DNA of 64,000 nucleotides from Pseudomonas mendocina. GTDB taxonomy: Bacteria > Pseudomonadota > Gammaproteobacteria > Pseudomonadales > Pseudomonadaceae. The notes under the pieces were generated by a model. It saw nothing but the letters and a program-made list of their open reading frames with translations, was not told the DNA's origin and did no database searches. A program made the translations under genes and the position numbers. Numbering within the stretch: position 1 is the first letter of the stretch; each line of letters begins with the position of its first letter. Positions 1-64,000 of this stretch are shown in pieces. The DNA is taken from NCBI RefSeq assembly GCF_900636545.1, contig NZ_LR134290.1, positions 2,604,001 through 2,668,000 of the forward strand. The letters are read 5' to 3'.

Positions 1-1
1 G

Positions 2-259
2 GTCAGCGTGCCAGGCGTCTATGCCGGTTTCATCCACGGCTTTCTGTTTGGCGATGCCTTCGACAAGGGGCTGACCTTCAAGATGGGCCAGACCCATGTC
101 CACCCGCTGCTGCCCACGCTACTGGAACACATCCAGCGTGGCGACCTGAACCCGGAAATCATCATCAGTCATCGCATGCCGCTGGCCGAGGCGGCTGAAG
201 GCTATCGCCTGTTCGACTCGCGCCGCGATCAGTGCCGCAAGGTGATTCTGCGGCCCTGA
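2..259 (+). CDS. Zinc-dependent alcohol dehydrogenase, C-terminal fragment
   Basis: The reading frame is open from the window edge and ends at 259, so only the last 85 residues are seen. The fragment has the GQTHVHP stretch, the IIISHRMPL segment and the terminal [14 protein letters not shown] pattern typical of the C-terminal end of zinc-dependent medium-chain alcohol dehydrogenases of the glutathione-independent formaldehyde dehydrogenase type. The catalytic and zinc-binding N-terminal half lies outside the window, so substrate cannot be judged. It is a different gene from the full-length relative at 19141-20409. Family call is good; specificity is unknown. Confidence 0.75.
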
Positions 260-295
260 ACCGAGGCTACCAAGCGGCCGCTGGCCCGATTCTCT

Positions 296-324
296 GAACC
301 TTTGGCGTCGGCGAGGCTTTCTAA
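296..324 (+). promoter_or_regulatory. Weak AlgU/RpoE-like promoter candidate (18-base spacer)
   Basis: GAACCT at 296-301 is followed 18 bases later by TCTAA at 320-324, upstream of the DUF2892 gene. The spacer is one base longer than in most similar sites in this window, so this is only a weak candidate. Confidence 0.25.
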
Positions 325-377
325 ATCTCACGGGCGCCGCAATCGGCATTCGTCATGAACCATCAGGAGGAAACGCC

Positions 378-722
378 ATGTCACTGACCCAAAACGTCCA
401 TCGTGTTGAACGTGCCGTATCGCTCGCCACGGGCGCCACTGCCATCGTCGCCGGCGTCTGCCAGGGCGGCACCTCGGGTGTACTCAAGGCCCTTGGCGGC
501 GCCGCACTGCTGCAACGCGGTCTGACTGGCCACTGCGTGGTCAAGGGGCTGATCAGCGACCCCAAGGCCGAGCTGGAATGCCTGCGTGAGCGGGTGGCCG
601 AACTGCGCGCCGCACTGCCGCGCCTGCAGAAGGAAATGGACAGCTTGAAAGGGCGCCAGGAAAACCGGCTGGATCATGCCGTCGAAGAAACGTTCCCGGC
701 CAGCGATCCGATCTCGCCTTGA
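378..722 (+). CDS. DUF2892-type small membrane-associated protein
   Basis: Encodes 114 residues. Residues 1-60 resemble the DUF2892 inner-membrane module (TGATAIVAG then LGGAALLQRGLTGHC). Residues 62-90 form a charged heptad-like helix rich in Leu, Glu and Arg, probably a short coiled coil. The C-terminus carries the motif EETFPASDPIS, which recurs at the ends of small Pseudomonas stress proteins. A strong ribosome-binding site (AGGAGG, 366-371) fixes the start. It precedes the acidic protein/metallothionein pair and may be part of the same stress group. Molecular function is unknown. Confidence 0.8.
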   Translation: MSLTQNVHRVERAVSLATGATAIVAGVCQGGTSGVLKALGGAALLQRGLTGHCVVKGLISDPKAELECLRERVAELRAALPRLQKEMDSLKGRQENRLDHAVEETFPASDPISP

Positions 723-794
723 ACCGAGCGTAAGGGCGATGGCGCATCTGCGCCGTCGCCATGCTTGGCCCATATCGTTCGAAGGAGGCATCCC

Positions 795-1217
795 ATGAAA
801 GACACGACTCCAGGTCCCACCCCGGAACGAATCGATGAACAGGCGCTGGACTTCAGCGATGACGACGACAGCCTTGGCACGGGTGAGCCCTCGTTGCGGC
901 AGTCCGCGCGACCATCGTCCAGCGCCGAGAACGAGATCGGCCTGACCGGCGCCGCGACCCTCGGCGAAAGCGAACACGAGGACAACGTCAGCCTCGACGA
1001 TCTCAGTCCGGACACCCTGATCGACGACAGCGGCGCGCGCTCGCCGCTCGAACGTGGTGGCGACGGTGCCAACGATGAGGAACTGAGCGTGGTCGACGAA
1101 TCGCAGGTCGGCGGTGGCTTTGGCCTCGACGAAGCGGAGCTGGCGCGCTCGGCCCCCATCGACGGCAAGCCCTGGACCGATGAAGTGGTACCTACCGACG
1201 AGGAGCGCAAGCCATGA
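795..1217 (+). CDS. Very acidic, probably disordered protein coupled to metallothionein
   Basis: Encodes 140 residues, strikingly rich in Asp, Glu, Ser and Gly and with almost no aromatic residues. It contains runs such as DFSDDDD and repeated LDDLS/IDDSG units, and no enzyme motif is visible. AGGAGG at 783-788 supports ATG 795 rather than the in-frame GTG at 765. Its stop overlaps the metallothionein start (ATGA, 1214-1217), so the two are probably translated together. Some Pseudomonas homologues carry an 'HPr-related' label in databases as I remember it, but no HPr active-site signature is visible here. An acidic, metal-chelating or osmotic-hydration role is speculation. Confidence 0.75.
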   Translation: MKDTTPGPTPERIDEQALDFSDDDDSLGTGEPSLRQSARPSSSAENEIGLTGAATLGESEHEDNVSLDDLSPDTLIDDSGARSPLERGGDGANDEELSVVDESQVGGGFGLDEAELARSAPIDGKPWTDEVVPTDEERKP

Positions 1218-1414
1218 ACGCACGAACCTGCGCCTGCCCACATTGCGATTGCCCGGTCGAGTCCCGTGAATGGGTGCACGAAGTCGCGGGCGAAGATCTG
1301 CTGTATTGCTGCGAGGCCTGCATGCAGCGACATCCCAAGGGCCTGGTCCAGTGCCAGAGCGCCGGCTGCGATTGCGGCGAGCGCGTGGCGCGTGAACGCG
1401 AGCAGGCTCCCTAG
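1214..1414 (+). CDS. pmtA: Bacterial metallothionein (SmtA/PmtA type)
   Basis: A 66-residue protein with eleven cysteines. The CACPHCDCPV knot at residues 6-15, the central YCCEAC motif followed by His, and a distal C-x4-CDC cluster match the prokaryotic metallothionein family, which binds Zn, Cd or Cu through Cys and His thiolate clusters in the cytosol. Its start overlaps the stop of the acidic protein gene by four bases. A metallothionein is also found in the P. aeruginosa glycogen/trehalose stress region, so the context agrees. The last ten residues (REREQAP end) are short compared with relatives that extend further. Confidence 0.88.
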   Translation: MNARTCACPHCDCPVESREWVHEVAGEDLLYCCEACMQRHPKGLVQCQSAGCDCGERVAREREQAP

Positions 1415-1449
1415 GCGCTAATGCTGTTCACTGGAGGCACGCGTTTGCT

Positions 1450-1475
1450 CCCCTCTCCCATTCATGGGAGAGGGG
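1450..1475. repeat. Inverted repeat, REP-like / bidirectional terminator
   Basis: CCCCTCTCCCAT at 1450-1461 and ATGGGAGAGGGG at 1464-1475 form a near-perfect palindrome, followed by a further purine-rich block to about 1489. It lies between the convergent metallothionein gene and the minus-strand gene at 1523. Sequences of this type are dispersed in many Pseudomonas genomes. It may act as a transcription terminator for both genes. Confidence 0.55.
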
Positions 1476-1522
1476 CTGGGGGAGAGGGCCGAGGGCACTG
1501 ATCGCGTGAACAGCAGCCCCTC

Positions 1523-1903
1523 TCAGGCACTGGCCTTGCGCAGCGCCTGCAACAGTTCTTCCTTGCGCATGCGAGAGCGCCCGGCGATATCCCGCTTGCG
1601 CGCCAAGTCCATCAGCTCGGTCTTGGTCATCGCTTCCAGGCGCTGACCGGGGCGGGGTGTACCTTCGCGAGTAGCGGCTGCACGCCGCGCCGAGGACTTG
1701 CGTGCAGCCTGCTTGCTGGTCGCGCTGGTCGTCTGTCCGGAACCGCCAGCCTTGTCGCCACCGCCGGACTGCTTGTTGACCGTGGCCCAGGCGCGCGCCT
1801 CGGCCTCGTCTTGGGGGACGCCGCGTTCCTTGTAGCTGTCCTCGATGTGTTCGGCCTTGCGCTTCTGCTTGTCGGTGTATTTGTCTTTGCTGCCACGGGG
1901 CAT
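1523..1903 (-). CDS. Basic Rho-N-domain-like protein, stress-associated
   Basis: Encodes 126 residues. The N-terminal part has KDKYTDKQKRKAEHIEDSY and ARAWATVNKQSGGG, a pattern shared with small Pseudomonas proteins related to the ChaB/DUF7218 group. The middle is a Ser/Ala/Arg/Lys-rich linker. The last 40 residues (MTKTELMDLARKRDIAGRSRM followed by KEELLQAL, split across two helices) match the Rho termination factor N-terminal helix-extended-helix fold, a nucleic-acid-binding module. The start at 1903 is supported by GGGAG ten bases upstream; an in-frame extension to 2221 would run into mgtC and is rejected. Possible DNA or RNA binding under stress is inference. Confidence 0.78.
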   Translation of the reverse strand: MPRGSKDKYTDKQKRKAEHIEDSYKERGVPQDEAEARAWATVNKQSGGGDKAGGSGQTTSATSKQAARKSSARRAAATREGTPRPGQRLEAMTKTELMDLARKRDIAGRSRMRKEELLQALRKASA

Positions 1904-1936
1904 GAGCGTTCTCCCGGCTGGTTGTGAGGTAAAGGA

Positions 1937-1963
1937 AGTGAATGCGCCCTGATTAATTGGTTC
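1937..1963 (-). promoter_or_regulatory. AlgU/RpoE-like promoter candidate for the Rho-N-like gene
   Basis: On the minus strand GAACCA (1963-1958) and TCACT (1941-1937) are separated by 16 bases, 34 bases upstream of the start at 1903. The -35 GAAC core and the TC of the -10 agree with the AlgU pattern; the other positions are imperfect. Confidence 0.35.
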
Positions 1964-1993
1964 CCGGTTTCGGATGACCGGCGGCGATTGTTC

Positions 1994-2021
1994 GAACCTC
2001 CAGGCATCAACGTCGCTCAGA
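1994..2021 (+). promoter_or_regulatory. AlgU/RpoE-like promoter candidate for the MgtC-type gene
   Basis: GAACCT at 1994-1999, a 17-base spacer and TCAGA at 2017-2021 lie 29 bases before the start at 2051. It faces away from the similar element for the minus-strand gene, so one short intergenic region would drive both genes. Confidence 0.45.
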
Positions 2022-2050
2022 AGGAAAGCGTCCCAGGAGATCGAACGAAG

Positions 2051-2575
2051 ATGGACATACTCGAACGAATTCTTACCACCCTGATGCAGGAGTTCTCCGA
2101 CCTCGGCCAGGTGGAGCACATCACTCGTGCCACGTTGCGCCTGCTTCTGGCCATGTTCCTTGGCGGGCTGCTCGGCTACGAGCGCGAGGTGATGGGCAAG
2201 GCCGCCGGCATGCGCACGCACATGCTGGTCTGCCTCGGCGCAGCGATCTTCGTCATGGCCCTGGAGCAGGACGGCGCCGAAGCCGATGCAATGAGCCGGG
2301 TGATCCAGGGCATCGCCGCGGGCGTCGGTTTTCTCGGCGCCGGCACCATCCTCAAAGGCCAGAACATTTCCGACGTCAAAGGCCTGACCACCGCAGCCGG
2401 CCTGTGGGCCTCGGCCGCCATCGGCGTGGCGGTCGGCCTCGGGCGCGAGGCCACCGCCGTGCTGTCCACGGTGATTGTGCTGGTGGTGCTACACCTCATG
2501 CCACTGATGGTAGATCCAGGCACCAGAACCAAGCCGGACGACCAGGGCGATGAAAAGCCGGGCGACAGGCGATAA
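2051..2575 (+). CDS. MgtC/SapB family inner-membrane protein
   Basis: Encodes 174 residues with about four hydrophobic segments. The family signature is present: LGGLLGYERE, then GMRTHMLVCLGAA, then GVGFLGAGTILK and GLTTAAGLWASAAIGVAVGLG. MgtC proteins are inner-membrane factors needed at low Mg2+ and, in pathogens, modulate the F1Fo ATPase; homologues outside that setting are poorly defined. The protein lacks the long C-terminal ACT-like domain of Salmonella MgtC and ends in a charged tail. ATG 2051 is preferred over in-frame ATG 1988 because an AGGAG lies just before it and residues 1-21 of the longer form have no family character. Confidence 0.85.
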   Translation: MDILERILTTLMQEFSDLGQVEHITRATLRLLLAMFLGGLLGYEREVMGKAAGMRTHMLVCLGAAIFVMALEQDGAEADAMSRVIQGIAAGVGFLGAGTILKGQNISDVKGLTTAAGLWASAAIGVAVGLGREATAVLSTVIVLVVLHLMPLMVDPGTRTKPDDQGDEKPGDRR

Positions 2576-2607
2576 CCGTCAGCCCGGTGAACGGGCAAAA
2601 ACTGCCT

Positions 2608-2635
2608 GAACTTTTCCCACTGCCTTCGCCTCGGA
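2608..2635 (+). promoter_or_regulatory. AlgU/RpoE-like promoter candidate for the glgE operon
   Basis: GAACTT at 2608-2613 and TCGGA at 2631-2635 are separated by 17 bases, 92 bases before the glgE start. The -35 hexamer is a perfect match to the AlgU consensus. Confidence 0.5.
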
Positions 2636-2727
2636 ATTTCTGACAGGTGCAGCGCTTCGCGCGCTGTCGCAAACCTGCCTGCCCATCCCTTCGAACACGT
2701 CTGCCAGGCGTAGAGGAGCCAGGAAAG

Positions 2728-4710
2728 ATGCCGTCCCCGCAGCATGCCGACCAGACCGTCAGACACGCCATTGCCCAACCCAGAATCGCCATCGAAGCGG
2801 TACAGCCGATCATCGAAGGCGGCCGCTTCGCCAGCAAATGCCTGAGCGGCCGGCCGTTGCCGGTCAGTGCGGTGATATTCAGCGATGGCCATGAGCAACT
2901 GGCCGCTGATCTGCTGTGGCGCGCGGGCGGCGAAGCTACCTGGCAGCGCACGCCGATGCAGGCGCTGGGCAATGATCGCTGGAGCGCAGAGCTGCGCATC
3001 GACCAGCAGGGCCGTGGTGAATTTGCCATCGAGGCCTGGCTGGACGTTTACGCCAGCTTCCGCCAGGAACTGGTGAAGAAGCTCGGTGCGGGTGTGCCGG
3101 TAGAGCTCGAACTGCAGGAGGGCGCGCAGCTGGTCCGGCGTATCGCCGCGCAGGCCCCGGAACCATTGCGTGCCGAGCTTACAGCGCTGATCGAACGCAT
3201 GGAGGCCTCGCAATCGCAGTCTGAACGCGAGGCGGTGTTGATCGATCCTTCGGTCAATGAGCTGATGCGCCGCGCCGAATATCGGCCCCATCTGCTGCGC
3301 ACGGCCAACTACCCGCTGGACGTGGAACGCAACCTGGCCGAGTTCGCCAGTTGGTACGAACTGTTTCCCCGCTCGCTGGGCGAGGAGGGCCGCCACGGCA
3401 CCTTCGCCGACGTGCAGGCGCGCATCCCCGAGATCGCCGCCATGGGCTTCGACGTGCTGTATTTTCCGCCCATCCATCCCATCGGCCGCAGCCATCGCAA
3501 GGGGCCGAACAACAGCCTGAGCGCCGGCCCGGACGACCCCGGCAGCCCCTACGCCATCGGTAGCGAGGAGGGCGGCCACGACGCCGTGCACCCCGAGCTG
3601 GGCAGCCTGGAAGACTTTCGCACGCTGGTGCGCGTGGCCCGTGAACATGGCCTGGAGGTGGCGCTGGATTTTGCCGTGCAGTGCTCGCCCGATCACCCCT
3701 GGCTCGAGCAGCACCCCGGCTGGTTCAGCTGGCGCCCGGACGGCAGCATTCGCCATGCCGAGAACCCGCCGAAGAAGTACGAGGACATCGTCAACGTCGA
3801 GTTCTACGCCGAAGCGGCCATGCCCGACCTGTGGCTGGCATTGCGCGACGTGGTGCTGGGCTGGGTGGAGCAGGGCGTGACACTGTTTCGCGTCGATAAC
3901 CCGCACACCAAGCCGATGCCGTTCTGGGAATGGCTGATCGCCGACGTGCGTGAACGCCATCCCGAGGTGATCTTCCTCTCCGAGGCCTTCACCCGCCCGG
4001 CCATGATGGCGCGCCTGGGCAAGCTCGGCTTCAGCCAGAGCTACACCTACTTCACCTGGCGCAACACCAAGGCCGAGCTGCAGGCCTACTTCGAAGAGCT
4101 TAACCAGCCGCCCTGGCGCGATTGCTACCGGCCGAACTTCTTCGTCAACACGCCGGATATCAATCCCTATTTCCTGCAGCGCAGCGGCCGGCCCGGCTTT
4201 CTCATCCGCGCCGCGCTGGCGACCATGGGCTCCGGCTTGTGGGGCATGTATTCGGGCTTCGAGCTGTGCGAGGCCGAGCCGGTGCCGGGCAAGGAGGAGT
4301 ACTTCGATTCGGAGAAGTACCAGCTGCGCCCACGCGACTACCAGGCCCCCGGCAACATCAACGCCGAGATCACCCGGCTCAACCAGATTCGCCGCGAGAA
4401 CCCGGCGTTGCAGACCCATCTGGGCTTCCAGGCCTACACCGCGTGGAACGACAACATCCTTTACTTCGGCAAGCGCACGGCTGATCTGAGCAACTTCATC
4501 CTGATCGCCATCAGCCTCGATCCGCATCACGCCCAGGAAGCGCACTTCGAACTGCCGCTGTGGGAACTGGGCCTGCCAGACGATGCCTCGCTGGCCGGTG
4601 AAGACCTGATGAACGGCCACCGCTGGACCTGGCACGGCAAGGTGCAGTGGATGCGCATCGAACCCTGGCACCTGCCTTTCGGCATCTGGCGAATCCAGAC
4701 CGCCCGCTGA
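2728..4710 (+). CDS. glgE: GlgE, alpha-1,4-glucan:maltose-1-phosphate maltosyltransferase
   Basis: Encodes 660 residues, the normal GlgE length. GlgE (GH13_3) transfers maltosyl units from maltose-1-phosphate onto growing alpha-1,4-glucan in the cytosol. An N-terminal domain of about 190 residues leads into the GH13 barrel. The nucleophile is Asp390 in LFRVDNPHTKP and the acid/base Glu419 in FLSEAFTRP, very close to the numbering known for Streptomyces GlgE. The DVLYFPPIHPIGRSHRKGPNN block is the usual GlgE active-site region (read as two halves around the PPIHP). The start at ATG 2728 follows GAGGAGCCAGGAAAG; an upstream GTG at 2647 is less likely. It heads the operon with treS-maltokinase and glgB, which supply the substrate and branch the product. 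Confidence 0.95.
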   Translation: MPSPQHADQTVRHAIAQPRIAIEAVQPIIEGGRFASKCLSGRPLPVSAVIFSDGHEQLAADLLWRAGGEATWQRTPMQALGNDRWSAELRIDQQGRGEFAIEAWLDVYASFRQELVKKLGAGVPVELELQEGAQLVRRIAAQAPEPLRAELTALIERMEASQSQSEREAVLIDPSVNELMRRAEYRPHLLRTANYPLDVERNLAEFASWYELFPRSLGEEGRHGTFADVQARIPEIAAMGFDVLYFPPIHPIGRSHRKGPNNSLSAGPDDPGSPYAIGSEEGGHDAVHPELGSLEDFRTLVRVAREHGLEVALDFAVQCSPDHPWLEQHPGWFSWRPDGSIRHAENPPKKYEDIVNVEFYAEAAMPDLWLALRDVVLGWVEQGVTLFRVDNPHTKPMPFWEWLIADVRERHPEVIFLSEAFTRPAMMARLGKLGFSQSYTYFTWRNTKAELQAYFEELNQPPWRDCYRPNFFVNTPDINPYFLQRSGRPGFLIRAALATMGSGLWGMYSGFELCEAEPVPGKEEYFDSEKYQLRPRDYQAPGNINAEITRLNQIRRENPALQTHLGFQAYTAWNDNILYFGKRTADLSNFILIAISLDPHHAQEAHFELPLWELGLPDDASLAGEDLMNGHRWTWHGKVQWMRIEPWHLPFGIWRIQTAR

Positions 4711-4726
4711 ACAACGGAGTAACACC

Positions 4727-6781
<2,055 letters not shown>

Positions 6782-8021
6782 CCGATGCCTTCAGCCTGCC
6801 GCAGTTCAGCCAGCAGGTTCTGCGCCTGCTGCGTGAGCAGGCAGTGCTGCGCAGCGCTGGCGGCGAATTGCAGTTCCGCGCCGAGGCGGCGCTGCTGGCA
6901 CTCGAAGGTATCGACGAGAACGACTTCAAGCTGCTCTCCGCAGAGCAGTCCAACAGCTCGGCGCTGATCGGAGGGCAGGTGCTGCTCAAGCTACTGCGTC
7001 GCGGCTTCGCCGGTATCCACCCGGAAGTGGAGATGGGGCGTTTTCTGACCGATCACGGCTACGCCAACGTCGCACCATTTCTTGGCGAAGTGGTGCGGGT
7101 CGACGAGCAAGGCCAGCCCCATACACTGATGGTGATGCAACGTTATCTGGACAATCAGGGCGACGCCTGGCAATGGACGCTCAACACCCTCGACCGCGCC
7201 ATCCGCGATCAGTTGGCCGGCGGTACCGCCGATCCGGATGTCGATGCGTTGGGCGAACTGCAACAGTTCGCCGGCGTGCTCGGCAAACGCGTCGGCGAGA
7301 TGCACGCGGTACTGGCGCGGCCGGTTGAGAATCCGGACTTCGGTTATCAGCTCAGCGGCGAGCGCGACAGCGCCCACTGGGCCAAATCCATCACGGCGCA
7401 GCTGCAGGAAGCCTTGCAGGCTCTGGCTCGTCAGCGGGACGCCCTGAGCCCGGCGACAGCCGAACAGGCCGACTGGCTGCTGGCCAGGGAGAAATCCTTG
7501 CTGGAAGCCGTCACCCGCCTGGCAACGCAGGCGGCAGGTGGCCTGCGCATACGGGTGCATGGCGACCTTCACCTGGGCCAGGTCCTGGTGGTGCAGGGCG
7601 ATGCCTACATCATCGACTTCGAGGGCGAGCCCAACCGCTCGCTGGAGGAGCGCCGCCAGCGCCACAGTCCGTTCAAGGACGTTGCCGGCATGCTGCGCTC
7701 CTTCGACTACGCGGCCGCGGTAGCCCAGCGCAACGCCGGCGGCGTGGAAGGCGCGGCGGACGCCCAGCAGGTAGTTCGCGACGTGGTGTCACGCTACCGC
7801 GAGCAAGCGTGCAGTGCCTTTCTCGATGCCTATCGTCTGGCCGCCAACGGCCTGCCCCACGAATGGCACGAACGCGAAGGCGAGGGCGCCGCCCTCGACC
7901 TGTTCTGCCTGGAAAAGGCTGTCTATGAAATCGTCTACGAAAGCGGCCACCGCCCCGACTGGATCGATGTCCCGTTGCAGGGGCTGGTGGATCTCGCTAA
8001 CCAATTGCTAGGAGTGCGACC

Positions 8022-10184
8022 TTGAATCAAAACAGAGTGCAGCGCCTGCAGCGCGCCGAAGATGGCGATCCGTTCAGCTTCCTTGGTCCTCACCCGCAGG
8101 GCGACGAGAGCCTGGTGCGAGTCTGGCTGCCCGGTGCCGACGCGGTGGAGCTGCTGGCCAGCGACGGCTCGCCGCTGGGGCGCATGCACTGCAGCGACCC
8201 GCAGGGCCTGTTCGAATTGCAGCTGCCCCAGGCGCAGCGCTACCGCCTGCGCATCCACTGGCCGGGCAGCGTGCAGGAAACAGAAGATCCCTATGCCTTT
8301 AGCCCGCTGCTGGGTGATACCGACCTCTACCTGTTCGCCGAAGGCAACCACCGTCAGCTGTGGCGCTGCCTGGGCTCGGCACCGGTAGAGCATGAAGGCG
8401 TGCCTGGGGTGCGCTTCGCCGTCTGGGCGCCCAATGCGCGGCGGGTGTCGGTGGTTGGCGACTTCAACAGCTGGGACGGGCGCCGCCACCCCATGCGTTT
8501 GCGCTACCCGGCGGGCGTGTGGGAGCTGTTCATCCCGAGGCTGCAGCCCGGCGAATGCTACAAATACGAAATTCTCGGTGAGCACGGTGTGCTGCCGCTG
8601 CGCGCAGACCCCATGGCGCAAGCCACCGAGGTACCGCCGGCCACCGCCTCGAAGGTGCCACAGGATGAAGCCTTTGCCTGGCAGGACCAGCAGTGGATGA
8701 GCGAACGCCAGCAACGCCATGCTCCGCAGGCACCGCTGGCGATCTACGAGCTGCATGCCGGCTCCTGGCAATGGCATAACGATCATGCACCCGACTGGGA
8801 CGAACTGGCAGAACGGCTGATTCCCTACGTGCAGGACCTGGGCTTCACCCATATCGAACTGATGCCGATCATGGAGCACCCGTTCGGCGGTTCCTGGGGT
8901 TACCAGCCGCTGTCGATGTTCGCGCCCACCTCACGCTTCGGCAGCCCGCAACGCTTCGCTGCCTTCGTCGATCGCTGCCACCGCGCCGGCATCGGCGTGA
9001 TTCTCGACTGGGTGCCTGGGCATTTCCCCAACGATGCCCACGGCCTGGCCGAGTTCGACGGCACCGCGCTGTACGAGTACGCGCACCCGTTCGAGGGTTT
9101 TCACCCGGACTGGAACACCTGCATCTACAACCTCGGCCGCACTGAGGTGCACGGTTTCATGCTGGCCAGCGCGCTGTACTGGTTGCGCGAGTACCACGTC
9201 GACGGCCTACGCGTGGATGCGGTGGCGTCGATGCTCTATCGCGATTATTCGCGTGAAGCGGGGCAGTGGATTCCCAACCGCCACGGCGGGCGCGAGAACC
9301 TGGAGGCCATCGAATTCCTCCAGCATCTCAACGAGGTGGTGCGCAACGAAGTGCCCGACGCGTTGATGATCGCCGAGGAATCCACCGCCTGGCCTGGCGT
9401 CAGTCGCCCGGTGCAGCAGGGCGGCCTGGGCTTCAGCCACAAATGGAACATGGGCTGGATGAACGACAGCCTGAGCTATATCCAGCAGGACCCGATGTAC
9501 CGCCTGCACCATCACCACCAGATCACCTTCGGCCTGCATTACGCCTTCTCCGAGCGCTTTATCCTGCCGATCTCCCATGACGAGGTGGTGCATGGCAAAC
9601 GCTCGCTGCTCGGGCGCATGCCCGGTGATCGCTGGCAGCAATTCGCCAACCTGCGCCTGTTCCTCGCCCTGATGTGGAGCCACCCGGGCAAGAAGCTGCT
9701 GTTCATGGGCTGCGAGTTCGGCCAGTGGGGCGAGTGGAACCACGACCAGCAACTGGACTGGTACCTGCTGCAGTACCCGGAGCATGCGGCTGCCCAGGCG
9801 CTGGTACGCGAGCTGAATCGCCTGTACCGCGAAGAACCGGCGTTGCACCGCCTCGATGACCAGGACAGCGGCTTTCAATGGGTTATCGGTGATGACGCGC
9901 GCAACAGCGTGTTCGCCTGGCTGCGCAAGGGCGGCGAGGGCAGCGCGCCGCTGCTGGTGGTGCACAACTTCACCCCGCAGGTGCTCGATGGCTACCGGGT
10001 CGGCGTACCGCACGCTGGCCGCTGGCAGGTGCTGCTCAACAGCGATGAACGCCGCTGGAGCGGTTCGGGCGCTGGCAGCGAGGGTGAGCTGCACACGGAG
10101 CACCTGGCCGCTCACGGCCAGTCCGATTCGTTGAATCTGCAATTGCCGCCGTTGGCGACGCTGATTCTGCGGCCGGCGCAATGA
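8022..10184 (+). CDS. glgB: GlgB, 1,4-alpha-glucan branching enzyme
   Basis: Encodes 720 residues, the usual bacterial length (E. coli 728). It makes alpha-1,6 branches in alpha-glucan. An N-terminal N1 domain and CBM48 ([19 protein letters not shown] near residue 130-150) precede the GH13_9 barrel. Asp399 in [12 protein letters not shown] and Glu452 in [11 protein letters not shown] are the nucleophile and acid/base, and [13 protein letters not shown] carries the third carboxylate. The start is TTG in TTGA, overlapping the maltokinase stop, with GGAG about eight bases upstream. It is the last gene of the GlgE operon. Confidence 0.95.
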
Positions 10185-10275
10185 GCCTCGCCGCTGAAGC
10201 GCCTCCCACAGAGACCGAGATGTGCCTTGGCAGTGATGATTCTGCTCCGGCCAACAAGGCCCCGGACTTGTAGCC

Positions 10276-10313
10276 GGAGGGGCTTTAACGGCAATCGCGG
10301 CTAAAGCCCCTCC
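10276..10313. repeat. REP-like inverted repeat after glgB
   Basis: GGAGGGGCTTTA at 10276-10287 pairs with TAAAGCCCCTCC at 10302-10313, with a GC-rich 14-base loop. The 12-bp stem, the intergenic position and the AGGGGCTTTA core match the dispersed REP-like elements of Pseudomonas. It lies between convergent glgB and the CBS gene and could stabilise or end both transcripts. Confidence 0.6.
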
Positions 10314-10327
10314 CACCCAGGGTGCGG

Positions 10328-10741
10328 TCAGTGCGCGGAGGTCACGCCGCGCAGCACGGTGTCGTTGGCCATCCGGCTATGTCCGGAGGCGATATTGCCC
10401 AGCGATACCACACCCACCAGGCGCTTCTCGCGGTTGAGCACGGGCAGCCGGCGCACCTGGATATCCGCCATATTGGCAGCTACATGCTCGACGTCCTCGT
10501 CGTCGAAGCAGTAACGCACGTTGCTGCTCATTACCTGACGCACCGGCGTATCCCCGTCAAGGCCTGCGGCAACGGCACGTACGGCAATGTCGCGGTCGGT
10601 GATCATGCCGATCAGGCGGTCGCCTTCATTGATCAGCAGCGCACCGCTGTCGATATCGGCCATCAGCGTGGCGGCCTCGCGAATGCTGCGCTCGGGCTCC
10701 AGGGTGCGAACGTTGCGGGTCATAAGCTTGCTGATTTTCAT
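10328..10741 (-). CDS. Two-CBS-domain protein
   Basis: Encodes 137 residues made of two CBS motifs: MTRNVRTLEPERSIREAAT...GALLINEGDRLIGMITDRDI and VMSSNVRYCFDDEDVEHV...RRLPVLNREKRLVGVVSLGDI-like (here SLGNI). Such stand-alone CBS pairs bind adenine nucleotides and act as small energy-sensing or regulatory proteins; the partner is unknown. Two adjacent ATGs occur; the second (10741) is chosen because AGGAG then sits at the proper spacing. A longer in-frame opening to 10882 overlaps the next gene and has no CBS character. Confidence 0.87.
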   Translation of the reverse strand: MKISKLMTRNVRTLEPERSIREAATLMADIDSGALLINEGDRLIGMITDRDIAVRAVAAGLDGDTPVRQVMSSNVRYCFDDEDVEHVAANMADIQVRRLPVLNREKRLVGVVSLGNIASGHSRMANDTVLRGVTSAH

Positions 10742-10812
10742 CATCGATCTCCTGTTGCAGGTTAGGCGGGCAGATATGCCCAGAACGAACCACCACATCG
10801 AGGCACGGCGGT

Positions 10813-11583
10813 TCAGGAATAGCGCACCAGGTGATGCGGGTAATCGCCTACCCGCGCGCCTACCACCATCTCGCTGACCCAATCGATCAGGATGCGCGTA
10901 TAGGCTTGCTGGTGGCGGTCCTCACTGAGCCCGTGGTCGGCGCCGGCCATGGTGCGATGGGTCAGCGAGTGCGCCTTGTCGAAGGCATTGCGGTAGCTCA
11001 TCAGCGTGGTGTGCGGGACGAAGTCGTCATGCTCGGACTCCACCAGCAGCACGTCGCCGCGAAACTCGGAGCAGGCGCCGAGCGCCAGATTGTCCTGCGC
11101 GCGCAGTGGCGTGCGGCGGTACACGGCCAGCCGTGCAACGTCCAGTTGGCGCTTGGGCAGCTGCCATTGCTCGTCCCAGTACAGCGCCGGCACACGCAGG
11201 GCCAACCAGCGCACTGGGCGCCTCACGCTGAGCAGGGTGGCCAGGTAGCCGCCGTAGCTGGTGCCGATCACCGCGATGCATTCGGGGTCGACCGCCTCGT
11301 GCGCAGCCAACAGGTCGTAGGCGGCGAGGATGTCAGCCAGGTTGTCTTCACGCGATACGCGCTCCTGCGCTTCGACGTTACGTTCGTGCCCGCGCAGGTC
11401 GAAGGTCAGGCACACGCAGCCCAGCCCGGCGATACCACGGGCGCGGGCCAGGTCGCGTTGCTGGCTACCGCCCCAACCGTGCACGAAAAGCACGCCGGGG
11501 ACCTTGTTCGGTGGCGTCAGCAGAGTCCCGGCGATGTGCTGGTCATCCACCAGAATGTCCAGGCTCTGGCTGCAGGCACTCAT
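10813..11583 (-). CDS. Alpha/beta hydrolase (dienelactone hydrolase/BAAT-like fold)
   Basis: Encodes 256 residues with no signal peptide, so probably cytosolic. The oxyanion segment is HGWGG (35-39). The nucleophile elbow is GTSYGG with Ser109, followed by Asp186 or Asp187 in ESEHDDFVP and His217 in GADHGLS, giving a complete triad. The fold belongs to the peptidase S9/dienelactone hydrolase-like esterases; substrate is not predictable. Its start overlaps the stop of the DUF3182 gene by four bases, so both belong to a three-gene operon read from 13096. Confidence 0.85.
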   Translation of the reverse strand: MSACSQSLDILVDDQHIAGTLLTPPNKVPGVLFVHGWGGSQQRDLARARGIAGLGCVCLTFDLRGHERNVEAQERVSREDNLADILAAYDLLAAHEAVDPECIAVIGTSYGGYLATLLSVRRPVRWLALRVPALYWDEQWQLPKRQLDVARLAVYRRTPLRAQDNLALGACSEFRGDVLLVESEHDDFVPHTTLMSYRNAFDKAHSLTHRTMAGADHGLSEDRHQQAYTRILIDWVSEMVVGARVGDYPHHLVRYS

Positions 11584-12671
11584 AACGGCCCCACCTTGAC
11601 GTACTTGGCCAGCGGGCCGTCCTCGCTATCCTGCCCTTGATACAGGCAAATGGAGCCTGCCGGCGGCGGTACATCCCGGTAGAACTCATGGGTCGAGGCC
11701 TGCAGCGTTTGCAGATGCGGGTCCTTGATGAACGCTTCCAGGGCGAAGATTTCCGCCGCACTGGCCCCGCCGACACGCCAGGATTGCTCCAGCACGCCAC
11801 TGCGTGACAGCCCGCGCGCATTCAGCCCCTGCGCCACGTCGTAGTTGCGCCGCGAGGCCCTGATGGAGGGGTAGACCTCCAGTGCCGCCAGTTCGAAGAT
11901 GCGCGCCTGCTGCACAGCCAGGCGCACGGCGCGCGGCAGATCGAGGGTCATCAGCGCAAGATAGTCGCCGCGTACCAGTGTCAGGCGCGAGCCACCGTAG
12001 ACCTGATTGCCGTGGCCGTCGTCAGTCAGTTGCTGGGTACCGTGGTAGCTCAAGGTGACGCCTGCCACCTGAATCTGGCCAACGCTGTAGGTACTGGGCT
12101 GCTGCAGATCCTCTTCCAGTACCAGGCCCTGTTCCCTCACACGCGGCTCATCGAATGCCGCCAGGGCATTGGCCAGCTCATCATGCGCTCGCACCACCTG
12201 CTGGCCTCGGCCGCCGGTGCCGTCTACCGGCTTCAGGCGTATCGGACCCTCGCGCAGCAGGCGCTGGCCAGCCTCGGCAGCGTCTTCCAGGTCGAAGACG
12301 CTGAAGCCCTGCAAGGTAACGCTTTCGACCTGCCAGGCTAAACGTTCGGACCAGCCCGCTGGCAGGTGGCGCGGTGCCTCGAGGGCCGGGTGACTGATGG
12401 CCTTGGTGGCGAGAAAGGCATGCCCGACCTGGCCGCCGAAGAAATCGTCCGGCCCGTCGATGCCCAGCGAGCCCACATCGCCGACCAACGTGTCCTCCGG
12501 CAGGAAGTAGTGGCGTCCGCGAATCTGCATGCCCGGCTGATAGGGGCCAAGAAAGGGGCAATCGAGCAGCTCGGCGAGCTTCTCGCCGAGCTGGCGTTGC
12601 ACCATGCGTTCATGGGCCATGTGCTGAGCGGTGCCTGGTAGCAGAAGCAGGCCTCGGTAAGTGCCCATCAT
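11580..12671 (-). CDS. DUF3182 protein with ATP-grasp-like features
   Basis: Encodes 363 residues and belongs, from overall sequence character, to the DUF3182 family. Several parts look like an ATP-grasp ligase: a glycine-rich loop KPVDGTGGRGQQVV, an acidic adenine-side segment GLVLEEDL, and a late RSGVLEQSWRVGGAS stretch where ATP-grasp enzymes place metal-binding carboxylates. No substrate can be named. It overlaps the secreted-protein gene upstream and the hydrolase downstream by four bases each, so the three are very likely co-translated. Confidence 0.75.
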   Translation of the reverse strand: MMGTYRGLLLLPGTAQHMAHERMVQRQLGEKLAELLDCPFLGPYQPGMQIRGRHYFLPEDTLVGDVGSLGIDGPDDFFGGQVGHAFLATKAISHPALEAPRHLPAGWSERLAWQVESVTLQGFSVFDLEDAAEAGQRLLREGPIRLKPVDGTGGRGQQVVRAHDELANALAAFDEPRVREQGLVLEEDLQQPSTYSVGQIQVAGVTLSYHGTQQLTDDGHGNQVYGGSRLTLVRGDYLALMTLDLPRAVRLAVQQARIFELAALEVYPSIRASRRNYDVAQGLNARGLSRSGVLEQSWRVGGASAAEIFALEAFIKDPHLQTLQASTHEFYRDVPPPAGSICLYQGQDSEDGPLAKYVKVGPL

Positions 12672-13096
12672 CGATCCCGCCAGGTGCCACCGGCACTTTC
12701 ACAGTCGATGCGTACCTGCTTGAGGTCACCCGCCTGGTAATAGTGGGTGACCACCTTGGCATCGTTGGGCACCGCCGGGCGCGCCTCGCCCCGGTCGTCG
12801 TCGCCGGAGCGATAGTTGGTCAAGGTTTCCTGGGTCAGCGCCGCTTCGCAGCTGCCCAGCTTGGCCTCGGCGCAGCTGGCCACCTTGCGTTGTTCGCTGC
12901 TGATCATGTCCCCGGTTTCGTTATGGCATGACCAGTCGATGGCGCCCTTGTCCATGCCGGTGAACTCGTAGCAGAACTCCTGCTCGACTTCCTGTATGGC
13001 ATCGCTGGATGCGCTGGCGCTGACGTAGCAGGCCTCGGCCAGCGCGTCGCCGGCCGTCAGCGCACCGACCAGAAGGCCGGGAATGATGGCTCGCAT
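12668..13096 (-). CDS. Secreted Cys-containing protein of unknown function
   Basis: Encodes 142 residues starting MRAIIPGLLVGALTAGDALA, a plausible Sec signal peptide ending near Ala-Glu-Ala. The mature part has several Cys (EACYVS, EFCYEF, WSCHNE, ASCAEAKLGSCEAAL, RIDCES) that probably form disulfides in the periplasm, and ends GGTWRDR. Start 13096 follows GAGGAGAT; the upstream ATG 13123 lacks a good site. It is the first gene of the operon with the DUF3182 protein and the hydrolase. I do not recognise a named family. Confidence 0.72.
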   Translation of the reverse strand: MRAIIPGLLVGALTAGDALAEACYVSASASSDAIQEVEQEFCYEFTGMDKGAIDWSCHNETGDMISSEQRKVASCAEAKLGSCEAALTQETLTNYRSGDDDRGEARPAVPNDAKVVTHYYQAGDLKQVRIDCESAGGTWRDR

Positions 13097-13127
13097 GATG
13101 ATCTCCTCGACAATGGCATTCATGAGT

Positions 13128-13155
13128 TGTGAGGTAAGCCGCCAAGTCGAAGTTC
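13128..13155 (-). promoter_or_regulatory. AlgU/RpoE-like promoter candidate for the secreted protein-DUF3182-hydrolase operon
   Basis: On the minus strand GAACTT (13155-13150) and TCACA (13132-13128) have a 17-base spacer, 32 bases before the start at 13096. The -35 is a perfect match. Confidence 0.5.
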
Positions 13156-13284
13156 AGGCTTTTTGATCAAAGGGGCGCCAGACAGAAAAACCCTGAACTC
13201 ATCGCCGTTGCGAAGGCCACAAAGAAAAAGCCGAACCCATCGCTTCGGCTGCAATCGACGCGACGCGCGCGTGAGGGGATCGAT

Positions 13285-15750
13285 ATGAGCGAATCGCACA
13301 GCGAGGCCGAGAGTGCCGTAGCCCAGTTCAAGGCGGCCATCCTGGCCAAGCTGCGCTACGCCGTGGGCAAGGACCCGAGTACCGCCTTCGACCACGACTG
13401 GTTCGAGGCACTGGCCCTTGCCACCCGTGACCACATGATCGATCGCTGGGAGGAGTCCTCCGCCCAAGTCGAGCGCCAGGGCGCCAAACGCATTTACTAC
13501 CTGTCCCTCGAGTTTCTGATCGGCCGCTTGCTGGTGGACAACCTGAGCAACCTCGGTTTGCTCGACGTGGCTCGCCAGGCCATGGCCGAGCTCGGTGTCG
13601 AACTCGAGCGCATCCGTCTGGTGGAACCGGATGCGGCGCTCGGTAACGGTGGCCTCGGGCGCCTGGCCGCCTGTTTCATGGAAAGCATGGCGACCTTGCG
13701 TCTGGCCGCTCACGGCTACGGCATCCGTTATGAACACGGGCTGTTTCGCCAGGCGATCATCGACGGCTGGCAGGCCGAACAGACCGAAACCTGGCTGGAC
13801 TTCGGCAACCCCTGGGAATTCGAGCGTCCGGAAGTGGCCTATCGCATCGGTTTCGGCGGCGGCGTGACCACCCTGGACGATGGCAGCGGCAACACGCGGC
13901 AGTATTGGCAGCCGCAGGAGAGGGTGCGCGCCATCGCCTACGACACCCCGGTGGTGGGCTGGCGGGGTGCGTCGGTCAACACCTTGCGGCTATGGCGTGC
14001 GCGCGCTGAGGAGAACCTGCAACTGGATCGCTTCAATGCCGGCGATCACTTCGGCGCGGTGGCCGGCGAGGTTCGCGCGGAGAGCATCTCGCGGGTGCTC
14101 TATCCGGCCGACGATACCGAGGCTGGCCAGGAGCTGCGCCTGCGCCAGGAATACTTTCTGGTTTCCGCCTCGCTGCAGGATCTGCTCGAGCGCCACCTGC
14201 GCCTGCATCAGGACCTGCACTGCCTGGCGCAGCACGTGGCGATCCAGCTCAACGACACCCATCCAGCCATCGCCGTGGTCGAGCTGATGCGCCTGCTGGT
14301 GGACGAGCATCGCATGCCCTGGGCGCAAGCCTGGCAACTGACGGTGGCGACCACCGCCTACACCAATCACACGCTGCTGCCCGAAGCGCTGGAGTCATGG
14401 CCGGTGTCGCTGATGGAGCGTCTGCTGCCGCGGCATCTGCAGATCATCTACCTGATCAATGCCGAGCATATCGATGCGCTGCGCGCCAAGGACATCCACG
14501 ACTTCCGCCTGCTGCGCGCAGTCTCGTTGATCGAGGAGGACCACGGCCGACGCGTGCGCATGGGCAACCTGGCGTTCCTCGGTGCGCACAGTATCAACGG
14601 GGTGTCCGCGCTGCATACGCGGCTGATGCGTGACACGGTGTTCCGTGACCTGCACCGGCTCTACCCCGACCGGGTGAACAACAAGACCAATGGCGTGACC
14701 TTCCGCCGCTGGTTGTTCCAGGTCAATCCGGGGCTCACCCATCTGCTCGTCGATGCCTTGGGCGAGCCGGTGCTGCAGCGCCCCGAGGAGCACCTCAAGG
14801 CGCTCGAACCCTACGCCGAACGCCAGGATTTTCGCGACGAGTACGCGCTATGCCGCCAGCGCAGCAAGGAAGCGCTGGCCGAGCGGGTGCGGCAGCTGCT
14901 GGGGATCAACCTCGACACCACGGCGATCTTCGACGTGCACGTCAAACGCATCCACGAATACAAGCGCCAGTTGCTCAACCTGCTACACACCGTGGCCTTG
15001 TACCAGGCCATCCGCAACGATCCAACCACCGACTGGGTGCCGCGGGTGAAGATCTTCGCCGGCAAGGCCGCAGCCAGTTATCGCCAGGCCAAGCTGATCA
15101 TCAAACTGGCCAACGATATCAGCCGCACCATCAATGACGATCCCACCGTACGCGGCTTGCTCAAGGTGGTGTTCATTCCCAACTACAACGTCAGCCTGGC
15201 CGAAACCATCATTCCCGCGGCCGATCTGTCGGAGCAAATTTCCACGGCGGGGCTGGAGGCCTCCGGCACCAGCAACATGAAGTTCGCCCTCAATGGCGCC
15301 CTGACCATCGGCACGCTGGACGGTGCCAACGTGGAGATGTGCGAGCAGGTCGGCGAAGAGCATATGTTCATCTTCGGCATGACCGCGCAGCAGGTCGCCG
15401 CACGGCAGCGCCAGGGGCTGGAAATGGGCGATGTGGTGGCCGATTCGGAGCGCCTGGAAGCCGCCCTCGGTGCCATTCGCGCCGGGGTGTTCTCGCCGGA
15501 CGATCCTGCGCGCTATGTAGGCCTGGTGGACGCGTTGCTGTACGAGGACCGCTTCATGGTCTGCGCCGACTTCGATGCCTACTGGAAGGCGCAGCGCCAG
15601 GTCGATCAACGTTGGCAGCGGCCTGAGCAATGGTGGCGTTCGGCGGTGCTGAATACCGCGCGGATGGGCTGGTTCTCCTCCGATCGCACCATCGCCGAAT
15701 ATGCCAAAGATATCTGGCAGGCGGCGCTGCCGCAGCGTGAGGGAGATTAA
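13285..15750 (+). CDS. glgP: GlgP, glycogen/maltodextrin phosphorylase
   Basis: Encodes 821 residues, full length for GT35. It releases glucose-1-phosphate from alpha-glucan ends with pyridoxal phosphate as cofactor. The PLP lysine is Lys666 in EASGTSNMKFALNGALTIG. ALGNGGLGRLAACFMES near residue 115-130 and the FDVHVKRIHEYKRQLLN block are phosphorylase signatures. GAGGGGATCGAT precedes ATG 13285. It stands alone between divergent minus-strand genes, and a weak GAACCC-N16-TCGAC element at 13233-13259 could be its stress promoter. Confidence 0.95.
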   Translation: MSESHSEAESAVAQFKAAILAKLRYAVGKDPSTAFDHDWFEALALATRDHMIDRWEESSAQVERQGAKRIYYLSLEFLIGRLLVDNLSNLGLLDVARQAMAELGVELERIRLVEPDAALGNGGLGRLAACFMESMATLRLAAHGYGIRYEHGLFRQAIIDGWQAEQTETWLDFGNPWEFERPEVAYRIGFGGGVTTLDDGSGNTRQYWQPQERVRAIAYDTPVVGWRGASVNTLRLWRARAEENLQLDRFNAGDHFGAVAGEVRAESISRVLYPADDTEAGQELRLRQEYFLVSASLQDLLERHLRLHQDLHCLAQHVAIQLNDTHPAIAVVELMRLLVDEHRMPWAQAWQLTVATTAYTNHTLLPEALESWPVSLMERLLPRHLQIIYLINAEHIDALRAKDIHDFRLLRAVSLIEEDHGRRVRMGNLAFLGAHSINGVSALHTRLMRDTVFRDLHRLYPDRVNNKTNGVTFRRWLFQVNPGLTHLLVDALGEPVLQRPEEHLKALEPYAERQDFRDEYALCRQRSKEALAERVRQLLGINLDTTAIFDVHVKRIHEYKRQLLNLLHTVALYQAIRNDPTTDWVPRVKIFAGKAAASYRQAKLIIKLANDISRTINDDPTVRGLLKVVFIPNYNVSLAETIIPAADLSEQISTAGLEASGTSNMKFALNGALTIGTLDGANVEMCEQVGEEHMFIFGMTAQQVAARQRQGLEMGDVVADSERLEAALGAIRAGVFSPDDPARYVGLVDALLYEDRFMVCADFDAYWKAQRQVDQRWQRPEQWWRSAVLNTARMGWFSSDRTIAEYAKDIWQAALPQREGD

Positions 15751-15756
15751 TCGCAG

Positions 15757-15801
15757 CCTGTTCAACCTCTTGCAGCGACACACTGCAAGAGGTTGAACAG
15801 G
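15757..15801. terminator. Perfect 19-bp inverted repeat, bidirectional terminator
   Basis: The arm at 15757-15775 is exactly complementary to 15783-15801, with a 7-base loop (CGACACA). It sits between the convergent glgP stop (15750) and the minus-strand gene ending at 15805. There is no strong T run. Confidence 0.7.
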
Positions 15802-15804
15802 CGT

Positions 15805-16026
15805 TCAGCGCTGTACGCGGTGCGCCGGCGTGCTGCCGCCTTTCTTCGGATGCAGGATGCGCGTGACCTGCACGTCGGTGAACTCGTTGGGCCATTCGAA
15901 GGTGTGCAGGGCACTAAGGTAGAAGCGTGCCTGGTCCGGCGTGAGCTGCTCGCGGTCCGACTCGACTTCGACGCTGTGGGGCTGGTTGTGCAGGATGTAG
16001 CTGATCAGATGCAGTGGCTTGGCCAT
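15805..16026 (-). CDS. Small conserved-looking hypothetical protein
   Basis: Encodes 73 residues beginning MAKPLHLISYILHNQPHSVEV. It is soluble, mixed charge, with a helical middle (SDREQLTPDQARFYLSALH) and a basic end. GGAGG at 16033-16037 fixes the start at 16026; upstream in-frame sequence to 16146 has no protein character. I recognise no domain. It is a single gene convergent with glgP. Confidence 0.68.
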   Translation of the reverse strand: MAKPLHLISYILHNQPHSVEVESDREQLTPDQARFYLSALHTFEWPNEFTDVQVTRILHPKKGGSTPAHRVQR

Positions 16027-16058
16027 GCGATGCCTCCGGTTTTGCTGAGTGATGTGAG

Positions 16059-16087
16059 ATAGACCAGCCCACCTCGCTTGCAAGTTC
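16059..16087 (-). promoter_or_regulatory. Weak AlgU/RpoE-like promoter candidate (18-base spacer)
   Basis: On the minus strand GAACTT (16087-16082) and TCTAT (16063-16059) are 18 bases apart, 33 bases upstream of the start at 16026. The -35 is perfect but the spacer is long. Confidence 0.3.
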
Positions 16088-16130
16088 CCGCCATCCGCCG
16101 GGTGGCAGTTGCAGGCCGCAGTCCGCTGCG

Positions 16131-16150
16131 CCTGGTGCAATTGCACCAGG
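16131..16150. repeat. Perfect 20-base palindrome CCTGGTGCAATTGCACCAGG
   Basis: Fully symmetric sequence just past the stop of the YbhN gene (16166, minus strand) and before the small gene at 16026. It can fold as an 8-bp stem with an AATT loop, acting as a terminator, or serve as a protein-binding site. No T run follows in either direction. Confidence 0.55.
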
Positions 16151-16165
16151 CATTGTTTGCATCCG

Positions 16166-17140
16166 CTAGCCGGGCTGGGTCTCGATGCGCTGCTCGCCCT
16201 GCTTGCGCAGAGCTTTCGCGCGTTTCTCCAGCACCAGGTAGGTGACGCTGGCCAGCAGCAGCGGCAGCAGGTAATAGAGCACGCGATAGGCGAGCAGGGC
16301 GGCGATCAGGCTGGCCTGGCTGTACTGGTGCTGCAACAGGGCGAGAAATACCGCCTCGAGCACGCCCAGGCCGGCGGGGATATGCGCCACCACCGCAGCC
16401 ATGCAGCTGATCAGCAGCACCCCGAGCACCGAGGTATAGGCCGCACCCTCCGGCAACAGCCAGAAGATCAGCGCCGCCATCAGCGCCCAGTTGCTCGCAC
16501 CCAGGCACAGTTGCAACAGCGCCATCTTCAGCGAGGGCAGGGTGATCGACCGCTCGCGCAAGTGCCACACGCGTTGCCGCGCGAAAGCGCAGATACCGAT
16601 ATAGGCACTGACCACGCCCAGCAGCGCGAACCCCACCAACTGCAGGCCGGTGACGCCCAGGCCCCAGTTGTCGGGCAACTGCACCAGGCGCATGGAGAAG
16701 ATCACCCCGGCCAGCGCCATGTAGCCGGTCCAGTTGGTCAGCAGGCTGAGGCTGAGGATGCGTGTCACCGTCGAGGCACTCAGGCCAAGACGCATGTACA
16801 GCCGGTAGCGCATCGCCACACCGCCGATCCAGGTGGTGAAGTTCAGGTTGAAGGCGTAGCAGACCATCGCCACCGGCATGACCTGGCGCGCCGGCAAGTG
16901 GTGGCGGCTGTACTGGCGACCAAGCAGGTCGTAGCAGCTGAATACCAGGTAACTGGCGCAGGTGAGCAGGACCCCCACTAGCAGGGTCTGGGCGCTGTAG
17001 TCCCCGAGCGCCTGACGCACCTCGCCCCAGTCCAGGTTGCGCGCCAGCATATACAGCAGTGCCGGTACCGCAAGTAGGAAGAACAAGGTCAGTGCGCGTT
17101 TGCCCCAGCGCATCCAGGGGTTGTTCTGGGCACCATTCAT
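16166..17140 (-). CDS. ybhN: YbhN/LPG-synthase-TM-like integral membrane protein
   Basis: Encodes 324 residues with about eight hydrophobic segments, matching the UPF0104/YbhN family, related to the flippase domain of lysylphosphatidylglycerol synthases. Typical blocks are NFTTWIGGVAMRYRLY near 100-115 and AHIPAGLGVLEAVFLALL near 250-267. It is probably in the inner membrane and may move or sense phospholipid. Its gene follows clsB by a four-base overlap, the same order as ybhP-clsB-ybhN in E. coli. Confidence 0.87.
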   Translation of the reverse strand: MNGAQNNPWMRWGKRALTLFFLLAVPALLYMLARNLDWGEVRQALGDYSAQTLLVGVLLTCASYLVFSCYDLLGRQYSRHHLPARQVMPVAMVCYAFNLNFTTWIGGVAMRYRLYMRLGLSASTVTRILSLSLLTNWTGYMALAGVIFSMRLVQLPDNWGLGVTGLQLVGFALLGVVSAYIGICAFARQRVWHLRERSITLPSLKMALLQLCLGASNWALMAALIFWLLPEGAAYTSVLGVLLISCMAAVVAHIPAGLGVLEAVFLALLQHQYSQASLIAALLAYRVLYYLLPLLLASVTYLVLEKRAKALRKQGEQRIETQPG

Positions 17141-18339
17141 CCAGTTTTTTCCTCTTCATAGCCGCTGGCCTTTGCGTCCGGCGCCAGCGGTTTCAGTCTC
17201 TTGCGGTGCGCCGGCAGCCAGCCGGCGATGGCCGGAAAGCGGCGCAGAAAGTGAAAGCACAGGAACACCAGTGGCGCGCGCCACCAGTAGCCGCGTATCA
17301 CGCGTTCGAGTTCGATGCGCTTGCAGTGCTCGGCGGACAGCTCGAGCAAATGGTCGTGCAGGTATTGGTTGAAGGCCCGGTCCTGAATCACCAGGTTGGC
17401 TTCCAGGTTCAGAGCCAGGCTCAGCGGGTCGAGGTTGCTCGAACCCACTGTGGACCAGTCTTCATCCACCAGTGCCACCTTGCCGTGCAGCGGGCGCTGG
17501 CAGTATTCGTAGACCACCACGCCGTGGCGCAGCAGATAGTTGTAGAGCAGGCGGGAAAAGGCCTGGACCCAGCGCATGTCCGGCTGCCCCTGGAGGATCA
17601 GGGTGACCTCTACGCCACGTTGTGCCGCGTTGCGCAGGGCGCGCAGCACGCGGTAGCCGGGGAAGAAATAGGCGTTGGCGATCACCACGCGCTTGTGCGC
17701 CGATTCGAAGGCGCGCAGGTGCTCGTCTTCGATATCAGTGGTGTGGCGTTCGTTGTCGCGCTCCAGCAGCATCACCCGCGCATCGCCCACCGGCTCTCTG
17801 GAAGGCTGCGCCGGACTCGGCTCGCTGAACGCCGGACGCAGTAGGCGCAGCATGGCCACATGCAGATCGCTGACGATCGGGCCAACCACTTCGACGGCAT
17901 AGTCCTGCTTGGCCATTTCGCCATAGTCGCCAAGATGGTCGGCCGAGTAGTTGATGCCACCGACGAAGGCGCGCTGGCCATCGATCACCACCAGCTTGCG
18001 GTGCAGGCGCCGGAACAGGTTGGTCCGTACGCCGAAGCGCCTGGGGCTGGGGTCGAAAACGTGGATCTTAACCCCCTCGCGGGTCAATGCCGCGACGTAC
18101 TCGTGCTGCAGGTCGGCGGTGCCGTAGCCGTCCACGGCGATGACCACGCGCACACCGCGCCGCGCGGCCTCGATCAGCACTTCCTGCAGCTCGAAGCCGA
18201 CCTTGTCCTCACGGATGATGAAGGTTTCCAGCAGCACCTCGATACGCGCCGCGCGAATGCATTCGAACACCCTCGGGTAGTAGCCCTCGCCATTGATCAG
18301 CAGGCGCAGCTGGTTGCCATCTCGCCATATGCCGCTCAC
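17137..18339 (-). CDS. clsB: Cardiolipin synthase B-type phospholipase D family enzyme
   Basis: Encodes 400 residues, near E. coli ClsB (413). It carries two HKD motifs: HRKLVVIDGQRAFVGGINYS in the first half and HGKVALVDEDWSTVGSSNLD in the second. ClsB makes cardiolipin from phosphatidylglycerol and phosphatidylethanolamine at the inner membrane. The start is GTG 18339, overlapping the upstream stop as GTGA; the longer opening to 18561 is the shadow of the upstream gene. It lies between ybhP and ybhN homologues. Confidence 0.9.
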   Translation of the reverse strand: MSGIWRDGNQLRLLINGEGYYPRVFECIRAARIEVLLETFIIREDKVGFELQEVLIEAARRGVRVVIAVDGYGTADLQHEYVAALTREGVKIHVFDPSPRRFGVRTNLFRRLHRKLVVIDGQRAFVGGINYSADHLGDYGEMAKQDYAVEVVGPIVSDLHVAMLRLLRPAFSEPSPAQPSREPVGDARVMLLERDNERHTTDIEDEHLRAFESAHKRVVIANAYFFPGYRVLRALRNAAQRGVEVTLILQGQPDMRWVQAFSRLLYNYLLRHGVVVYEYCQRPLHGKVALVDEDWSTVGSSNLDPLSLALNLEANLVIQDRAFNQYLHDHLLELSAEHCKRIELERVIRGYWWRAPLVFLCFHFLRRFPAIAGWLPAHRKRLKPLAPDAKASGYEEEKTG

Positions 18340-19124
18340 AGGTGAATCTCCGCTGCCAGTGGCGCGTGGTCGGACAAATGCGACCAGGGCCGAGTGGACA
18401 ACACCTGCGGCTCGTACGCCGAGGCATTGCGGGTATAGATGCGATCCAGGCGCAGCCACGGCAGGCGTGCGGGAAAACTGCGCGCCGGCTTGCCGTGGCG
18501 ATGCTCGAAAGCCTCGCGCAGGCCATGTGGTGCCAGCTGCTGGTCCGCACGCAGGCGCCAATCGTTGAAATCACCGGCGACTATCACCGGGGCATCGGGT
18601 TCGAAGGTCGCCAGCAGGTCGAGCAGCAGGCCGATCTGTTGGCGGCGGTGCGCTTCGCGCAGGCCAAGATGCACGCACACGGCATGCACCGCATCGTGAC
18701 CCGGCACGTCGAGACGGCAATGCAGCAGCCCGCGCTGCTCGGTGCCGCTGACGGTCACATCGAGGTTGTGATGTTCGAGAATCGGGAAGCGCGAGAGCAG
18801 GGCGTTGCCGTGGTGGCCGTCCGGGTACACGGCATTGCGCCCGTAGGCGAACTGCGGCCACATGCTGTCGGCGAGAAATTCGTACTGCGGCACGCTCGGC
18901 CAGTCATGGAAACGCTTGGCGTGCAGAGCATGGTTGCCGAGCACCTCCTGCAGGAATACCAGGTCGGACCCGGTGGCCTGCACGGCGCTGCGCAGCTCGG
19001 GCAGGATGAAGCGACGGTTGAGAGCGGTAAAGCCCTTGTGCGTGTTGATCGTCAGCACGCGCAGGCGCTTGACCGGTGTCACGCGGTCGATGATCACCTC
19101 CGGCTTGGCAATGGTGTTGTTCAT
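18336..19124 (-). CDS. ybhP: YbhP-type endonuclease/exonuclease/phosphatase family protein
   Basis: Encodes 262 residues. Motifs of the metal-dependent EEP fold are visible: LTINTHKG (strand 1), DLVFLQEVLG (Glu, Mg binding), VCVHLGL, VIVAGDFNDWR (Asp/Asn) and LSDHAPLAAEI (final Asp-His). YbhP of E. coli sits with clsB and has unclear substrate, possibly a phospholipid phosphatase-like activity. Start 19124 lies 16 bases after the ADH stop; its ribosome-binding site is weak. Confidence 0.87.
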   Translation of the reverse strand: MNNTIAKPEVIIDRVTPVKRLRVLTINTHKGFTALNRRFILPELRSAVQATGSDLVFLQEVLGNHALHAKRFHDWPSVPQYEFLADSMWPQFAYGRNAVYPDGHHGNALLSRFPILEHHNLDVTVSGTEQRGLLHCRLDVPGHDAVHAVCVHLGLREAHRRQQIGLLLDLLATFEPDAPVIVAGDFNDWRLRADQQLAPHGLREAFEHRHGKPARSFPARLPWLRLDRIYTRNASAYEPQVLSTRPWSHLSDHAPLAAEIHL

Positions 19125-19140
19125 GTTCGGCCGCGCTCGC

Positions 19141-20409
19141 TCACAGGCTGCCGGGCTTTTTCGAGCGCGACTCGCCGAGCGGATCGGCTTCGGCAATGGC
19201 GCGATCGAGAAGCGCCTCGCCATGCACCTGTTCTTCGCTGCCGTGGCTGGCGTCGTTCTTCGCCGGCTGCAGTTGCACCTTGATCCAGCCGCTGTCACGT
19301 CGGTCGAAGGCCTTGAATGCTTCGATGGCGTCGCTCATGGGCTTGACCTGGGTGAGGATCTTCGCCGGGTCGATGCGCCCGGCCTGAACCATCTCGATCA
19401 GTTGCGGGATGTAGCGGCGATGGTTGCAGTTGCCCATGTTGACGCTGAGGTTCTTGTTCATCGCCTGGCCGATGGGAAACTCGCGCGCCTGTTGCGGATA
19501 GACGCCGATGATGCCCAGCGTGCCGGCCTTGGCCAGGGCATCGACAGCCCACTGCAGGGCCTGCTCGGGCGCATCGCCCGGTTGCCATTCGTGGCCTTCT
19601 GGCTGACGCGGCGAGTGGCCATGGACAGGGCACTGTGCATCGACGCCAACGGCATCGATGGCGCGGTCCACACCGATGCCATTGGTCAGTCGGCGCAGGG
19701 TTTCGACCGGGTCTTCACGGTCGAAGTTGATCACCTCGGCGCCCTGGCGGCGGGCCATGTCCAGGCGATCATCGAGATGATCGATGGCGAACACGCGTGC
19801 GGCACCCAGCAGCTTGGCGCTGGCGATGGCGAACTGGCCGACCGGCCCGGCGCCGAAGACGGCGACGGTATCGCCGCTACCGACTTCGGCCAGCTTCGCG
19901 CCGAAGTAACCGGTGGGGAAGATATCGGAAAGCAGGATGGCCTGGTCGTCGCTGATCTCGCTGGGCAGTTTCACCAGGCCGATATGGGCGAAGGGAATGC
20001 GTGCCATCTCGGCCTGCAGGCCGTGGAAGGCGCCGGTGATCTCCGGCCCGCCGTAAAAGGAGGTGCCGGCCTGCTTGCCATTGGGGTTGGCCTCGTCGCA
20101 TTGGGCGTAGTAGCCGGCGCGGCAATAGCTGCAGTTGCCACAGGCGATGGTGGAGGGCACCACGACACGATCGCCGATGTTGAGGTTGCGCACATCGCTG
20201 CCCAACGCCTCGACGATGCCGACGGCCTCATGACCGAGGATGGTGCCCTTGCGCATGCCGCCCACGGTGCCACGCACGAAATGCAGGTCGGTGCCGCAGA
20301 TCGCCGAGGCGGTTATGCGAATCACCGCATCGGTACTGGCCTGCACCTCGGGCTCAGGTACGTCGTCCAGGCGGATGTCGCCAATGTCGTGGAATACCAC
20401 TGCTTTCAT
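19141..20409 (-). CDS. Zinc-dependent medium-chain alcohol/formaldehyde dehydrogenase
   Basis: Encodes 422 residues. ICGTDLHFVRG holds the catalytic-zinc Cys, GHEAVG the His-Glu, and CGNCSYCRAGYYAQC the structural zinc Cys cluster. The Rossmann motif is VFGAGPVGQFA with Asp at IDHLDDR, suggesting NAD preference. An insertion GVDAQCPVHGH around residue 265 and the length place it near the glutathione-independent formaldehyde dehydrogenase group. It has a charged C-terminal tail of about 45 residues that exceeds the usual 390-400 residues. It heads an operon with ybhP, clsB and ybhN. GGGAGAC precedes the start. Confidence 0.9.
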   Translation of the reverse strand: MKAVVFHDIGDIRLDDVPEPEVQASTDAVIRITASAICGTDLHFVRGTVGGMRKGTILGHEAVGIVEALGSDVRNLNIGDRVVVPSTIACGNCSYCRAGYYAQCDEANPNGKQAGTSFYGGPEITGAFHGLQAEMARIPFAHIGLVKLPSEISDDQAILLSDIFPTGYFGAKLAEVGSGDTVAVFGAGPVGQFAIASAKLLGAARVFAIDHLDDRLDMARRQGAEVINFDREDPVETLRRLTNGIGVDRAIDAVGVDAQCPVHGHSPRQPEGHEWQPGDAPEQALQWAVDALAKAGTLGIIGVYPQQAREFPIGQAMNKNLSVNMGNCNHRRYIPQLIEMVQAGRIDPAKILTQVKPMSDAIEAFKAFDRRDSGWIKVQLQPAKNDASHGSEEQVHGEALLDRAIAEADPLGESRSKKPGSL

Positions 20410-20467
20410 GATCGTCTCCCGTAAACCGGCGTCGCCGGTACTGCACACGAATGTCGTCGCATGTGTT

Positions 20468-20495
20468 TTCGAGTGCGGGAGAAAAACAGGGGTTC
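20468..20495 (-). promoter_or_regulatory. AlgU/RpoE-like promoter candidate for the ADH-ybhP-clsB-ybhN operon
   Basis: On the minus strand GAACCC (20495-20490) and TCGAA (20472-20468) with a 17-base spacer lie 59 bases before the start at 20409. Confidence 0.45.
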
Positions 20496-20576
20496 AGGTT
20501 ATTTCTGCTCCGGGCGTTTCGCTGACTCCGATGATTGTCGTGATACTGGGCACTGTCGACGGGGCTGCTACCTGGC

Positions 20577-21164
20577 TTAGCGCTGCACCAGCAAGCCACG
20601 CAACATCAGGTCCAGCGCGGCGAGGCTGTCGGCCAGATGCGTCTGGCCTTGATCGCTGGCAGCGATCCATAACGTCGCTTCGGCCAGGCTGCCGTAAATC
20701 AGCGCCGCCAATATCTGCGGCTCTGCCCTGGCGATGATGCCGCGCTGCATCATGTCATCGATCAATTGCTGCATCGACTCGACGCACCGGCGTTGCGCTT
20801 CCGGTGATGCGCCGCCCAGCACGGCGCGTGCATCGCGAAGCACGATGCGCTGGATGTCGGGCTCCAGGGCCATTTCCAGATAGGCCTGGCAACGTCGGCG
20901 AAACCCCTGCCAGGCATCCTCGGCGTTGGTGGAAATGGCCTCGAGGCGTTCGTCCATCTCGCTGTCGATCTGCTGTACCACCGCGGCCAGCAGGCCTTTC
21001 TTGTCGCCGAAGTGGTAGTAGAGCGCGCCGCGGGTCAGCCCCGCCTGCGCAGTGAGGTCGTCCATGGATGTATCGGCGTAGCCGCGTTCAGTGAACACCT
21101 TGCGCGCCGTGGCGAGCAGCAGGGCGCGGGTTTCTTCCATCTCGGCACGGGTGCGGCGGGCCAT
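20577..21164 (-). CDS. TetR/AcrR-family transcriptional repressor
   Basis: Encodes 195 residues. The N-terminal HTH is typical: RALLLATARKVFTERGYADT, SMDDLTAQAGLTRGALYYHF, GDKKGLLAAVV. The ligand-binding half is helical and unclassified. AGGAGAGAACC precedes the start. It is divergent from the MFS gene at 21294, and the shared intergenic region has inverted repeats, so it probably represses that transporter and itself. Confidence 0.9.
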   Translation of the reverse strand: MARRTRAEMEETRALLLATARKVFTERGYADTSMDDLTAQAGLTRGALYYHFGDKKGLLAAVVQQIDSEMDERLEAISTNAEDAWQGFRRRCQAYLEMALEPDIQRIVLRDARAVLGGASPEAQRRCVESMQQLIDDMMQRGIIARAEPQILAALIYGSLAEATLWIAASDQGQTHLADSLAALDLMLRGLLVQR

Positions 21165-21198
21165 GGTTCTCTCCTGGGTTACGGACCAGATGATTATT

Positions 21199-21246
21199 TA
21201 CATACGCCGTGTATAAATATAGCCTTCTATTCATACGATCCGTATG
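21199..21246. promoter_or_regulatory. Probable TetR-family operator between tetR-like and MFS genes
   Basis: A perfect dyad CATACGATCCGTATG (21232-21246) and a second, imperfect copy of the same half-site, TACATACGCCGTGTATA (21199-21215), are about 30 bases apart in an AT-rich stretch. The half-site resembles the TACATAC core of AcrR-type operators. Confidence 0.55.
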
Positions 21247-21293
21247 TATATGCCCTGGCGCCACGCCTGGCGCCTGGAATCATGGAGAACAAG

Positions 21294-22505
21294 ATGGCCA
21301 ATCCTTACCGAGAACTCTTCACTGCGCCTGGCGCCACGGGCTTCGTCCTGGCGGGCTTGATCGCGCGCCTGGCGCTGCCGATGACGGGGATTGGCATCAT
21401 CACCATGCTCGCCCAGTTGCGAGGCAGCTACACGCTGGCGGGCGCGGTATCGGCCACTTTCGTGCTGACCTACGCGTTGCTGTCGCCACAGGTTTCACGC
21501 CTGGTGGATCGGCATGGACAACGCCGCGTGCTGCCGGTGGCAACGGCTATCAGCGTGGCCGGGATGCTTTTGCTGGTGGCCTGCTCGTGGTGGAGGTCGG
21601 CCGACTGGTGCCTGTTCATCGGTGCTGCACTGGCCGGCTTCATGCCCAGCCTGTCGGCGATGGTGCGGGCGCGCTGGACGACCATCTATCGCGGCCAGCC
21701 ACGCCTGCAGACCGCCTATTCACTGGAAACGGTATTCGATGAAGTGACCTTCATCGCCGGGCCGCCGCTGTCGGTAGGGCTGTGCATCGGCCTGTTCGCG
21801 CAGGCCGGCCCCCTGGTCGCTGCGCTGTTGCTGGCCCTTGGCGTCTTTGCCCTGGTGCTGCAACGCGGCAGTGAACCACCCGTCGAGGCACAGGCGAGCG
21901 AACTCGATACCTCGGGTTCGGTAATCCGTAACGGCAATGTGCGACTGCTGGCACTGCTGATGGTTGGCATGGGCATCATCGTCGGCACCGTGGACATCGT
22001 CAGCGTGGCCTTCGCCGAGCAGTTGGGGTGGCCCGCTGCAGCCAGCCTAATATTGTCGGCCTATGCCGCGAGCTCCTGCGTGGCCGGGTTGCTATTCGGG
22101 GCGCTGAACCTGACGACGCCGCTGCACCGTTTGCTGCTTCTGGGCGGTCTGGCCACGGCGCTGACCACCGTGCCCCTGCAACTGGCCGGCAGCATTGCAG
22201 AGCTGGCGGGTGCCGTACTGTTGGCAGGGCTGTTCTTCGCACCCACGATGATCGTGGCGATGTCGCTGGTCGAACGCCTGGTGCCCGAGCAGCGCCTGAC
22301 CGAAGGCATGACCTGGCTGCTGGCGGGACTGAACGTCGGCGTAGCGACGGGGGCCGCCATATCCGGCCGGGTCGTCGACCAGAGCGGGGCACTGGCCGGA
22401 TTCACCGTTGCCCTGGCTGCCGGCACGCTGGTACTGGCGGTGGCGCTATGGGGGCAGCAGCGCCTGCGCACGCCGCTGCCCGAACAGCCAGATACCGCCG
22501 GCTAG
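21294..22505 (+). CDS. MFS transporter
   Basis: Encodes 403 residues with about twelve hydrophobic segments. The loop 2-3 signature is present in degenerate form (RLVDRHGQRRVLP), and YSLETVFDEVTFIAGPPLSVG is typical of drug-efflux-like MFS proteins of this subgroup. The most likely direction is export of a small hydrophobic compound through the inner membrane. ATG 21294 follows GGAGAACAAG; ATG 21282 is the alternative. It is divergent from, and probably controlled by, the TetR-type regulator. Confidence 0.87.
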   Translation: MANPYRELFTAPGATGFVLAGLIARLALPMTGIGIITMLAQLRGSYTLAGAVSATFVLTYALLSPQVSRLVDRHGQRRVLPVATAISVAGMLLLVACSWWRSADWCLFIGAALAGFMPSLSAMVRARWTTIYRGQPRLQTAYSLETVFDEVTFIAGPPLSVGLCIGLFAQAGPLVAALLLALGVFALVLQRGSEPPVEAQASELDTSGSVIRNGNVRLLALLMVGMGIIVGTVDIVSVAFAEQLGWPAAASLILSAYAASSCVAGLLFGALNLTTPLHRLLLLGGLATALTTVPLQLAGSIAELAGAVLLAGLFFAPTMIVAMSLVERLVPEQRLTEGMTWLLAGLNVGVATGAAISGRVVDQSGALAGFTVALAAGTLVLAVALWGQQRLRTPLPEQPDTAG

Positions 22506-22533
22506 GCCGTTTAACGCGACCTCACGCCAACGT

Positions 22534-24654
<2,121 letters not shown>

Positions 24655-24664
24655 GGTAACGACC

Positions 24665-24919
24665 TCAGGCTTTCGGCGTTTTGGGCGTGCGCGGAGCACG
24701 GGGCTTCTTCAGCAACGCCGGTTGTTCGGCTTCGCTTAGCGGCACCGTCTTGGGTTTGCTGATGCGCCGCGGCTTGGGCGCTGCCGGCGTCTGGGCCTGC
24801 GCCTCGGCTTCGGCCAGTTTGCTGGCCATCTTCCAATGGCGCTCATGCTGGCCATGGGGACGACCTTCGGACTCCCAGATCTGGAAGGCAAATTCGCGGA
24901 TACGCTGTTCATCGATCAT
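24665..24919 (-). CDS. DUF2934 small protein
   Basis: Encodes 84 residues. The first 35 residues (RIREFAFQIWESEGRPHGQHE) are a clear DUF2934 module; the rest is a Lys/Pro/Ala-rich basic tail with repeated PKT and TPK units, likely disordered. It overlaps the end of treY by 11 bases and has AGGAG before the start. Its constant place beside trehalose/glycogen genes in pseudomonads suggests a helper role, but none has been shown to my knowledge. Confidence 0.82.
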   Translation of the reverse strand: MIDEQRIREFAFQIWESEGRPHGQHERHWKMASKLAEAEAQAQTPAAPKPRRISKPKTVPLSEAEQPALLKKPRAPRTPKTPKA

Positions 24920-27680
24920 GGCGTGGCTCCTGTAATGACGGGGTGATGCGAAGCAGATTGACGGGAAACCTGGCCAGTGCAGTGGCGAGTGCGATGCCCT
25001 GATCCGTGGCGGCCTGGCAGTCGCCGAGCATGCCCGTTGCCTGCCGGACATGCAGTGCGTCGGGCAAGACGACCGTGGTGTTGCCCCAGCGCTGTGGCGG
25101 TACGTGCGGCACCGGATGTTCGTCGAGCAGGCCAGCGGCCAGCCGTGGGACGATGACCAGCAGGTGGTCGTCGCCGTGGCTGCGCAGGAAGGCCAGCACC
25201 TGGGCGGCGTGCTCACCGGTGACGCCAAGTGGTTGGTAGCTGCCGTGGCGGAATAGCTGTGGCCGTTCTGCGCGCAAGGCCAGTGCCTGGCGGATCAGCC
25301 ATTGCTTGATGCGCCCATCCTGCCAGCTCTCCAGCCTGGCCTCGGCCGTGACCTCGGCGTGCAGGGCAGCCTGCCGCGCGGGGAAGTCCACCGGGCGGCG
25401 GTTGTCCGGGTCGACCAGGCTGAAATCCCAGAATTCGCAGCCCTGGTAGAGGTCGGGCACACCAGGTGTGGTCAGGCGCAGCAGGCATTGCGCCAGGCTG
25501 TTCAGAGCGCCGGCCGGCGCGATGGCGGACACCGTACTGGCCAGTTCGCGACGCAGCGCCAGGCCATCAGGTTCGACCAGCAGGCGCCGGAGGAAGTCCG
25601 CGCAGGCTGTTTCGTGCTCGTCGTTCGGCGCGCTCCAGGCACTGTTGAGTTTGGCCTCGCGCAGCGCCTTGCGCTGCCATTCGAGCAGGCGCTGCAAGTA
25701 CGCGTCCAGACCTGTGGCATCGTCGGCCTGCAGCCCCAGCGGCCAGCTGCCGATCAGCGCCTGGTAGAGAATCGCTTCTTCGCCACCGTCCGGCGCCTGC
25801 TGCATCTGGCTGCTGCGCAACGATTGAGCGAGGCGCTGCCATTCCCGAACACGCTCGGCGTACCAGGCGGCACGTTCGCTGAGCACTGCCAGGCGCGCAC
25901 GGGAGTCTTCGCCGCGTTTGTGATCATGGGTGGCGGTGGCCAGCAGGTTCTGCGGATGGTGGTCCGCACGCTCGACGCAGGCCTGGTGAAAACGCTCGAC
26001 GCTGGCGCTGAAGTGCTCGGCATCGAAGCCCACGTCATAACGAGAGAGCAGCACGCCTGCGCGATACAACGCAGTGTCTTCGACGGCCTTGGCAGCCACC
26101 GGCGAGGTCAGCTGCTGGAAGCGCGTCAGCGCCTGGGCCCGCAGGCGCCGCGCACGGCCGGGCGGCAAGGTACGCAGGATGGCACCGCCAAGCCAGTCAT
26201 CGAGATGCGGCAGCAAGGGCCAGTCAGCCTCGGCCAGGGTCTGTCGCGCGCCGTCCAGCGCCTGCTGGAAGAAGCGCCGATCCTGCAGCGAGCGGCCACA
26301 GCCCTGGGCGTAGGTGCGATACACCGGGAAATGCACGATCAGCTCGCGCAGCGCCCGGCGGATCGCGCCGAGGGTCAGGTCGCGAGTGGCGATATCGTGG
26401 CGGGCGACATGCAGCAGGCGCTGGGCGACTTCCTCCAGATCGCCGGCCAGCGAACCCTCCAGCACCAGGCGGCGTGCCTGCTGGATCTCCTCCTCGAACG
26501 CTGTAGGCCTGCCGCTAAGCGTTTGCCACAGCTCGCTGAGCGGCAGTTCGCCGTGTGGGTCGTGCTGCAGCAGCGAGACCTGATTCATGAACTCGTAGCC
26601 GGTGCTGCCGTCCACCGGCCACTCCTGCGGCAGCTGTTCGCCTGCGCCAAGGATCTTCTCCACGAAAATGGGGAAGGGCGCATCACCACGCAGTTGCCGG
26701 ATGCGTCGGCGCAGGCGGCTGCAATAGGCGCGTGGATTGGCCAGGCCGTCGATATGATCGATGCGCAGGCCGTCGATCAGCCCACGTTCGATCAGTTCGA
26801 AGACCTTGGCATGGGTCTGTTCGAACACCTGCCGGTGCTCGACGCGCAGCGCGCCAAGCTCGTTGATGTCGAAGAATCGCCGCCAGTTGATATCGTCCGC
26901 CGCGGTGCGCCAACTGGCCACGCGGTAATGCTGACGTTCGAGCAGCGCGTGCAGGCGCTTCTGCGCCGCTTCGTCACCGCCCTGAAAGCCGGCGAGCAAC
27001 GGCGGCACCTTGTGCGCCTGAACGGCCAGTTCGGCGCACAGCTGCGCGGCCTGTGCGCGGCTGGCGTCATCGTTGCCCAGGCGCGCGAAGCGCTGGCCCA
27101 GCGCGCGCAAGTCGGCATCATCGCTGCCGCGCAAGATGCTGGCGTAGCTGGCTGGAGTCAGCGGCAGGCGATGCTCGAAGTGCTGCGCATGGAAGCGTCC
27201 GCGCTGCGCATCGAAGTGCAGCTCCAGGGTGCCGTCGCGCAACGCCTCGCCGTAGTCGCTGCGCAGAAAGGGCACCAGCAGCTGGCCGCTGAGCAAGGGG
27301 TCGTGAGATTGCCACTGGATATCGAAGAAGCTCGCATAAGGGCTGCCTTGCCCCCATTCCAGCACGTCCAGCCACCAGGGATTGCCATCGCCACCGACGG
27401 CCATATGGTTGGGCACTATGTCCAGGATCAGCCCCATGTCATGGGCGCGCAGGGTATTGACCAGCTGCACTAGGGCTTCTTCGCCGCCCAGCTCGGGGTT
27501 GATCCGGGTCGGATCGATCACGTCGTAGCCGTGTTGCGAACCGGGGCGGGCGGTGAGAATTGGCGAGGCATACAGGTGGCTGACCCCCAGCTGCGCCATG
27601 TAGGGCACCTGCGCAGCCGCGTCGAACAGGGTGAAATCCTTGTGCAGCTGCAGGCGCAGCGTTGCGCGCAACTCAGTCAT
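24909..27680 (-). CDS. treY: TreY, malto-oligosyltrehalose synthase
   Basis: Encodes 923 residues. TreY (GH13_26) isomerises the reducing-end maltose unit of maltodextrins to a trehalosyl unit. The start ATLRLQLHKDFTLFDAA with VSHLYASPI and GSQHGYDVIDPTRINPELGG is diagnostic. GLRIDHIDGLANPRAY has the nucleophile and FVEKILGAGEQLP the acid/base. The start at 27680 overlaps the malQ stop by eight bases; the longer frame to 28109 is a shadow of malQ. It works with treZ downstream of GlgA-made glucan. Confidence 0.95.
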   Translation of the reverse strand: MTELRATLRLQLHKDFTLFDAAAQVPYMAQLGVSHLYASPILTARPGSQHGYDVIDPTRINPELGGEEALVQLVNTLRAHDMGLILDIVPNHMAVGGDGNPWWLDVLEWGQGSPYASFFDIQWQSHDPLLSGQLLVPFLRSDYGEALRDGTLELHFDAQRGRFHAQHFEHRLPLTPASYASILRGSDDADLRALGQRFARLGNDDASRAQAAQLCAELAVQAHKVPPLLAGFQGGDEAAQKRLHALLERQHYRVASWRTAADDINWRRFFDINELGALRVEHRQVFEQTHAKVFELIERGLIDGLRIDHIDGLANPRAYCSRLRRRIRQLRGDAPFPIFVEKILGAGEQLPQEWPVDGSTGYEFMNQVSLLQHDPHGELPLSELWQTLSGRPTAFEEEIQQARRLVLEGSLAGDLEEVAQRLLHVARHDIATRDLTLGAIRRALRELIVHFPVYRTYAQGCGRSLQDRRFFQQALDGARQTLAEADWPLLPHLDDWLGGAILRTLPPGRARRLRAQALTRFQQLTSPVAAKAVEDTALYRAGVLLSRYDVGFDAEHFSASVERFHQACVERADHHPQNLLATATHDHKRGEDSRARLAVLSERAAWYAERVREWQRLAQSLRSSQMQQAPDGGEEAILYQALIGSWPLGLQADDATGLDAYLQRLLEWQRKALREAKLNSAWSAPNDEHETACADFLRRLLVEPDGLALRRELASTVSAIAPAGALNSLAQCLLRLTTPGVPDLYQGCEFWDFSLVDPDNRRPVDFPARQAALHAEVTAEARLESWQDGRIKQWLIRQALALRAERPQLFRHGSYQPLGVTGEHAAQVLAFLRSHGDDHLLVIVPRLAAGLLDEHPVPHVPPQRWGNTTVVLPDALHVRQATGMLGDCQAATDQGIALATALARFPVNLLRITPSLQEPRHDR

Positions 27681-29727
27681 TGCCAGCCTCCCGGCGTGCG
27701 TCATCGAGGGTGGCCAGGCGCTCGCTGGTGGCGGGTTGTTCCAGCAGTTCGCTGGCCGCCAACGGATAGCGGCGGCGCCAGTTCGGGTGGATATCGCCAG
27801 GCCCCGGCAGATTGGGCTGCTGCTCCAGGCCACAGGCGTCCTCCAGCGGCAGCAGCGCCAGTGGCGCGGGGGTACGGCCGACATGTTCGATGCAGGCTTG
27901 CAGACAGCCATCGTCATCACCGCCGCTGACCATGCCTTGGCGTTCCAGCAGCTGACGCAGCGCCACGCGCTCACCGGCGCGCTCGGCGTGGTCGCCCTCC
28001 AGCAGCTCGGCGTCGCGTTGGCCGGTGCGCACCCGCCATTCCAGATCTCGGCCGGCGAGCCAGCCCTTGATCGTCGGCAGGTCGTGAGTGGTGGTGGTGG
28101 CCAGGGCATTGCCGGGCCAGCGCTCGGCCGGGACGAAACCGAGGTCGTCCTGCTCGAACAGCAGGACGCGGGTGCCGAGGATATTGCGCGCGGCGAGCTT
28201 GTCGAGCAGGCCCTCGGGCACAGTACCTAGGTCCTCGCCGATCACCAGCGCACGATGGCGATGCGACTCCAGAGACAGCAGGCGCAGCAGGTCATCCAGC
28301 GGGTAGCGCAGGTAGGCGCCGTGCTGCGATTCCGCCCCTTGGGGGATCACCCACAGACGCTGTAGCCCCATCACATGGTCGATGCGAATGCCGCCGGCAT
28401 GTGCCAGGTTGGCCTGGAGCATTTCGATATAGGCACGAAAGCCGTGCTGACGCAGGCCCTGCGGTGAGAAGGCGGCGACGCCCCAGTTCTGTCCCTGGCG
28501 ATTGAGTACATCCGGCGGCGCGCCGACGGTGACCTGCGGCAGCAGTTCATCCTGGCGCGACCAGGCCTGGCTGCCGGCGCAGTCGGCCCCCACCGCCAGG
28601 TCGGCGATCAGGCCAATGCCCATGCCGGCACCGCTGGCGGTGGCCTGCGCGCTTTCCAGCCCATGGGCGATCAGCCATTGGCAGAACGCATGAAAACGCA
28701 GCTCATTGGCATGTTCGATGGCAAAACGGGTCACGGCGCCCTGGTTGGGGCTGCGCAGCTCATCCGGCCAGGTGCGCCAGTCGCCGCTGGTCCCTTCGCG
28801 CAAGCGTTGCCCATGAATGGCCTCGAAACAGCAATGTTGCTCAAGGGCTTCACCGCCAGTTGCGCGAAATGCTTCGAAGCGTTCCCGTAAGGGAGTCGGG
28901 GCCTGTCGAAAATCTTCGTACAGCTGACGCAACAGGCGCTGGCGAGCGGCGGCTACAGCCGGCCAGTCGATCAACTCCAGCGACTCCAGGCGCGTCATTT
29001 CATCGTGCAGGCCGGCGGCCTGAATGGCGCGCTTGACGCGCTCCTCACCCAACAAGGTGGCAGGGGCGGCGTACAGAGTATTGAAGAACAGCCGGCTGGA
29101 TGGCGAGTAGGGGCCATAGCTACGCAGGTCGGCGCTGAATTGTGCGTGCACCGGGCTCAGGCCGATGGCATCGGCGCCATGATTGGCAGCATGCCGGGCC
29201 AGGTCGGCCACGGCCAGGGTATCGCCCAGTCCGCCGTCGCCGCTGCGGCGCAGGCCGTAGAGTTGGGCGGTGAGCCCCCAGATACGCGGCTTGCCGCACA
29301 GTTGCTGCACCGAAAGGCAGGCCTGCGGCGCCACCGCAAGCGCATGCCGGCTCTCGCGGATTGCCAGCTGGTAGTAACCGATGCGCTGTTGGGCCGGCAA
29401 ACGACCATCCGAGTCGAGTCGTCCTTCGCTGACGTTGCCCTGTTCGTCGGTCAGCTGATAGGGGCTCTCGGCCGGATAAAGGGTCAGAGCCAGCGCTTGG
29501 CCCTGGTCCTGCAGGAGCAGGCCACAATCTTCCGGCACATGCTGGCGGTGCACCAGCGAGGTCAGGCTTTCACGTATCTGCTCGGGGCTTTGCGCAGGGT
29601 AGCCCAGCGCCTCCAGCAAGTTGCGCTGCGCTTCTGGGGTTACGCTTTGTGGCTTACCGTAGGCGTCGATCCAGTCGATGCTGAGATCCGCAGCCTGAGC
29701 CAGCTCGGCCAGCAGTTGATCGCTCAT
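27673..29727 (-). CDS. malQ: MalQ, 4-alpha-glucanotransferase
   Basis: Encodes 684 residues (E. coli MalQ 694), GH77. RIDHVMGLQRLWVIP holds the nucleophile and VIGEDLGTVPEGL the acid/base; TTTHDLPTIKGWLAGRD is the third conserved block. It moves glucan segments between maltodextrins, feeding chains of suitable length to TreY and GlgP. Its start overlaps the treZ stop by four bases (ATGA). Confidence 0.94.
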   Translation of the reverse strand: MSDQLLAELAQAADLSIDWIDAYGKPQSVTPEAQRNLLEALGYPAQSPEQIRESLTSLVHRQHVPEDCGLLLQDQGQALALTLYPAESPYQLTDEQGNVSEGRLDSDGRLPAQQRIGYYQLAIRESRHALAVAPQACLSVQQLCGKPRIWGLTAQLYGLRRSGDGGLGDTLAVADLARHAANHGADAIGLSPVHAQFSADLRSYGPYSPSSRLFFNTLYAAPATLLGEERVKRAIQAAGLHDEMTRLESLELIDWPAVAAARQRLLRQLYEDFRQAPTPLRERFEAFRATGGEALEQHCCFEAIHGQRLREGTSGDWRTWPDELRSPNQGAVTRFAIEHANELRFHAFCQWLIAHGLESAQATASGAGMGIGLIADLAVGADCAGSQAWSRQDELLPQVTVGAPPDVLNRQGQNWGVAAFSPQGLRQHGFRAYIEMLQANLAHAGGIRIDHVMGLQRLWVIPQGAESQHGAYLRYPLDDLLRLLSLESHRHRALVIGEDLGTVPEGLLDKLAARNILGTRVLLFEQDDLGFVPAERWPGNALATTTTHDLPTIKGWLAGRDLEWRVRTGQRDAELLEGDHAERAGERVALRQLLERQGMVSGGDDDGCLQACIEHVGRTPAPLALLPLEDACGLEQQPNLPGPGDIHPNWRRRYPLAASELLEQPATSERLATLDDARREAGND

Positions 29728-31478
29728 CGGACGGGCTCCAGGGTGACCAGGGCACTGCGCGGCGGCAATTGCGTTTGGCGCAGGTCGGCATCATCGATAC
29801 GCAGGGTGTACAGACGCTCGCCATGCATGGCTTCGGCAGGCAGGGACACGACGCCGGTACCCAGGTTGATGGCGATGCCCAGTGCCGGCCCGTTGCCGAG
29901 CCGCCAGCGCGCCAGTACGGCGCCGTCGCCCAGTACTTGCACACCGAGGCTGCGAGCCTCCTGCAAGCCGGCCAGCAAACGACTGTGGCGCACTTGTAAA
30001 AGGCCGCGATAGAAAGCCAGCCACTCGCGCTGCTGAGGTTCCAGCGCCGGTGCCAGGTCCGGCTGCGAGCGCTGGAAGCTGGCCTCGGCATTGGGGTCGG
30101 CGATGGCCTCGCGGTCGTGCGCCGAATTGAATTGGGAGAAATCCGCGAACTCGTTGCGCCGGCCTTCACGCACGGCATTGGCCAGCTCGTCGTGGTAATC
30201 GGTGAAGAACAGGAACGGCCGCTTGCTGCCCCATTCCTCGCCCATGAACAGCAGCGGCACCATCGGGCACAGCAGCAGGAGCACGGTAGCGGCCTTCAGC
30301 GCATCGACGTCGGCGAGCAGCGTCAGGCGCTCGCCAAAGGCGCGGTTACCCACCTGGTCATGGTTCTGCAGAAACAGCACGAAGGCGTGCGGCGGCAGGT
30401 CGGCGCTTGGCTCGCCGCGCGGCAGGCCGTGACGATTGGCCTGGCCCTGATAGACGAAACCCTGCTCCAGGCAGGTGGCCAACTTGCGCGTCGGCGCCTG
30501 GGCGTAATCGGCGTAGTAGCTTTCGTTCTCGAAGGTCAGCAGCGCATGCAGGGTGTTGTGGCCATCGTCGTTCCACTGCGCATCGAAGCCATCACGCAGC
30601 AGGTGCGCGGCGTTGTGCTCGTTCTCCAGCACCAGGTGCACATGGCGTTGCCGGGGCATTGCCGAGCGTACGCGCGCCGCCAGCTCCTTGAGGAAGTCGT
30701 CATCGTCGATGGCGTGCACGGCGTCCAGCCGCAGGCCGTCGACGCGATAATCCAGCAACCACATCAGCGCGTTTTCGCAGAAGAAATCGCGCACCTGCGG
30801 GCGACTGAAGTCGATGGCCGCCCCCCAGGGCGTGATGCGCTCTTCATGGAAGAACTGCCGCGCATACACGCCCAGGTAATTACCGTCGGGGCCGAAGTGG
30901 TTGTAGACCACGTCGACGAACACCATAAGGCCATAGGCATGAGCCGCGTCGATCAGTTGCTTGAGTTGTTCGGGCGTACCGTAGGCGTTGGCCGGGGCAA
31001 AGGGCAGAACACCGTCGTAACCCCAGTTGCGCGTGCCGGAGAAGGCGTTGAGCGGCATCAGCTGCAAGGCGGTGACGCCCAGATCGGCCAGGTGCGGCAG
31101 GTGTTCAATGACCTGCTGAAAGCCACCGAACAGGCCGACATGCAACTCGTACAGCACCGTCTCGTGCCAGGGGCGGCCGTTCCAGTCGCGGTGATGCCAG
31201 AGGTAGGCCGAATGGTCGACCACCTGGCTGAAACCATGCACGTCCTCGACCTGGCGCCGCGAGGCCGGGTCCGGTACCGACCACTGACCGTCGATACGGT
31301 AGCGATAACGGGTATCGGCCGGGCACTGCAGCAACGCCACGAACCAGCCATCGTCCTGCGCCTGCATCGGCTGCAAGCCACCGTCCTGCAGTTCTAGTTC
31401 CACCTGGCTAGCGCTGGGGGCCCAGAGAGCGAAACGCACGCGTCCATCGGCCATTGGCCGAGCACCATGGCTGTACAT
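29724..31478 (-). CDS. treZ: TreZ, malto-oligosyltrehalose trehalohydrolase
   Basis: Encodes 584 residues (GH13_10). It releases trehalose from the TreY product. An N-terminal CBM48-like domain (RVRFALWAPSASQVELEL) precedes the barrel, with GLRLDAVHAI (nucleophile), LVLENEHNAAHLL (acid/base Glu) and LQNHDQVGNRAFGERL. The ATG at 31478 shares a base with the glgA stop, so the genes are coupled; upstream in-frame sequence to 31727 is a glgA shadow. Confidence 0.95.
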   Translation of the reverse strand: MYSHGARPMADGRVRFALWAPSASQVELELQDGGLQPMQAQDDGWFVALLQCPADTRYRYRIDGQWSVPDPASRRQVEDVHGFSQVVDHSAYLWHHRDWNGRPWHETVLYELHVGLFGGFQQVIEHLPHLADLGVTALQLMPLNAFSGTRNWGYDGVLPFAPANAYGTPEQLKQLIDAAHAYGLMVFVDVVYNHFGPDGNYLGVYARQFFHEERITPWGAAIDFSRPQVRDFFCENALMWLLDYRVDGLRLDAVHAIDDDDFLKELAARVRSAMPRQRHVHLVLENEHNAAHLLRDGFDAQWNDDGHNTLHALLTFENESYYADYAQAPTRKLATCLEQGFVYQGQANRHGLPRGEPSADLPPHAFVLFLQNHDQVGNRAFGERLTLLADVDALKAATVLLLLCPMVPLLFMGEEWGSKRPFLFFTDYHDELANAVREGRRNEFADFSQFNSAHDREAIADPNAEASFQRSQPDLAPALEPQQREWLAFYRGLLQVRHSRLLAGLQEARSLGVQVLGDGAVLARWRLGNGPALGIAINLGTGVVSLPAEAMHGERLYTLRIDDADLRQTQLPPRSALVTLEPVR

Positions 31479-33013
31479 CAACGCAGGGCCCGGCGGGCGT
31501 TGACCTGGCCCAGCAGACGCTGGAACAGCCGGTCGTAAGGTTGCACCGACTGGCGCCAGTAAAGCGGGGAGCGCATGGCGTGGCAGCGCATGGCCTCCAG
31601 CAACTCGGGGTGCTCGAATACCTGCAGTGCGCGGTCGATGGCTTCGCGGTAGGCATCGACGTGCGGCGCATCGAAGAGAAAGCCGCTGACACCATCCTCG
31701 ATGGTATCGGCCAGGCCGCCGGTGCAACGCGCGATGGGCAGTGAGGCATAGCGCTGGGCGTACATCTGGCTAAGGCCACAGGGCTCGAAACGCGAAGGCA
31801 TCAGCAGGAAATCGCTACCCGCGTACAGGCGCCGCGCATCGCTCTCGTTGAAGCCGATATGCACTCCGATGCGGCCAGGATGACGCCGCCCCAGGTCGGC
31901 CATGGCCGCTTCCAGCGCCGGCTCGCCCTGGCCGATCACGCCGATACGGCCGCCGCGGGCGACGATGTGTTCGGCAACATCAAGCGTCAGGTCTATCCCT
32001 TTCTGCTGCACCAGGCGCGACACCACGGCGAACAGCGGGCCGTCAGCGTCGAGATTCAGCCAACGCTGGACATACTCGGTGTTGGCCCGCTTGCCGGCCC
32101 AGTCGCCGGCGCTGAAACCCTGCAGCAGGTGCGGGTCGCTCTCGGGCTGCCAGCTTTCGTCGATGCCGTTGGCGATGCCGCTGAGCTGATTGCCCAGGAC
32201 CTTGGCCCGCAACAGGCCGTCGAGGCCACAGCCCTGTTCCGGAGTGGTGATTTCGCGGGCATAGCGGCGGCTTACGGTGGTCACGTGCTGCGCGTAGGCG
32301 ATGCCGGCCTTGAGAAACGACAGCTGGCCATAGAATTCCAGGCCATCGACGCCGCACGCCGATTCCGGTATCGCCAGTTCGCTGGCACAGCGCATGTCGC
32401 ACAGGCCCTGATAGGCCAGGTTGTGAATGGTCAGCACGGCTGGCGCGCTGGCCTGGCGCCAGGCCATGTAGGCGGGCGCCATTGCCGCGGGCCAGTCATT
32501 GGCGTGTACCAGCTCCGGCCGCCACTGGATACCGGCGTCACCGCTGGCGATCTCCGCTGCGGCCAGGCCGAGGCGGGCGAAACGAATGTGGTTGTCGGCC
32601 CAGTCGCGCCCCTGGGCATCGACGTAGGGCGAGCCGTCGCGCTCGTACAGCGCATGGTTGAGCAGCACATAGACGATCAGCCCATCGGCCAGGTCCATGC
32701 GTCCGATCTGGCAGGGCGGCAGGGCGGCAACGCCAGGCAGTTGCCCGACGATGCGAATCGGCCGGCCACTTTCCACGACCTTGCGATAGCCCGGAATCAG
32801 CAGGCGCATGTCGTGTTGTGGTGACAGCGCTCGCGGCAGCGCGGCAGATACGTCACCGAGCCCGCCACACTTGATCAGGTCGGCGAACTCCGAGGTGACG
32901 AACAGCACGCGCTTACGCTCGGGATGCTCGCTGTGCATCTGCAGGGGTGGCTTGGCTGCGGCGCAAAGGGTGGGCGTGGACGGAATATGTGCGGAGGCTG
33001 CAGCACTTGCCAT
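31478..33013 (-). CDS. glgA: GlgA, glycogen synthase
   Basis: Encodes 511 residues, GT5. The ADP-glucose-binding KCGGLGDVSAALP motif is at about residue 45-57, and the C-terminal half has the expected SRFEPCGLSQMYAQRYAS glycosyltransferase E-x7-E-type block. It has a longer N-terminus than E. coli GlgA (about 25 extra residues). ATG 33013 follows GGAGAGAGAC; ATG 33025 is possible. No glgC (ADP-glucose pyrophosphorylase) is in the window, so the sugar-nucleotide source is not seen. It heads a six-gene operon through glgX. Confidence 0.93.
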   Translation of the reverse strand: MASAAASAHIPSTPTLCAAAKPPLQMHSEHPERKRVLFVTSEFADLIKCGGLGDVSAALPRALSPQHDMRLLIPGYRKVVESGRPIRIVGQLPGVAALPPCQIGRMDLADGLIVYVLLNHALYERDGSPYVDAQGRDWADNHIRFARLGLAAAEIASGDAGIQWRPELVHANDWPAAMAPAYMAWRQASAPAVLTIHNLAYQGLCDMRCASELAIPESACGVDGLEFYGQLSFLKAGIAYAQHVTTVSRRYAREITTPEQGCGLDGLLRAKVLGNQLSGIANGIDESWQPESDPHLLQGFSAGDWAGKRANTEYVQRWLNLDADGPLFAVVSRLVQQKGIDLTLDVAEHIVARGGRIGVIGQGEPALEAAMADLGRRHPGRIGVHIGFNESDARRLYAGSDFLLMPSRFEPCGLSQMYAQRYASLPIARCTGGLADTIEDGVSGFLFDAPHVDAYREAIDRALQVFEHPELLEAMRCHAMRSPLYWRQSVQPYDRLFQRLLGQVNARRALR

Positions 33014-33116
33014 GTCTCTCTCCATTGGGTTGGAACCGACGACGACTCGCCGGTTGGGCGAGGGCCTATCGGAGGAGTGCGATGAGCATGACCGGCAATC
33101 TCCCCCTTACCCTTTT

Positions 33117-33144
33117 CCTGACGGGGCGATCGCGACAAAGGTTC
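33117..33144 (-). promoter_or_regulatory. AlgU/RpoE-like promoter candidate for the glgA operon
   Basis: On the minus strand GAACCT (33144-33139) and TCAGG (33121-33117) with a 17-base spacer lie 104 bases before the glgA start. The last base of the -10 differs from the usual A. Confidence 0.4.
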
Positions 33145-33182
33145 GACCTTTTTTTAACCAGACAGGCGCAACGCGAAAGGTT

Positions 33183-33210
33183 GAACTTTGCCCAGTGCCG
33201 ACACTTCCAC
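33183..33210 (+). promoter_or_regulatory. AlgU/RpoE-like promoter candidate for the CinA-type amidase gene
   Basis: GAACTT at 33183-33188, 17-base spacer, TCCAC at 33206-33210, 34 bases before the start at 33244. It is the divergent partner of the glgA operon element. Confidence 0.5.
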
Positions 33211-33243
33211 AGAGCTCAACTGTTCGCCTTAGGAGAGCGGCAG

Positions 33244-33726
33244 ATGCACAGCATCGAGCAGGTGGTTAATTTTCTCAGCAAGTACAAACTGCGCCTGGCC
33301 ACCGCCGAGTCCTGCACGGCCGGGCTGATCAGTTCGCTGGTGGCGGACGTGCCCGGCAGCGGCCAGGTGCTGGACTGCGCGTTCGTCACCTATTCGCCCC
33401 AGGCCAAGCAGCGCTGCCTGGGCGTCAATCCGGAGACCATCGAGCGCTTCGGCCTGACCAGCGAGGAAGTGGCACGGGAAATGGCGCTCGGCGCGTTACA
33501 GCGCAGCGATGCCGATATCGTCCTGGCCAATACCGGGCTGGCGGAAGCGGAAGGGGACATGGATGGCGTGCAGTGCATCGCTTGCGCGATTCGTCTCGAC
33601 CAGCACCAGGGCATCGTCAGCGAAACAGTGCAGTTCAGCGGTGCGCGCAACGAAGTGCGCGAAGAGACGGCGCGTTATGCGCTGATGCAGCTGCCCTATT
33701 ACTACGAACGCCTGCGCCAGGTTTGA
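33244..33726 (+). CDS. CinA C-terminal/PncC-type nicotinamide-nucleotide amidase
   Basis: Encodes 160 residues, a stand-alone CinA C-terminal domain. Such proteins deamidate nicotinamide mononucleotide to nicotinic acid mononucleotide in the pyridine nucleotide salvage cycle. The family signature LRLATAESCTAGLISSLVAD, the GSGQVLDCAFVTYS stretch and VLANTGLAEAEG (in place of the common TGIAGPGG) are present. That last change is unusual and may affect activity. AGGAGAGCGGCAG precedes ATG 33244. Pseudomonads often have more than one copy. Confidence 0.82.
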   Translation: MHSIEQVVNFLSKYKLRLATAESCTAGLISSLVADVPGSGQVLDCAFVTYSPQAKQRCLGVNPETIERFGLTSEEVAREMALGALQRSDADIVLANTGLAEAEGDMDGVQCIACAIRLDQHQGIVSETVQFSGARNEVREETARYALMQLPYYYERLRQV

Positions 33727-33737
33727 CGGCGCGGGCG

Positions 33738-33765
33738 CTGCCGGGCCGCAAAGGCGACCCGGCAG
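33738..33765. terminator. Hairpin between convergent genes
   Basis: CTGCCGGG (33738-33745) pairs perfectly with CCCGGCAG (33758-33765) over a 12-base loop, between the CinA-type gene and the convergent DUF4142 gene. Confidence 0.6.
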
Positions 33766-33771
33766 GTCAGA

Positions 33772-34296
33772 TCACTCTTCTGGCAGTTGGCCGTTGAGCT
33801 GCTCGGCCCGCTGCAGATGCTGCTCCAGCTTGGGCAGGGTCTCGCGGGCTAACGCGGCAATTTCGGCATCATCGGCATTCACGCCGCGACGGAACAACTC
33901 GATGGTTTCGCGATGTGCGACTACCTGGTTGTTCATATAGGCCTTGTCGAAGCTCGCCTCGCCCCGCATTTTCAGGACCATGGCCTTGGCCTTGTTGAGC
34001 AGTTCGGCGTCGTCGGACACCTCCAGATCCTTGCTCTTGGCCAGATCGGCCAGTTTCTGATTCGCCTGACGATGGTCGTCGATCATCATCTGGGCGAACC
34101 CCTTGACCGCTTCGTTCTGCGATTTTTCCAGGGCCAGCTTGGCCGTTTCGATTTCGGCGACACCTTTGGCCGATGCCTCTTCGACGAACTCCTCGCTGCT
34201 GATCGACTCCGCCTTGTTGGCGGCCTGCAGGCTGGTGACGGCGCAAATGGCAAAGGCGGCTGCGGCCAATAGGGCCAGTGGTTTCAATGGATGCAT
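33772..34296 (-). CDS. DUF4142 periplasmic four-helix protein
   Basis: Encodes 174 residues. A Sec signal peptide (MHPLKPLALLAAAAFAICAV, cleavage near LQA-AN) is followed by a ferritin-like all-alpha DUF4142 domain with VKGFAQMMIDDHRQANQKL, the typical core helix, and SFDKAYMNNQVVAHRETIELF. DUF4142 proteins are exported and often stress-induced; no enzyme activity is established. AGGAGGAACCACC sets the start. Confidence 0.88.
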   Translation of the reverse strand: MHPLKPLALLAAAAFAICAVTSLQAANKAESISSEEFVEEASAKGVAEIETAKLALEKSQNEAVKGFAQMMIDDHRQANQKLADLAKSKDLEVSDDAELLNKAKAMVLKMRGEASFDKAYMNNQVVAHRETIELFRRGVNADDAEIAALARETLPKLEQHLQRAEQLNGQLPEE

Positions 34297-34328
34297 GGTG
34301 GTTCCTCCTGGGGTGTGCGTTCACAGGG

Positions 34329-34356
34329 GTAGAAGGGCCGGGCGAGGGCGAAGTTC
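34329..34356 (-). promoter_or_regulatory. AlgU/RpoE-like promoter candidate for the DUF4142 gene
   Basis: On the minus strand GAACTT (34356-34351) and TCTAC (34333-34329), 17-base spacer, 33 bases before the start. One of the best matches in the window. Confidence 0.55.
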
Positions 34357-34437
34357 AGGACAAATTTGCCTCGGTGAAACCGCGCAACGACAAGCGAAAC
34401 GACCGCAAAGCGCCAGCTGCCGAGGAAAATTCAAGTC

Positions 34438-34465
34438 GAACGAAGCAGCGCCAGCTCGCCTCAAA
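34438..34465 (+). promoter_or_regulatory. AlgU/RpoE-like promoter candidate for katE
   Basis: GAACGA at 34438-34443, 17-base spacer, TCAAA at 34461-34465, 111 bases upstream of the katE start. Confidence 0.4.
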
Positions 34466-34575
34466 AATTACCCGTGGCGACATGTCGTCGCCTGCGCGGC
34501 CGCCATGCCTGGCATGGCCACCGACAATTACCAGCGCGCGGCCCTATGCGTGCTTCCAACAGCCGGGAGTAGCCC

Positions 34576-36714
34576 ATGAGCAAGCAACCGAAAACCGCCG
34601 AGCAGAGCCAGATGGCCGGCAGCGATACGCTCGACAGAAGCAACAGCAACGCCAAGCTCGAACAGCTAGAGCAATTCCGCGAAGATTCCACCGGTGAGGC
34701 GCTGACCACCAACACCGGCGTGCGCATCGCCGACAACCAGAACAGCCTGCGCGCGGGTGAACGTGGGCCGACGCTGATGGAAGATTTCATCATGCGCGAG
34801 AAGATCACCCACTTCGATCACGAGCGTATTCCCGAGCGCGTGGTACATGCCCGCGGTTCGGCAGCTCATGGCTATTTCGAGGTCACCGACCCTGCCACCG
34901 ACCTGACCTGCGCCAATTTTCTCAGCGAAGCCGGCAAGCGCACCCCGGTGTTCGTGCGTTTTTCCACTGTGCAGGGGCCGCGTGGCTCGGCCGATACGGT
35001 GCGCGACGTGCGCGGCTTTGCCGTGAAGTTCTACACCGAGGAGGGCAACTTCGACCTGGTGGGCAACAACATGCCGGTGTTCTTCATCCAGGATGCGATC
35101 AAGTTTCCCGACTTCGTTCATGCGGTCAAACCCGAGCCGCACAACGAGATCCCGACCGGAGCCTCGGCCCACGACACTTTCTGGGACTTCGTCTCGCTGA
35201 CCCCGGAGTCGGCGCACATGGTGCTCTGGACCATGTCCGACCGCGCCATTCCTATCGCCTATCGCTCGATGCAGGGTTTTGGCGTGCACAGCTTTCGCCT
35301 GGTCAACGCCGAGGGCCAGAGCAAGTTGGTGAAGTTTCACTGGCGGCCCAAGGCCGGCGTCTGTTCGCTGGTGTGGGACGAAGCGCAGAAACTCGCTGGC
35401 AAGGACCCGGACTTTCACCGCCGCGGCCTTTGGGAAGACATCGAGCGCGGCCTCTACCCGGAATGGGAACTGGGCCTGCAGGTGATGAACGAGGAAGACG
35501 CGCAAAGCTTCGGCTTCGACCTGCTCGATCCAACCAAGCTGGTACCCGAGGAGCTGGTGCCGGTGCGCGTGGTCGGTCGCATGGTGCTCAACCGCAACCC
35601 GGACAACTTCTTCGCCGAGACCGAGCAGGCGGCGTTTCACATCGGCCACGTGGTGCCGGGCATCGACTTCAGCAACGATCCGCTGTTGCAGGGGCGACTG
35701 TTCTCGTACACCGATACCCAGCTGCTGCGCCTGGGTGGTCCGAACTTCAATGAAATCCCGATCAACCGCCCGCTGTGTCCGTTTCACAACAACCAGCGCG
35801 ATGCGCCGCATCGTCAGCAGATCAATCGTGGCCGCGCGTCCTACGAGCCGAACTCGATCGACGGCAACTGGCCACGCGAAACGCCGCCAGCGCCGAGTGG
35901 AGGCGGTTACAGCTCCTATCCCGAGCCGCTGCACGGCACCAAGATCCGTGTGCGTTCGCCCAGCTTCGCCGACCACTTCTCCCAGGCCACGCTGTTCTGG
36001 CGCAGCATGAGCGAGGCCGAGCAGCAGCACATCGTCGACGCCTACAGCTTCGAGCTGTCGAAGGTAGAGCGCCTGTACATTCGCGAGCGCCAGGTAAAGG
36101 AAATACTCGCTCACATCGACCCGCTGTTGGCCCTGCGGGTTGCGCAGAACCTGGGCATCGATCTGGACAGTACCTCGACGCCGCAAATGGAAGGCAAGCC
36201 GCAGGTTTCTCCGGCGCTCAGCCAGATGAACCTGCTGCCTGGCGACATTCGCGGGCGTCGCGTCGCGGTTCTGCTGACGCCCGGTTGCAAGGCCGACGAA
36301 GTCGCCAGCCTGAAGAAGATACTCGAAGCTGCCGGCGCCGTGACCAAACTCCTGGCGCCTTCAGCGGCGGCAGTGAAGGACTCCGACGGCCAGCCAGTGC
36401 AACCTGATGGCAGCTTCGCCTCGGAGCCGTCGATCACCGTCGACGCCGTGTTCGTCCCGGGAGGCGAGTACGTGCTCAAGACCCTGCAGGACGATGGCGT
36501 GGCCAAGCATTACCTGCTGGAAGCCTACAAGCACCTCAAGCCTGTCGCGCTCAGCGGCGATGCCGCTCAGCTGGCGGCCATGCTGGGCCTGGAAGAGGAT
36601 GACGGGATGCTCGGCGGCGACAGCTTCGATCCGCTGTACATGCGCTTCGAGACGGCGCTCAAGCAACATCGCATCTGGGCACGAGAGGCCCGCGCCAAGA
36701 GCATTCCAGCCTGA
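34576..36714 (+). CDS. katE: KatE, large-subunit (clade II) catalase HPII
   Basis: Encodes 712 residues, the long form with a C-terminal DJ-1/PfpI-like domain after about residue 555 ([18 protein letters not shown]). It breaks down hydrogen peroxide. The catalytic His91 is in [15 protein letters not shown]; the proximal heme Tyr is in [14 protein letters not shown]. The first 50 residues form the polar N-terminal arm of this clade. GGGAGTAGCCC precedes the start. HPII enzymes are usually stationary-phase and stress induced, in line with the neighbourhood. Confidence 0.95.
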
Positions 36715-36726
36715 ACCGACGCCAGG

Positions 36727-36751
36727 CCTAGCGCGGTTTTCCGTCGCTAGG
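36727..36751. terminator. Hairpin between katE and the convergent small gene
   Basis: CCTAGCG (36727-36733) pairs with CGCTAGG (36745-36751) around a T-rich 11-base loop. It also covers the stop of the minus-strand gene. Confidence 0.5.
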
Positions 36752-36910
36752 TCGAGGCGGCTTCTCCTGCTGCGCCCCGGTCGAGGGGCGCAGCGGCACT
36801 GGCGCGTCGAGCTGTGAGCCAGGGTCTTCGTTACCCGGGTCGTCCAGCAACCTATCGTTGCTACGCGCTACGGGCGTCCGCCCGATTTCCTTCGGTGTTT
36901 TCCTGTTCAT
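36728..36910 (-). CDS. Small polar hypothetical protein coupled to the Cys-rich protein
   Basis: Encodes 60 residues starting MNRKTPKEIGRTPVARSN, rich in Pro, Arg, Asp and Gly, probably disordered. Its ATG lies one base after the TGA of the Cys-rich copper-storage-like gene, so translation is probably coupled. No domain is recognised. The long in-frame opening upstream to 37066 is only the shadow of the neighbour. Confidence 0.6.
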   Translation of the reverse strand: MNRKTPKEIGRTPVARSNDRLLDDPGNEDPGSQLDAPVPLRPSTGAQQEKPPRPSDGKPR

Positions 36911-36911
36911 C

Positions 36912-37241
36912 TCAGGCTGTCTCCAGCAAGGGATCGTCTGCGCACTGCTGACAAGCATGCGCGCATTCCTGGCAATGCTGACTGGTGTGCTGGATGCATT
37001 CCTCGGCACAGGCCAGACAGGCGATCCGGCACAGTTGGCTGGCCACTGCCACGTAAGGACTGTCACGCAACATCAGGGTGGCCGTGAGGCGGCACAGGTC
37101 TGCGCAATCTCGGCACAGCTCGATGCAACGGTAATGGCCTGCGTCTTTCTCACGCAGGCACGCCGATGCGCATTGTTCACACGCATTGGCGCAACTGCTG
37201 TAGGCGGTGATCTGATCCAGATAATTGTACTGATCTGTCAT
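36912..37241 (-). CDS. Cys-rich four-helix-bundle copper-storage-like protein (Csp/DUF326 type)
   Basis: Encodes 109 residues with sixteen cysteines spaced along four amphipathic helices: CANACEQCASAC, CIELCRDCADLC, CRIACLACAEEC and CQECAHACQQC. This is the pattern of the Csp/DUF326 family, whose members store many Cu(I) ions inside the helix bundle. There is no signal peptide, so it matches the cytosolic (Csp3) type. GGAGG at 37250-37254 fits ATG 37241 better than ATG 37247. It lies upstream of a small coupled gene and one kilobase from the caa3 oxidase genes, which need copper. Confidence 0.87.
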   Translation of the reverse strand: MTDQYNYLDQITAYSSCANACEQCASACLREKDAGHYRCIELCRDCADLCRLTATLMLRDSPYVAVASQLCRIACLACAEECIQHTSQHCQECAHACQQCADDPLLETA

Positions 37242-37637
37242 TTTCATGCCTCCATATATAGCCACTGTAGAAACATTGCGCCGCACCAATAAAGAGCAAC
37301 TTGGCCATACAGATCGCAGCGCGCCTTATAAGCACCTCTTATTTATAAAGAAAAGCCCGAATGGTCTCTTGCCGGGTTTCACTTAAATGGCTTGCCGGCC
37401 ATCTTGCCAACGGCAATATCAGGCAAGCTCAGTTGAATACCCAGGCAAGCGACAATGCCCTGACGACAGCAACTGTAATGAAAAAGTAAATTCACCCGTT
37501 GCGCATGATATACATCCCGCGACTGGCATCTATGCATGTCGACAGTCACTTGAATCGTTAGCTCAAACAATCGGGGGCGGGTAATCGGTAGGGCAGGGTA
37601 AGAGGCTGGAAATGCCAGCCGAGGGCGCTAGTGGCGG
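37242..37637. other. Intergenic AT-richer stretch without a supported gene
   Basis: Contains the promoter region of the Cys-rich gene, an imperfect hairpin AAGCCCG/CGGGTTT at 37353-37379 and a small hairpin GGCTGG/CCAGCC at 37604-37620 just after the minus-strand gene ending at 37638. Two openings of 63-65 codons overlap on opposite strands without ribosome-binding sites and are not called. Confidence 0.5.
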
Positions 37638-38096
37638 CTAGAAGGAGTGATTGGCCTTGATCACTTCGATCATCATGTTGTTTGGCCTGTCCGCTGCGCG
37701 AGCGCGCAGCGGGTCGTGGTGTATATCCCGGCAGGTGAGAATGGAGCGGCTGAACTGAAAATCCCGCTCAGGGTGCGTGGCGGTGACCTTGTCCTTGTCA
37801 CAATCCTCGCAAGGCTGCTCGTCAAGCGCTTCGCTGTGCACCTGATAGCAGTTCGAGTCGACCTCCCGAAGCGAACGCTGGGCTACCTGGGTACTGGGTG
37901 GCGGCTGAGAGAGCATTACTGCCAGCGCCGCTGGCTGAAAGGGTTGCCAAACCAGAAGAACCACCAGGCATGTCGCGCCCGTCATGTAAGGCCACTCGTA
38001 CATCAGTTGGTGCCGATAGGGCATATGCCGTCTGATTCTTCCCATCACCTCTTCGGCCTTGTTCCGAATCGTTGCTGAATCCTTGCATCTGGGCAT
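37638..38096 (-). CDS. Hypothetical protein with one membrane segment
   Basis: Encodes 152 residues. One hydrophobic helix near residues 39-62 (TGATCLVVLLVWQPF then AALAVML) follows a basic N-terminus, predicting an inner-membrane anchor. The C-terminal part has four Cys (SNCYQV, PCEDCDKD, LTCRDI). GAGGGG lies nine bases before ATG 38096 and overlaps the stop region of the upstream gene. An opposite-strand frame (37647-38078) is less protein-like. Base composition is more AT-rich than the flanking genes. No family recognised. Confidence 0.5.
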   Translation of the reverse strand: MPRCKDSATIRNKAEEVMGRIRRHMPYRHQLMYEWPYMTGATCLVVLLVWQPFQPAALAVMLSQPPPSTQVAQRSLREVDSNCYQVHSEALDEQPCEDCDKDKVTATHPERDFQFSRSILTCRDIHHDPLRARAADRPNNMMIEVIKANHSF

Positions 38097-38108
38097 GTGC
38101 GTATCCCC

Positions 38109-38426
38109 TCATTCTTTCGTGAGCTTTCTCATAGCCCACAAACGGGAGATGCGCGTACGGAAAATCGGCTCGCGCGAATAGGTTGGCAACTGCTTGGTAT
38201 TACAGTGTTTGACCGCTTCGCTGATCGACTCGCCATTCTCTTCCAGCGTCATATCGAAATGAATCAGTCTGATCACCTCCTGAGTAGGACAACTCCCATC
38301 CAGAACGCGGACGAGTTGCCGTTCTTTATGGGCAACGGTAAGCACGATGCTGCCGTCCGGCCTTGGCGTCATATCAACTTCATAATTGGCTAGCGCCGAT
38401 CTAATACTTTCCAAGTCGTGTTTCAT
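38109..38426 (-). CDS. Hypothetical protein, first gene of a small operon in an AT-richer patch
   Basis: Encodes 105 residues beginning MKHDLESIRSALANYEVDM. The first 70 residues look like a compact alpha/beta fold (GSIVLTVAHKERQLVRVL), with an Arg-rich end. GGAGATACTC sets the start at 38426; an in-frame ATG at 38450 is possible. The gene at 38096 follows after 12 bases. I recognise no family. Confidence 0.6.
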   Translation of the reverse strand: MKHDLESIRSALANYEVDMTPRPDGSIVLTVAHKERQLVRVLDGSCPTQEVIRLIHFDMTLEENGESISEAVKHCNTKQLPTYSREPIFRTRISRLWAMRKLTKE

Positions 38427-38771
38427 GAGTATCTCCTTAATGGCACTCATGAAACATAACGGTGATTTTCGCTAACACCAACAGTTGGGACGATTGGTAA
38501 AAAAAAAATTCAAAGTGACATCATTTACCGAAGTTATACAAAATTTCTGCACACACGAATCAGTTCAAAAAGAATCGGAGACTTGGAAATGCGACGATAA
38601 CTTTATTGTTTGCATACAGCATCTTGCGCCAGAGCAATAAGTCAACTGGTTCGCAGTGACAGAAAAAATACCCTGAACCAAATGCGCGTCACGCTTTCAC
38701 CGAAACGCCCAGAGGCTGTCGGCAGACTTGGATTGAAGTTGTACAAGAAGTTAGCGCGCACGAAGAACGCG
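38427..38771. other. AT-rich intergenic stretch, no gene seen
   Basis: Clearly more AT-rich than the window, with an A9 run near 38500. It contains the upstream region of the 38426 gene and, at 38753-38773, a hairpin AGCGCG/CGCGCT that overlaps the end of the oxidase operon and may terminate it. No open frame with a ribosome-binding site was found. Confidence 0.5.
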
Positions 38772-39590
38772 CTATGGGGTAGTACCGGCCTTTTCACCCT
38801 GACGTCGCCAGATGCGTGTCAACCAGCGCCAACTGATCCAGCCGGCTGCGGCCAGATAGACCAAGCTGCCCGGCACCCACATGAGCAGCCCGGCCAGTTG
38901 CTGGTCCGCCAGATCGCGGGACTCGCCGTAGAACGGTGCATTGCCGAAGGTGAGCAGGGCGCCCAGCAAACCGGTGTGCATTAACGTCAGGAGGATGGCC
39001 ATCAGCGCGTGCGGCACCTGCCGCGGGTTGGCGCGCAGGCAGGACCACCAGAACAACCAGGCGCTGAAGAGGAAACAAGCATGTTCGATGGCATGCCACC
39101 AGGTATTTTCCAGCGCCAGCATGTACAGGCTCGGCGTGTGCCAGACCCAGATCATCGCCCCGTGCAGCATCGCCAGCGCTACCGGATAACGACCGCTACG
39201 CAAAATCGCATTGGACACCGGGGCCATCCAGCCGCCGAGCACCGCACGCCACTGCGGCAGTGGCCGGGCCAGTGCCCAGAGCGGTGCGATGACGATCATG
39301 AACAGCATGTGCTGGACCATGTGCAGGCTGGTACTGGTTTCCGCCCAGTCATCGATGGGGCCGAACACGGCGAGCACGGTGATGATCATCGCCAGGTGCA
39401 TCCATAGCGCTTCACGCCCATGCGGCTTGACCTTGCGACAGCCGAGCACGTAGAGCAGCCAGGCGGCGCCGAGCAGCAGTGCACTCAACAGCAACGGCAC
39501 GCGCTCGTTCAGGTGCAGATGGCCATCGAGCAGGCCATGCGCAGCGGCTGTACCGGGCAGCAACAGCAGGGCGAGAGCAATCACAGGCAT
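38772..39590 (-). CDS. CtaG-type (caa3_CtaG) cytochrome c oxidase assembly protein
   Basis: Encodes 272 residues with about seven hydrophobic segments and belongs to the caa3_CtaG family of membrane proteins needed for formation of caa3 oxidase. Conserved His-rich helices are visible: HMVQHMLFMIVIAPL, MLHGAMIWVWHTPSLY and HAIEHACFLFSAWLFWW, likely copper or heme related. Start 39590 overlaps the preceding gene by 10 bases. It is the last gene of the oxidase operon. Confidence 0.87.
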   Translation of the reverse strand: MPVIALALLLLPGTAAAHGLLDGHLHLNERVPLLLSALLLGAAWLLYVLGCRKVKPHGREALWMHLAMIITVLAVFGPIDDWAETSTSLHMVQHMLFMIVIAPLWALARPLPQWRAVLGGWMAPVSNAILRSGRYPVALAMLHGAMIWVWHTPSLYMLALENTWWHAIEHACFLFSAWLFWWSCLRANPRQVPHALMAILLTLMHTGLLGALLTFGNAPFYGESRDLADQQLAGLLMWVPGSLVYLAAAGWISWRWLTRIWRRQGEKAGTTP

Positions 39591-39934
39591 GGCGGCAGGC
39601 TCAGGGTCGGCAGGGCGACGAAGACGGTGGCGATGGCGCCGATCAGGTTCACACCCGCTGCAAGGCGGGCCACGAAGCGCTCGGATTGGGTGGCGCGGTC
39701 TCTTCTGGCAGCTCGCTGGAACAGCCGCGCCAGGCCAAGCAGGGCCACCACCGTAACCACGCTGAGCACACCTAGCGAGGCGTTCAGCCAGGTCCACTGG
39801 CCTTGTGCAGGAGGTGGCGGCAGCAGCGAACAGCCTACCGACAGGCCGCCGTAGATGACCACGAACCAGATGCTCCAGAGCACCAGCCCGAGCGGAATAT
39901 GAACCGGGTTGTAGGGGCTGCGTAATGGCTGCAT
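39581..39934 (-). CDS. Small membrane protein of the oxidase operon
   Basis: Encodes 117 residues with three predicted membrane helices (IPLGLVLWSIWFVVIYGG, LGVLSVVTVVALLGLA, VNLIGAIATVFVAL). Its start shares a base with the subunit I-III stop, and its end overlaps ctaG. Position suggests a subunit IV-like or assembly component of the oxidase, but I cannot name a family. Confidence 0.75.
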   Translation of the reverse strand: MQPLRSPYNPVHIPLGLVLWSIWFVVIYGGLSVGCSLLPPPPAQGQWTWLNASLGVLSVVTVVALLGLARLFQRAARRDRATQSERFVARLAAGVNLIGAIATVFVALPTLSLPPCL

Positions 39935-42465
39935 CACGCACCTCCGAAGGTGGGTGGAAACAGCACCACGCTGCAATAGGTGATCCACAGCACGGCGAGG
40001 TTGTACTGCCACAACTGTTCGACCACCAGCGGTTCGTAAGGTGTGCGCTTGCACACGTAGCCGTAATGCACGCGCAGCGCCTGCAAGGCGCTGAGGATGG
40101 ACGCCAGCGCGCCGTGCACCAGGCTATAGGCAAGCATGACGGTGATCACCGCGTCATGTGCAGTGGAGCGTGGCGCCAGATCGCCAGAAAGCAGGGCCCA
40201 GAGCAGCAAAGCGGCATGTAGTACGCCGAGCAGCGCCACGCCGGCGAAGCAGGCGATCAGCGTGGCCGGCTCGCCCTGGCCCTGACGCAAACGCCGTAGC
40301 ACTGGCCGCTGCCAGAATACGGCGACGCTGAGCAGCACGGCGCTGGCCAGGAGCAGGCGTTGATCGATGACCGGATCGTCCGGCACCAGCCAGTTCGGCG
40401 ACACCGTCCACAGGTAGAACCAGCCAAATAGCAGCGACAGATACAGGGCGCCGTTGGCCAGCAGAGTCACGCCCATGCCCCAGAGCCCCGGCCCGTCACA
40501 GGTGCGCGAGTGCAGCGGCGGTTCACCCGGTTGCACCCGCGCATCCGGCGCCGCCAGCGGATGCGCACCGTTCTCCCAGCTCCAGCGCAGCAACACCGCC
40601 ACGGCGACGATGCAGGCAGCCAATGCGACCCAGTAGAACTTGGTCAGCAGCCCCAGGCACATGATGGCGATGAATACCGAAGCCGCGAAGGGCAGCCAGC
40701 TGTTGCCAGGCAGGTGGATGATCTCGCGCACCTTGCCGGTCAGCGGCTCGACGCCCCAGGTTTCGCGCCGGCCATGGTCGATCACGGTCAGGGCGAATTC
40801 GCCCTTGTCGATGCGCTCGCCCAGATCGGGGCACTCCCACATCGGATGACGGGTACGTACCGGCGGCAGGCTGACGAAGTTGTAGGCGCTCGGTGGCAGG
40901 TGCGTGCTCCACTCCAGGGTGTCGGCATCCCAGGGGTTGTTCGGCGCCTTCTGACCGAAGCGAAAGTGCAGGACGATATCCAGCAGCACCGTGGCGATAC
41001 CGATGGCCATGATGAAACTGCCCACCGAGGAAATCAGGTTGGGCAGGTCCCAGCCCAGGCCCGACTGGTAGGTGTAGATCCGCCGCGGCATGCCCATCAG
41101 GCCGGTCCAGTGCATGATCAGGAAGGTCAGGTTGAAACCGATGAACACCAGCCAGAAGCCCCATTTGCCGAGACGCAGCGACGGCATGCGCCCGGAAAAA
41201 TGCGGCAGCCAGTAATAGATGCCGGCCAGCAGCGGGAAGAACATGCCGCCCACCAGCACGTAGTGCATGTGCGCGACCACGAAATGGGTATCGTGTACTT
41301 GCCAGTCGAACGGCACCAGGGCCAGCATCACGCCGGTCAGGCCGCCGCAGACGAAGATCACCAGAAAGCCCACCAGCCACAGCATCGGCACGTGGTAGCG
41401 CGGTTTGCCGACCCACAGCGTGGCGATCCAGGCGAATACCTGGACCCCGGTGGGGATCGCCACCAGCATGCTCGCGGCGGAAAAGAACGCCTGCGCCAAC
41501 TGCGGGATGCCCACGGTGAACATGTGGTGCACCCACAGGCCGAAGCTGATGAAACCTGTGGTCAGGATCGACAGCACCACCCAGCGATAGCCCACCAGTG
41601 GCCGCTGGCAGAACACCGGCAGCAGGGTCGAGACGATGCCGGCCGCCGGCAGGAAGATGATGTACACCTCGGGATGGCCGAACAGCCAGAACAGGTGTTG
41701 CCAGAGAATCGGATCGCCGCCGCGCGCCACCTCGAAGAACGGCAGGCCGACTGCGCGCTCGAGTTCCAGCAGGATGCTGCCGAGGATCAGCGGCGGGAAG
41801 CCGACCACGATCATCATGGCCATCACCAGGATGTACCAGGCATAGATCGGCATCTTGTTCAGGGCCATGCCTTCGGCGCGGGTACGCAGGATCGATACCA
41901 CCAGCTCGACGCCGGCAGACACCGCGGATATCTCCACGAAGGTGATGCCGATCAGCCAGAAATCCGAATTCGGCCCTGGCGTATGCACGGCACTGGACAG
42001 CGGCGTGTACATGAACCAGCCGGCCTTGGGCGCGATACCCAGCAGCAGGCTGGCGCACAGAATCAGCCCACCGAACAGGTAGCACCAGTAGCCCAGCGCC
42101 GACAGCCGCGGAAACACCAGGTCACGCGCGCCGAGCATCTTCGGAATCAGGTAGACCGCCAGGCCCTCCATCATCGGTACGGCGAAGAGGAACATCATCA
42201 CCGTGCCGTGCATGGTGAACACCTGGTTGTAGACATCCGGCTCGAGAAACTCGTAGCCGGGGATCGCAAGCTGCGTGCGTACCAGCATCGCCAGCAGGCC
42301 GCCGAACAGGAAGAAGCCCAGCCCGGTGAGCATGAAGCGGATGCCGACGGTGGTGTGGTTGACGATGGTCAGCGACTTCCAGCCGCTCGGGTTACCCCAG
42401 ACATCGTTGAACTGATCGTGCAGTTGCTCGGGGTCGGCAACGCGCTGGTTGTTTGGTTCGCTCAC
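39934..42465 (-). CDS. Cytochrome c oxidase subunit I fused to subunit III
   Basis: Encodes 843 residues. The first 560 residues are subunit I: HGTVMMFLFAVPMMEG, WLFGHPEVYIIFLPAAG with the His-Tyr pair, HHMFTVG for CuB and THFVVAHMHYVLVGG for the hemes. After a hydrophilic linker of about 80 residues (610-700), a second set of helices (ANGALYLSLLFGWFYLW, then HDAVITVMLAYSLVHG) resembles subunit III. Fused I-III subunits occur in caa3-type oxidases. The enzyme reduces O2 to water in the inner membrane. It overlaps coxB by four bases. Confidence 0.9.
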   Translation of the reverse strand: MSEPNNQRVADPEQLHDQFNDVWGNPSGWKSLTIVNHTTVGIRFMLTGLGFFLFGGLLAMLVRTQLAIPGYEFLEPDVYNQVFTMHGTVMMFLFAVPMMEGLAVYLIPKMLGARDLVFPRLSALGYWCYLFGGLILCASLLLGIAPKAGWFMYTPLSSAVHTPGPNSDFWLIGITFVEISAVSAGVELVVSILRTRAEGMALNKMPIYAWYILVMAMMIVVGFPPLILGSILLELERAVGLPFFEVARGGDPILWQHLFWLFGHPEVYIIFLPAAGIVSTLLPVFCQRPLVGYRWVVLSILTTGFISFGLWVHHMFTVGIPQLAQAFFSAASMLVAIPTGVQVFAWIATLWVGKPRYHVPMLWLVGFLVIFVCGGLTGVMLALVPFDWQVHDTHFVVAHMHYVLVGGMFFPLLAGIYYWLPHFSGRMPSLRLGKWGFWLVFIGFNLTFLIMHWTGLMGMPRRIYTYQSGLGWDLPNLISSVGSFIMAIGIATVLLDIVLHFRFGQKAPNNPWDADTLEWSTHLPPSAYNFVSLPPVRTRHPMWECPDLGERIDKGEFALTVIDHGRRETWGVEPLTGKVREIIHLPGNSWLPFAASVFIAIMCLGLLTKFYWVALAACIVAVAVLLRWSWENGAHPLAAPDARVQPGEPPLHSRTCDGPGLWGMGVTLLANGALYLSLLFGWFYLWTVSPNWLVPDDPVIDQRLLLASAVLLSVAVFWQRPVLRRLRQGQGEPATLIACFAGVALLGVLHAALLLWALLSGDLAPRSTAHDAVITVMLAYSLVHGALASILSALQALRVHYGYVCKRTPYEPLVVEQLWQYNLAVLWITYCSVVLFPPTFGGA

Positions 42466-43430
42466 GGGTGCAGGGTCTCCAGCCAGTCGGCGATGGCACT
42501 GAGGTGGTCAGGGTCGAGATCGTCGTGCAACGGCATGGCGTTGCCGGGCTTGAGCCGCTGGTGCTCCTGCAGCCAGCGCAATAGCGCGCCCGGTTGGTTG
42601 TTCAGCACACCGGCGCCGAGCATCGAGCGCGCGCCGATATCGCTCAGATCCGGGGCACGATCGCCGTCGCTGACGCCTGCGACGCGGTGGCACTGGCCGC
42701 AACGCGCGGCGAAGGCTTCGCCGGCCGGGCCGGGCAGGGCGCTGGCCTGCCAGTCGCTGCGAGTCTGCAGCCAGTTGGCGAAGTCCTCTTCGTCGTGGGC
42801 CTGCACGTCGAGGATCATGTGCGTGTGCTGGGTGCCGCAGAACTCCGAGCACTGCCCGCGAAAGATGCCGGGGCGGTCGGCCTGCAGACGGATGCGGTTG
42901 TGGCGGCCGGGGATCATGTCGATCTTGCCGCCCAGGCGCGGTACCCAGAACGAATGGATGACATCGGCGCTGGTGACGTCGAGGTCCACCGGGCGGTCGA
43001 CCGGCAGGTGTAACTGGTTGGCGGTGACCACGCCGCTGTCCGGGTAGCGCACCTCCCACCACCATTGATGGCCGATCACCTCGATGCGCAACGGCTGCTC
43101 GCCGCTCAGCGGCAAGGGCAGCATGCGGTGGCCGATGGGAATGCCGAACAGCAACAGCACCAGAATGCTCAGGGTCGGCAGCAACAGGCCACCACCGATC
43201 AGCCAGCGCAGGGTCAGCTGGCGTGCCCGTGCATCGTCCATCAGCGGGGTCTTGCGGCGCATGGCATGCACCCACAACGCCGTTACTACGATCAGCACCA
43301 GGGTGGCGAACGCGCACATCGCCCACCACAGGATCGCCACCTCGTGCGCCATCGGTCCGGCCGGGTCAAGCGCCGATTGTGGCCCCTCGCAGGCAACGAG
43401 AAACGGAACTGCCAGCGTCAGCGTGGTCAA
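42462..43430 (-). CDS. Cytochrome c oxidase subunit II with cytochrome c domain
   Basis: About 322 residues. A lipoprotein-type signal ends at the lipobox FLVAC, then two membrane helices, then the cupredoxin domain with HQWWWEVRYP, HSFWVPRLGGK and the CuA site GQCSEFCGTQHTHM. The C-terminal cytochrome c domain has CGQCH and the Met ligand in NAMPLH. This fusion defines a caa3-type oxidase. The start is uncertain: TTG 43430 is used here, CTG 43448 would give a better n-region; no ATG or GTG is suitably placed. Confidence 0.88.
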   Translation of the reverse strand: MTTLTLAVPFLVACEGPQSALDPAGPMAHEVAILWWAMCAFATLVLIVVTALWVHAMRRKTPLMDDARARQLTLRWLIGGGLLLPTLSILVLLLFGIPIGHRMLPLPLSGEQPLRIEVIGHQWWWEVRYPDSGVVTANQLHLPVDRPVDLDVTSADVIHSFWVPRLGGKIDMIPGRHNRIRLQADRPGIFRGQCSEFCGTQHTHMILDVQAHDEEDFANWLQTRSDWQASALPGPAGEAFAARCGQCHRVAGVSDGDRAPDLSDIGARSMLGAGVLNNQPGALLRWLQEHQRLKPGNAMPLHDDLDPDHLSAIADWLETLHP

Positions 43431-43499
43431 CTTGAAACAGGGCGTCAGCCAATGACGCGCCTGCCTAACCTCATCATCAACCTGTTCAGGGAGGCCGGG

Positions 43500-43958
43500 A
43501 TGGCCGAAATAAAGGAAGTTATCGTCAGTCGCGCAGCCATCGCCGGACATCCGCTGCATCCGATGATGATCCACTTTCCCGTGGCCGCGCTGCTGGGCCT
43601 GGTGGCGACCGACATCGCCTATCTGCTGCTGGCCGATCCGTTCTGGGCGCGCGCCAGTCTCTGGCTGGCAGGCGTGGGCGCCTTCGGTGGCTGGGTGGCG
43701 AGCATGGCGGGGCTGGTCGATCTGCTTACGGTCGGCAGCATCCGGCGCAAGATCACTGCTTGGTGCCATGCCATCATCGCCGTGATGATGCTGTCGCTGG
43801 CATCGCTCAACTGGCTGCTGCGCTACGCCGGCCCGGAACAGGGCATGGAGCGCTGGGGGCTGTACCTGTCGCTGCTGACCGCTGCCCTGATCGGCCTGGC
43901 GGCTTACCTGGGCGGGCGCCTGGTGTACGAACACGGTGTCGGCGTGGATACGCGCTGA
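43500..43958 (+). CDS. DUF2231 membrane protein
   Basis: Encodes 152 residues with four predicted membrane helices and the family-typical HPLHPMMIHFPVAALLG near residue 17-33 (two His pairs). The DUF2231 family has no defined role, though members often accompany oxidases and copper or heme proteins. GGGAGGCCGGG sets the start. It is divergent from the caa3 operon, with under 70 bases between. Confidence 0.85.
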   Translation: MAEIKEVIVSRAAIAGHPLHPMMIHFPVAALLGLVATDIAYLLLADPFWARASLWLAGVGAFGGWVASMAGLVDLLTVGSIRRKITAWCHAIIAVMMLSLASLNWLLRYAGPEQGMERWGLYLSLLTAALIGLAAYLGGRLVYEHGVGVDTR

Positions 43959-44035
43959 ATCACTCGGCCCCTGCTTGCCGGCCACTGGATGGTAGGGAGA
44001 GCGGGGCAGGGCAGGCATTCTCGGGTACTCCGTGG

Positions 44036-44449
44036 TCAGAAAGGTTTGGCCAGCACCAGCCACAGCGTGGCGCCGATCAGCACCGTCAGCAGCAGGCCGA
44101 TCAGCAGGCAGTCGCGGCGCAGCGCCGGATCGCTCACGCGCTCGATGCGCAGGATCAGCACGCCGCACAGGGCATGGCACAGCACCATGCCGGCGACGGT
44201 GGTGAGCTTGACGATCAGCCAGGCGTCGAAGATCGACTCGCGCAGGAACAGCGCCGTGCCCGAGCCGATGGCAAGCAGGGCAGCTGGCGTGGCAATCAGG
44301 TTGAAAATGGTGCGCGTGAGGTGGGCATGGTCGCGGTAGAACAGGTCGTCGCTGCTACGCGTGCCGGCGGCGATCATCGCGGGCAGGTACAGCAGTGCGC
44401 CGCACCAGCCGATCAGCGCCATGAAATGCAGCAGTTTGAGCAGTGGCAT
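44036..44449 (-). CDS. CopD-type four-helix membrane protein
   Basis: Encodes 137 residues with four hydrophobic segments. LLKLLHFMALIGWCGALLYLP and AHLTRTIFNLIATPAALLAIGSG, with conserved His in helices 1 and 2 and VLCHALCGVLILR in helix 3, resemble the CopD/HemJ (UPF0093) superfamily. This could be a heme or copper handling protein. GGGAGAGCATCG precedes the start. It lies next to the caa3 and DUF2231 genes. Confidence 0.72.
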   Translation of the reverse strand: MPLLKLLHFMALIGWCGALLYLPAMIAAGTRSSDDLFYRDHAHLTRTIFNLIATPAALLAIGSGTALFLRESIFDAWLIVKLTTVAGMVLCHALCGVLILRIERVSDPALRRDCLLIGLLLTVLIGATLWLVLAKPF

Positions 44450-44514
44450 CGATGCTCTCCCGTGCGTCCGTTCGTTTCGAGCACGTGGCCCTTTGGTGGG
44501 GCAGGCCACGACTG

Positions 44515-44541
44515 TGTGACTGCCTGATGGTGTGTGAGTTC
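44515..44541 (-). promoter_or_regulatory. AlgU/RpoE-like promoter candidate for the CopD-type gene
   Basis: On the minus strand GAACTC (44541-44536) and TCACA (44519-44515) are 16 bases apart, 66 bases before the start at 44449. Confidence 0.4.
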
Positions 44542-44591
44542 GGCCGCTTTCCTGAACGAGCCTCGATCGCCTCCCGGATGAGAAAGAAGGA

Positions 44592-44628
44592 GCCGCCGCA
44601 AGGAGAAGGAGGGAGACGGTGCGGCGGC
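44592..44628 (+). ncRNA. Hairpin with GGA-rich loop, possible RsmA/CsrA-binding RNA element
   Basis: GCCGCCGC (44592-44599) pairs perfectly with GCGGCGGC (44621-44628). The 21-base loop contains four GGA triplets, and further GGA triplets flank it. RsmA/CsrA proteins bind GGA exposed in hairpin loops, so this may be a titrating RNA or a leader element. No promoter or terminator for a separate RNA is clear. Confidence 0.3.
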
Positions 44629-44883
44629 CCGGGGGAAGCATGGATGCTCGTTCGATTGGCGCCATTGCGCCGGCCAGGCCGAGGTGCGAAGCCTGGCAAG
44701 CTCCCCCTGAAACAAACAGAGTTGTGCCAGCGTGCGAGCGTTCAAGCTTTTTCGCCGATGCATGCGACTCGTCACAATCGGCCGCCGGCAGAAAATTGAA
44801 ACCCACTGGTGAGTTTTCACTCATTTCAAGAGAGGCCCCACAACCGCAGACCGTAACGGGCTTCATTGGCAAAGGAGGACACC

Positions 44884-45435
44884 ATGAGAACTCATGTCGT
44901 GCATTTCACTGCGCCGATCAACTCCTACACCTGTGGCCAGTTGATCGACAAATGCAGCCAGGCCATCCACCAGGGTGCCGATGAGCTGGTGCTGAAGATC
45001 GCCACCATGGGTGGGGAGTGCAGCTACGGCTTCTCCCTCTACAACTTCCTCATCTCACTGCCGGTGCCGGTCAAGACGCACAACCTCGGCACCGTGGAGT
45101 CGATGGGCAACATCATCTTTCTCGCCGGGGAAACACGCACCGCGTGCCAGCACAGCAAGTTCCTGTTCCACCCCTTTCACTGGACGGTCAATGGCGCCGT
45201 GGACCATGCGCGCATGTCCGAATACGCCATGAGCCTGGACTACGACCTGCAGCTTTACGCCGATATCGTCGCCGAGCGTACGGCAGGCGCCGAGACGCCA
45301 CTCAACGTGATGGAATGCCTGATGTCCGCGCCGCGCATTCTCGACGTCGAGCAAGCCCTGGCAGCAGGCGTGATTCACCGCGAGGACTGCCTCGGCATGC
45401 CGGCCGAGTCGGTGAACTGGTGCGTGCATACCTGA
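44884..45435 (+). CDS. Stand-alone ClpP-like serine peptidase
   Basis: Encodes 183 residues of the ClpP/crotonase fold. KIATMGGECSYGFSLYNFL matches the oxyanion-hole loop, Ser73 in LGTVESMGNIIFLAG is the nucleophile, and His96 in FLFHPFHW is the likely base; the Asp position is not certain. It differs strongly from housekeeping ClpP and lacks the usual N-terminal axial loop region. Such paralogues occur in Pseudomonas without a ClpX or ClpA partner beside them. AAGGAGG precedes ATG 44884. Confidence 0.82.
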   Translation: MRTHVVHFTAPINSYTCGQLIDKCSQAIHQGADELVLKIATMGGECSYGFSLYNFLISLPVPVKTHNLGTVESMGNIIFLAGETRTACQHSKFLFHPFHWTVNGAVDHARMSEYAMSLDYDLQLYADIVAERTAGAETPLNVMECLMSAPRILDVEQALAAGVIHREDCLGMPAESVNWCVHT

Positions 45436-45468
45436 ACCGGGCTCCCTCAACCGCTTGGAAAATTCCCT

Positions 45469-45496
45469 GAACGATCAGCGAAGCCTGCGCGTCGGA
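45469..45496 (+). promoter_or_regulatory. AlgU/RpoE-like promoter candidate for the two DUF2383-type genes
   Basis: GAACGA at 45469-45474, 17-base spacer, TCGGA at 45492-45496, 69 bases before the start at 45565. Confidence 0.4.
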
Positions 45497-45564
45497 GTTT
45501 TTGTAGGCCCCGCCAAGGGACATACCACCAAGCAATGGCCGTTTAGCCGGCCCGGAGGCGAGTT

Positions 45565-46029
45565 ATGGATCTCACAGACGATCGCAAAGACCTGGTACGC
45601 ACCCTCAACAAGCTGATCGAAACCTGCAAGGACGGCGAAGCCGGCTTCAAGGTCTGCGCCGAAGACGTCAAGCGCCCGGACATGAAGCAGCTATTCTCGC
45701 AGCGCTCGCGGCAGTGCGCCGAAGCGGCTGAAGAGTTGCAGCGAACCGTACTGGAACTGGGCGGTGACCCCGAGGACAGCACCAGCGTGAGTGCCGACCT
45801 GCACCGCCGTTGGGTCGACCTGAAATCGTTGATCACCGGCAAGGATGAAGAGGCGATTCTCAACGAAGCCGAGCGTGGCGAGGACGTCGCCAAGGAACGC
45901 TACAGCGAAGCCCTGACCCAGAATCTGCCGCCGCAGATCCGCACCCTGGTGGAGCGTCAGTATCAGGGCGTGCTGCGCAACCACAACGAGGTCAGAGCGA
46001 TGCGTGACGTGGCTCGCGCCAAGAGCTGA
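45565..46029 (+). CDS. PA2169-type DUF2383 four-helix protein
   Basis: Encodes 154 residues, almost wholly helical and charged. RKDLVRTLNKLIETCKDGEAG at the start and RRWVDLKSLITGKDEEAIL and ERGEDVAKERYSEAL in the second half match the PA2169/DUF2383 family, a ferritin-like bundle. Its role is unknown. GGAGGCGAGTT precedes the start. A shorter relative follows at 46117. Confidence 0.88.
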   Translation: MDLTDDRKDLVRTLNKLIETCKDGEAGFKVCAEDVKRPDMKQLFSQRSRQCAEAAEELQRTVLELGGDPEDSTSVSADLHRRWVDLKSLITGKDEEAILNEAERGEDVAKERYSEALTQNLPPQIRTLVERQYQGVLRNHNEVRAMRDVARAKS

Positions 46030-46116
46030 TCTCGCTGACTACCGGGTGCCGCGTGCCAACGCGTGCATCCGGTTGATTCATTCCCATAGTCTGCAAGCGT
46101 AGGGGAGGCGCAGCGC

Positions 46117-46551
46117 ATGCCGACCTTGGACAAGACCATCACCCAGCTCAACCACCTGCTGATGGCCAGCCATGACGCCAGCCTGAGTTATCGACGCCTC
46201 GCAGGTAGCACTGCAACGTCCGAACAGCAGCGACTGTTCAGCGAGCGCGAACAGCAGTGCGTGATGCTGATGGACTGCCTGCACAACCAGATCCTCACCT
46301 ATGGCGGCCGACCGGCCGAGCATCCAAGCGTGCCCGGCGTATTTCGTCATGCCTGGCGCAGCCTGACCGCCGCGCTACTGCCCGAACGTGGCCGCGCCCG
46401 TCTGCGCGCAGCACTGCGCACGGAGAAACAGATTCGCCATGGTTTCGAGCAGCTCTTCGCGGAGCAGTTGTCACCGCAATTTCGTCAGCAGCTGCAAGAG
46501 CACAACAGCCGCAGCATCGAGTTCGAAAGACTCATCCGCGCGCGGCTGTAA
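46117..46551 (+). CDS. Second DUF2383-like helical protein
   Basis: Encodes 144 residues. DKTITQLNHLLMASHDASLSY and LRTEKQIRHGFEQLFAEQLS parallel the helices of the preceding protein, so it is probably a diverged paralogue, but with more Arg and His. GGGGAGGCGCAGCGC precedes the start. It lies 87 bases after its neighbour on the same strand, likely in one transcript. Confidence 0.72.
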   Translation: MPTLDKTITQLNHLLMASHDASLSYRRLAGSTATSEQQRLFSEREQQCVMLMDCLHNQILTYGGRPAEHPSVPGVFRHAWRSLTAALLPERGRARLRAALRTEKQIRHGFEQLFAEQLSPQFRQQLQEHNSRSIEFERLIRARL

Positions 46552-46581
46552 CCACGGCTCACGGCTGCAGCGAAGCCCGCT

Positions 46582-48063
46582 TCAGTCCGGCAGTTGGCGC
46601 TTGGCCAAAGGCTCGCAGGCAGGGCCGTGCCTGACCTGGCCGTCTGCCTCGAAGATCGAGCCGTGGCAGGGACAGTCCCAGGTACGATCTGCATTGTTCC
46701 AGGTCACCGGGCAGCCCATGTGCGTGCACTCCGCCGTCAGAGCGTGCAATGCACCGTCATCGTCGCGCCACACCGCCAGCTTTTCATCGCCACGCATGAC
46801 GACTCCGCCCTGGCCGGGCTTCAGCGCCTGCACATCATCGATCAGCGTATGGCTGTCGCTGCTCTGATTGAGATCTTGCCCTGCATCACGCCTGGGATCG
46901 AACAACTTGCCCCAGGGCCAACGGCCGGTGTCGATCTGCTGCGCCAGGCCGATGCCGGAGGCGGTGCCATTGGTGATGCCCCAGGCGCTGAACCCGGTGG
47001 CAACGTACAGGCGGGGGGCCTTCTCCGGATCCGGTTCACCGACATAGGCCATGCGGTCAGGGGTGTCGTAATCCTCGTTGCACCAGCGCCAGACGGCCTC
47101 AGCGACCGGGAGGTGCTGACGTGCCCACCTCTCCAATTCGACGAAACGCTGCGCAACGTCAGCGTCCTGACCGGTATTGAAACGCGGGCCTAGCACCAGA
47201 ATCAGTGGTCCGTCGTCATCCTGTGCCATACGAATGGAGTGCGTGGGCTCGTCAGCCGCGATGAACATCCCGTCCAGCTCCTCGCCTGCACGCGGTCGAA
47301 AGGCGATGGCGACGTGGCAGCGCGGCTGTGTCGGGCTGACATAGTCCACCGGAGTCTTCACCGGCATATGAGTGGCGATGACCAGCGTATCCGCGCTGAG
47401 CACGCCGCCTTCGAAGCCGATCTGCCAGCGCCCATGGTGCTCGAAGCGGGTCGCTCGGACACCCTCGAAAACACGCCCGCCCTTGGCCTGCAGCGCCTGC
47501 GCAAGGCCCAGCAGATAACGGGCCGGATTGAACTGAGCCTGCTGCGGAAACTCCAGCGCGCTGGACGTTGCAAACGGTAGCGGCGCACGTGCCAGAATCT
47601 GCGCCTCCAGCCCCAGCGAACGCGCGGCCTCGGCTTCGTCCGAGAGGGCGGCATCCTGCTTATCGCTGAGGGAGTAGACATAGGCCGAGCGACGCTGGAA
47701 ATCACAATCGATCGCGTACTGCTCGACCCAGTCGGCAATGCGCTGCAGCGCCTGCTGATTGGCGTCCGCGTAGGACTGTGCGGTAGCGCGACCAGCCTTG
47801 GCGATCAGGTCGTGATAAATGAGCGCGTGCTGGGTGGTGACCTTGGCGGTGGACAGGCCTGTCACCTGGCGGCCGACCTTCCTCGCTTCGAGTACCACCA
47901 CCGATTTGCCGGCCTCACACAACGCCAGCGCCGTGCTCAGTCCGGCAATGCCGGCACCGACTACCGCTACGTCACATTCGCAATGGCCGGAGAGGGTGGG
48001 GAAGTCGATTTCCGGAGTGGAAGCAGGCCAGCAGCAGCCGGGTTGGGCAGATAGCGCGGTCAT
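46582..48063 (-). CDS. FAD-dependent oxidoreductase with C-terminal Rieske domain
   Basis: Encodes 493 residues. The FAD dinucleotide-binding motif is VAVVGAGIAGLSTALALCEAG near residue 33 (DAO-type oxidoreductase). The last 90 residues are a Rieske [2Fe-2S] domain with CTHMGCPVTWN and DCPCHGSIF. Such proteins are thought to move electrons from the flavin substrate to the Rieske cluster; the substrate is unknown. GAGGAAAAGTCC precedes the start. Confidence 0.9.
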   Translation of the reverse strand: MTALSAQPGCCWPASTPEIDFPTLSGHCECDVAVVGAGIAGLSTALALCEAGKSVVVLEARKVGRQVTGLSTAKVTTQHALIYHDLIAKAGRATAQSYADANQQALQRIADWVEQYAIDCDFQRRSAYVYSLSDKQDAALSDEAEAARSLGLEAQILARAPLPFATSSALEFPQQAQFNPARYLLGLAQALQAKGGRVFEGVRATRFEHHGRWQIGFEGGVLSADTLVIATHMPVKTPVDYVSPTQPRCHVAIAFRPRAGEELDGMFIAADEPTHSIRMAQDDDGPLILVLGPRFNTGQDADVAQRFVELERWARQHLPVAEAVWRWCNEDYDTPDRMAYVGEPDPEKAPRLYVATGFSAWGITNGTASGIGLAQQIDTGRWPWGKLFDPRRDAGQDLNQSSDSHTLIDDVQALKPGQGGVVMRGDEKLAVWRDDDGALHALTAECTHMGCPVTWNNADRTWDCPCHGSIFEADGQVRHGPACEPLAKRQLPD

Positions 48064-48099
48064 GGACTTTTCCTCGTTTCTGCAGAGACAGGTTCCCGT

Positions 48100-48127
48100 G
48101 TAGAAAACCTGCCACGCCGCACGGTTC
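48100..48127 (-). promoter_or_regulatory. AlgU/RpoE-like promoter candidate for the FAD/Rieske gene
   Basis: On the minus strand GAACCG (48127-48122) and TCTAC (48104-48100), 17-base spacer, 37 bases before the start. Confidence 0.5.
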
Positions 48128-48187
48128 AACCTTTCGGCCCATTGGTAAGAGCCCACGCCACTCGTCAAGCGTCCCAGCAAATAACCT

Positions 48188-48215
48188 GAACTGGCGCGGT
48201 CGGGGCGGACTCATC
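48188..48215 (+). promoter_or_regulatory. AlgU/RpoE-like promoter candidate for the DUF892 gene
   Basis: GAACTG at 48188-48193, 17-base spacer, TCATC at 48211-48215, 131 bases before the start. It is back to back with the FAD/Rieske element. Confidence 0.4.
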
Positions 48216-48345
48216 AATAAGGAGGGCCAACGCAATCGCGACAGCCCTTTCCAGATGCTTCGTCCATGACCGTCTTTCTCCCTCCGCCAGTTTTCAGCAG
48301 GTGCGAGAGGAGGGCGGCCCGATCAGACCAACAGGAGATGACCCA

Positions 48346-48855
48346 ATGTCCACCGCTACCGAGAACCTGCTGGATTGGCTACGCGACGCCCATGCCATGG
48401 AGCAGCAAGCAGAGAAGATGCTTACCGCCCAATCCGAGCGCCTGGAACATTATCCCGAACTCAAGGCACGTATCGTCCAGCACATCGACGAGACCCGTGG
48501 CCAGCGCGAATTGCTGGAGTCCTGTCTGCAGCGTCTGGGCAGCAGCCCATCGACATTCAAGGATCTGTCCGCCAAGGTCATGGCCTTCGGCCAAGCCGTT
48601 GCCGGCATGACCGTCAGCGACGAGGTGGTCAAAGGCGCCATGAGCGGCTACGTGTTCGAGAACATGGAAATCGCGGCCTACACCGTACTGATAGCCGCCG
48701 CCGAGGAGGCCGGCGACGCCCAAACCCAGACGGCCTGCGAGCAGATCCTGAAACAGGAGGTGGCAATGGCGGACTGGTTGCGTGAGCACTTGCCACAGAT
48801 CACCGCGGCCTTCCTCCAACGTAGCGCCGCGCCAGACCTGGATGCCAAGCGTTGA
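48346..48855 (+). CDS. DUF892 (YciE/YciF-type) ferritin-like protein
   Basis: Encodes 169 residues. DAHAMEQQAEKML at the start, HIDETRGQRELLESCLQRLG and ENMEIAAYTVLIAAA are the DUF892 helices with Glu/His pairs that could bind a di-iron centre. YciE/YciF in enterobacteria are stress proteins under the general stress response. CAGGAGATGACCCA precedes the start. The stop overlaps the next start as TTGA. Confidence 0.88.
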   Translation: MSTATENLLDWLRDAHAMEQQAEKMLTAQSERLEHYPELKARIVQHIDETRGQRELLESCLQRLGSSPSTFKDLSAKVMAFGQAVAGMTVSDEVVKGAMSGYVFENMEIAAYTVLIAAAEEAGDAQTQTACEQILKQEVAMADWLREHLPQITAAFLQRSAAPDLDAKR

Positions 48856-49160
48856 GCGAGCCCAGCACCGGCAAAGCGGTGCTGGGGCCTTCCATGCTGA
48901 AGACCTTCACCTTTGCCATCCTGCACTTTTCCATCGCCTTCGGTATCGCCTTCGCGCTGACCGGTGACCTCCTCACCGGCGGCCTGATCGCGCTGCTGGA
49001 GCCGGCGTGCAACACGGTCGCGTATTACTTCCACGAGAAGTTCTGGAAGCGCATCGAGAAGGGCAAGGGAAACCCGGAAAGCGATGGCTCAGGGGAGGGC
49101 AACCACGGCCGCATCCTGAGCAGCTTGCGGCGAATGTTGCGTGGCGGTGAGAGTTCTTGA
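48852..49160 (+). CDS. DUF2061 small membrane protein
   Basis: Encodes 102 residues from TTG 48852, or 88 from ATG 48894. KTFTFAILHFSIAFGIAFALTG then LIALLEPACNTVAYYFHEKFW is the DUF2061 signature: two membrane helices with a conserved PxxNTVAY and HEK. No function known. The TTG start overlaps the DUF892 stop but lacks a clear ribosome-binding site. Confidence 0.82.
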   Translation: MSEPSTGKAVLGPSMLKTFTFAILHFSIAFGIAFALTGDLLTGGLIALLEPACNTVAYYFHEKFWKRIEKGKGNPESDGSGEGNHGRILSSLRRMLRGGESS

Positions 49161-49168
49161 CTCGTGTG

Positions 49169-49197
49169 GCCTGGAGGGGCTGTCAGCCCCTCCAGGC
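49169..49197. terminator. Strong hairpin between convergent genes
   Basis: GCCTGGAGGGGCT (49169-49181) pairs perfectly with AGCCCCTCCAGGC (49185-49197), loop of three bases. It separates the DUF2061 gene from the convergent ferritin-like gene ending at 49205. Confidence 0.75.
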
Positions 49198-49204
49198 TGC
49201 TGCG

Positions 49205-49924
49205 TCATACCTGCCTTACGATCTCATCCCTGAGCCAACCGCGTATGGTTTCGAGATGCACCTGCTCCTGGCTCAATGCCTTGTAGAAACTCTCGGCAAT
49301 CTCGGTTTGACCACAGGTGTCGGCCAGCTCGATCAGCAGTTCCCAGCCGGCGTTATCGGTGAGTTCGGCCGTGAGCAGGGCATTGAGTGACTGCGCCAGA
49401 TTGGTCCGCGGATCGCTGATGGTCTGCAGGACGCCCATCCCGGTCACGCCTACGACGTCGGCACACGGCGTCATCGCCGATGGGTCCGCCCCGAGCTTTT
49501 CCATGGCGGCCACCACCAGCTCGAAATGCTCAGCTTCTTCAGCGCGAAAGCGCTGCAGGGTCTGTAGCTGATTCTTGTCGACCACCTCGACCACCGACGC
49601 CTTGGCCAATAGCGCCTCATACAGGCGCACCCCGGCGCGCTCGAAGGCCAGCCGCTCACCAAGCTTGTCGATGAGCATCTCCGGGCTAACGCCAGTGAGC
49701 TTGTTCAGCGCCGTCTTCATCATGCCCTTGACCGAGCCAGGCAGTGGAACCGAACCAACGCTGTCGGCCCGCACTACTTCCTCGCTGCGCACCGCCGCTA
49801 GCTTGCGTTCGTTGCCAGGCACATCTGGCGGCACTTCCTGGCTGGCCTTGAGCATGGCTTCACTGTCGATTGGCGACATCTGCACGCCGGTGTAGTTGAG
49901 TCCCATCTTGGTAGCGTTCTGCAT
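49205..49924 (-). CDS. Ferritin-like protein, 239 residues
   Basis: The N-terminal 75 residues are polar; the rest is a ferritin-like bundle with LGERLAFERAGVRLYEAL, RFRAEEAEHFELVVAAMEKLG and SQEQVHLETIRGWL, giving ExxH metal-binding pairs. It starts 10 bases after the stop of the 51107 gene, so the two are one operon. Possibly a di-iron oxidase or iron-storage-type stress protein; no specific activity is known. Confidence 0.8.
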   Translation of the reverse strand: MQNATKMGLNYTGVQMSPIDSEAMLKASQEVPPDVPGNERKLAAVRSEEVVRADSVGSVPLPGSVKGMMKTALNKLTGVSPEMLIDKLGERLAFERAGVRLYEALLAKASVVEVVDKNQLQTLQRFRAEEAEHFELVVAAMEKLGADPSAMTPCADVVGVTGMGVLQTISDPRTNLAQSLNALLTAELTDNAGWELLIELADTCGQTEIAESFYKALSQEQVHLETIRGWLRDEIVRQV

Positions 49925-49934
49925 GACTTGATCC

Positions 49935-51107
49935 TCAGGATGCTTTCTTAAGGCTGAGCTCGGTACCGGGTGCCCACTGGTATCCGGCGGAAACCGCTTC
50001 GGCAGGTACGCCCTCGGAGTTCAGGTGGTTGCGGTAGTCACGGCTGGCATGGCCCTCGTGCTTCTTGTCGACGTAATCATGGCCCTTGGCGCGCAGGTCC
50101 ATTTCCTCGGCCAGGGTCTTGCGTACGAAGTCGCGCTGGCTTTTGAACTCGATCAGCTTGGGTACCGAGCCTCCCAGAATTTCCGCCGGGTCGCGCCGCT
50201 CGTACTGCTTGAACAGCTCGCAAACCAGATGCAGGTGGCCTTGCTCGTAGTCGAGAAAACGCTCCCAGATCGCCTTGATCCGCGGGTTCTCTTCCTGCTC
50301 CATGCAACTGTTGTAGGCATAAACCTCCATCGCTTCGTGGATCAGCCACTTCTCCAGAAAACTTTCGTCTGGGTCTTGCAGCGAACCGTACTGGGTCACG
50401 TGCTGCTCTTCGACCGAGGCGATTTCCGCGTACAGCTGACGGGCGAGGGGATCGGCGAAGGTCGGGCCGATGGTCATGTAGTAGTCATGCGTCTGGTATT
50501 CGGCGGCGGTAATCATCGCTGCGTGGATCTTGGTGATCAGCGCCGCGCTGTCGCGCTGATAGGAGTCGCGCAGATCGTCCTCGGGCGCGCGGTGATGCAC
50601 GGTGGTCGGCCGACTGGGGATGATGTCCGTATAGCCCTGGAGAATATTGTTCGCGTCCTTGCCCTCAAGGCGATCGAGCATCGCCGAATAACGGTAAAGG
50701 TGATCGAAATCTTCGAGCAGGCCGAAGCGGTAGGTCTGCGCCTGGTAGGGATCAGGTTCGGTCTGCGCCACGGCGGCAGTCACCTCGATCGCCACCTGTT
50801 CGTAGGCCACTGTGGTTTCCAACGGTGAGTGATCAGCCGAGAGCAGCCAGTTGACCATCGTGGCCTGGTGCTGCTCGGTGCGTCGCACCTCGGCCAGAGC
50901 CTGACGCAGATGCCCATTGAAGCGCGCGCCGATATTTTTCAAACGCAGGGCATCGGTTTCGATTCCATTCATCAGGATGATGCGCACGCGCGTGAAGGCA
51001 TCGTCGTCGAGCTTGCTGATCGGTTTGCCGGCCATTTCACGCCAAGTGAATTTTTGTTTGTCCAAGGGGCAACCCTTGGTATCGAACAGGCTAGTCAGGG
51101 TTTCCAT
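49935..51107 (-). CDS. Large ferritin-like superfamily protein, 390 residues
   Basis: Mostly helical. Pairs of Glu and His occur in SVEEQHVTQYGSL, WLIHEAMEVYAYNSC and ERFLDYEQGHLHLVCELF, consistent with a di-metal site inside a ferritin-like fold, and a first bundle lies in residues 60-160 (RRTEQHQATMVNWLL). GGAGGAACACAG sets ATG 51107. Upstream no AlgU-like site is seen, unlike many neighbours. Function unknown. Confidence 0.78.
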   Translation of the reverse strand: METLTSLFDTKGCPLDKQKFTWREMAGKPISKLDDDAFTRVRIILMNGIETDALRLKNIGARFNGHLRQALAEVRRTEQHQATMVNWLLSADHSPLETTVAYEQVAIEVTAAVAQTEPDPYQAQTYRFGLLEDFDHLYRYSAMLDRLEGKDANNILQGYTDIIPSRPTTVHHRAPEDDLRDSYQRDSAALITKIHAAMITAAEYQTHDYYMTIGPTFADPLARQLYAEIASVEEQHVTQYGSLQDPDESFLEKWLIHEAMEVYAYNSCMEQEENPRIKAIWERFLDYEQGHLHLVCELFKQYERRDPAEILGGSVPKLIEFKSQRDFVRKTLAEEMDLRAKGHDYVDKKHEGHASRDYRNHLNSEGVPAEAVSAGYQWAPGTELSLKKAS

Positions 51108-51394
51108 CTGTGTTCCTCCAGATTGGTCCAAAAGGCGGGAGAGCCTTCAGTCTGGAGTGGAGGTGCAGAGACGATGTTGCAGTTGGGCGATGAGCGGCAG
51201 GGGTGGCTGAATGCCTTGATTCGGTTGATTGTTGGCAGGGGCGCAGCCGCAGCCAGAGGAGCGATTACCAGGAAAAGCGCGCAGGCGGTTCGGCATTCTT
51301 CGCGTTATGGCTTAAAGTAACCGGTTGCCGAAAGAACCGTCATGGCCATAGCCATGAAGGGCTTTCATTCTTTGCGAATAAGTGTGTGGTGAAG

Positions 51395-52306
51395 ATGAAC
51401 AAGCCTTTCATTTCGCTGTGCCCTGAAATTACTCGGGCACACGCGCTGACGTTGATGGATTGGTTGGAAGATGAGCGCGTCACTTGCTATCTGAGCGATT
51501 CGCGCCATGTTTCGCGTTCCATCGAGGAAGTCATCGATCGGACGCAGTTGCCGATCCTGACCCATCTGTTCAACCGGGGCGGCCGTTTCTTCATGGCCTA
51601 TGACCGGCATGACGAACCAGTGGGCTTTGTCCGTCTGATCAAGACCGGCCGGGAGTGCGAGATCGTCCTGGTCATCGGCGACAGCGACAAATGGGGCCGA
51701 AACCTCGGCGCCCGCACGATCCGCGAAGGCATGAAACTGGCCTTTCTCGACATGCGTGCCGAGAAGCTCATCGCCAAGATCCACCCGGACAACCTGCGCT
51801 CCCTGAAAGCCTTCGTGCGCAGCGGCTTTATGCTCGAGAACGAAACGCCGACATTGAAATCGTTTTCCATGACGGTGGGGCGCTATCGCCAGTTGCTGCG
51901 TGAAGGTGCCGTTGCCGACGCCACGGGGATTCAGATCACTGAAATCGACAAGGCCAGGCTCGAGAACCTGATCGCACTCGAGGAAGGTCCTGCCGTTGTC
52001 GAACTCGAACACGAGCTCGAGCGAGCCATTGTCGTCAAGCCAGAGCAGGTGGCACGCAATGTCGTAACGATGAATTCCAGGGCCTTGCTGCAGCTCGACG
52101 ATGAAGAGATCGAAGTGGCCCTGGTTTACCCTGAGGACGCGGACGGAAGTGCCGGCAAGCATTCCGTATGTTCAGACATCGGTGCGGCGATCCTTGGCTA
52201 CCAGGAAGGAGACGCCATCGACTGGCGGATTTCCGATCGGACTCGTCGGATCGAAATCAGGAAAGTGCTTTACCAGCCGGAAGCCGCGGGCGACTTCCAC
52301 CTGTAA
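51395..52306 (+). CDS. Fusion of GNAT acetyltransferase and Rnk-like nucleoside diphosphate kinase regulator
   Basis: Encodes 303 residues. Residues 1-165 are a GNAT domain (GFVRLIKTGRECEIVLVIGD, WGRNLGARTIREGMKLAF, HPDNLRSLKAFVRSGFM), with the acetyl-CoA loop in variant form KWGRNLGA. Residues 178-303 match Rnk/GreA-C-like proteins: ITEIDKARLENLIA, VVTMNSRALLQLDD, VALVYPEDADG and the end VLYQPEAAGDFHL. Rnk affects nucleotide pools or RNA polymerase secondary channel factors. The fusion is annotated in other pseudomonads as a bifunctional protein. The start is ATG 51395; the ribosome-binding site is weak. Confidence 0.85.
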   Translation: MNKPFISLCPEITRAHALTLMDWLEDERVTCYLSDSRHVSRSIEEVIDRTQLPILTHLFNRGGRFFMAYDRHDEPVGFVRLIKTGRECEIVLVIGDSDKWGRNLGARTIREGMKLAFLDMRAEKLIAKIHPDNLRSLKAFVRSGFMLENETPTLKSFSMTVGRYRQLLREGAVADATGIQITEIDKARLENLIALEEGPAVVELEHELERAIVVKPEQVARNVVTMNSRALLQLDDEEIEVALVYPEDADGSAGKHSVCSDIGAAILGYQEGDAIDWRISDRTRRIEIRKVLYQPEAAGDFHL

Positions 52307-52385
52307 TTGCATCTTTGGCCCAGCGCTGGTCAATCAGGCACGAAGATTCCTCGAGAGGAAGAGGTAGCTTCGGTGCCCGGCGACA

Positions 52386-52418
52386 CCCATGACCGCCGTC
52401 ATCAGGGGCGGTCATGGG
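52386..52418 (+). terminator. Hairpin after the GNAT-Rnk gene
   Basis: CCCATGACCGCC (52386-52397) pairs with GGCGGTCATGGG (52407-52418), 9-base loop, 80 bases after the stop at 52306. Confidence 0.7.
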
Positions 52419-52500
52419 CGTCAGCCTTGAAACCCGATCTAGAATCCTTGAAACGCTGAGTTCAATCGAGGTGGGGCATCTTTCCTAATACGTAATTTAA

Positions 52501-52516
52501 CATAATATACATTATG
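52501..52516. repeat. AT-rich inverted repeat between convergent genes
   Basis: CATAAT (52501-52506) and ATTATG (52511-52516) flank ATAC in a strongly AT-rich stretch after the GlxA-type gene. It could be an operator, a promoter or a remnant; no use can be assigned. Confidence 0.35.
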
Positions 52517-52536
52517 CGAACTTAAACATATTGCAG

Positions 52537-53667
52537 CTACGTGCGAACCCCAGGTTTCTCACCCTTCGAGGAACGCACATTGCCGTAGCGCATTTCCTTT
52601 GACGGCGGATAACCATAGAACTCCGTGTAGCACTTGCTGAAATGACTCGATGAGACGAATCCGCAAGCCAGGGACACATCGAGGATCGGCAGATCGGAAT
52701 GCTGCAGCAGACGTCGCCCTTCGGTCAGGCGCAGCTCCAGGTAATAACGCACTGGCGTGGTCGTCATCTGATCCTGGAACAACCGCTCGATCTGCCGCCT
52801 GGAACGCCCGACATACTCGGCAATCTGGCTCAGGCTCAGTGGCTCTTCGATGTTGGCGGACATCAGCTGCACCACATTGCGCAGCGGCTCGCTCATCTTG
52901 TCGTGCAGCGACGGACGCGCGCGGCGGTAACGCGATTCCTCGAAGGCCAGGATGTCGGTAACGCCATCTGCCAGTTCCCGGCCATGTCGATTGCGAATCC
53001 ACTCCATCACCATATGGAAGGCACCACTCGGGCTGGCGGCGGTCAATCGATTGCCATCGACCATATAACTTTCGCTGGTTACCTGGCTGTTTTTGGCAAC
53101 TTCTGCCAGCACGGCACGATTCTCCGGATGGATCGCGCATTTGTGGCCATCAAGCAGCCCGGCTTGCCCCAGGAACCAGGCGCCATTCCATAGCCCAGCC
53201 AGCGCGACGGACTGCTTGTTCGCACCATGCAGCAAGGCGCTCAGTGCCGGCGAGGCTTTCAATGGCGTACGCAAGCCACCGCAGATCACCAGCAGATCCA
53301 TGTCTGCCATGTTCGACAGCTGTATCTGCGCACCGGGACAGATCACCAGCCCCAGATCACTGGTAACCGATTCGCCTGTCAGGCTGTAAGAGTCGGTAAC
53401 GAAGCAGCCGGGGCTGATCAGGTTGGCCGTGACCATGGTATCGAGCGCCTGGGTATAGGCCGGCAAGGAGAAATGCTCAAGCAGCAAAAAACCGACCCGG
53501 GCCTGTTTGACCGGCTGTTTCTTGTCATCTACGAAACGCAGATTCTTCCCCTGCATGGCTTCGCTGAAGCTACGTTTTGGCAACACTTTCAAGACCTTAT
53601 CCGAACCCGTTGTTATTTGACTTGTTATCAGAAGCGGCATGTTCAACCCACTGTCCACTGGAGCCAT
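52537..53667 (-). CDS. GlxA-type AraC regulator with DJ-1/PfpI domain
   Basis: Encodes 376 residues. Residues 55-230 form an amidase-like DJ-1/PfpI domain (VGFLLLEHFSLPAYTQALD, LVICPGAQIQ, LLVICGGLRTPL, LAGLWNGAWFL); the nucleophile Cys of true amidases is replaced in GLWNGAW, as in other regulators. Residues 265-365 are the AraC HTH (LSLSQIAEYVGRSRRQIERLF, PILDVSLACGFVSSSHFSKCY). It resembles the GbdR/ArgR-type regulators of amine and amino-acid use. Starts: ATG 53667 with AGGAGG 13 bases upstream, or ATG 53640. Confidence 0.87.
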   Translation of the reverse strand: MAPVDSGLNMPLLITSQITTGSDKVLKVLPKRSFSEAMQGKNLRFVDDKKQPVKQARVGFLLLEHFSLPAYTQALDTMVTANLISPGCFVTDSYSLTGESVTSDLGLVICPGAQIQLSNMADMDLLVICGGLRTPLKASPALSALLHGANKQSVALAGLWNGAWFLGQAGLLDGHKCAIHPENRAVLAEVAKNSQVTSESYMVDGNRLTAASPSGAFHMVMEWIRNRHGRELADGVTDILAFEESRYRRARPSLHDKMSEPLRNVVQLMSANIEEPLSLSQIAEYVGRSRRQIERLFQDQMTTTPVRYYLELRLTEGRRLLQHSDLPILDVSLACGFVSSSHFSKCYTEFYGYPPSKEMRYGNVRSSKGEKPGVRT

Positions 53668-53982
53668 CGTGTAAGCGCGCCCTCCTCTGCCTGTTCATTG
53701 GCAGCCATCGAGAGCAGTGGATGTACCTGGATTCTTCCCGATTAGCGCGCGCTCGGCAAACCGGAACTCTTGCAGCATCGCAGCCCCACGAACGTGTCGC
53801 ATCCAGACGAATTCATGCCGCTTGCAGTTGCTCCGAAAACGACGTCCCGAGCTTACTGTTCCTGCATCTACAGCCACAAGGAACCCGCAATACCTGCAGA
53901 CCGGAGCGCGCCGTGCCTCCAGCACGTCACAGACATCCGCCGCTGCCGCCTCAACAAGACCAATAATACAAGGTGCAAATTT
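53668..53982. other. Intergenic region between the GlxA-type regulator and the permease
   Basis: Holds the divergent promoters of both genes. The frame of the permease is open upstream to 53770 but that part has no membrane character. No inverted repeat or recognised operator was seen. Confidence 0.45.
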
Positions 53983-55110
53983 ATGTCTCGGAACGACAAC
54001 CCCGTGCGCTTGATGCGCGTAATGCTGACTGGTGGAGCTCTGATCGCACTGTTGGTGGGCTCTGGCTTCACCACAGGTCAGGAAATCATGCAGTACTTCG
54101 TCGCATACGGTTATGGCGGCATCGCCAGCGTCGCGCTCATGCTGTTGCTGTTCGTCTACGTCAATCTCAGTTTCGTCAGCGCCGGCTATGAACAACAGTT
54201 CAGCGAGCCTAAAAGTATTTATCAGTACTACTGCGGCAAACTGATCGGCAATTTCTTCGACTATTTCTCGGTCGTTTTCCTGTTCATGTCCTTCTGGGTG
54301 ATGATCGCCGGCGCAGGTGCCGCGTTGCATCAGCAGTTCGGCTGGGCGAACTGGGTCGGTGGTGCGGTGATGGGCAGCCTTTCCCTGCTGGCACTGCTCT
54401 TCGGCTTCAAACGCCTGGTGGAGATCATCGGCCTGATTGGCCCACTGCTGAGCGTTCTGGCGATCATCATCGGCGTCGTCAGCTATGCCATCGCGCCTGC
54501 TGGGTTGGAGAACTACCTGGCCAAACTGGAACCGCTGGTGAGCGATCGCACCATTCTGCAGGCCAGCAGCAACTGGTTCATCGCCTGCGCGTCCTATGTC
54601 GGCTTTTGCATGATGTGGCTGGCCGCATTCATGACCAATCTCGGCAAATCGGCCTCCAGCAGAAAGGAAGCCTGCTGGGGAGCGACGCTGGGCGCGGTAA
54701 TGTTCAGCCTGGCAGTGCTGGCCATGATGCTGGGCCTGGCCGCACATCTCGATGACGTGGCCGGTACGCAGATCCCTACGTTGGCGCTGATAGCCAAGAT
54801 TCATCCGGCCCTGGCGCTCGGCTTCGCACTGATCGTGTTCGTCGCCATTTTCACCACCGCAGCGCCACTGCTGTGGGCGCCGGTAAAACGCTTCGCCCCG
54901 GACGAGAACAGCCGACGCCACCGCGTTCTGCTGGTATCGCTTGCAGTGATCGGCACCGTCGTTGGTCTGACCATCCCCTTCGACCGCCTGATCAATGTCG
55001 TCTACGTGATCAATGGCTATGTGGGCTTCGCCCTGCTCTTCCTGATGCTGGCCAAGGACGTCCGTACGCGACTGTTCAAGTCGGCAGTAGCCGTTCCCTT
55101 GCGCTCCTGA
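53983..55110 (+). CDS. YkvI-like integral membrane transporter
   Basis: Encodes 375 residues with about ten hydrophobic helices. MLTGGALIALLVGSGFTTGQEI is the YkvI-family opening with the Gly-Ser-Gly-x-x-T-G-x-E motif, distantly like the NSS/LeuT and APC families. Substrate may be an amino acid or amine. AAGGTG precedes ATG 53983. It is divergent from the GlxA-type regulator, which probably controls it. Confidence 0.82.
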   Translation: MSRNDNPVRLMRVMLTGGALIALLVGSGFTTGQEIMQYFVAYGYGGIASVALMLLLFVYVNLSFVSAGYEQQFSEPKSIYQYYCGKLIGNFFDYFSVVFLFMSFWVMIAGAGAALHQQFGWANWVGGAVMGSLSLLALLFGFKRLVEIIGLIGPLLSVLAIIIGVVSYAIAPAGLENYLAKLEPLVSDRTILQASSNWFIACASYVGFCMMWLAAFMTNLGKSASSRKEACWGATLGAVMFSLAVLAMMLGLAAHLDDVAGTQIPTLALIAKIHPALALGFALIVFVAIFTTAAPLLWAPVKRFAPDENSRRHRVLLVSLAVIGTVVGLTIPFDRLINVVYVINGYVGFALLFLMLAKDVRTRLFKSAVAVPLRS

Positions 55111-55141
55111 TGCGGATAACGACTCACCTCCGCTGAGCCAG

Positions 55142-55171
55142 AAGGCCGTACTGGTTATCCGATACGGCCTT
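55142..55171 (+). terminator. Hairpin after the YkvI-like gene
   Basis: AAGGCCGTA (55142-55150) pairs with TACGGCCTT (55163-55171) over a 12-base loop, followed by TCC and pyrimidines. Confidence 0.65.
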
Positions 55172-55232
55172 TCCATCCACCGCAGCAGCGCACCGAAACT
55201 CTCGATGGCGACGCTGGCCTGGCCTGAAATCC

Positions 55233-55260
55233 GAACCTAATCTTCTCCCCGGCGTTCTAA
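55233..55260 (+). promoter_or_regulatory. AlgU/RpoE-like promoter candidate for the ligase-associated repair operon
   Basis: GAACCT at 55233-55238, 17-base spacer, TCTAA at 55256-55260, 28 bases before the start at 55288. Confidence 0.5.
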
Positions 55261-55287
55261 GTTCCACCAATGCGCCAAGGGGATTTC

Positions 55288-56295
55288 ATGGATCTGGTCG
55301 TCGCCCGTCCCGAAGGTCTTTACTGCCCGCCCGGTGATTTCTACATCGATCCATGGCGGCCGGTGGAACGCGCGGTCATTACCCATGCCCATGGCGATCA
55401 CGCCCGCCGCGGCAACGGTCGCTACCTGGCGGCGGCGCCCGGCGCAGGCATTCTGCGCTCGCGTCTGGGCGATGACATCAGCCTGCAGACCCTGGCCTAC
55501 GGCGAACGCCTCGATCATCACGGCGTAACCCTGAGCTTTCATCCCGCCGGGCACGTGCTGGGTTCGGCCCAGGTGCGTTTGGAATACCAGGGCGAAGTCT
55601 GGGTCGCCTCGGGGGACTACAAGGTCGAGCCGGACGGCACCTGCGCACCCTTCGAGCCGGTGCGTTGCCATACCTTCATCACGGAGTCCACCTTCGGCCT
55701 GCCGATCTACCGCTGGCCGTCCCAGGCCGAGATCTTCGCCGGTATCGACGCCTGGTGGCGCGCCAATGCCGCCGCCGGCAAGGCCAGCGTGCTGTTCGCC
55801 TATTCCTTCGGCAAGGCCCAGCGCATTCTCCACGGCATCGACGCCAGCATCGGTCCGATCCTCGTGCATGGCGCCGTGGAGCCGTTGAACGAGGTGTACC
55901 GCGCCGGCGGTGTGCATCTGCCGCCCACCCAATACGCTGGTGATATCGCCAGGAATGACCCGCTGCTGCGTCAGGCGTTGATCATCGCCCCGCCCTCGGC
56001 CGGCGGCAGCACCTGGATGCGTCGTTTTGGCGAGTACAGCGATGCCTTCGCCAGCGGCTGGATGCTGCTGCGCGGCACCCGTAGGCGGCGTGGTGTGGAT
56101 CGCGGCTTCGCCCTCTCCGACCATGCCGACTGGCCCGGCCTGCTCTGGGCCATCGAGCAGACCGGCGCCGAACGGGTGATGGTCACCCACGGCCAGGTCA
56201 ACGTGCTGGTGCGTCATTTGCGCGAGCAAGGCCTCGACGCCCGCGCCTTTCAGACCGAATACGGTGATGAAGACGACGTGGAACCGAGCCCATGA
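55288..56295 (+). CDS. Ligase-associated metallo-beta-lactamase-type DNA exonuclease
   Basis: Encodes 335 residues. A CPSF/Artemis-like metallo-beta-lactamase domain: HAHGDHARR is the two-metal HxHxDH motif, HPAGHVLGSAQVRLEY the next His and VASGDYK the Asp. The beta-CASP part includes ALSDHADWPGLLW with Asp-His, and VMVTHGQ at the end. The family is annotated as ligase-associated 3'-end processing exonuclease. AAGGGGATTTC precedes ATG 55288. It overlaps the ligase gene by four bases. Confidence 0.92.
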   Translation: MDLVVARPEGLYCPPGDFYIDPWRPVERAVITHAHGDHARRGNGRYLAAAPGAGILRSRLGDDISLQTLAYGERLDHHGVTLSFHPAGHVLGSAQVRLEYQGEVWVASGDYKVEPDGTCAPFEPVRCHTFITESTFGLPIYRWPSQAEIFAGIDAWWRANAAAGKASVLFAYSFGKAQRILHGIDASIGPILVHGAVEPLNEVYRAGGVHLPPTQYAGDIARNDPLLRQALIIAPPSAGGSTWMRRFGEYSDAFASGWMLLRGTRRRRGVDRGFALSDHADWPGLLWAIEQTGAERVMVTHGQVNVLVRHLREQGLDARAFQTEYGDEDDVEPSP

Positions 56296-57950
56296 AAGCC
56301 TTCGCCGAACTCTACGCGCGGCTGGATGCCACTACCTCGAGCAACGCCAAGCTGCAGGCGATGCAGGAATATTTCGCCGAAGCGCCGCCAGCGGATGCGG
56401 CCTGGGCGGTGTACTTTCTAGCTGGCGGCCGGCCCCGTCAGATCGTGCCGACAAGGGTGCTGCGCGAGCTGGCCACGCAGCTTTCCGGCCTGTCCGACTG
56501 GTTGTTCGAGGAAAGCTACCAGACCGTTGGCGATCTCGCGGAAACCATCGCCCTACTCCTGCCCGACTCTCAACATGTGTCCGACCAAGGCCTGGCCTGG
56601 TGGCTGGAAGAACAACTGCTGCCCCTGCGCGGCCTGACGCCAGCGGAGCTGGCCGAGCGTCTGCCACCTTTATGGGCGCAGCTGGATCGAGAAAGCCTGA
56701 TGGTCAGCCTCAAGCTGCTCACCGGCGCCTTTCGCGTCGGCGTCTCCAAGCTGCTGGTGACCCGTGCCCTGGCCGGCCTGGCGCAGATCGACGCCAAGCG
56801 TGTGGCGCAGCGCTTGGTCGGCTACACCGACCTGTCGCATCGGCCGACGGCGCAGCGCTACCTGGCGCTGATCGCCGCCGAGTCGGAAGACGAACACGCC
56901 CAGCGCGGCGGCCAGCCCTACCCCTTCTTTCTCGCCCACCCGCTGCAACTGCCGCTTGAGCAGTTCGAGACGCAACTGGGGCCGGCCAGCGACTGGCTGG
57001 TGGAATGGAAGTGGGACGGCATCCGCGCGCAACTGGTCAAACGCGACGGGCGGCTGTGGTTGTGGTCCCGCGGCGAGGAACTGATCACTGAACGCTTCCC
57101 GGAGCTGCACGAACTGGCCGAGGCGCTGCCGGACGGCAGCGTGCTCGACGGTGAACTGGTGGCCTGGAAGGAGCCCGCCACAGACAGCGAGACGGTGTTC
57201 GGCATCCAGCCCTTCGCCCTGCTTCAACAACGCATCGGCCGCAAGACCCTGAGCAAGAAGCTGCTGCAGGACGTGCCCGCCGCGCTGCTGGCCTACGACC
57301 TGCTGGAATGGCGTGGCGAAGACTGGCGGTCACGCCCCCAGGACGAGCGCCGCGCCCGCCTGGAGCTGCTGGTGGCGGAAGTCGGCGATGGGCGCCTGCA
57401 GCTGTCACCGCAACTGACCGGCAGCGACTGGCAGGACTTTGCCCGTCAGCGCGAAGCCTCCCGTGAGCTGGGCGTGGAAGGCATGATGCTCAAGCGCCGC
57501 GACTCCCTGTACGGGGTCGGCCGCACCCGCGATCTGGGCCTGTGGTGGAAGTGGAAGATCGACCCGTTCAGTGTCGATGCGGTACTGATTTACGCCCAGC
57601 GCGGCCACGGTCGCCGTGCCAGCCTGTACAGCGACTACACCTTCGCCGTGTGGGACGACTCCACGCCTGGCGAGCGCGTGCTGGTACCCTTCGCCAAGGC
57701 CTACTCGGGCCTCACCGATGAAGAGATGCGCAAGGTCGATGCGATCATCCGCAAGACCACCGTAGAGAAATTCGGCCCGGTGCGCAGCGTCACCCCGACC
57801 TTGGTGTTCGAGCTGGGTTTCGAGGGCATCGCCCTGTCCAAGCGGCACAAGAGCGGCGTCGCCGTGCGTTTCCCGCGTATGCTGCGCTGGCGCACCGACA
57901 AGCAGGTGGAGGACGCCGATACCCTGGCCACGCTGCAGGGCCTGCTCTGA
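56292..57950 (+). CDS. ATP-dependent DNA ligase (bacterial LigB/C-type)
   Basis: Encodes 552 residues. An N-terminal DNA-binding domain of about 215 residues ([23 protein letters not shown]) precedes the nucleotidyltransferase domain: motif [10 protein letters not shown] with adenylated Lys240, motif III region LDGELVAW, motif [10 protein letters not shown] and motif V WWKWKID, then an OB-fold. It seals nicks using ATP. It is a different family from the Ku-partner LigD. It is co-translated with the exonuclease and helicase. Confidence 0.93.
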
Positions 57951-60562
57951 TGGATCAGCCCGTTCGCCGGCGGAGTCTGTCCGCTGCCTGGTTCGCCCAG
58001 CGCGGCTGGAAGCCTTTCGCCTTTCAGAAGGAGGTGTGGCAGGCAGTCAAGGCAGGCGAGTCGGGCCTGCTGCACGCCTCCACCGGTTCCGGCAAGACCT
58101 ACGCGGTGTGGTTCGCCACCCTGGACCGTTTCGCCACGCCCTCTCCTGCCGTTACCGCCAGCCCTCGCCCGCGCAAGAAACCGGTCATGGCGCCGCTGAC
58201 GGTGCTGTGGATCACCCCGATGCGCGCCCTCGCCGCCGACACCGCCCGCGCCCTGCAGGCGCCCTTGGATGATCTGCAGATTGCCTGGAGCATCGGCCTG
58301 CGCACCGGCGACACCGACAGCAGCGAACGCGCGCGGCAAAGCCGCCGGCTGCCGAGCACGCTGATCACCACGCCGGAAAGTCTGACCCTGCTGCTGACCC
58401 GTGCCGACGCCCGTGAGACCTTCGCTCACCTGCGCATGGTGGTGGTGGACGAGTGGCACGAGCTGCTCGGCAACAAGCGCGGGGTGCAGCTGCAATTGGC
58501 CCTGGCACGGCTGCGTCTGTGGAAGCCGGAGCTGCTGGTGTGGGCGCTGTCCGCCACGCTCGGCAATCTCGACCATGCCCGCGAGGTGCTGATGCAGGCC
58601 GGGCGCCTGGTGCAGGGCAAGCTGGCCAACGACCTACGCATCGACAGCCTGCTGCCGGCCGGTCTGGAGCGCTTTCCCTGGGCAGGGCACCTGGGCCTGC
58701 GCATGCTGCCGCAGGTGGTCGAGGAGCTCGACGCCAGCAGCACTGCACTGGTGTTCACCAACACCCGCTCGCAGGCGGAAACCTGGTACCAGGCGCTGCT
58801 GGAGGCACGTCCGGACTGGGCCGGCCTGCTTGCCCTACACCACGGCTCGCTGTCGCGGGAGGTGCGCGACTGGGTCGAACTGGCGCTCAAGGAGGGCCGG
58901 CTGAAAGCCGTGGTCTGCACGTCCAGCCTGGACCTCGGGGTGGATTTCCTGCCGGTGGAACGGGTGCTGCAGATCGGCTCGCCCAAGGGCGTAGCCCGCC
59001 TGATGCAGCGCGCCGGGCGCTCCGGCCATGCTCCGGGGCGGCCATCACGCGCAACCCTGGTGCCGACCCATAGCCTGGAAGTGCTGGAAGCCGCCGCCGC
59101 GAAAACCGCGGTGGACGAACGCAAGGTCGAGGGGCGGCAGTCGCCGGACAAACCACTCGACGTACTGGTCCAGCACCTGGTGAGCATGGCCCTGGGCGGC
59201 GGTTTCCAGGCCGATGCCATGCTGGCCGAGGTGCGCAGCGCCTGGGCCTACCGCAGCCTTAGCGACGATGAATGGCAGTGGGCGCTGGCCTTCATCCGCC
59301 ACGGTGGCAACTCGTTGACCGCCTATCCCGACTACCGCCGCGCCGAGCCGGACGGCAGCGGCCTGTGGCAGGTGCCCGATGCGCGCCTGGCGCGGCGTCA
59401 TCGCATGAGCATCGGCACCATCGTCAGCGACGCCAGCCTGGCGGTTAAGTACTGGAGCAAGGGCGGCGGTGGTGGCTCGCTGGGCAGCGTCGAGGAAGGT
59501 TTCATCGCCCGCTTGCGCCCCGGCGATACCTTCCTTTTCGCCGGCCGCACGCTGGAGCTGGTGCGGGTGGAGAACATGACTGTCTACGTGCGCCGAGCCA
59601 CCAGCCGCAAGGCGGCGATCCCGCGCTGGAATGGCGGGCGCATGCCGCTGTCCAGCGAACTGGCGGATGCCGTGCTGGCCAAGCTCGATGCCGCTGCGCG
59701 CCATGAATACACCGGCCCGGAGATGCAGTTGCTGCGCCCCTTGCTCGACGTGCAGCAGGCCTGGTCCGCCTTGCCCGGCGCCGCCACGCTGCTGGCGGAG
59801 GTGCTGAAATCCCGCGAAGGCTGGCATCTGTTCCTCTATCCCTTCGCCGGGCGTTCGGTGCATCTGGGGCTGGCCAGCCTGCTGGCCTGGCGCCTGGCCC
59901 GCGAGCAACCACTGAGCCTGTCCATCGCGGTCAATGATTACGGCCTGGAGCTGCTCTGCCCCAGCGAGGTGGATTTCGCCGCGCGGCTCACGCCCGAGCT
60001 GTTCAGCACGGACGATCTGTTGGCCGACGTAATGGCCAGCCTCAACGCCGGTGAACTGGCGCGCCGGCGCTTTCGCGAGATCGCCCGCATCGCCGGCCTG
60101 GTATTCAGCGGCTACCCCGGCGCGCCGAAGAGCACCCGCCAGCTACAGGCCTCCAGCGCCTTGTTCTTCGACGTGTTCAGCCAATACGACCCGGGCAACC
60201 TGCTGCTCGGCCAGGCGCAGGAAGAAGTGCTGCGCCAGGAGCTGGACGTGCAGCGCCTGCAGCACACCCTGCAGCGCCTGCAGTCGCGCCGGCTGGATAT
60301 CCGCACGGTCAGGCGCGCCACGCCGTTCGCCTTCCCGCTGCTGGTGGAACGCTTTCGCGAAAGCCTGAGTTCGGAGAAACTCGCTGACCGCATCCGGCGT
60401 ATGGTGGCCGATCTGGAGCAGGCCGCCGGGCCGGGCGGCTATCAGGACCCGGCATTCGCCATCGACGACGAGCGCCCGGCGCCGCGCAAAGGCCGCTCTC
60501 CGCGTCAAGGCAAGGACGGCCTGCCAAGACCACCAGCGCAGCGCCCGAAAAAACGCCGCTGA
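57950..60562 (+). CDS. Lhr-type ligase-associated DEAD/DEAH-box DNA helicase
   Basis: Encodes 870 residues. Walker A STGSGKT at residues 44-50, motif [11 protein letters not shown], motif III SATLG, motif [26 protein letters not shown] and [12 protein letters not shown]. The C-terminal half has the Lhr-like winged-helix and ring part. Lhr2/Lhr-core family members are 3'-5' helicases found with ligase and PdeM. The start shares a base with the ligase stop. Confidence 0.93.
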
Positions 60563-60572
60563 TAGAGACCAA

Positions 60573-61247
60573 ATGACCGAAACCCCTACCAATTATCACA
60601 GCGTGCAACTAGCCGGTACCGAACTCTGGCTGCTGGCGGACAAGGCCATCTGGTGGCCGCAGCAGCAGGCACTGCTGATCGCCGATATCCATATCGGCAA
60701 GGCTGCGGCCTATCGTGCCCTGGGTCAGCCGGTGCCACAGGGCACCACCGCGGCCAATCTGCAGCGGCTGGACGCCCTCTTGCAGCGTTTCGCTTGCCGG
60801 CAACTGATCTTTCTCGGCGATTTTCTCCACGCCCCCGGCTCACGCACGCCGGCCACACTGGCGGCGCTGGCCGAATGGCGCGAGCGGCATGCCGGGCTGG
60901 GCATGACACTGGTGCGCGGCAACCACGACAAGCGCGCGGGCGACCCACCTGAAGACCTGCGTATCGAGGTGGTCGAAGAACCTTTGCTGCTCGGCCCATT
61001 CGCCCTGCAGCACGAACCGCGCGCGCATGCTACCCACCACGTGTTGGCGGGCCACCTGCATCCGGCCTACCCATTGCGCGGCCGGGGCCGGCAACGCCTG
61101 CGCCTGCCGTGTTTCGTGCTGGGTGATGAGGTCAGCCTGCTGCCGGCCTTCGGCAGCTTCACCGGCAGCATGACCTTTCGCGTCGAACCCGGGCAGCGCA
61201 TCGTGGTGGTCGGCGACGGCGGTATCTGGCCCGTACACGAGTCCTGA
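60573..61247 (+). CDS. pdeM: PdeM, ligase-associated metallophosphoesterase
   Basis: Encodes 224 residues. Calcineurin-like phosphoesterase motifs: ADIHIGK, FLGDFLHA, RGNHDKR, HVLAGHLHPAY. PdeM of this operon type is a DNA nuclease/phosphoesterase tied to DNA damage response. It starts 10 bases after the helicase stop. Confidence 0.9.
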   Translation: MTETPTNYHSVQLAGTELWLLADKAIWWPQQQALLIADIHIGKAAAYRALGQPVPQGTTAANLQRLDALLQRFACRQLIFLGDFLHAPGSRTPATLAALAEWRERHAGLGMTLVRGNHDKRAGDPPEDLRIEVVEEPLLLGPFALQHEPRAHATHHVLAGHLHPAYPLRGRGRQRLRLPCFVLGDEVSLLPAFGSFTGSMTFRVEPGQRIVVVGDGGIWPVHES

Positions 61248-61250
61248 GGC

Positions 61251-61670
61251 TTACAGGCGCTGCAAGGTCGCTGGATCGGCCTCGCCGTCGTAGAACGCCT
61301 GCAGCACCTCGGCGAACAGTGGCTGGGCCGGCGCGGCGGCCTGGAACAGGGTCATGCTCGAACGCAGCTTGAGGTCGTCCGGCGAACCCATGATCTGCCG
61401 CACCGGCCGCCCGCGATGCGACAGCAAGGCACGCACGCAATCTTCCAGACGTGCGCCCAGCAACGGATGCGCCAGGTAGGCACGCGCCTCGTCGATGCCG
61501 GAGATACCGTAGCGCTCGGCCATTTCGCTACGACCGAGGCCGCGCAACTGCGGAAACACGTACCAGATCCAGTGGCTGCGCTTGGCCCCGGCACACAGCT
61601 CATCAAGGGCCCGCGCATAGTCGCGCTGCTGCGCCTCGACGAACCGCGTCAGGTCGAACGGATCGTTCAT
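61251..61670 (-). CDS. DUF1810 protein
   Basis: Encodes 139 residues. FVEAQQRDYARALDELCAGAK and SHWIWYVFPQLRGLGRSEMA are the DUF1810 signature, and HPLLGARLEDCV the next. The family (calpastatin-like label) has no known role. The start overlaps the stop of the gene at 61667 by four bases. Confidence 0.88.
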   Translation of the reverse strand: MNDPFDLTRFVEAQQRDYARALDELCAGAKRSHWIWYVFPQLRGLGRSEMAERYGISGIDEARAYLAHPLLGARLEDCVRALLSHRGRPVRQIMGSPDDLKLRSSMTLFQAAAPAQPLFAEVLQAFYDGEADPATLQRL

Positions 61671-61987
61671 CGTCCTGTCCGTTCGTGCCCCATCGGCGTG
61701 GTATCGGGCAGCACGTCCTGCGTGGCGAAGTCCGGGCTGTGCACCTCGGAATCCAGCGGCATATGCGCGTAGCGGGCCTTTTCGGCACCTGGCGCGAGTG
61801 GGTCGAACTGCCCCGCGCGCTTGGGCTCGTGATGCCTCTGAAGGCCGCAAGCCAGTAGCCACCCGCCCAATGCCGCGCCCGCCAGGCCCAGCACTCCGCC
61901 GCGCCGCAAGCTCAAGCCCAGCAAGGTCAAACCGCCGCCGATCGTTGCGCAGCGCTCCCAGTCATGAAGATTGCTGTGTTCTTTCAT
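61667..61987 (-). CDS. DUF2892-like small membrane protein
   Basis: Encodes 106 residues. ERCATIGGGLTLLGLSLRRGG and LAGAALGGWLLACGLQ give two membrane segments like DUF2892, resembling the protein at 378-722. The C-terminal 50 residues are polar (PLDSEVHSPDFATQDVLPDT). It is upstream of and overlapping the DUF1810 gene. Function unknown. Confidence 0.75.
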   Translation of the reverse strand: MKEHSNLHDWERCATIGGGLTLLGLSLRRGGVLGLAGAALGGWLLACGLQRHHEPKRAGQFDPLAPGAEKARYAHMPLDSEVHSPDFATQDVLPDTTPMGHERTGR

Positions 61988-62017
61988 GTCGAGTATTTCC
62001 CAAAGGATGACCCGATA

Positions 62018-62044
62018 ACTGACAGGGCCGCTGTTCAGGCGTTC
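62018..62044 (-). promoter_or_regulatory. Weak AlgU/RpoE-like promoter candidate for the DUF2892-DUF1810 operon
   Basis: On the minus strand GAACGC (62044-62039) and TCAGT (62022-62018), 16-base spacer, 31 bases before the start at 61987. Confidence 0.3.
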
Positions 62045-62190
62045 GCCACTTCAGACTGGCGGCTATCGAGTGGCAAGCCATCCGCGTCGGCCGCGTGCTT
62101 CAGCGGCTCAGAACAGGCAGCAGGCGCTTCGTCCGATGGCAGCGCCCTCTGCCTTCGATTCGCTTGACCTGAGCAACGGCCACATCAATA

Positions 62191-62206
62191 CTGTATCTAT
62201 ATACAG
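62191..62206. promoter_or_regulatory. LexA (SOS) box upstream of imuA
   Basis: CTGTATCTATATACAG matches CTGT-N8-ACAG and is embedded in the longer palindrome TACTGTATCTATATACAGTA. It starts 33 bases before the imuA ATG. TTGACC (62164-62169) and AATACT (62187-62192) with a 17-base spacer form a promoter that overlaps the box, so LexA would block it. Confidence 0.85.
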
Positions 62207-62223
62207 TATTTGGTCTTTTACCC

Positions 62224-62841
62224 ATGTCATCCGTGATCGCGCTCGACCGGCTGATCGACGCTCGCCGTGTATGGCGAGGTCAGGCCGTTTCGTCGCCATC
62301 GAGTGCCCATTTCTCCACCGGACACCGCTTTCTCGATGCCGCACTGCCTGGCGGCGGCTGGCCTGCGGCTGCGCTCAGCGAAATTCTCACGGCGGTGCCG
62401 GGCATCGGCGAGCTGAGCCTGCTGTGGCCCACTCTTGCCGCCCTGACGGTTGCAGGCGAGCGGGTGGTACTGGTCGCACCGCCGCACCTGCCCTATCCCC
62501 TGGCCTGGATTCACGCCGGTGTCGATCTGCGCCAACTGAGCATCATCCAGGCCGAGGGTCGCGACGCCTTGTGGGCGGCTGAACAGTGCCTGCGCTCGGG
62601 CAGTTGTGGCGCGGTGCTGAGCTGGTTGCGCCAGGCCGATGATCGTTCCCTGAGGCGCCTGCAGGTGGCCGCTGGCAGCGGGCAAACCCTGGCGTTCGCC
62701 TACCGGCCGCAGGCAGAGGCCGCCAACCCGTCACCGGCGGCGCTGCGTCTGGTGCTGGAAAGCCAGCCGGCACAAGTGCGGGTGATCAAGTGTCGCGGTG
62801 GTTTGCCGCCAGCGCGGCCGCTCGCCTTTGCCTGGCATTGA
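62224..62841 (+). CDS. imuA: ImuA, translesion synthesis accessory protein
   Basis: Encodes 205 residues. The RecA-like core is recognisable: HFSTGHRFLDAALPGGGWP, ALSEILTAVPGIGELSLLWP and VLVAPPHLPYPLAW. ImuA works with ImuB and DnaE2 in SOS mutagenesis. There is almost no ribosome-binding site before ATG 62224. Its promoter carries the LexA box. imuB follows after seven bases. Confidence 0.92.
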   Translation: MSSVIALDRLIDARRVWRGQAVSSPSSAHFSTGHRFLDAALPGGGWPAAALSEILTAVPGIGELSLLWPTLAALTVAGERVVLVAPPHLPYPLAWIHAGVDLRQLSIIQAEGRDALWAAEQCLRSGSCGAVLSWLRQADDRSLRRLQVAAGSGQTLAFAYRPQAEAANPSPAALRLVLESQPAQVRVIKCRGGLPPARPLAFAWH

Positions 62842-62848
62842 GCCTGCC

Positions 62849-64000
62849 ATGCTCTGGGCTTGCATCCTGCTGCCGCAACTGGCCATGGACGGCGTGCAGC
62901 GTAACCGCGCCAATCCCGACGAGCCATTGGCGCTGCTCACCGGTTCGCCGCAGCGGCGCGTTCTGCAGGCGGTCAATCCGGCGGCCCGCGCCCTGGGGTT
63001 GAAGCCCGGCCAGTCACTGACGGCGGCGCAGGCGCTGACACGCGGTTTCGCTACGGCGGAGTACGACCTTGCGGCCATCGAGCGTTGGCAGCAGTTTCTC
63101 GCCGCCTGGGCCTATGGCTTCAGCGCGCAGGTCAGCCTGCATTACCCGCGCTGCCTGCTGCTAGAGGTGCAATCGAGCCTGGGACTATTCGGCCCCTGGC
63201 CGCGCTTCGAAGCACGCCTGCGCGCCGAGCTGTCGGCGCTGGCCTTCCAGCACCGCATTGCGGTCGCGCCGAACCCGGCCGCTGCGCGGGTGCTGGTCAA
63301 TATCGGTGATGGCCTGATGGCAGGCGATGGGCAGACGCTCAGACAGATGCTCGATCCCTTGCCCGTGGATCGGCTCGGGCTTGGCGCTACGGTAACCACA
63401 GCCTGCAACCGCATGGGCCTCAGGCAGTTGCGCCAGTTATTGGCTCTACCGCGTGACAGCCTGGCCAGGCGTTTTCCCGCCGAGGTGCTGCGCCATCTCG
63501 ATACCCTGCTTGGCCAGCGGCCACTGGCGCTGGATTTCTATACCCCCGCTGATGTGTTCGATGCCCGTATCGAGCTGAATTTCGAGGTGGAATCCCATCA
63601 GGCGCTGCTGTTCCCGCTACGCCGGCTGACAGCCGACCTGGCCGCCTACCTGGCCGGGCGTGACAGTGGTGTGCAGCGTTTCGCCCTGCACCTGGAACAC
63701 CGCGTGGGTGCCGATACGCAGATACAGGTGGGCCTGCTCAGCGCAGAGCGTGATCCCGGCATGCTGTTCGAGCTGACGCGCGGACGCCTGGAGCATCAGC
63801 AGCTACCAGCGCCGGTGCTGGCCGTGCGCTTGGTGGCGCGGGAACTACCGGCCTTCGCGCCGCAGCATCAGCAGTTGTTCGACGAGCGACCACAACAGAA
63901 CCAGCCCTGGGAGCAACTACGCGAGCGATTGCGTGCGCGCCTCGGTGATGACGCCCTGCATGGCCTCGGTGCCAGAGCCGACCACCGCCCCGAACGTGCT
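62849..64000 (+). CDS. imuB: ImuB, Y-family polymerase-like protein (cut by window end)
   Basis: At least 384 residues, running off the window. The start MLWACILLPQLAMDGV and LLTGSPQRRVLQAVNPAARALGLK split over residues 1-55 match Y-family folds. Catalytic acidic residues are absent: DFPAQ/AVE motifs of active polymerases are replaced by the ImuB sequence (LLPQLAMDG). The helix-hairpin-helix region CNRMGLRQLRQLLALPR follows. ImuB links ImuA and DnaE2 to the beta clamp. A dnaE2 gene is expected just beyond 64000, which is inference. Confidence 0.9.
   Translation, partial: MLWACILLPQLAMDGVQRNRANPDEPLALLTGSPQRRVLQAVNPAARALGLKPGQSLTAAQALTRGFATAEYDLAAIERWQQFLAAWAYGFSAQVSLHYPRCLLLEVQSSLGLFGPWPRFEARLRAELSALAFQHRIAVAPNPAAARVLVNIGDGLMAGDGQTLRQMLDPLPVDRLGLGATVTTACNRMGLRQLRQLLALPRDSLARRFPAEVLRHLDTLLGQRPLALDFYTPADVFDARIELNFEVESHQALLFPLRRLTADLAAYLAGRDSGVQRFALHLEHRVGADTQIQVGLLSAERDPGMLFELTRGRLEHQQLPAPVLAVRLVARELPAFAPQHQQLFDERPQQNQPWEQLRERLRARLGDDALHGLGARADHRPERA

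Follow-up and report, generated by a model that had tools for sequence, protein, structure and literature searches.

A region of the Pseudomonas mendocina genome dense in AlgU-type promoter sites and stress-defence genes

The stretch of P. mendocina DNA analysed here (the window, 64,000 nucleotides) probably represents the central part of a stress-defence island, where many transcription units have a promoter of their own of the ECF sigma-E type and AlgU (sigma-22) would start these units together. The sites are present and enriched, and those before four genes (glgE, katE, glgP and the exonuclease gene, exo) are conserved; since several of the promoters are kept in many Pseudomonas species, a stress-defence island is favoured over a chance pattern. 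The predicted promoter consists of an A-rich stretch, GAAC (often preceded by CCT) followed by T or C, 17 (or 16) bp, TC and frequently an A three bases on. AlgU is released from MucA under stress. Here envelope, osmotic or alcohol stress would cause this release, and RNA polymerase with AlgU would then start the units together, the output being trehalose and alpha-glucan synthesis, catalase HPII, ferritin-like proteins, lipid enzymes and a ligase-associated DNA-repair operon. That AlgU is the sigma factor, that transcription starts at the sites, and which signals induce it are inferences.

Sites and the units they face

All 15 AlgU/RpoE-like sites listed in the preliminary description are present in the window (Table 1), the positions given there being their left ends. 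They occur on both strands, eight of them on the minus strand, and each indeed faces an ORF start, 27-130 nt past the -10 (where several starts were possible, the strength of the ribosome site decided between them). The spacing clusters at 17, as had been described, with N17 in 12 sites and N16 in three (1937, 44515 and 62018), and the exact GAACTT is found in the four sites for which it was claimed (2608, 13128, 33183 and 34329), while the GAAC common to all 15 follows from their selection. The -10 reads TCNNA in 8 of the 15 and TCTGA in none; GAACTT-N16/17-TCTGA has three matches genome-wide, none of them in the window. Sites absent from the list were seen at 13233 (plus strand, glgP), 44743 (minus) and 38675 (plus), the last of which overlaps no Rfam match at gathering thresholds and is thus not explained by a known RNA.

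Genes were called with a codon-usage script of our own, not with a published gene finder, and some starts were corrected by eye. The first ORF of the unit at 2728 has only weak matches to the amylase family and is taken by us to be glgE, partly from gene order; treZ, malQ, treY and glgX in the glgA-containing operon are likewise presumed, partly from their order. The ORFs 1524-1903 and 61667-61987 (minus), both facing sites, have no Pfam match. The earlier proposal that most of the window forms one regulon is fair for 36 of the 55 genes, which a simple rule for operons places in predicted units whose listed site scores well or in the middle range (one of the 36 genes lying upstream of its site). 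The number of about fifteen promoters is generous, with three sites at background and three near it, but promoters of the ECF sigma-E/AlgU type are well supported for many units.

Table 1. Predicted promoters and gene units in the window. Scores are from the position weight matrix; "without" means that the named family was left out of the matrix, and "equal" refers to background sites with an equal score.
Feature	Position	Strand	Site or profile evidence	Score and background
glgE-treS AlgU-type promoter	2608..2635	+	GAACTT-N17-TCGGA	21.3; 15.5 without glgE family, 1/19 kb
katE AlgU-type promoter	34438..34465	+	GAACGA-N17-TCAAA	14.5 without katE family, 1/29 kb
glgP AlgU-type promoter (unlisted previously)	13233..13259	+	GAACCC-N16-TCGAC	6.6 without glgP family, background
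exonuclease-ligase-helicase-PdeM AlgU-type promoter	55233..55260	+	GAACCT-N17-TCTAA; 55 nt before ATG	12.0 without family, 1/8 kb
glgA operon AlgU-type promoter	33117..33144	-	GAACCT-N17-TCAGG	19.0; 0 equal in 114.7 kb
12668/DUF3182/hydrolase/CBS genes, AlgU-type promoter	13128..13155	-	GAACTT-N17-TCACA	20.5; 0 equal
Zn-alcohol dehydrogenase/EEP/PLD/LPG-synthase-TM AlgU-type promoter	20468..20495	-		16.6; 1 equal
UPF0093/HemJ-like, cytochrome oxidase, CtaG AlgU-type promoter	44515..44541	-	N16	18.2; 1 equal
DUF2383 gene AlgU-type promoter	45469..45496	+		16.2; 2 equal
DUF892 ferritin-like gene AlgU-type promoter	48188..48215	+		15.8; 2 equal
MgtC-like gene AlgU-type promoter	1994..2021	+		15.0; 1/29 kb
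DUF4142 gene AlgU-type promoter	34329..34356	-	GAACTT-N17-TCTAC	13.2; 1/10 kb
Possible promoter, 61667-61987 ORF/DUF1810	62018..62044	-	N16	11.5; 1/5.7 kb
Weak site before CinA	33183..33210	+	GAACTT-N17-TCCAC	8.0, background
Weak site before 1524-1903 ORF	1937..1963	-		8.3, background
Weak site before FAD oxidoreductase/Rieske gene	48100..48127	-		6.9, background
glgE, treS, further ORF in another frame, glgB	2728..10184	+	TreS, GlgB above cut-off	
glgA-containing operon	22534..33013	-	GlgA confirmed by profile; start 33013	
Catalase HPII (katE)	34576..36714	+	NF008422 above cut-off	
Ligase-associated DNA damage response operon: exonuclease, ATP-dependent ligase, DEXH (Lhr-type) helicase, endonuclease PdeM	55288..61247	+	TIGR04122, TIGR04120, TIGR04121, TIGR04123	

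Enrichment and matrix scores

The bare pattern matches the window at 77 places. More than half of the match is intergenic at 25 of these, and the 15 sites therefore represent a selection. Compared with 200 dinucleotide shuffles (15-bp margins) the densities are not equal, the intergenic pattern occurring 27 times versus 7.0; GAAC-N17-TC accounts for 17 versus 3.5 (reached in none of the 200 shuffles) and GAAC-N16-TC for 10 versus 3.5 (reached in one). Judged by 36 stretches elsewhere in the genome, 3.4 intergenic N17 sites would be expected instead of 17, and the intergenic density of GAAC-N17-TC is six-fold that in 20 other same-genome stretches (1.90/kb versus 0.32/kb). A spacing control gave 18 matches for N17 against a mean of 6.1 over 16 other spacings (p = 6.5e-5), and 10 against the same mean for N16, which is not significant (p = 0.09). 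Unbiased screens point to the same word: among about 69,600 spaced words GAAC-N19-TC, equal to the GAAC-N17-TC pattern, comes out on top (log10 p of -6.9, the next being -6.0), as does CCTGAAC among 7-mers (14 versus 1.7 expected). The flank from -10 to -7 before GAAC is 45% A at N16/17 sites versus 26% at other spacings (p = 3e-4), a feature outside the search pattern which fits promoters, and the excess of TCNNA at N16/17 sites is not significant (9/29 versus 11/67, p = 0.09).

The stricter GAACTT-N16/17-TC shows no raw excess genome-wide (233 versus 343 for the reversed pattern) and is near expectation in the window (4 versus 2.9 by length from the genome count); what sets the four window sites apart is that all are intergenic with N17. 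The corresponding island stretches of relatives contain 11 GAACTT-N17-TC sites, six of them at glgE orthologs, versus none in controls and 0-3 at every other spacing, while the looser GAAC-N17-TC (38) is not far above N12 (30) or N16 (29).

A matrix was trained on GAAC-N16/17-TC sites from relatives' promoters and is for that reason no independent test of the pattern. At a score of at least 12 it picks out 13 sites in the window, 10 from the list, versus 1.33 expected (p = 1.8e-9). Up to nine such sites fall within 20 kb of the window, and none of 36 other stretches of that length has more than three. A matrix built from algU's own promoters alone is not enriched in the window (2 versus 4.4 and 1 versus 1.8 expected); these promoters have N16 and a different flank, and their near-identity to each other makes for a narrow matrix. 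With glgP or exo as the only source, the enrichment is no more than borderline at the lower threshold (p = 0.05 and 0.06). Scored against 114.7 kb of background intergenic DNA, with the family under test left out of the matrix, nine of the 15 listed sites reach values seen once per 19-115 kb, sites 34329, 55233 and 62018 once per 6-10 kb, which is chance level for the 9 kb of intergenic DNA in the window, and sites 1937, 33183 and 48100 once per 0.8-1.3 kb, which is background.

Conservation in relatives and the repair operon

A GAAC-N16/17-TC site precedes glgE in 20 of 21 relatives' loci (L001, from the genome itself, not counted), 12 of them with GAACTT-N17-TCGGA. A site is present at all 19 katE loci (at least 65% identity; G006 and G021, with only 43% catalases, are left out), 16 with the -10 TCACT, which has no counterpart in the window, and a similar one at 19 of 21 glgP loci and 14 of 16 exo loci. 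Most orthologs of glgE and exo have GAACTT; at katE and glgP the sites read GAACG or GAACC instead. Other spacings occur here too (N22 at 10/19 katE loci, N12 at 10/21 glgP loci), making the N16/17 peaks less clean than that of exo. For glgA (one locus per genome, without L096, the second G006 copy), GAAC-N17-TC lies at a similar position in 4 of 21 relatives, GAAACTT variants occur in G001 and G013, and the strict pattern within 350 bp has N17 in 5/21 and N16 in 1/21. GAACTT-N17-TCCGAT faces CinA at the matching place in G013. The CBS gene, last in the run from site 13128 here, has such a site of its own in G001 and G013, so that its control seems to have been kept through rearrangement. The five DUF892 ortholog loci show no clear conservation, and the single close ortholog of the Zn-alcohol dehydrogenase unit (G013) has no site directly upstream. 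Conservation of the DUF2383 site has no support, as it is absent before most orthologs and N17 (5/22) is rarer than N22 (13/22). G008, G012 and G014 have no glgE, katE, glgP, glgA or exo match, and G006, G007, G015, G018 and G021 are without exo too.

In the repair operon all four models are above cut-off in one gene run, and a WH_Lhr match is present as well. Among the best 80 of 580 matches, 73 records carry the promoter at -53 to -61, 59 with N17 and 14 with N16, versus 0-7 of 80 for other spacings, and the A of TCNNA is present in 66 of these 73 sites. Five of the 80 share an identical 60-nt upstream sequence with one of the 16 relatives' loci, and the two sets therefore overlap. As a predicted promoter, site 55233 is rescued by this conservation despite its near-background score. 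The same four families form the known P. putida operon (Exo-Lig-Lhr-PdeM/MPE), whose Lhr and MPE are cited in the available part of PMC7437997. In the literature searched, neither AlgU control of that operon nor any other connection between AlgU and the Lhr operon was reported; one paper mentions both the Lhr helicase and AlgU, in unrelated places.

The alphaproteobacterial EcfG general stress regulon has a GGAAC -35, a spacing of 16-17 and similar stress genes, and differs from the AlgU type in sigma family and -10. We tentatively suggest, with somewhat less than even confidence, that the Pseudomonas repair operon is a conserved AlgU target wherever it is carried, and that here it has been gathered with trehalose, catalase, ferritin-like and lipid genes into an island of about 70 kb, most units of which have an AlgU-type promoter with N17 and CCTGAAC, as a counterpart of the EcfG response kept through rearrangement. 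Envelope or osmotic stress is also proposed as a trigger of the DNA-repair operon through the promoter found in those 73 records. Most of the AlgU regulon is already known, and what looks new is the density of sites in this region together with the conserved promoter of the repair operon.

The sigma factor and competing readings

Protein L179 is AlgU (TIGR02939, 321.8 bits versus a cut-off of 236), and most likely the factor that would use these sites. The published AlgU consensus of Pseudomonas and Azotobacter has a GAACTT-like -35, a 16/17 spacing and a TCNNA -10 (PMC10651043). All 15 sites have one of these spacings, four the full GAACTT and eight TCNNA, while the mainly 17-bp spacing, CCTGAAC and the dense clustering in one region are unlike the known regulon. 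Published members of the regulon include trehalose and glycogen genes (PMC10651043; Harty 2019, as cited in PMC8084333). An encysting Azotobacter algU mutant is without GlgB, TreZ, a Zn-alcohol dehydrogenase and glycogen phosphorylases and has reduced GlgX and MalQ, but treZ mRNA is not significantly lower without AlgU; the promoter predicted there for the glgB unit agrees with site 2608 in -35, spacing and -10 (PMC10651043).

A rival reading, held to be unlikely, takes the sites as real ECF promoters but assigns all or most of their use to a different ECF factor, such as SigX or an unclassified one, with AlgU as a minor user. The window promoters do differ in character from those of algU itself (spacing of 17, CCTGAAC, no enrichment with the algU-only matrix), and of the 17 sigma-70-type genes in the genome the family scan took in 10 ECF proteins, L176 (which we take to be SigX) and L186 not among them. 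However, AlgU alone of these 10 passes the RpoE model, L181, L182, L184 and L187 look FecI-like, and the arrangement of two autoregulatory GAACTT-N16-TC sites upstream is seen only at algU, where a site is kept in 24 of 24 relatives, single GAAC-N16-TC sites lying upstream of L182, L188 and L178 (presumably rpoH). The mutant data on trehalose and glycogen genes also fit AlgU (PMC10651043). Far less probable still is an artefact of composition or selection. The missing genome-wide excess of GAACTT-N16/17-TC, the three background sites and the choice of 15 from 77 matches speak for it, but for the set it is rejected by the shuffles, the spacing controls, the same-genome background, the unbiased word screens and the conservation; sites 1937, 33183 and 48100, and also 34329 and 62018, may individually be such artefacts.

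There is likewise only a small chance that the island is under RpoS and quorum-sensing control, with the GAAC motif secondary. This is the control published for P. aeruginosa PA2134-PA2190, which shares glgP, katE, treS, glgB, phospholipase, Zn-alcohol dehydrogenase, glgX and glgA with the window (its ATP-dependent ligase being possibly of another kind); according to the available parts of PMC1525188 and PMC3224232, this block of 60.69 kb shows one profile, with 32 of 57 genes regulated by quorum sensing and/or RpoS. In the window, however, RpoS-like -10 words (CTA[CT][AG]CT, a weak consensus) are not enriched (1 versus 2.7 expected), which is not decisive since RpoS promoters are weakly defined, and GAAC-N17-TC is the top word. 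Dual control by RpoS/quorum sensing and AlgU is possible. Should AlgU start the units together as favoured here, the stationary-phase region of P. aeruginosa, where the function of many genes is unknown, would gain a testable single-regulator hypothesis.

Regional density of the promoter pattern

The window is an unusually clear regional cluster of ECF sigma-E-type promoters, and the known regulator most likely behind it is AlgU. All 15 GAAC-N16/17-TC sites of the preliminary description are found where it placed them (coordinates are left ends; eight lie on the minus strand), with N17 spacing in 12 and N16 in three, and with GAACTT in four, as had been reported. The claim that every site faces a start codon also holds, an ORF start lying 27-130 nt past each -10 when alternative starts are decided by the better ribosome site; two of these ORFs lack a Pfam match. 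The window has 77 matches to the bare pattern, of which 25 lie more than half in intergenic DNA, so the 15 sites are a reader's selection, yet they capture a real excess. Equal density in shuffled DNA, the outcome named beforehand as fatal, was not found: intergenic matches number 27 vs 7.0 in 200 dinucleotide shuffles (15-bp margins), and N17 alone gives 17 vs 3.5, a count reached by none of the 200. With 30-bp margins N17 occurs 18 times vs a mean of 6.1 at 16 other spacings (p 6.5e-5), while N16, with 10, shows no clear excess over 16 other spacings (p 0.09). Intergenic density is 1.90/kb vs 0.32/kb in 20 stretches from elsewhere in this genome, and a background of 43 matches in 114.7 kb (36 stretches) predicts 3.4 for the window. 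A motif-free screen of ~69,600 tetramer-gap-dimer words placed GAAC-N19-TC (equal to GAACnn-N17-TC) on top (log10 p -6.9, runner-up -6.0; ~0.01 once corrected), and the top 7-mer was CCTGAAC (14 vs 1.7; log10 p -8.4, runner-up -4.3). The raw GAACTT pattern shows no genome-wide excess (233 vs 343 for the reversed pattern), which makes the signal a regional, intergenic one.

Positions of promoter sites and neighbouring features (window coordinates, except the last line)
Feature	Position	Strand	Gene or remark
Listed site	2608	+	glgE-treS
Listed site	13128	-	run ending in CBS-domain gene
Unlisted site	13233	+	glgP
Listed site	34438	+	katE
Listed site	55233	+	exonuclease (exo) operon, ORFs 55288..61247
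Other listed sites	1937, 1994, 20468, 33117, 33183, 34329, 44515, 45469, 48100, 48188, 62018		
treS	4727-6781		
ORF after treS	6697-8025		
HrpL-like box	13192-13224		adjoins glgP promoter
Interval without called gene	37242-38771		
ORF of 113 aa	38109-38450	-	inside the interval
Fair AlgU-type site	38675	+	inside the interval
Further sites	12379, 14519, 19035		left-flank locus L257

If neighbouring genes on one strand are joined wherever the gap is under 150 bp, 36 of 55 genes belong to units whose listed site is strong or medium, one of the 36 being upstream of its site, and 40 to units with any listed site. Among the window genes are those for TreS, GlgB, GlgA, glycogen phosphorylase, catalase HPII, PLD, EEP, LPG-synthase-TM, Zn-ADH, CinA, DUF4142, DUF2383, DUF892, UPF0093, FAD/Rieske, cytochrome oxidase and CtaG proteins, and for the exonuclease, ligase, DEXH helicase and PdeM. 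The ORF before treS, which we take from gene order to be glgE, has weak, amylase-family NCBIfam matches, and an MgtC-like protein scores under curated cut-offs. The treS gene and the next ORF lie in different frames, a single frame in the relatives compared; the break reflects gene splitting, a frameshift or an error in the sequence.

Matrix scores and conservation in relatives

A matrix was trained on regions upstream of algU, glgE, katE, glgP and exo orthologs. With a score of at least 12 as threshold, it picks out no coding site and 13 intergenic ones in the window, including 10 from the list, where 17 in 36 background stretches predict 1.33 (p 1.8e-9). The window holds up to 9 such sites per 20 kb and background stretches at most 3 each; on the left the adjoining 20 kb holds two and the 20 kb beyond it none, and on the right 40 kb holds none. 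At score 10, single-family matrices give 18 vs 2.5 expected (glgE), 12 vs 2.6 (katE), 13 vs 4.8 (exo) and 7 vs 2.9 (glgP), the last two being borderline at score 8 (p 0.06 and 0.05). Four of the families are represented by orthologs in the window, so the sites of these were rescored with the own family left out. Of the "about fifteen" promoters proposed, nine then stand at levels seen once per 19-115 kb of background and 34329, 55233 and 62018 are intermediate (once per 6-10 kb), but 1937, 33183 and 48100 score at background level. The glgP site also falls to background, so its support is conservation.

In relatives, with ~62-86% protein identity at these genes, a sense GAAC-N16/17-TC lies within 350 bp upstream in 20/21 glgE, 19/19 katE, 19/21 glgP, 14/16 exo and 24/24 algU loci. 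GAACTT-N17-TCGGA occurs in 12 of the 21 glgE loci, and the -10 TCACT in 16 of the 19 katE loci, though not in the window's own katE site. In relatives' islands (20 stretches, eight relatives; 42 kb of intergenic DNA) GAACTT-N17-TC occurs 11 times, six of them at glgE orthologs, and each other spacing 0-3 times; the 20 control stretches (76 kb) lack GAACTT-N17-TC. The contrast is weaker for the looser GAAC-N17-TC (38, vs 30 for N12 and 29 for N16); with TCNNA the counts are 18 for N17, 16 for N16 and 1-9 elsewhere. The CBS-domain gene has its own such site in two relatives (G001, G013), which suggests selection for this control. No conserved site was found upstream of DUF2383 or DUF892 orthologs; GAAC-N22-TC, a shared spacing, precedes 13 of 22 DUF2383 orthologs (L234-L255). 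Three genus members (G008, G012, G014) carry algU, 93-99% identical, and have no match to glgE, katE, glgP, glgA, exo or DUF2383, these stress genes being missing together.

Among the best 80 of 580 exo matches, 73 records have the site 53-61 nt upstream of the ATG (N17 in 59, N16 in 14), other spacings giving 0-7 matches; it is absent from L282, L291, L298, L319, L328, L338 and L342. A literature search found no conserved promoter of this ligase-associated repair operon in print. This widely conserved promoter looks new, as do the regional promoter density and the species flavour of N17 with CCTGAAC.

The sigma factor

In all, 17 sigma-70-type genes are present in the genome. Among 10 ECF proteins scanned, a set leaving out L186 and L176 (presumably SigX), only AlgU (L179) passes the RpoE model, and GAACTT-N16-TC occurs twice upstream of its gene. 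Work on an encysting Azotobacter algU mutant reports GlgB, TreZ, a Zn-ADH and glycogen phosphorylases lacking and GlgX and MalQ lowered, the AlgU dependence of treZ mRNA not being significant; the promoter predicted there for the glgB unit, GAACTT-N17-TCggA, is identical to the window glgE site in -35, spacing and -10 (PMC10651043). For P. aeruginosa, PMC8084333 cites control of trehalose by AlgU. In P. syringae, AlgU raises osmotic and oxidative genes and five DNA-repair genes, unnamed in the accessible text (PMC9436044), and an AlgU-like motif lies at 47 mapped 5' ends, the window's genes being unnamed in the accessible part (PMC3247240). Against AlgU stand the algU-only matrix, which is not enriched in the window (1 vs 1.8 expected at score 10, 2 vs 4.4 at score 8), and the control by RpoS and quorum sensing described for P. 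aeruginosa PA2134-PA2190 (PMC1525188, PMC3224232). RpoS-like -10 words show no enrichment in the window, though their consensus is a weak one. Dual control is likely.

Island edges and further sites

Three more A-tract-GCTGAAC/CCTGAAC sites, one without TC at the -10, lie up to ~8 kb left of the window, and the island seems to start ahead of the window. The HrpL box has the consensus GGAACC-N16-CCAC; a similar CCTGAACTC-N16-CCACAAA is probably there by chance. The 1.5-kb interval without a called gene has no Rfam match, and its AlgU-type site faces no nearby same-strand called gene.
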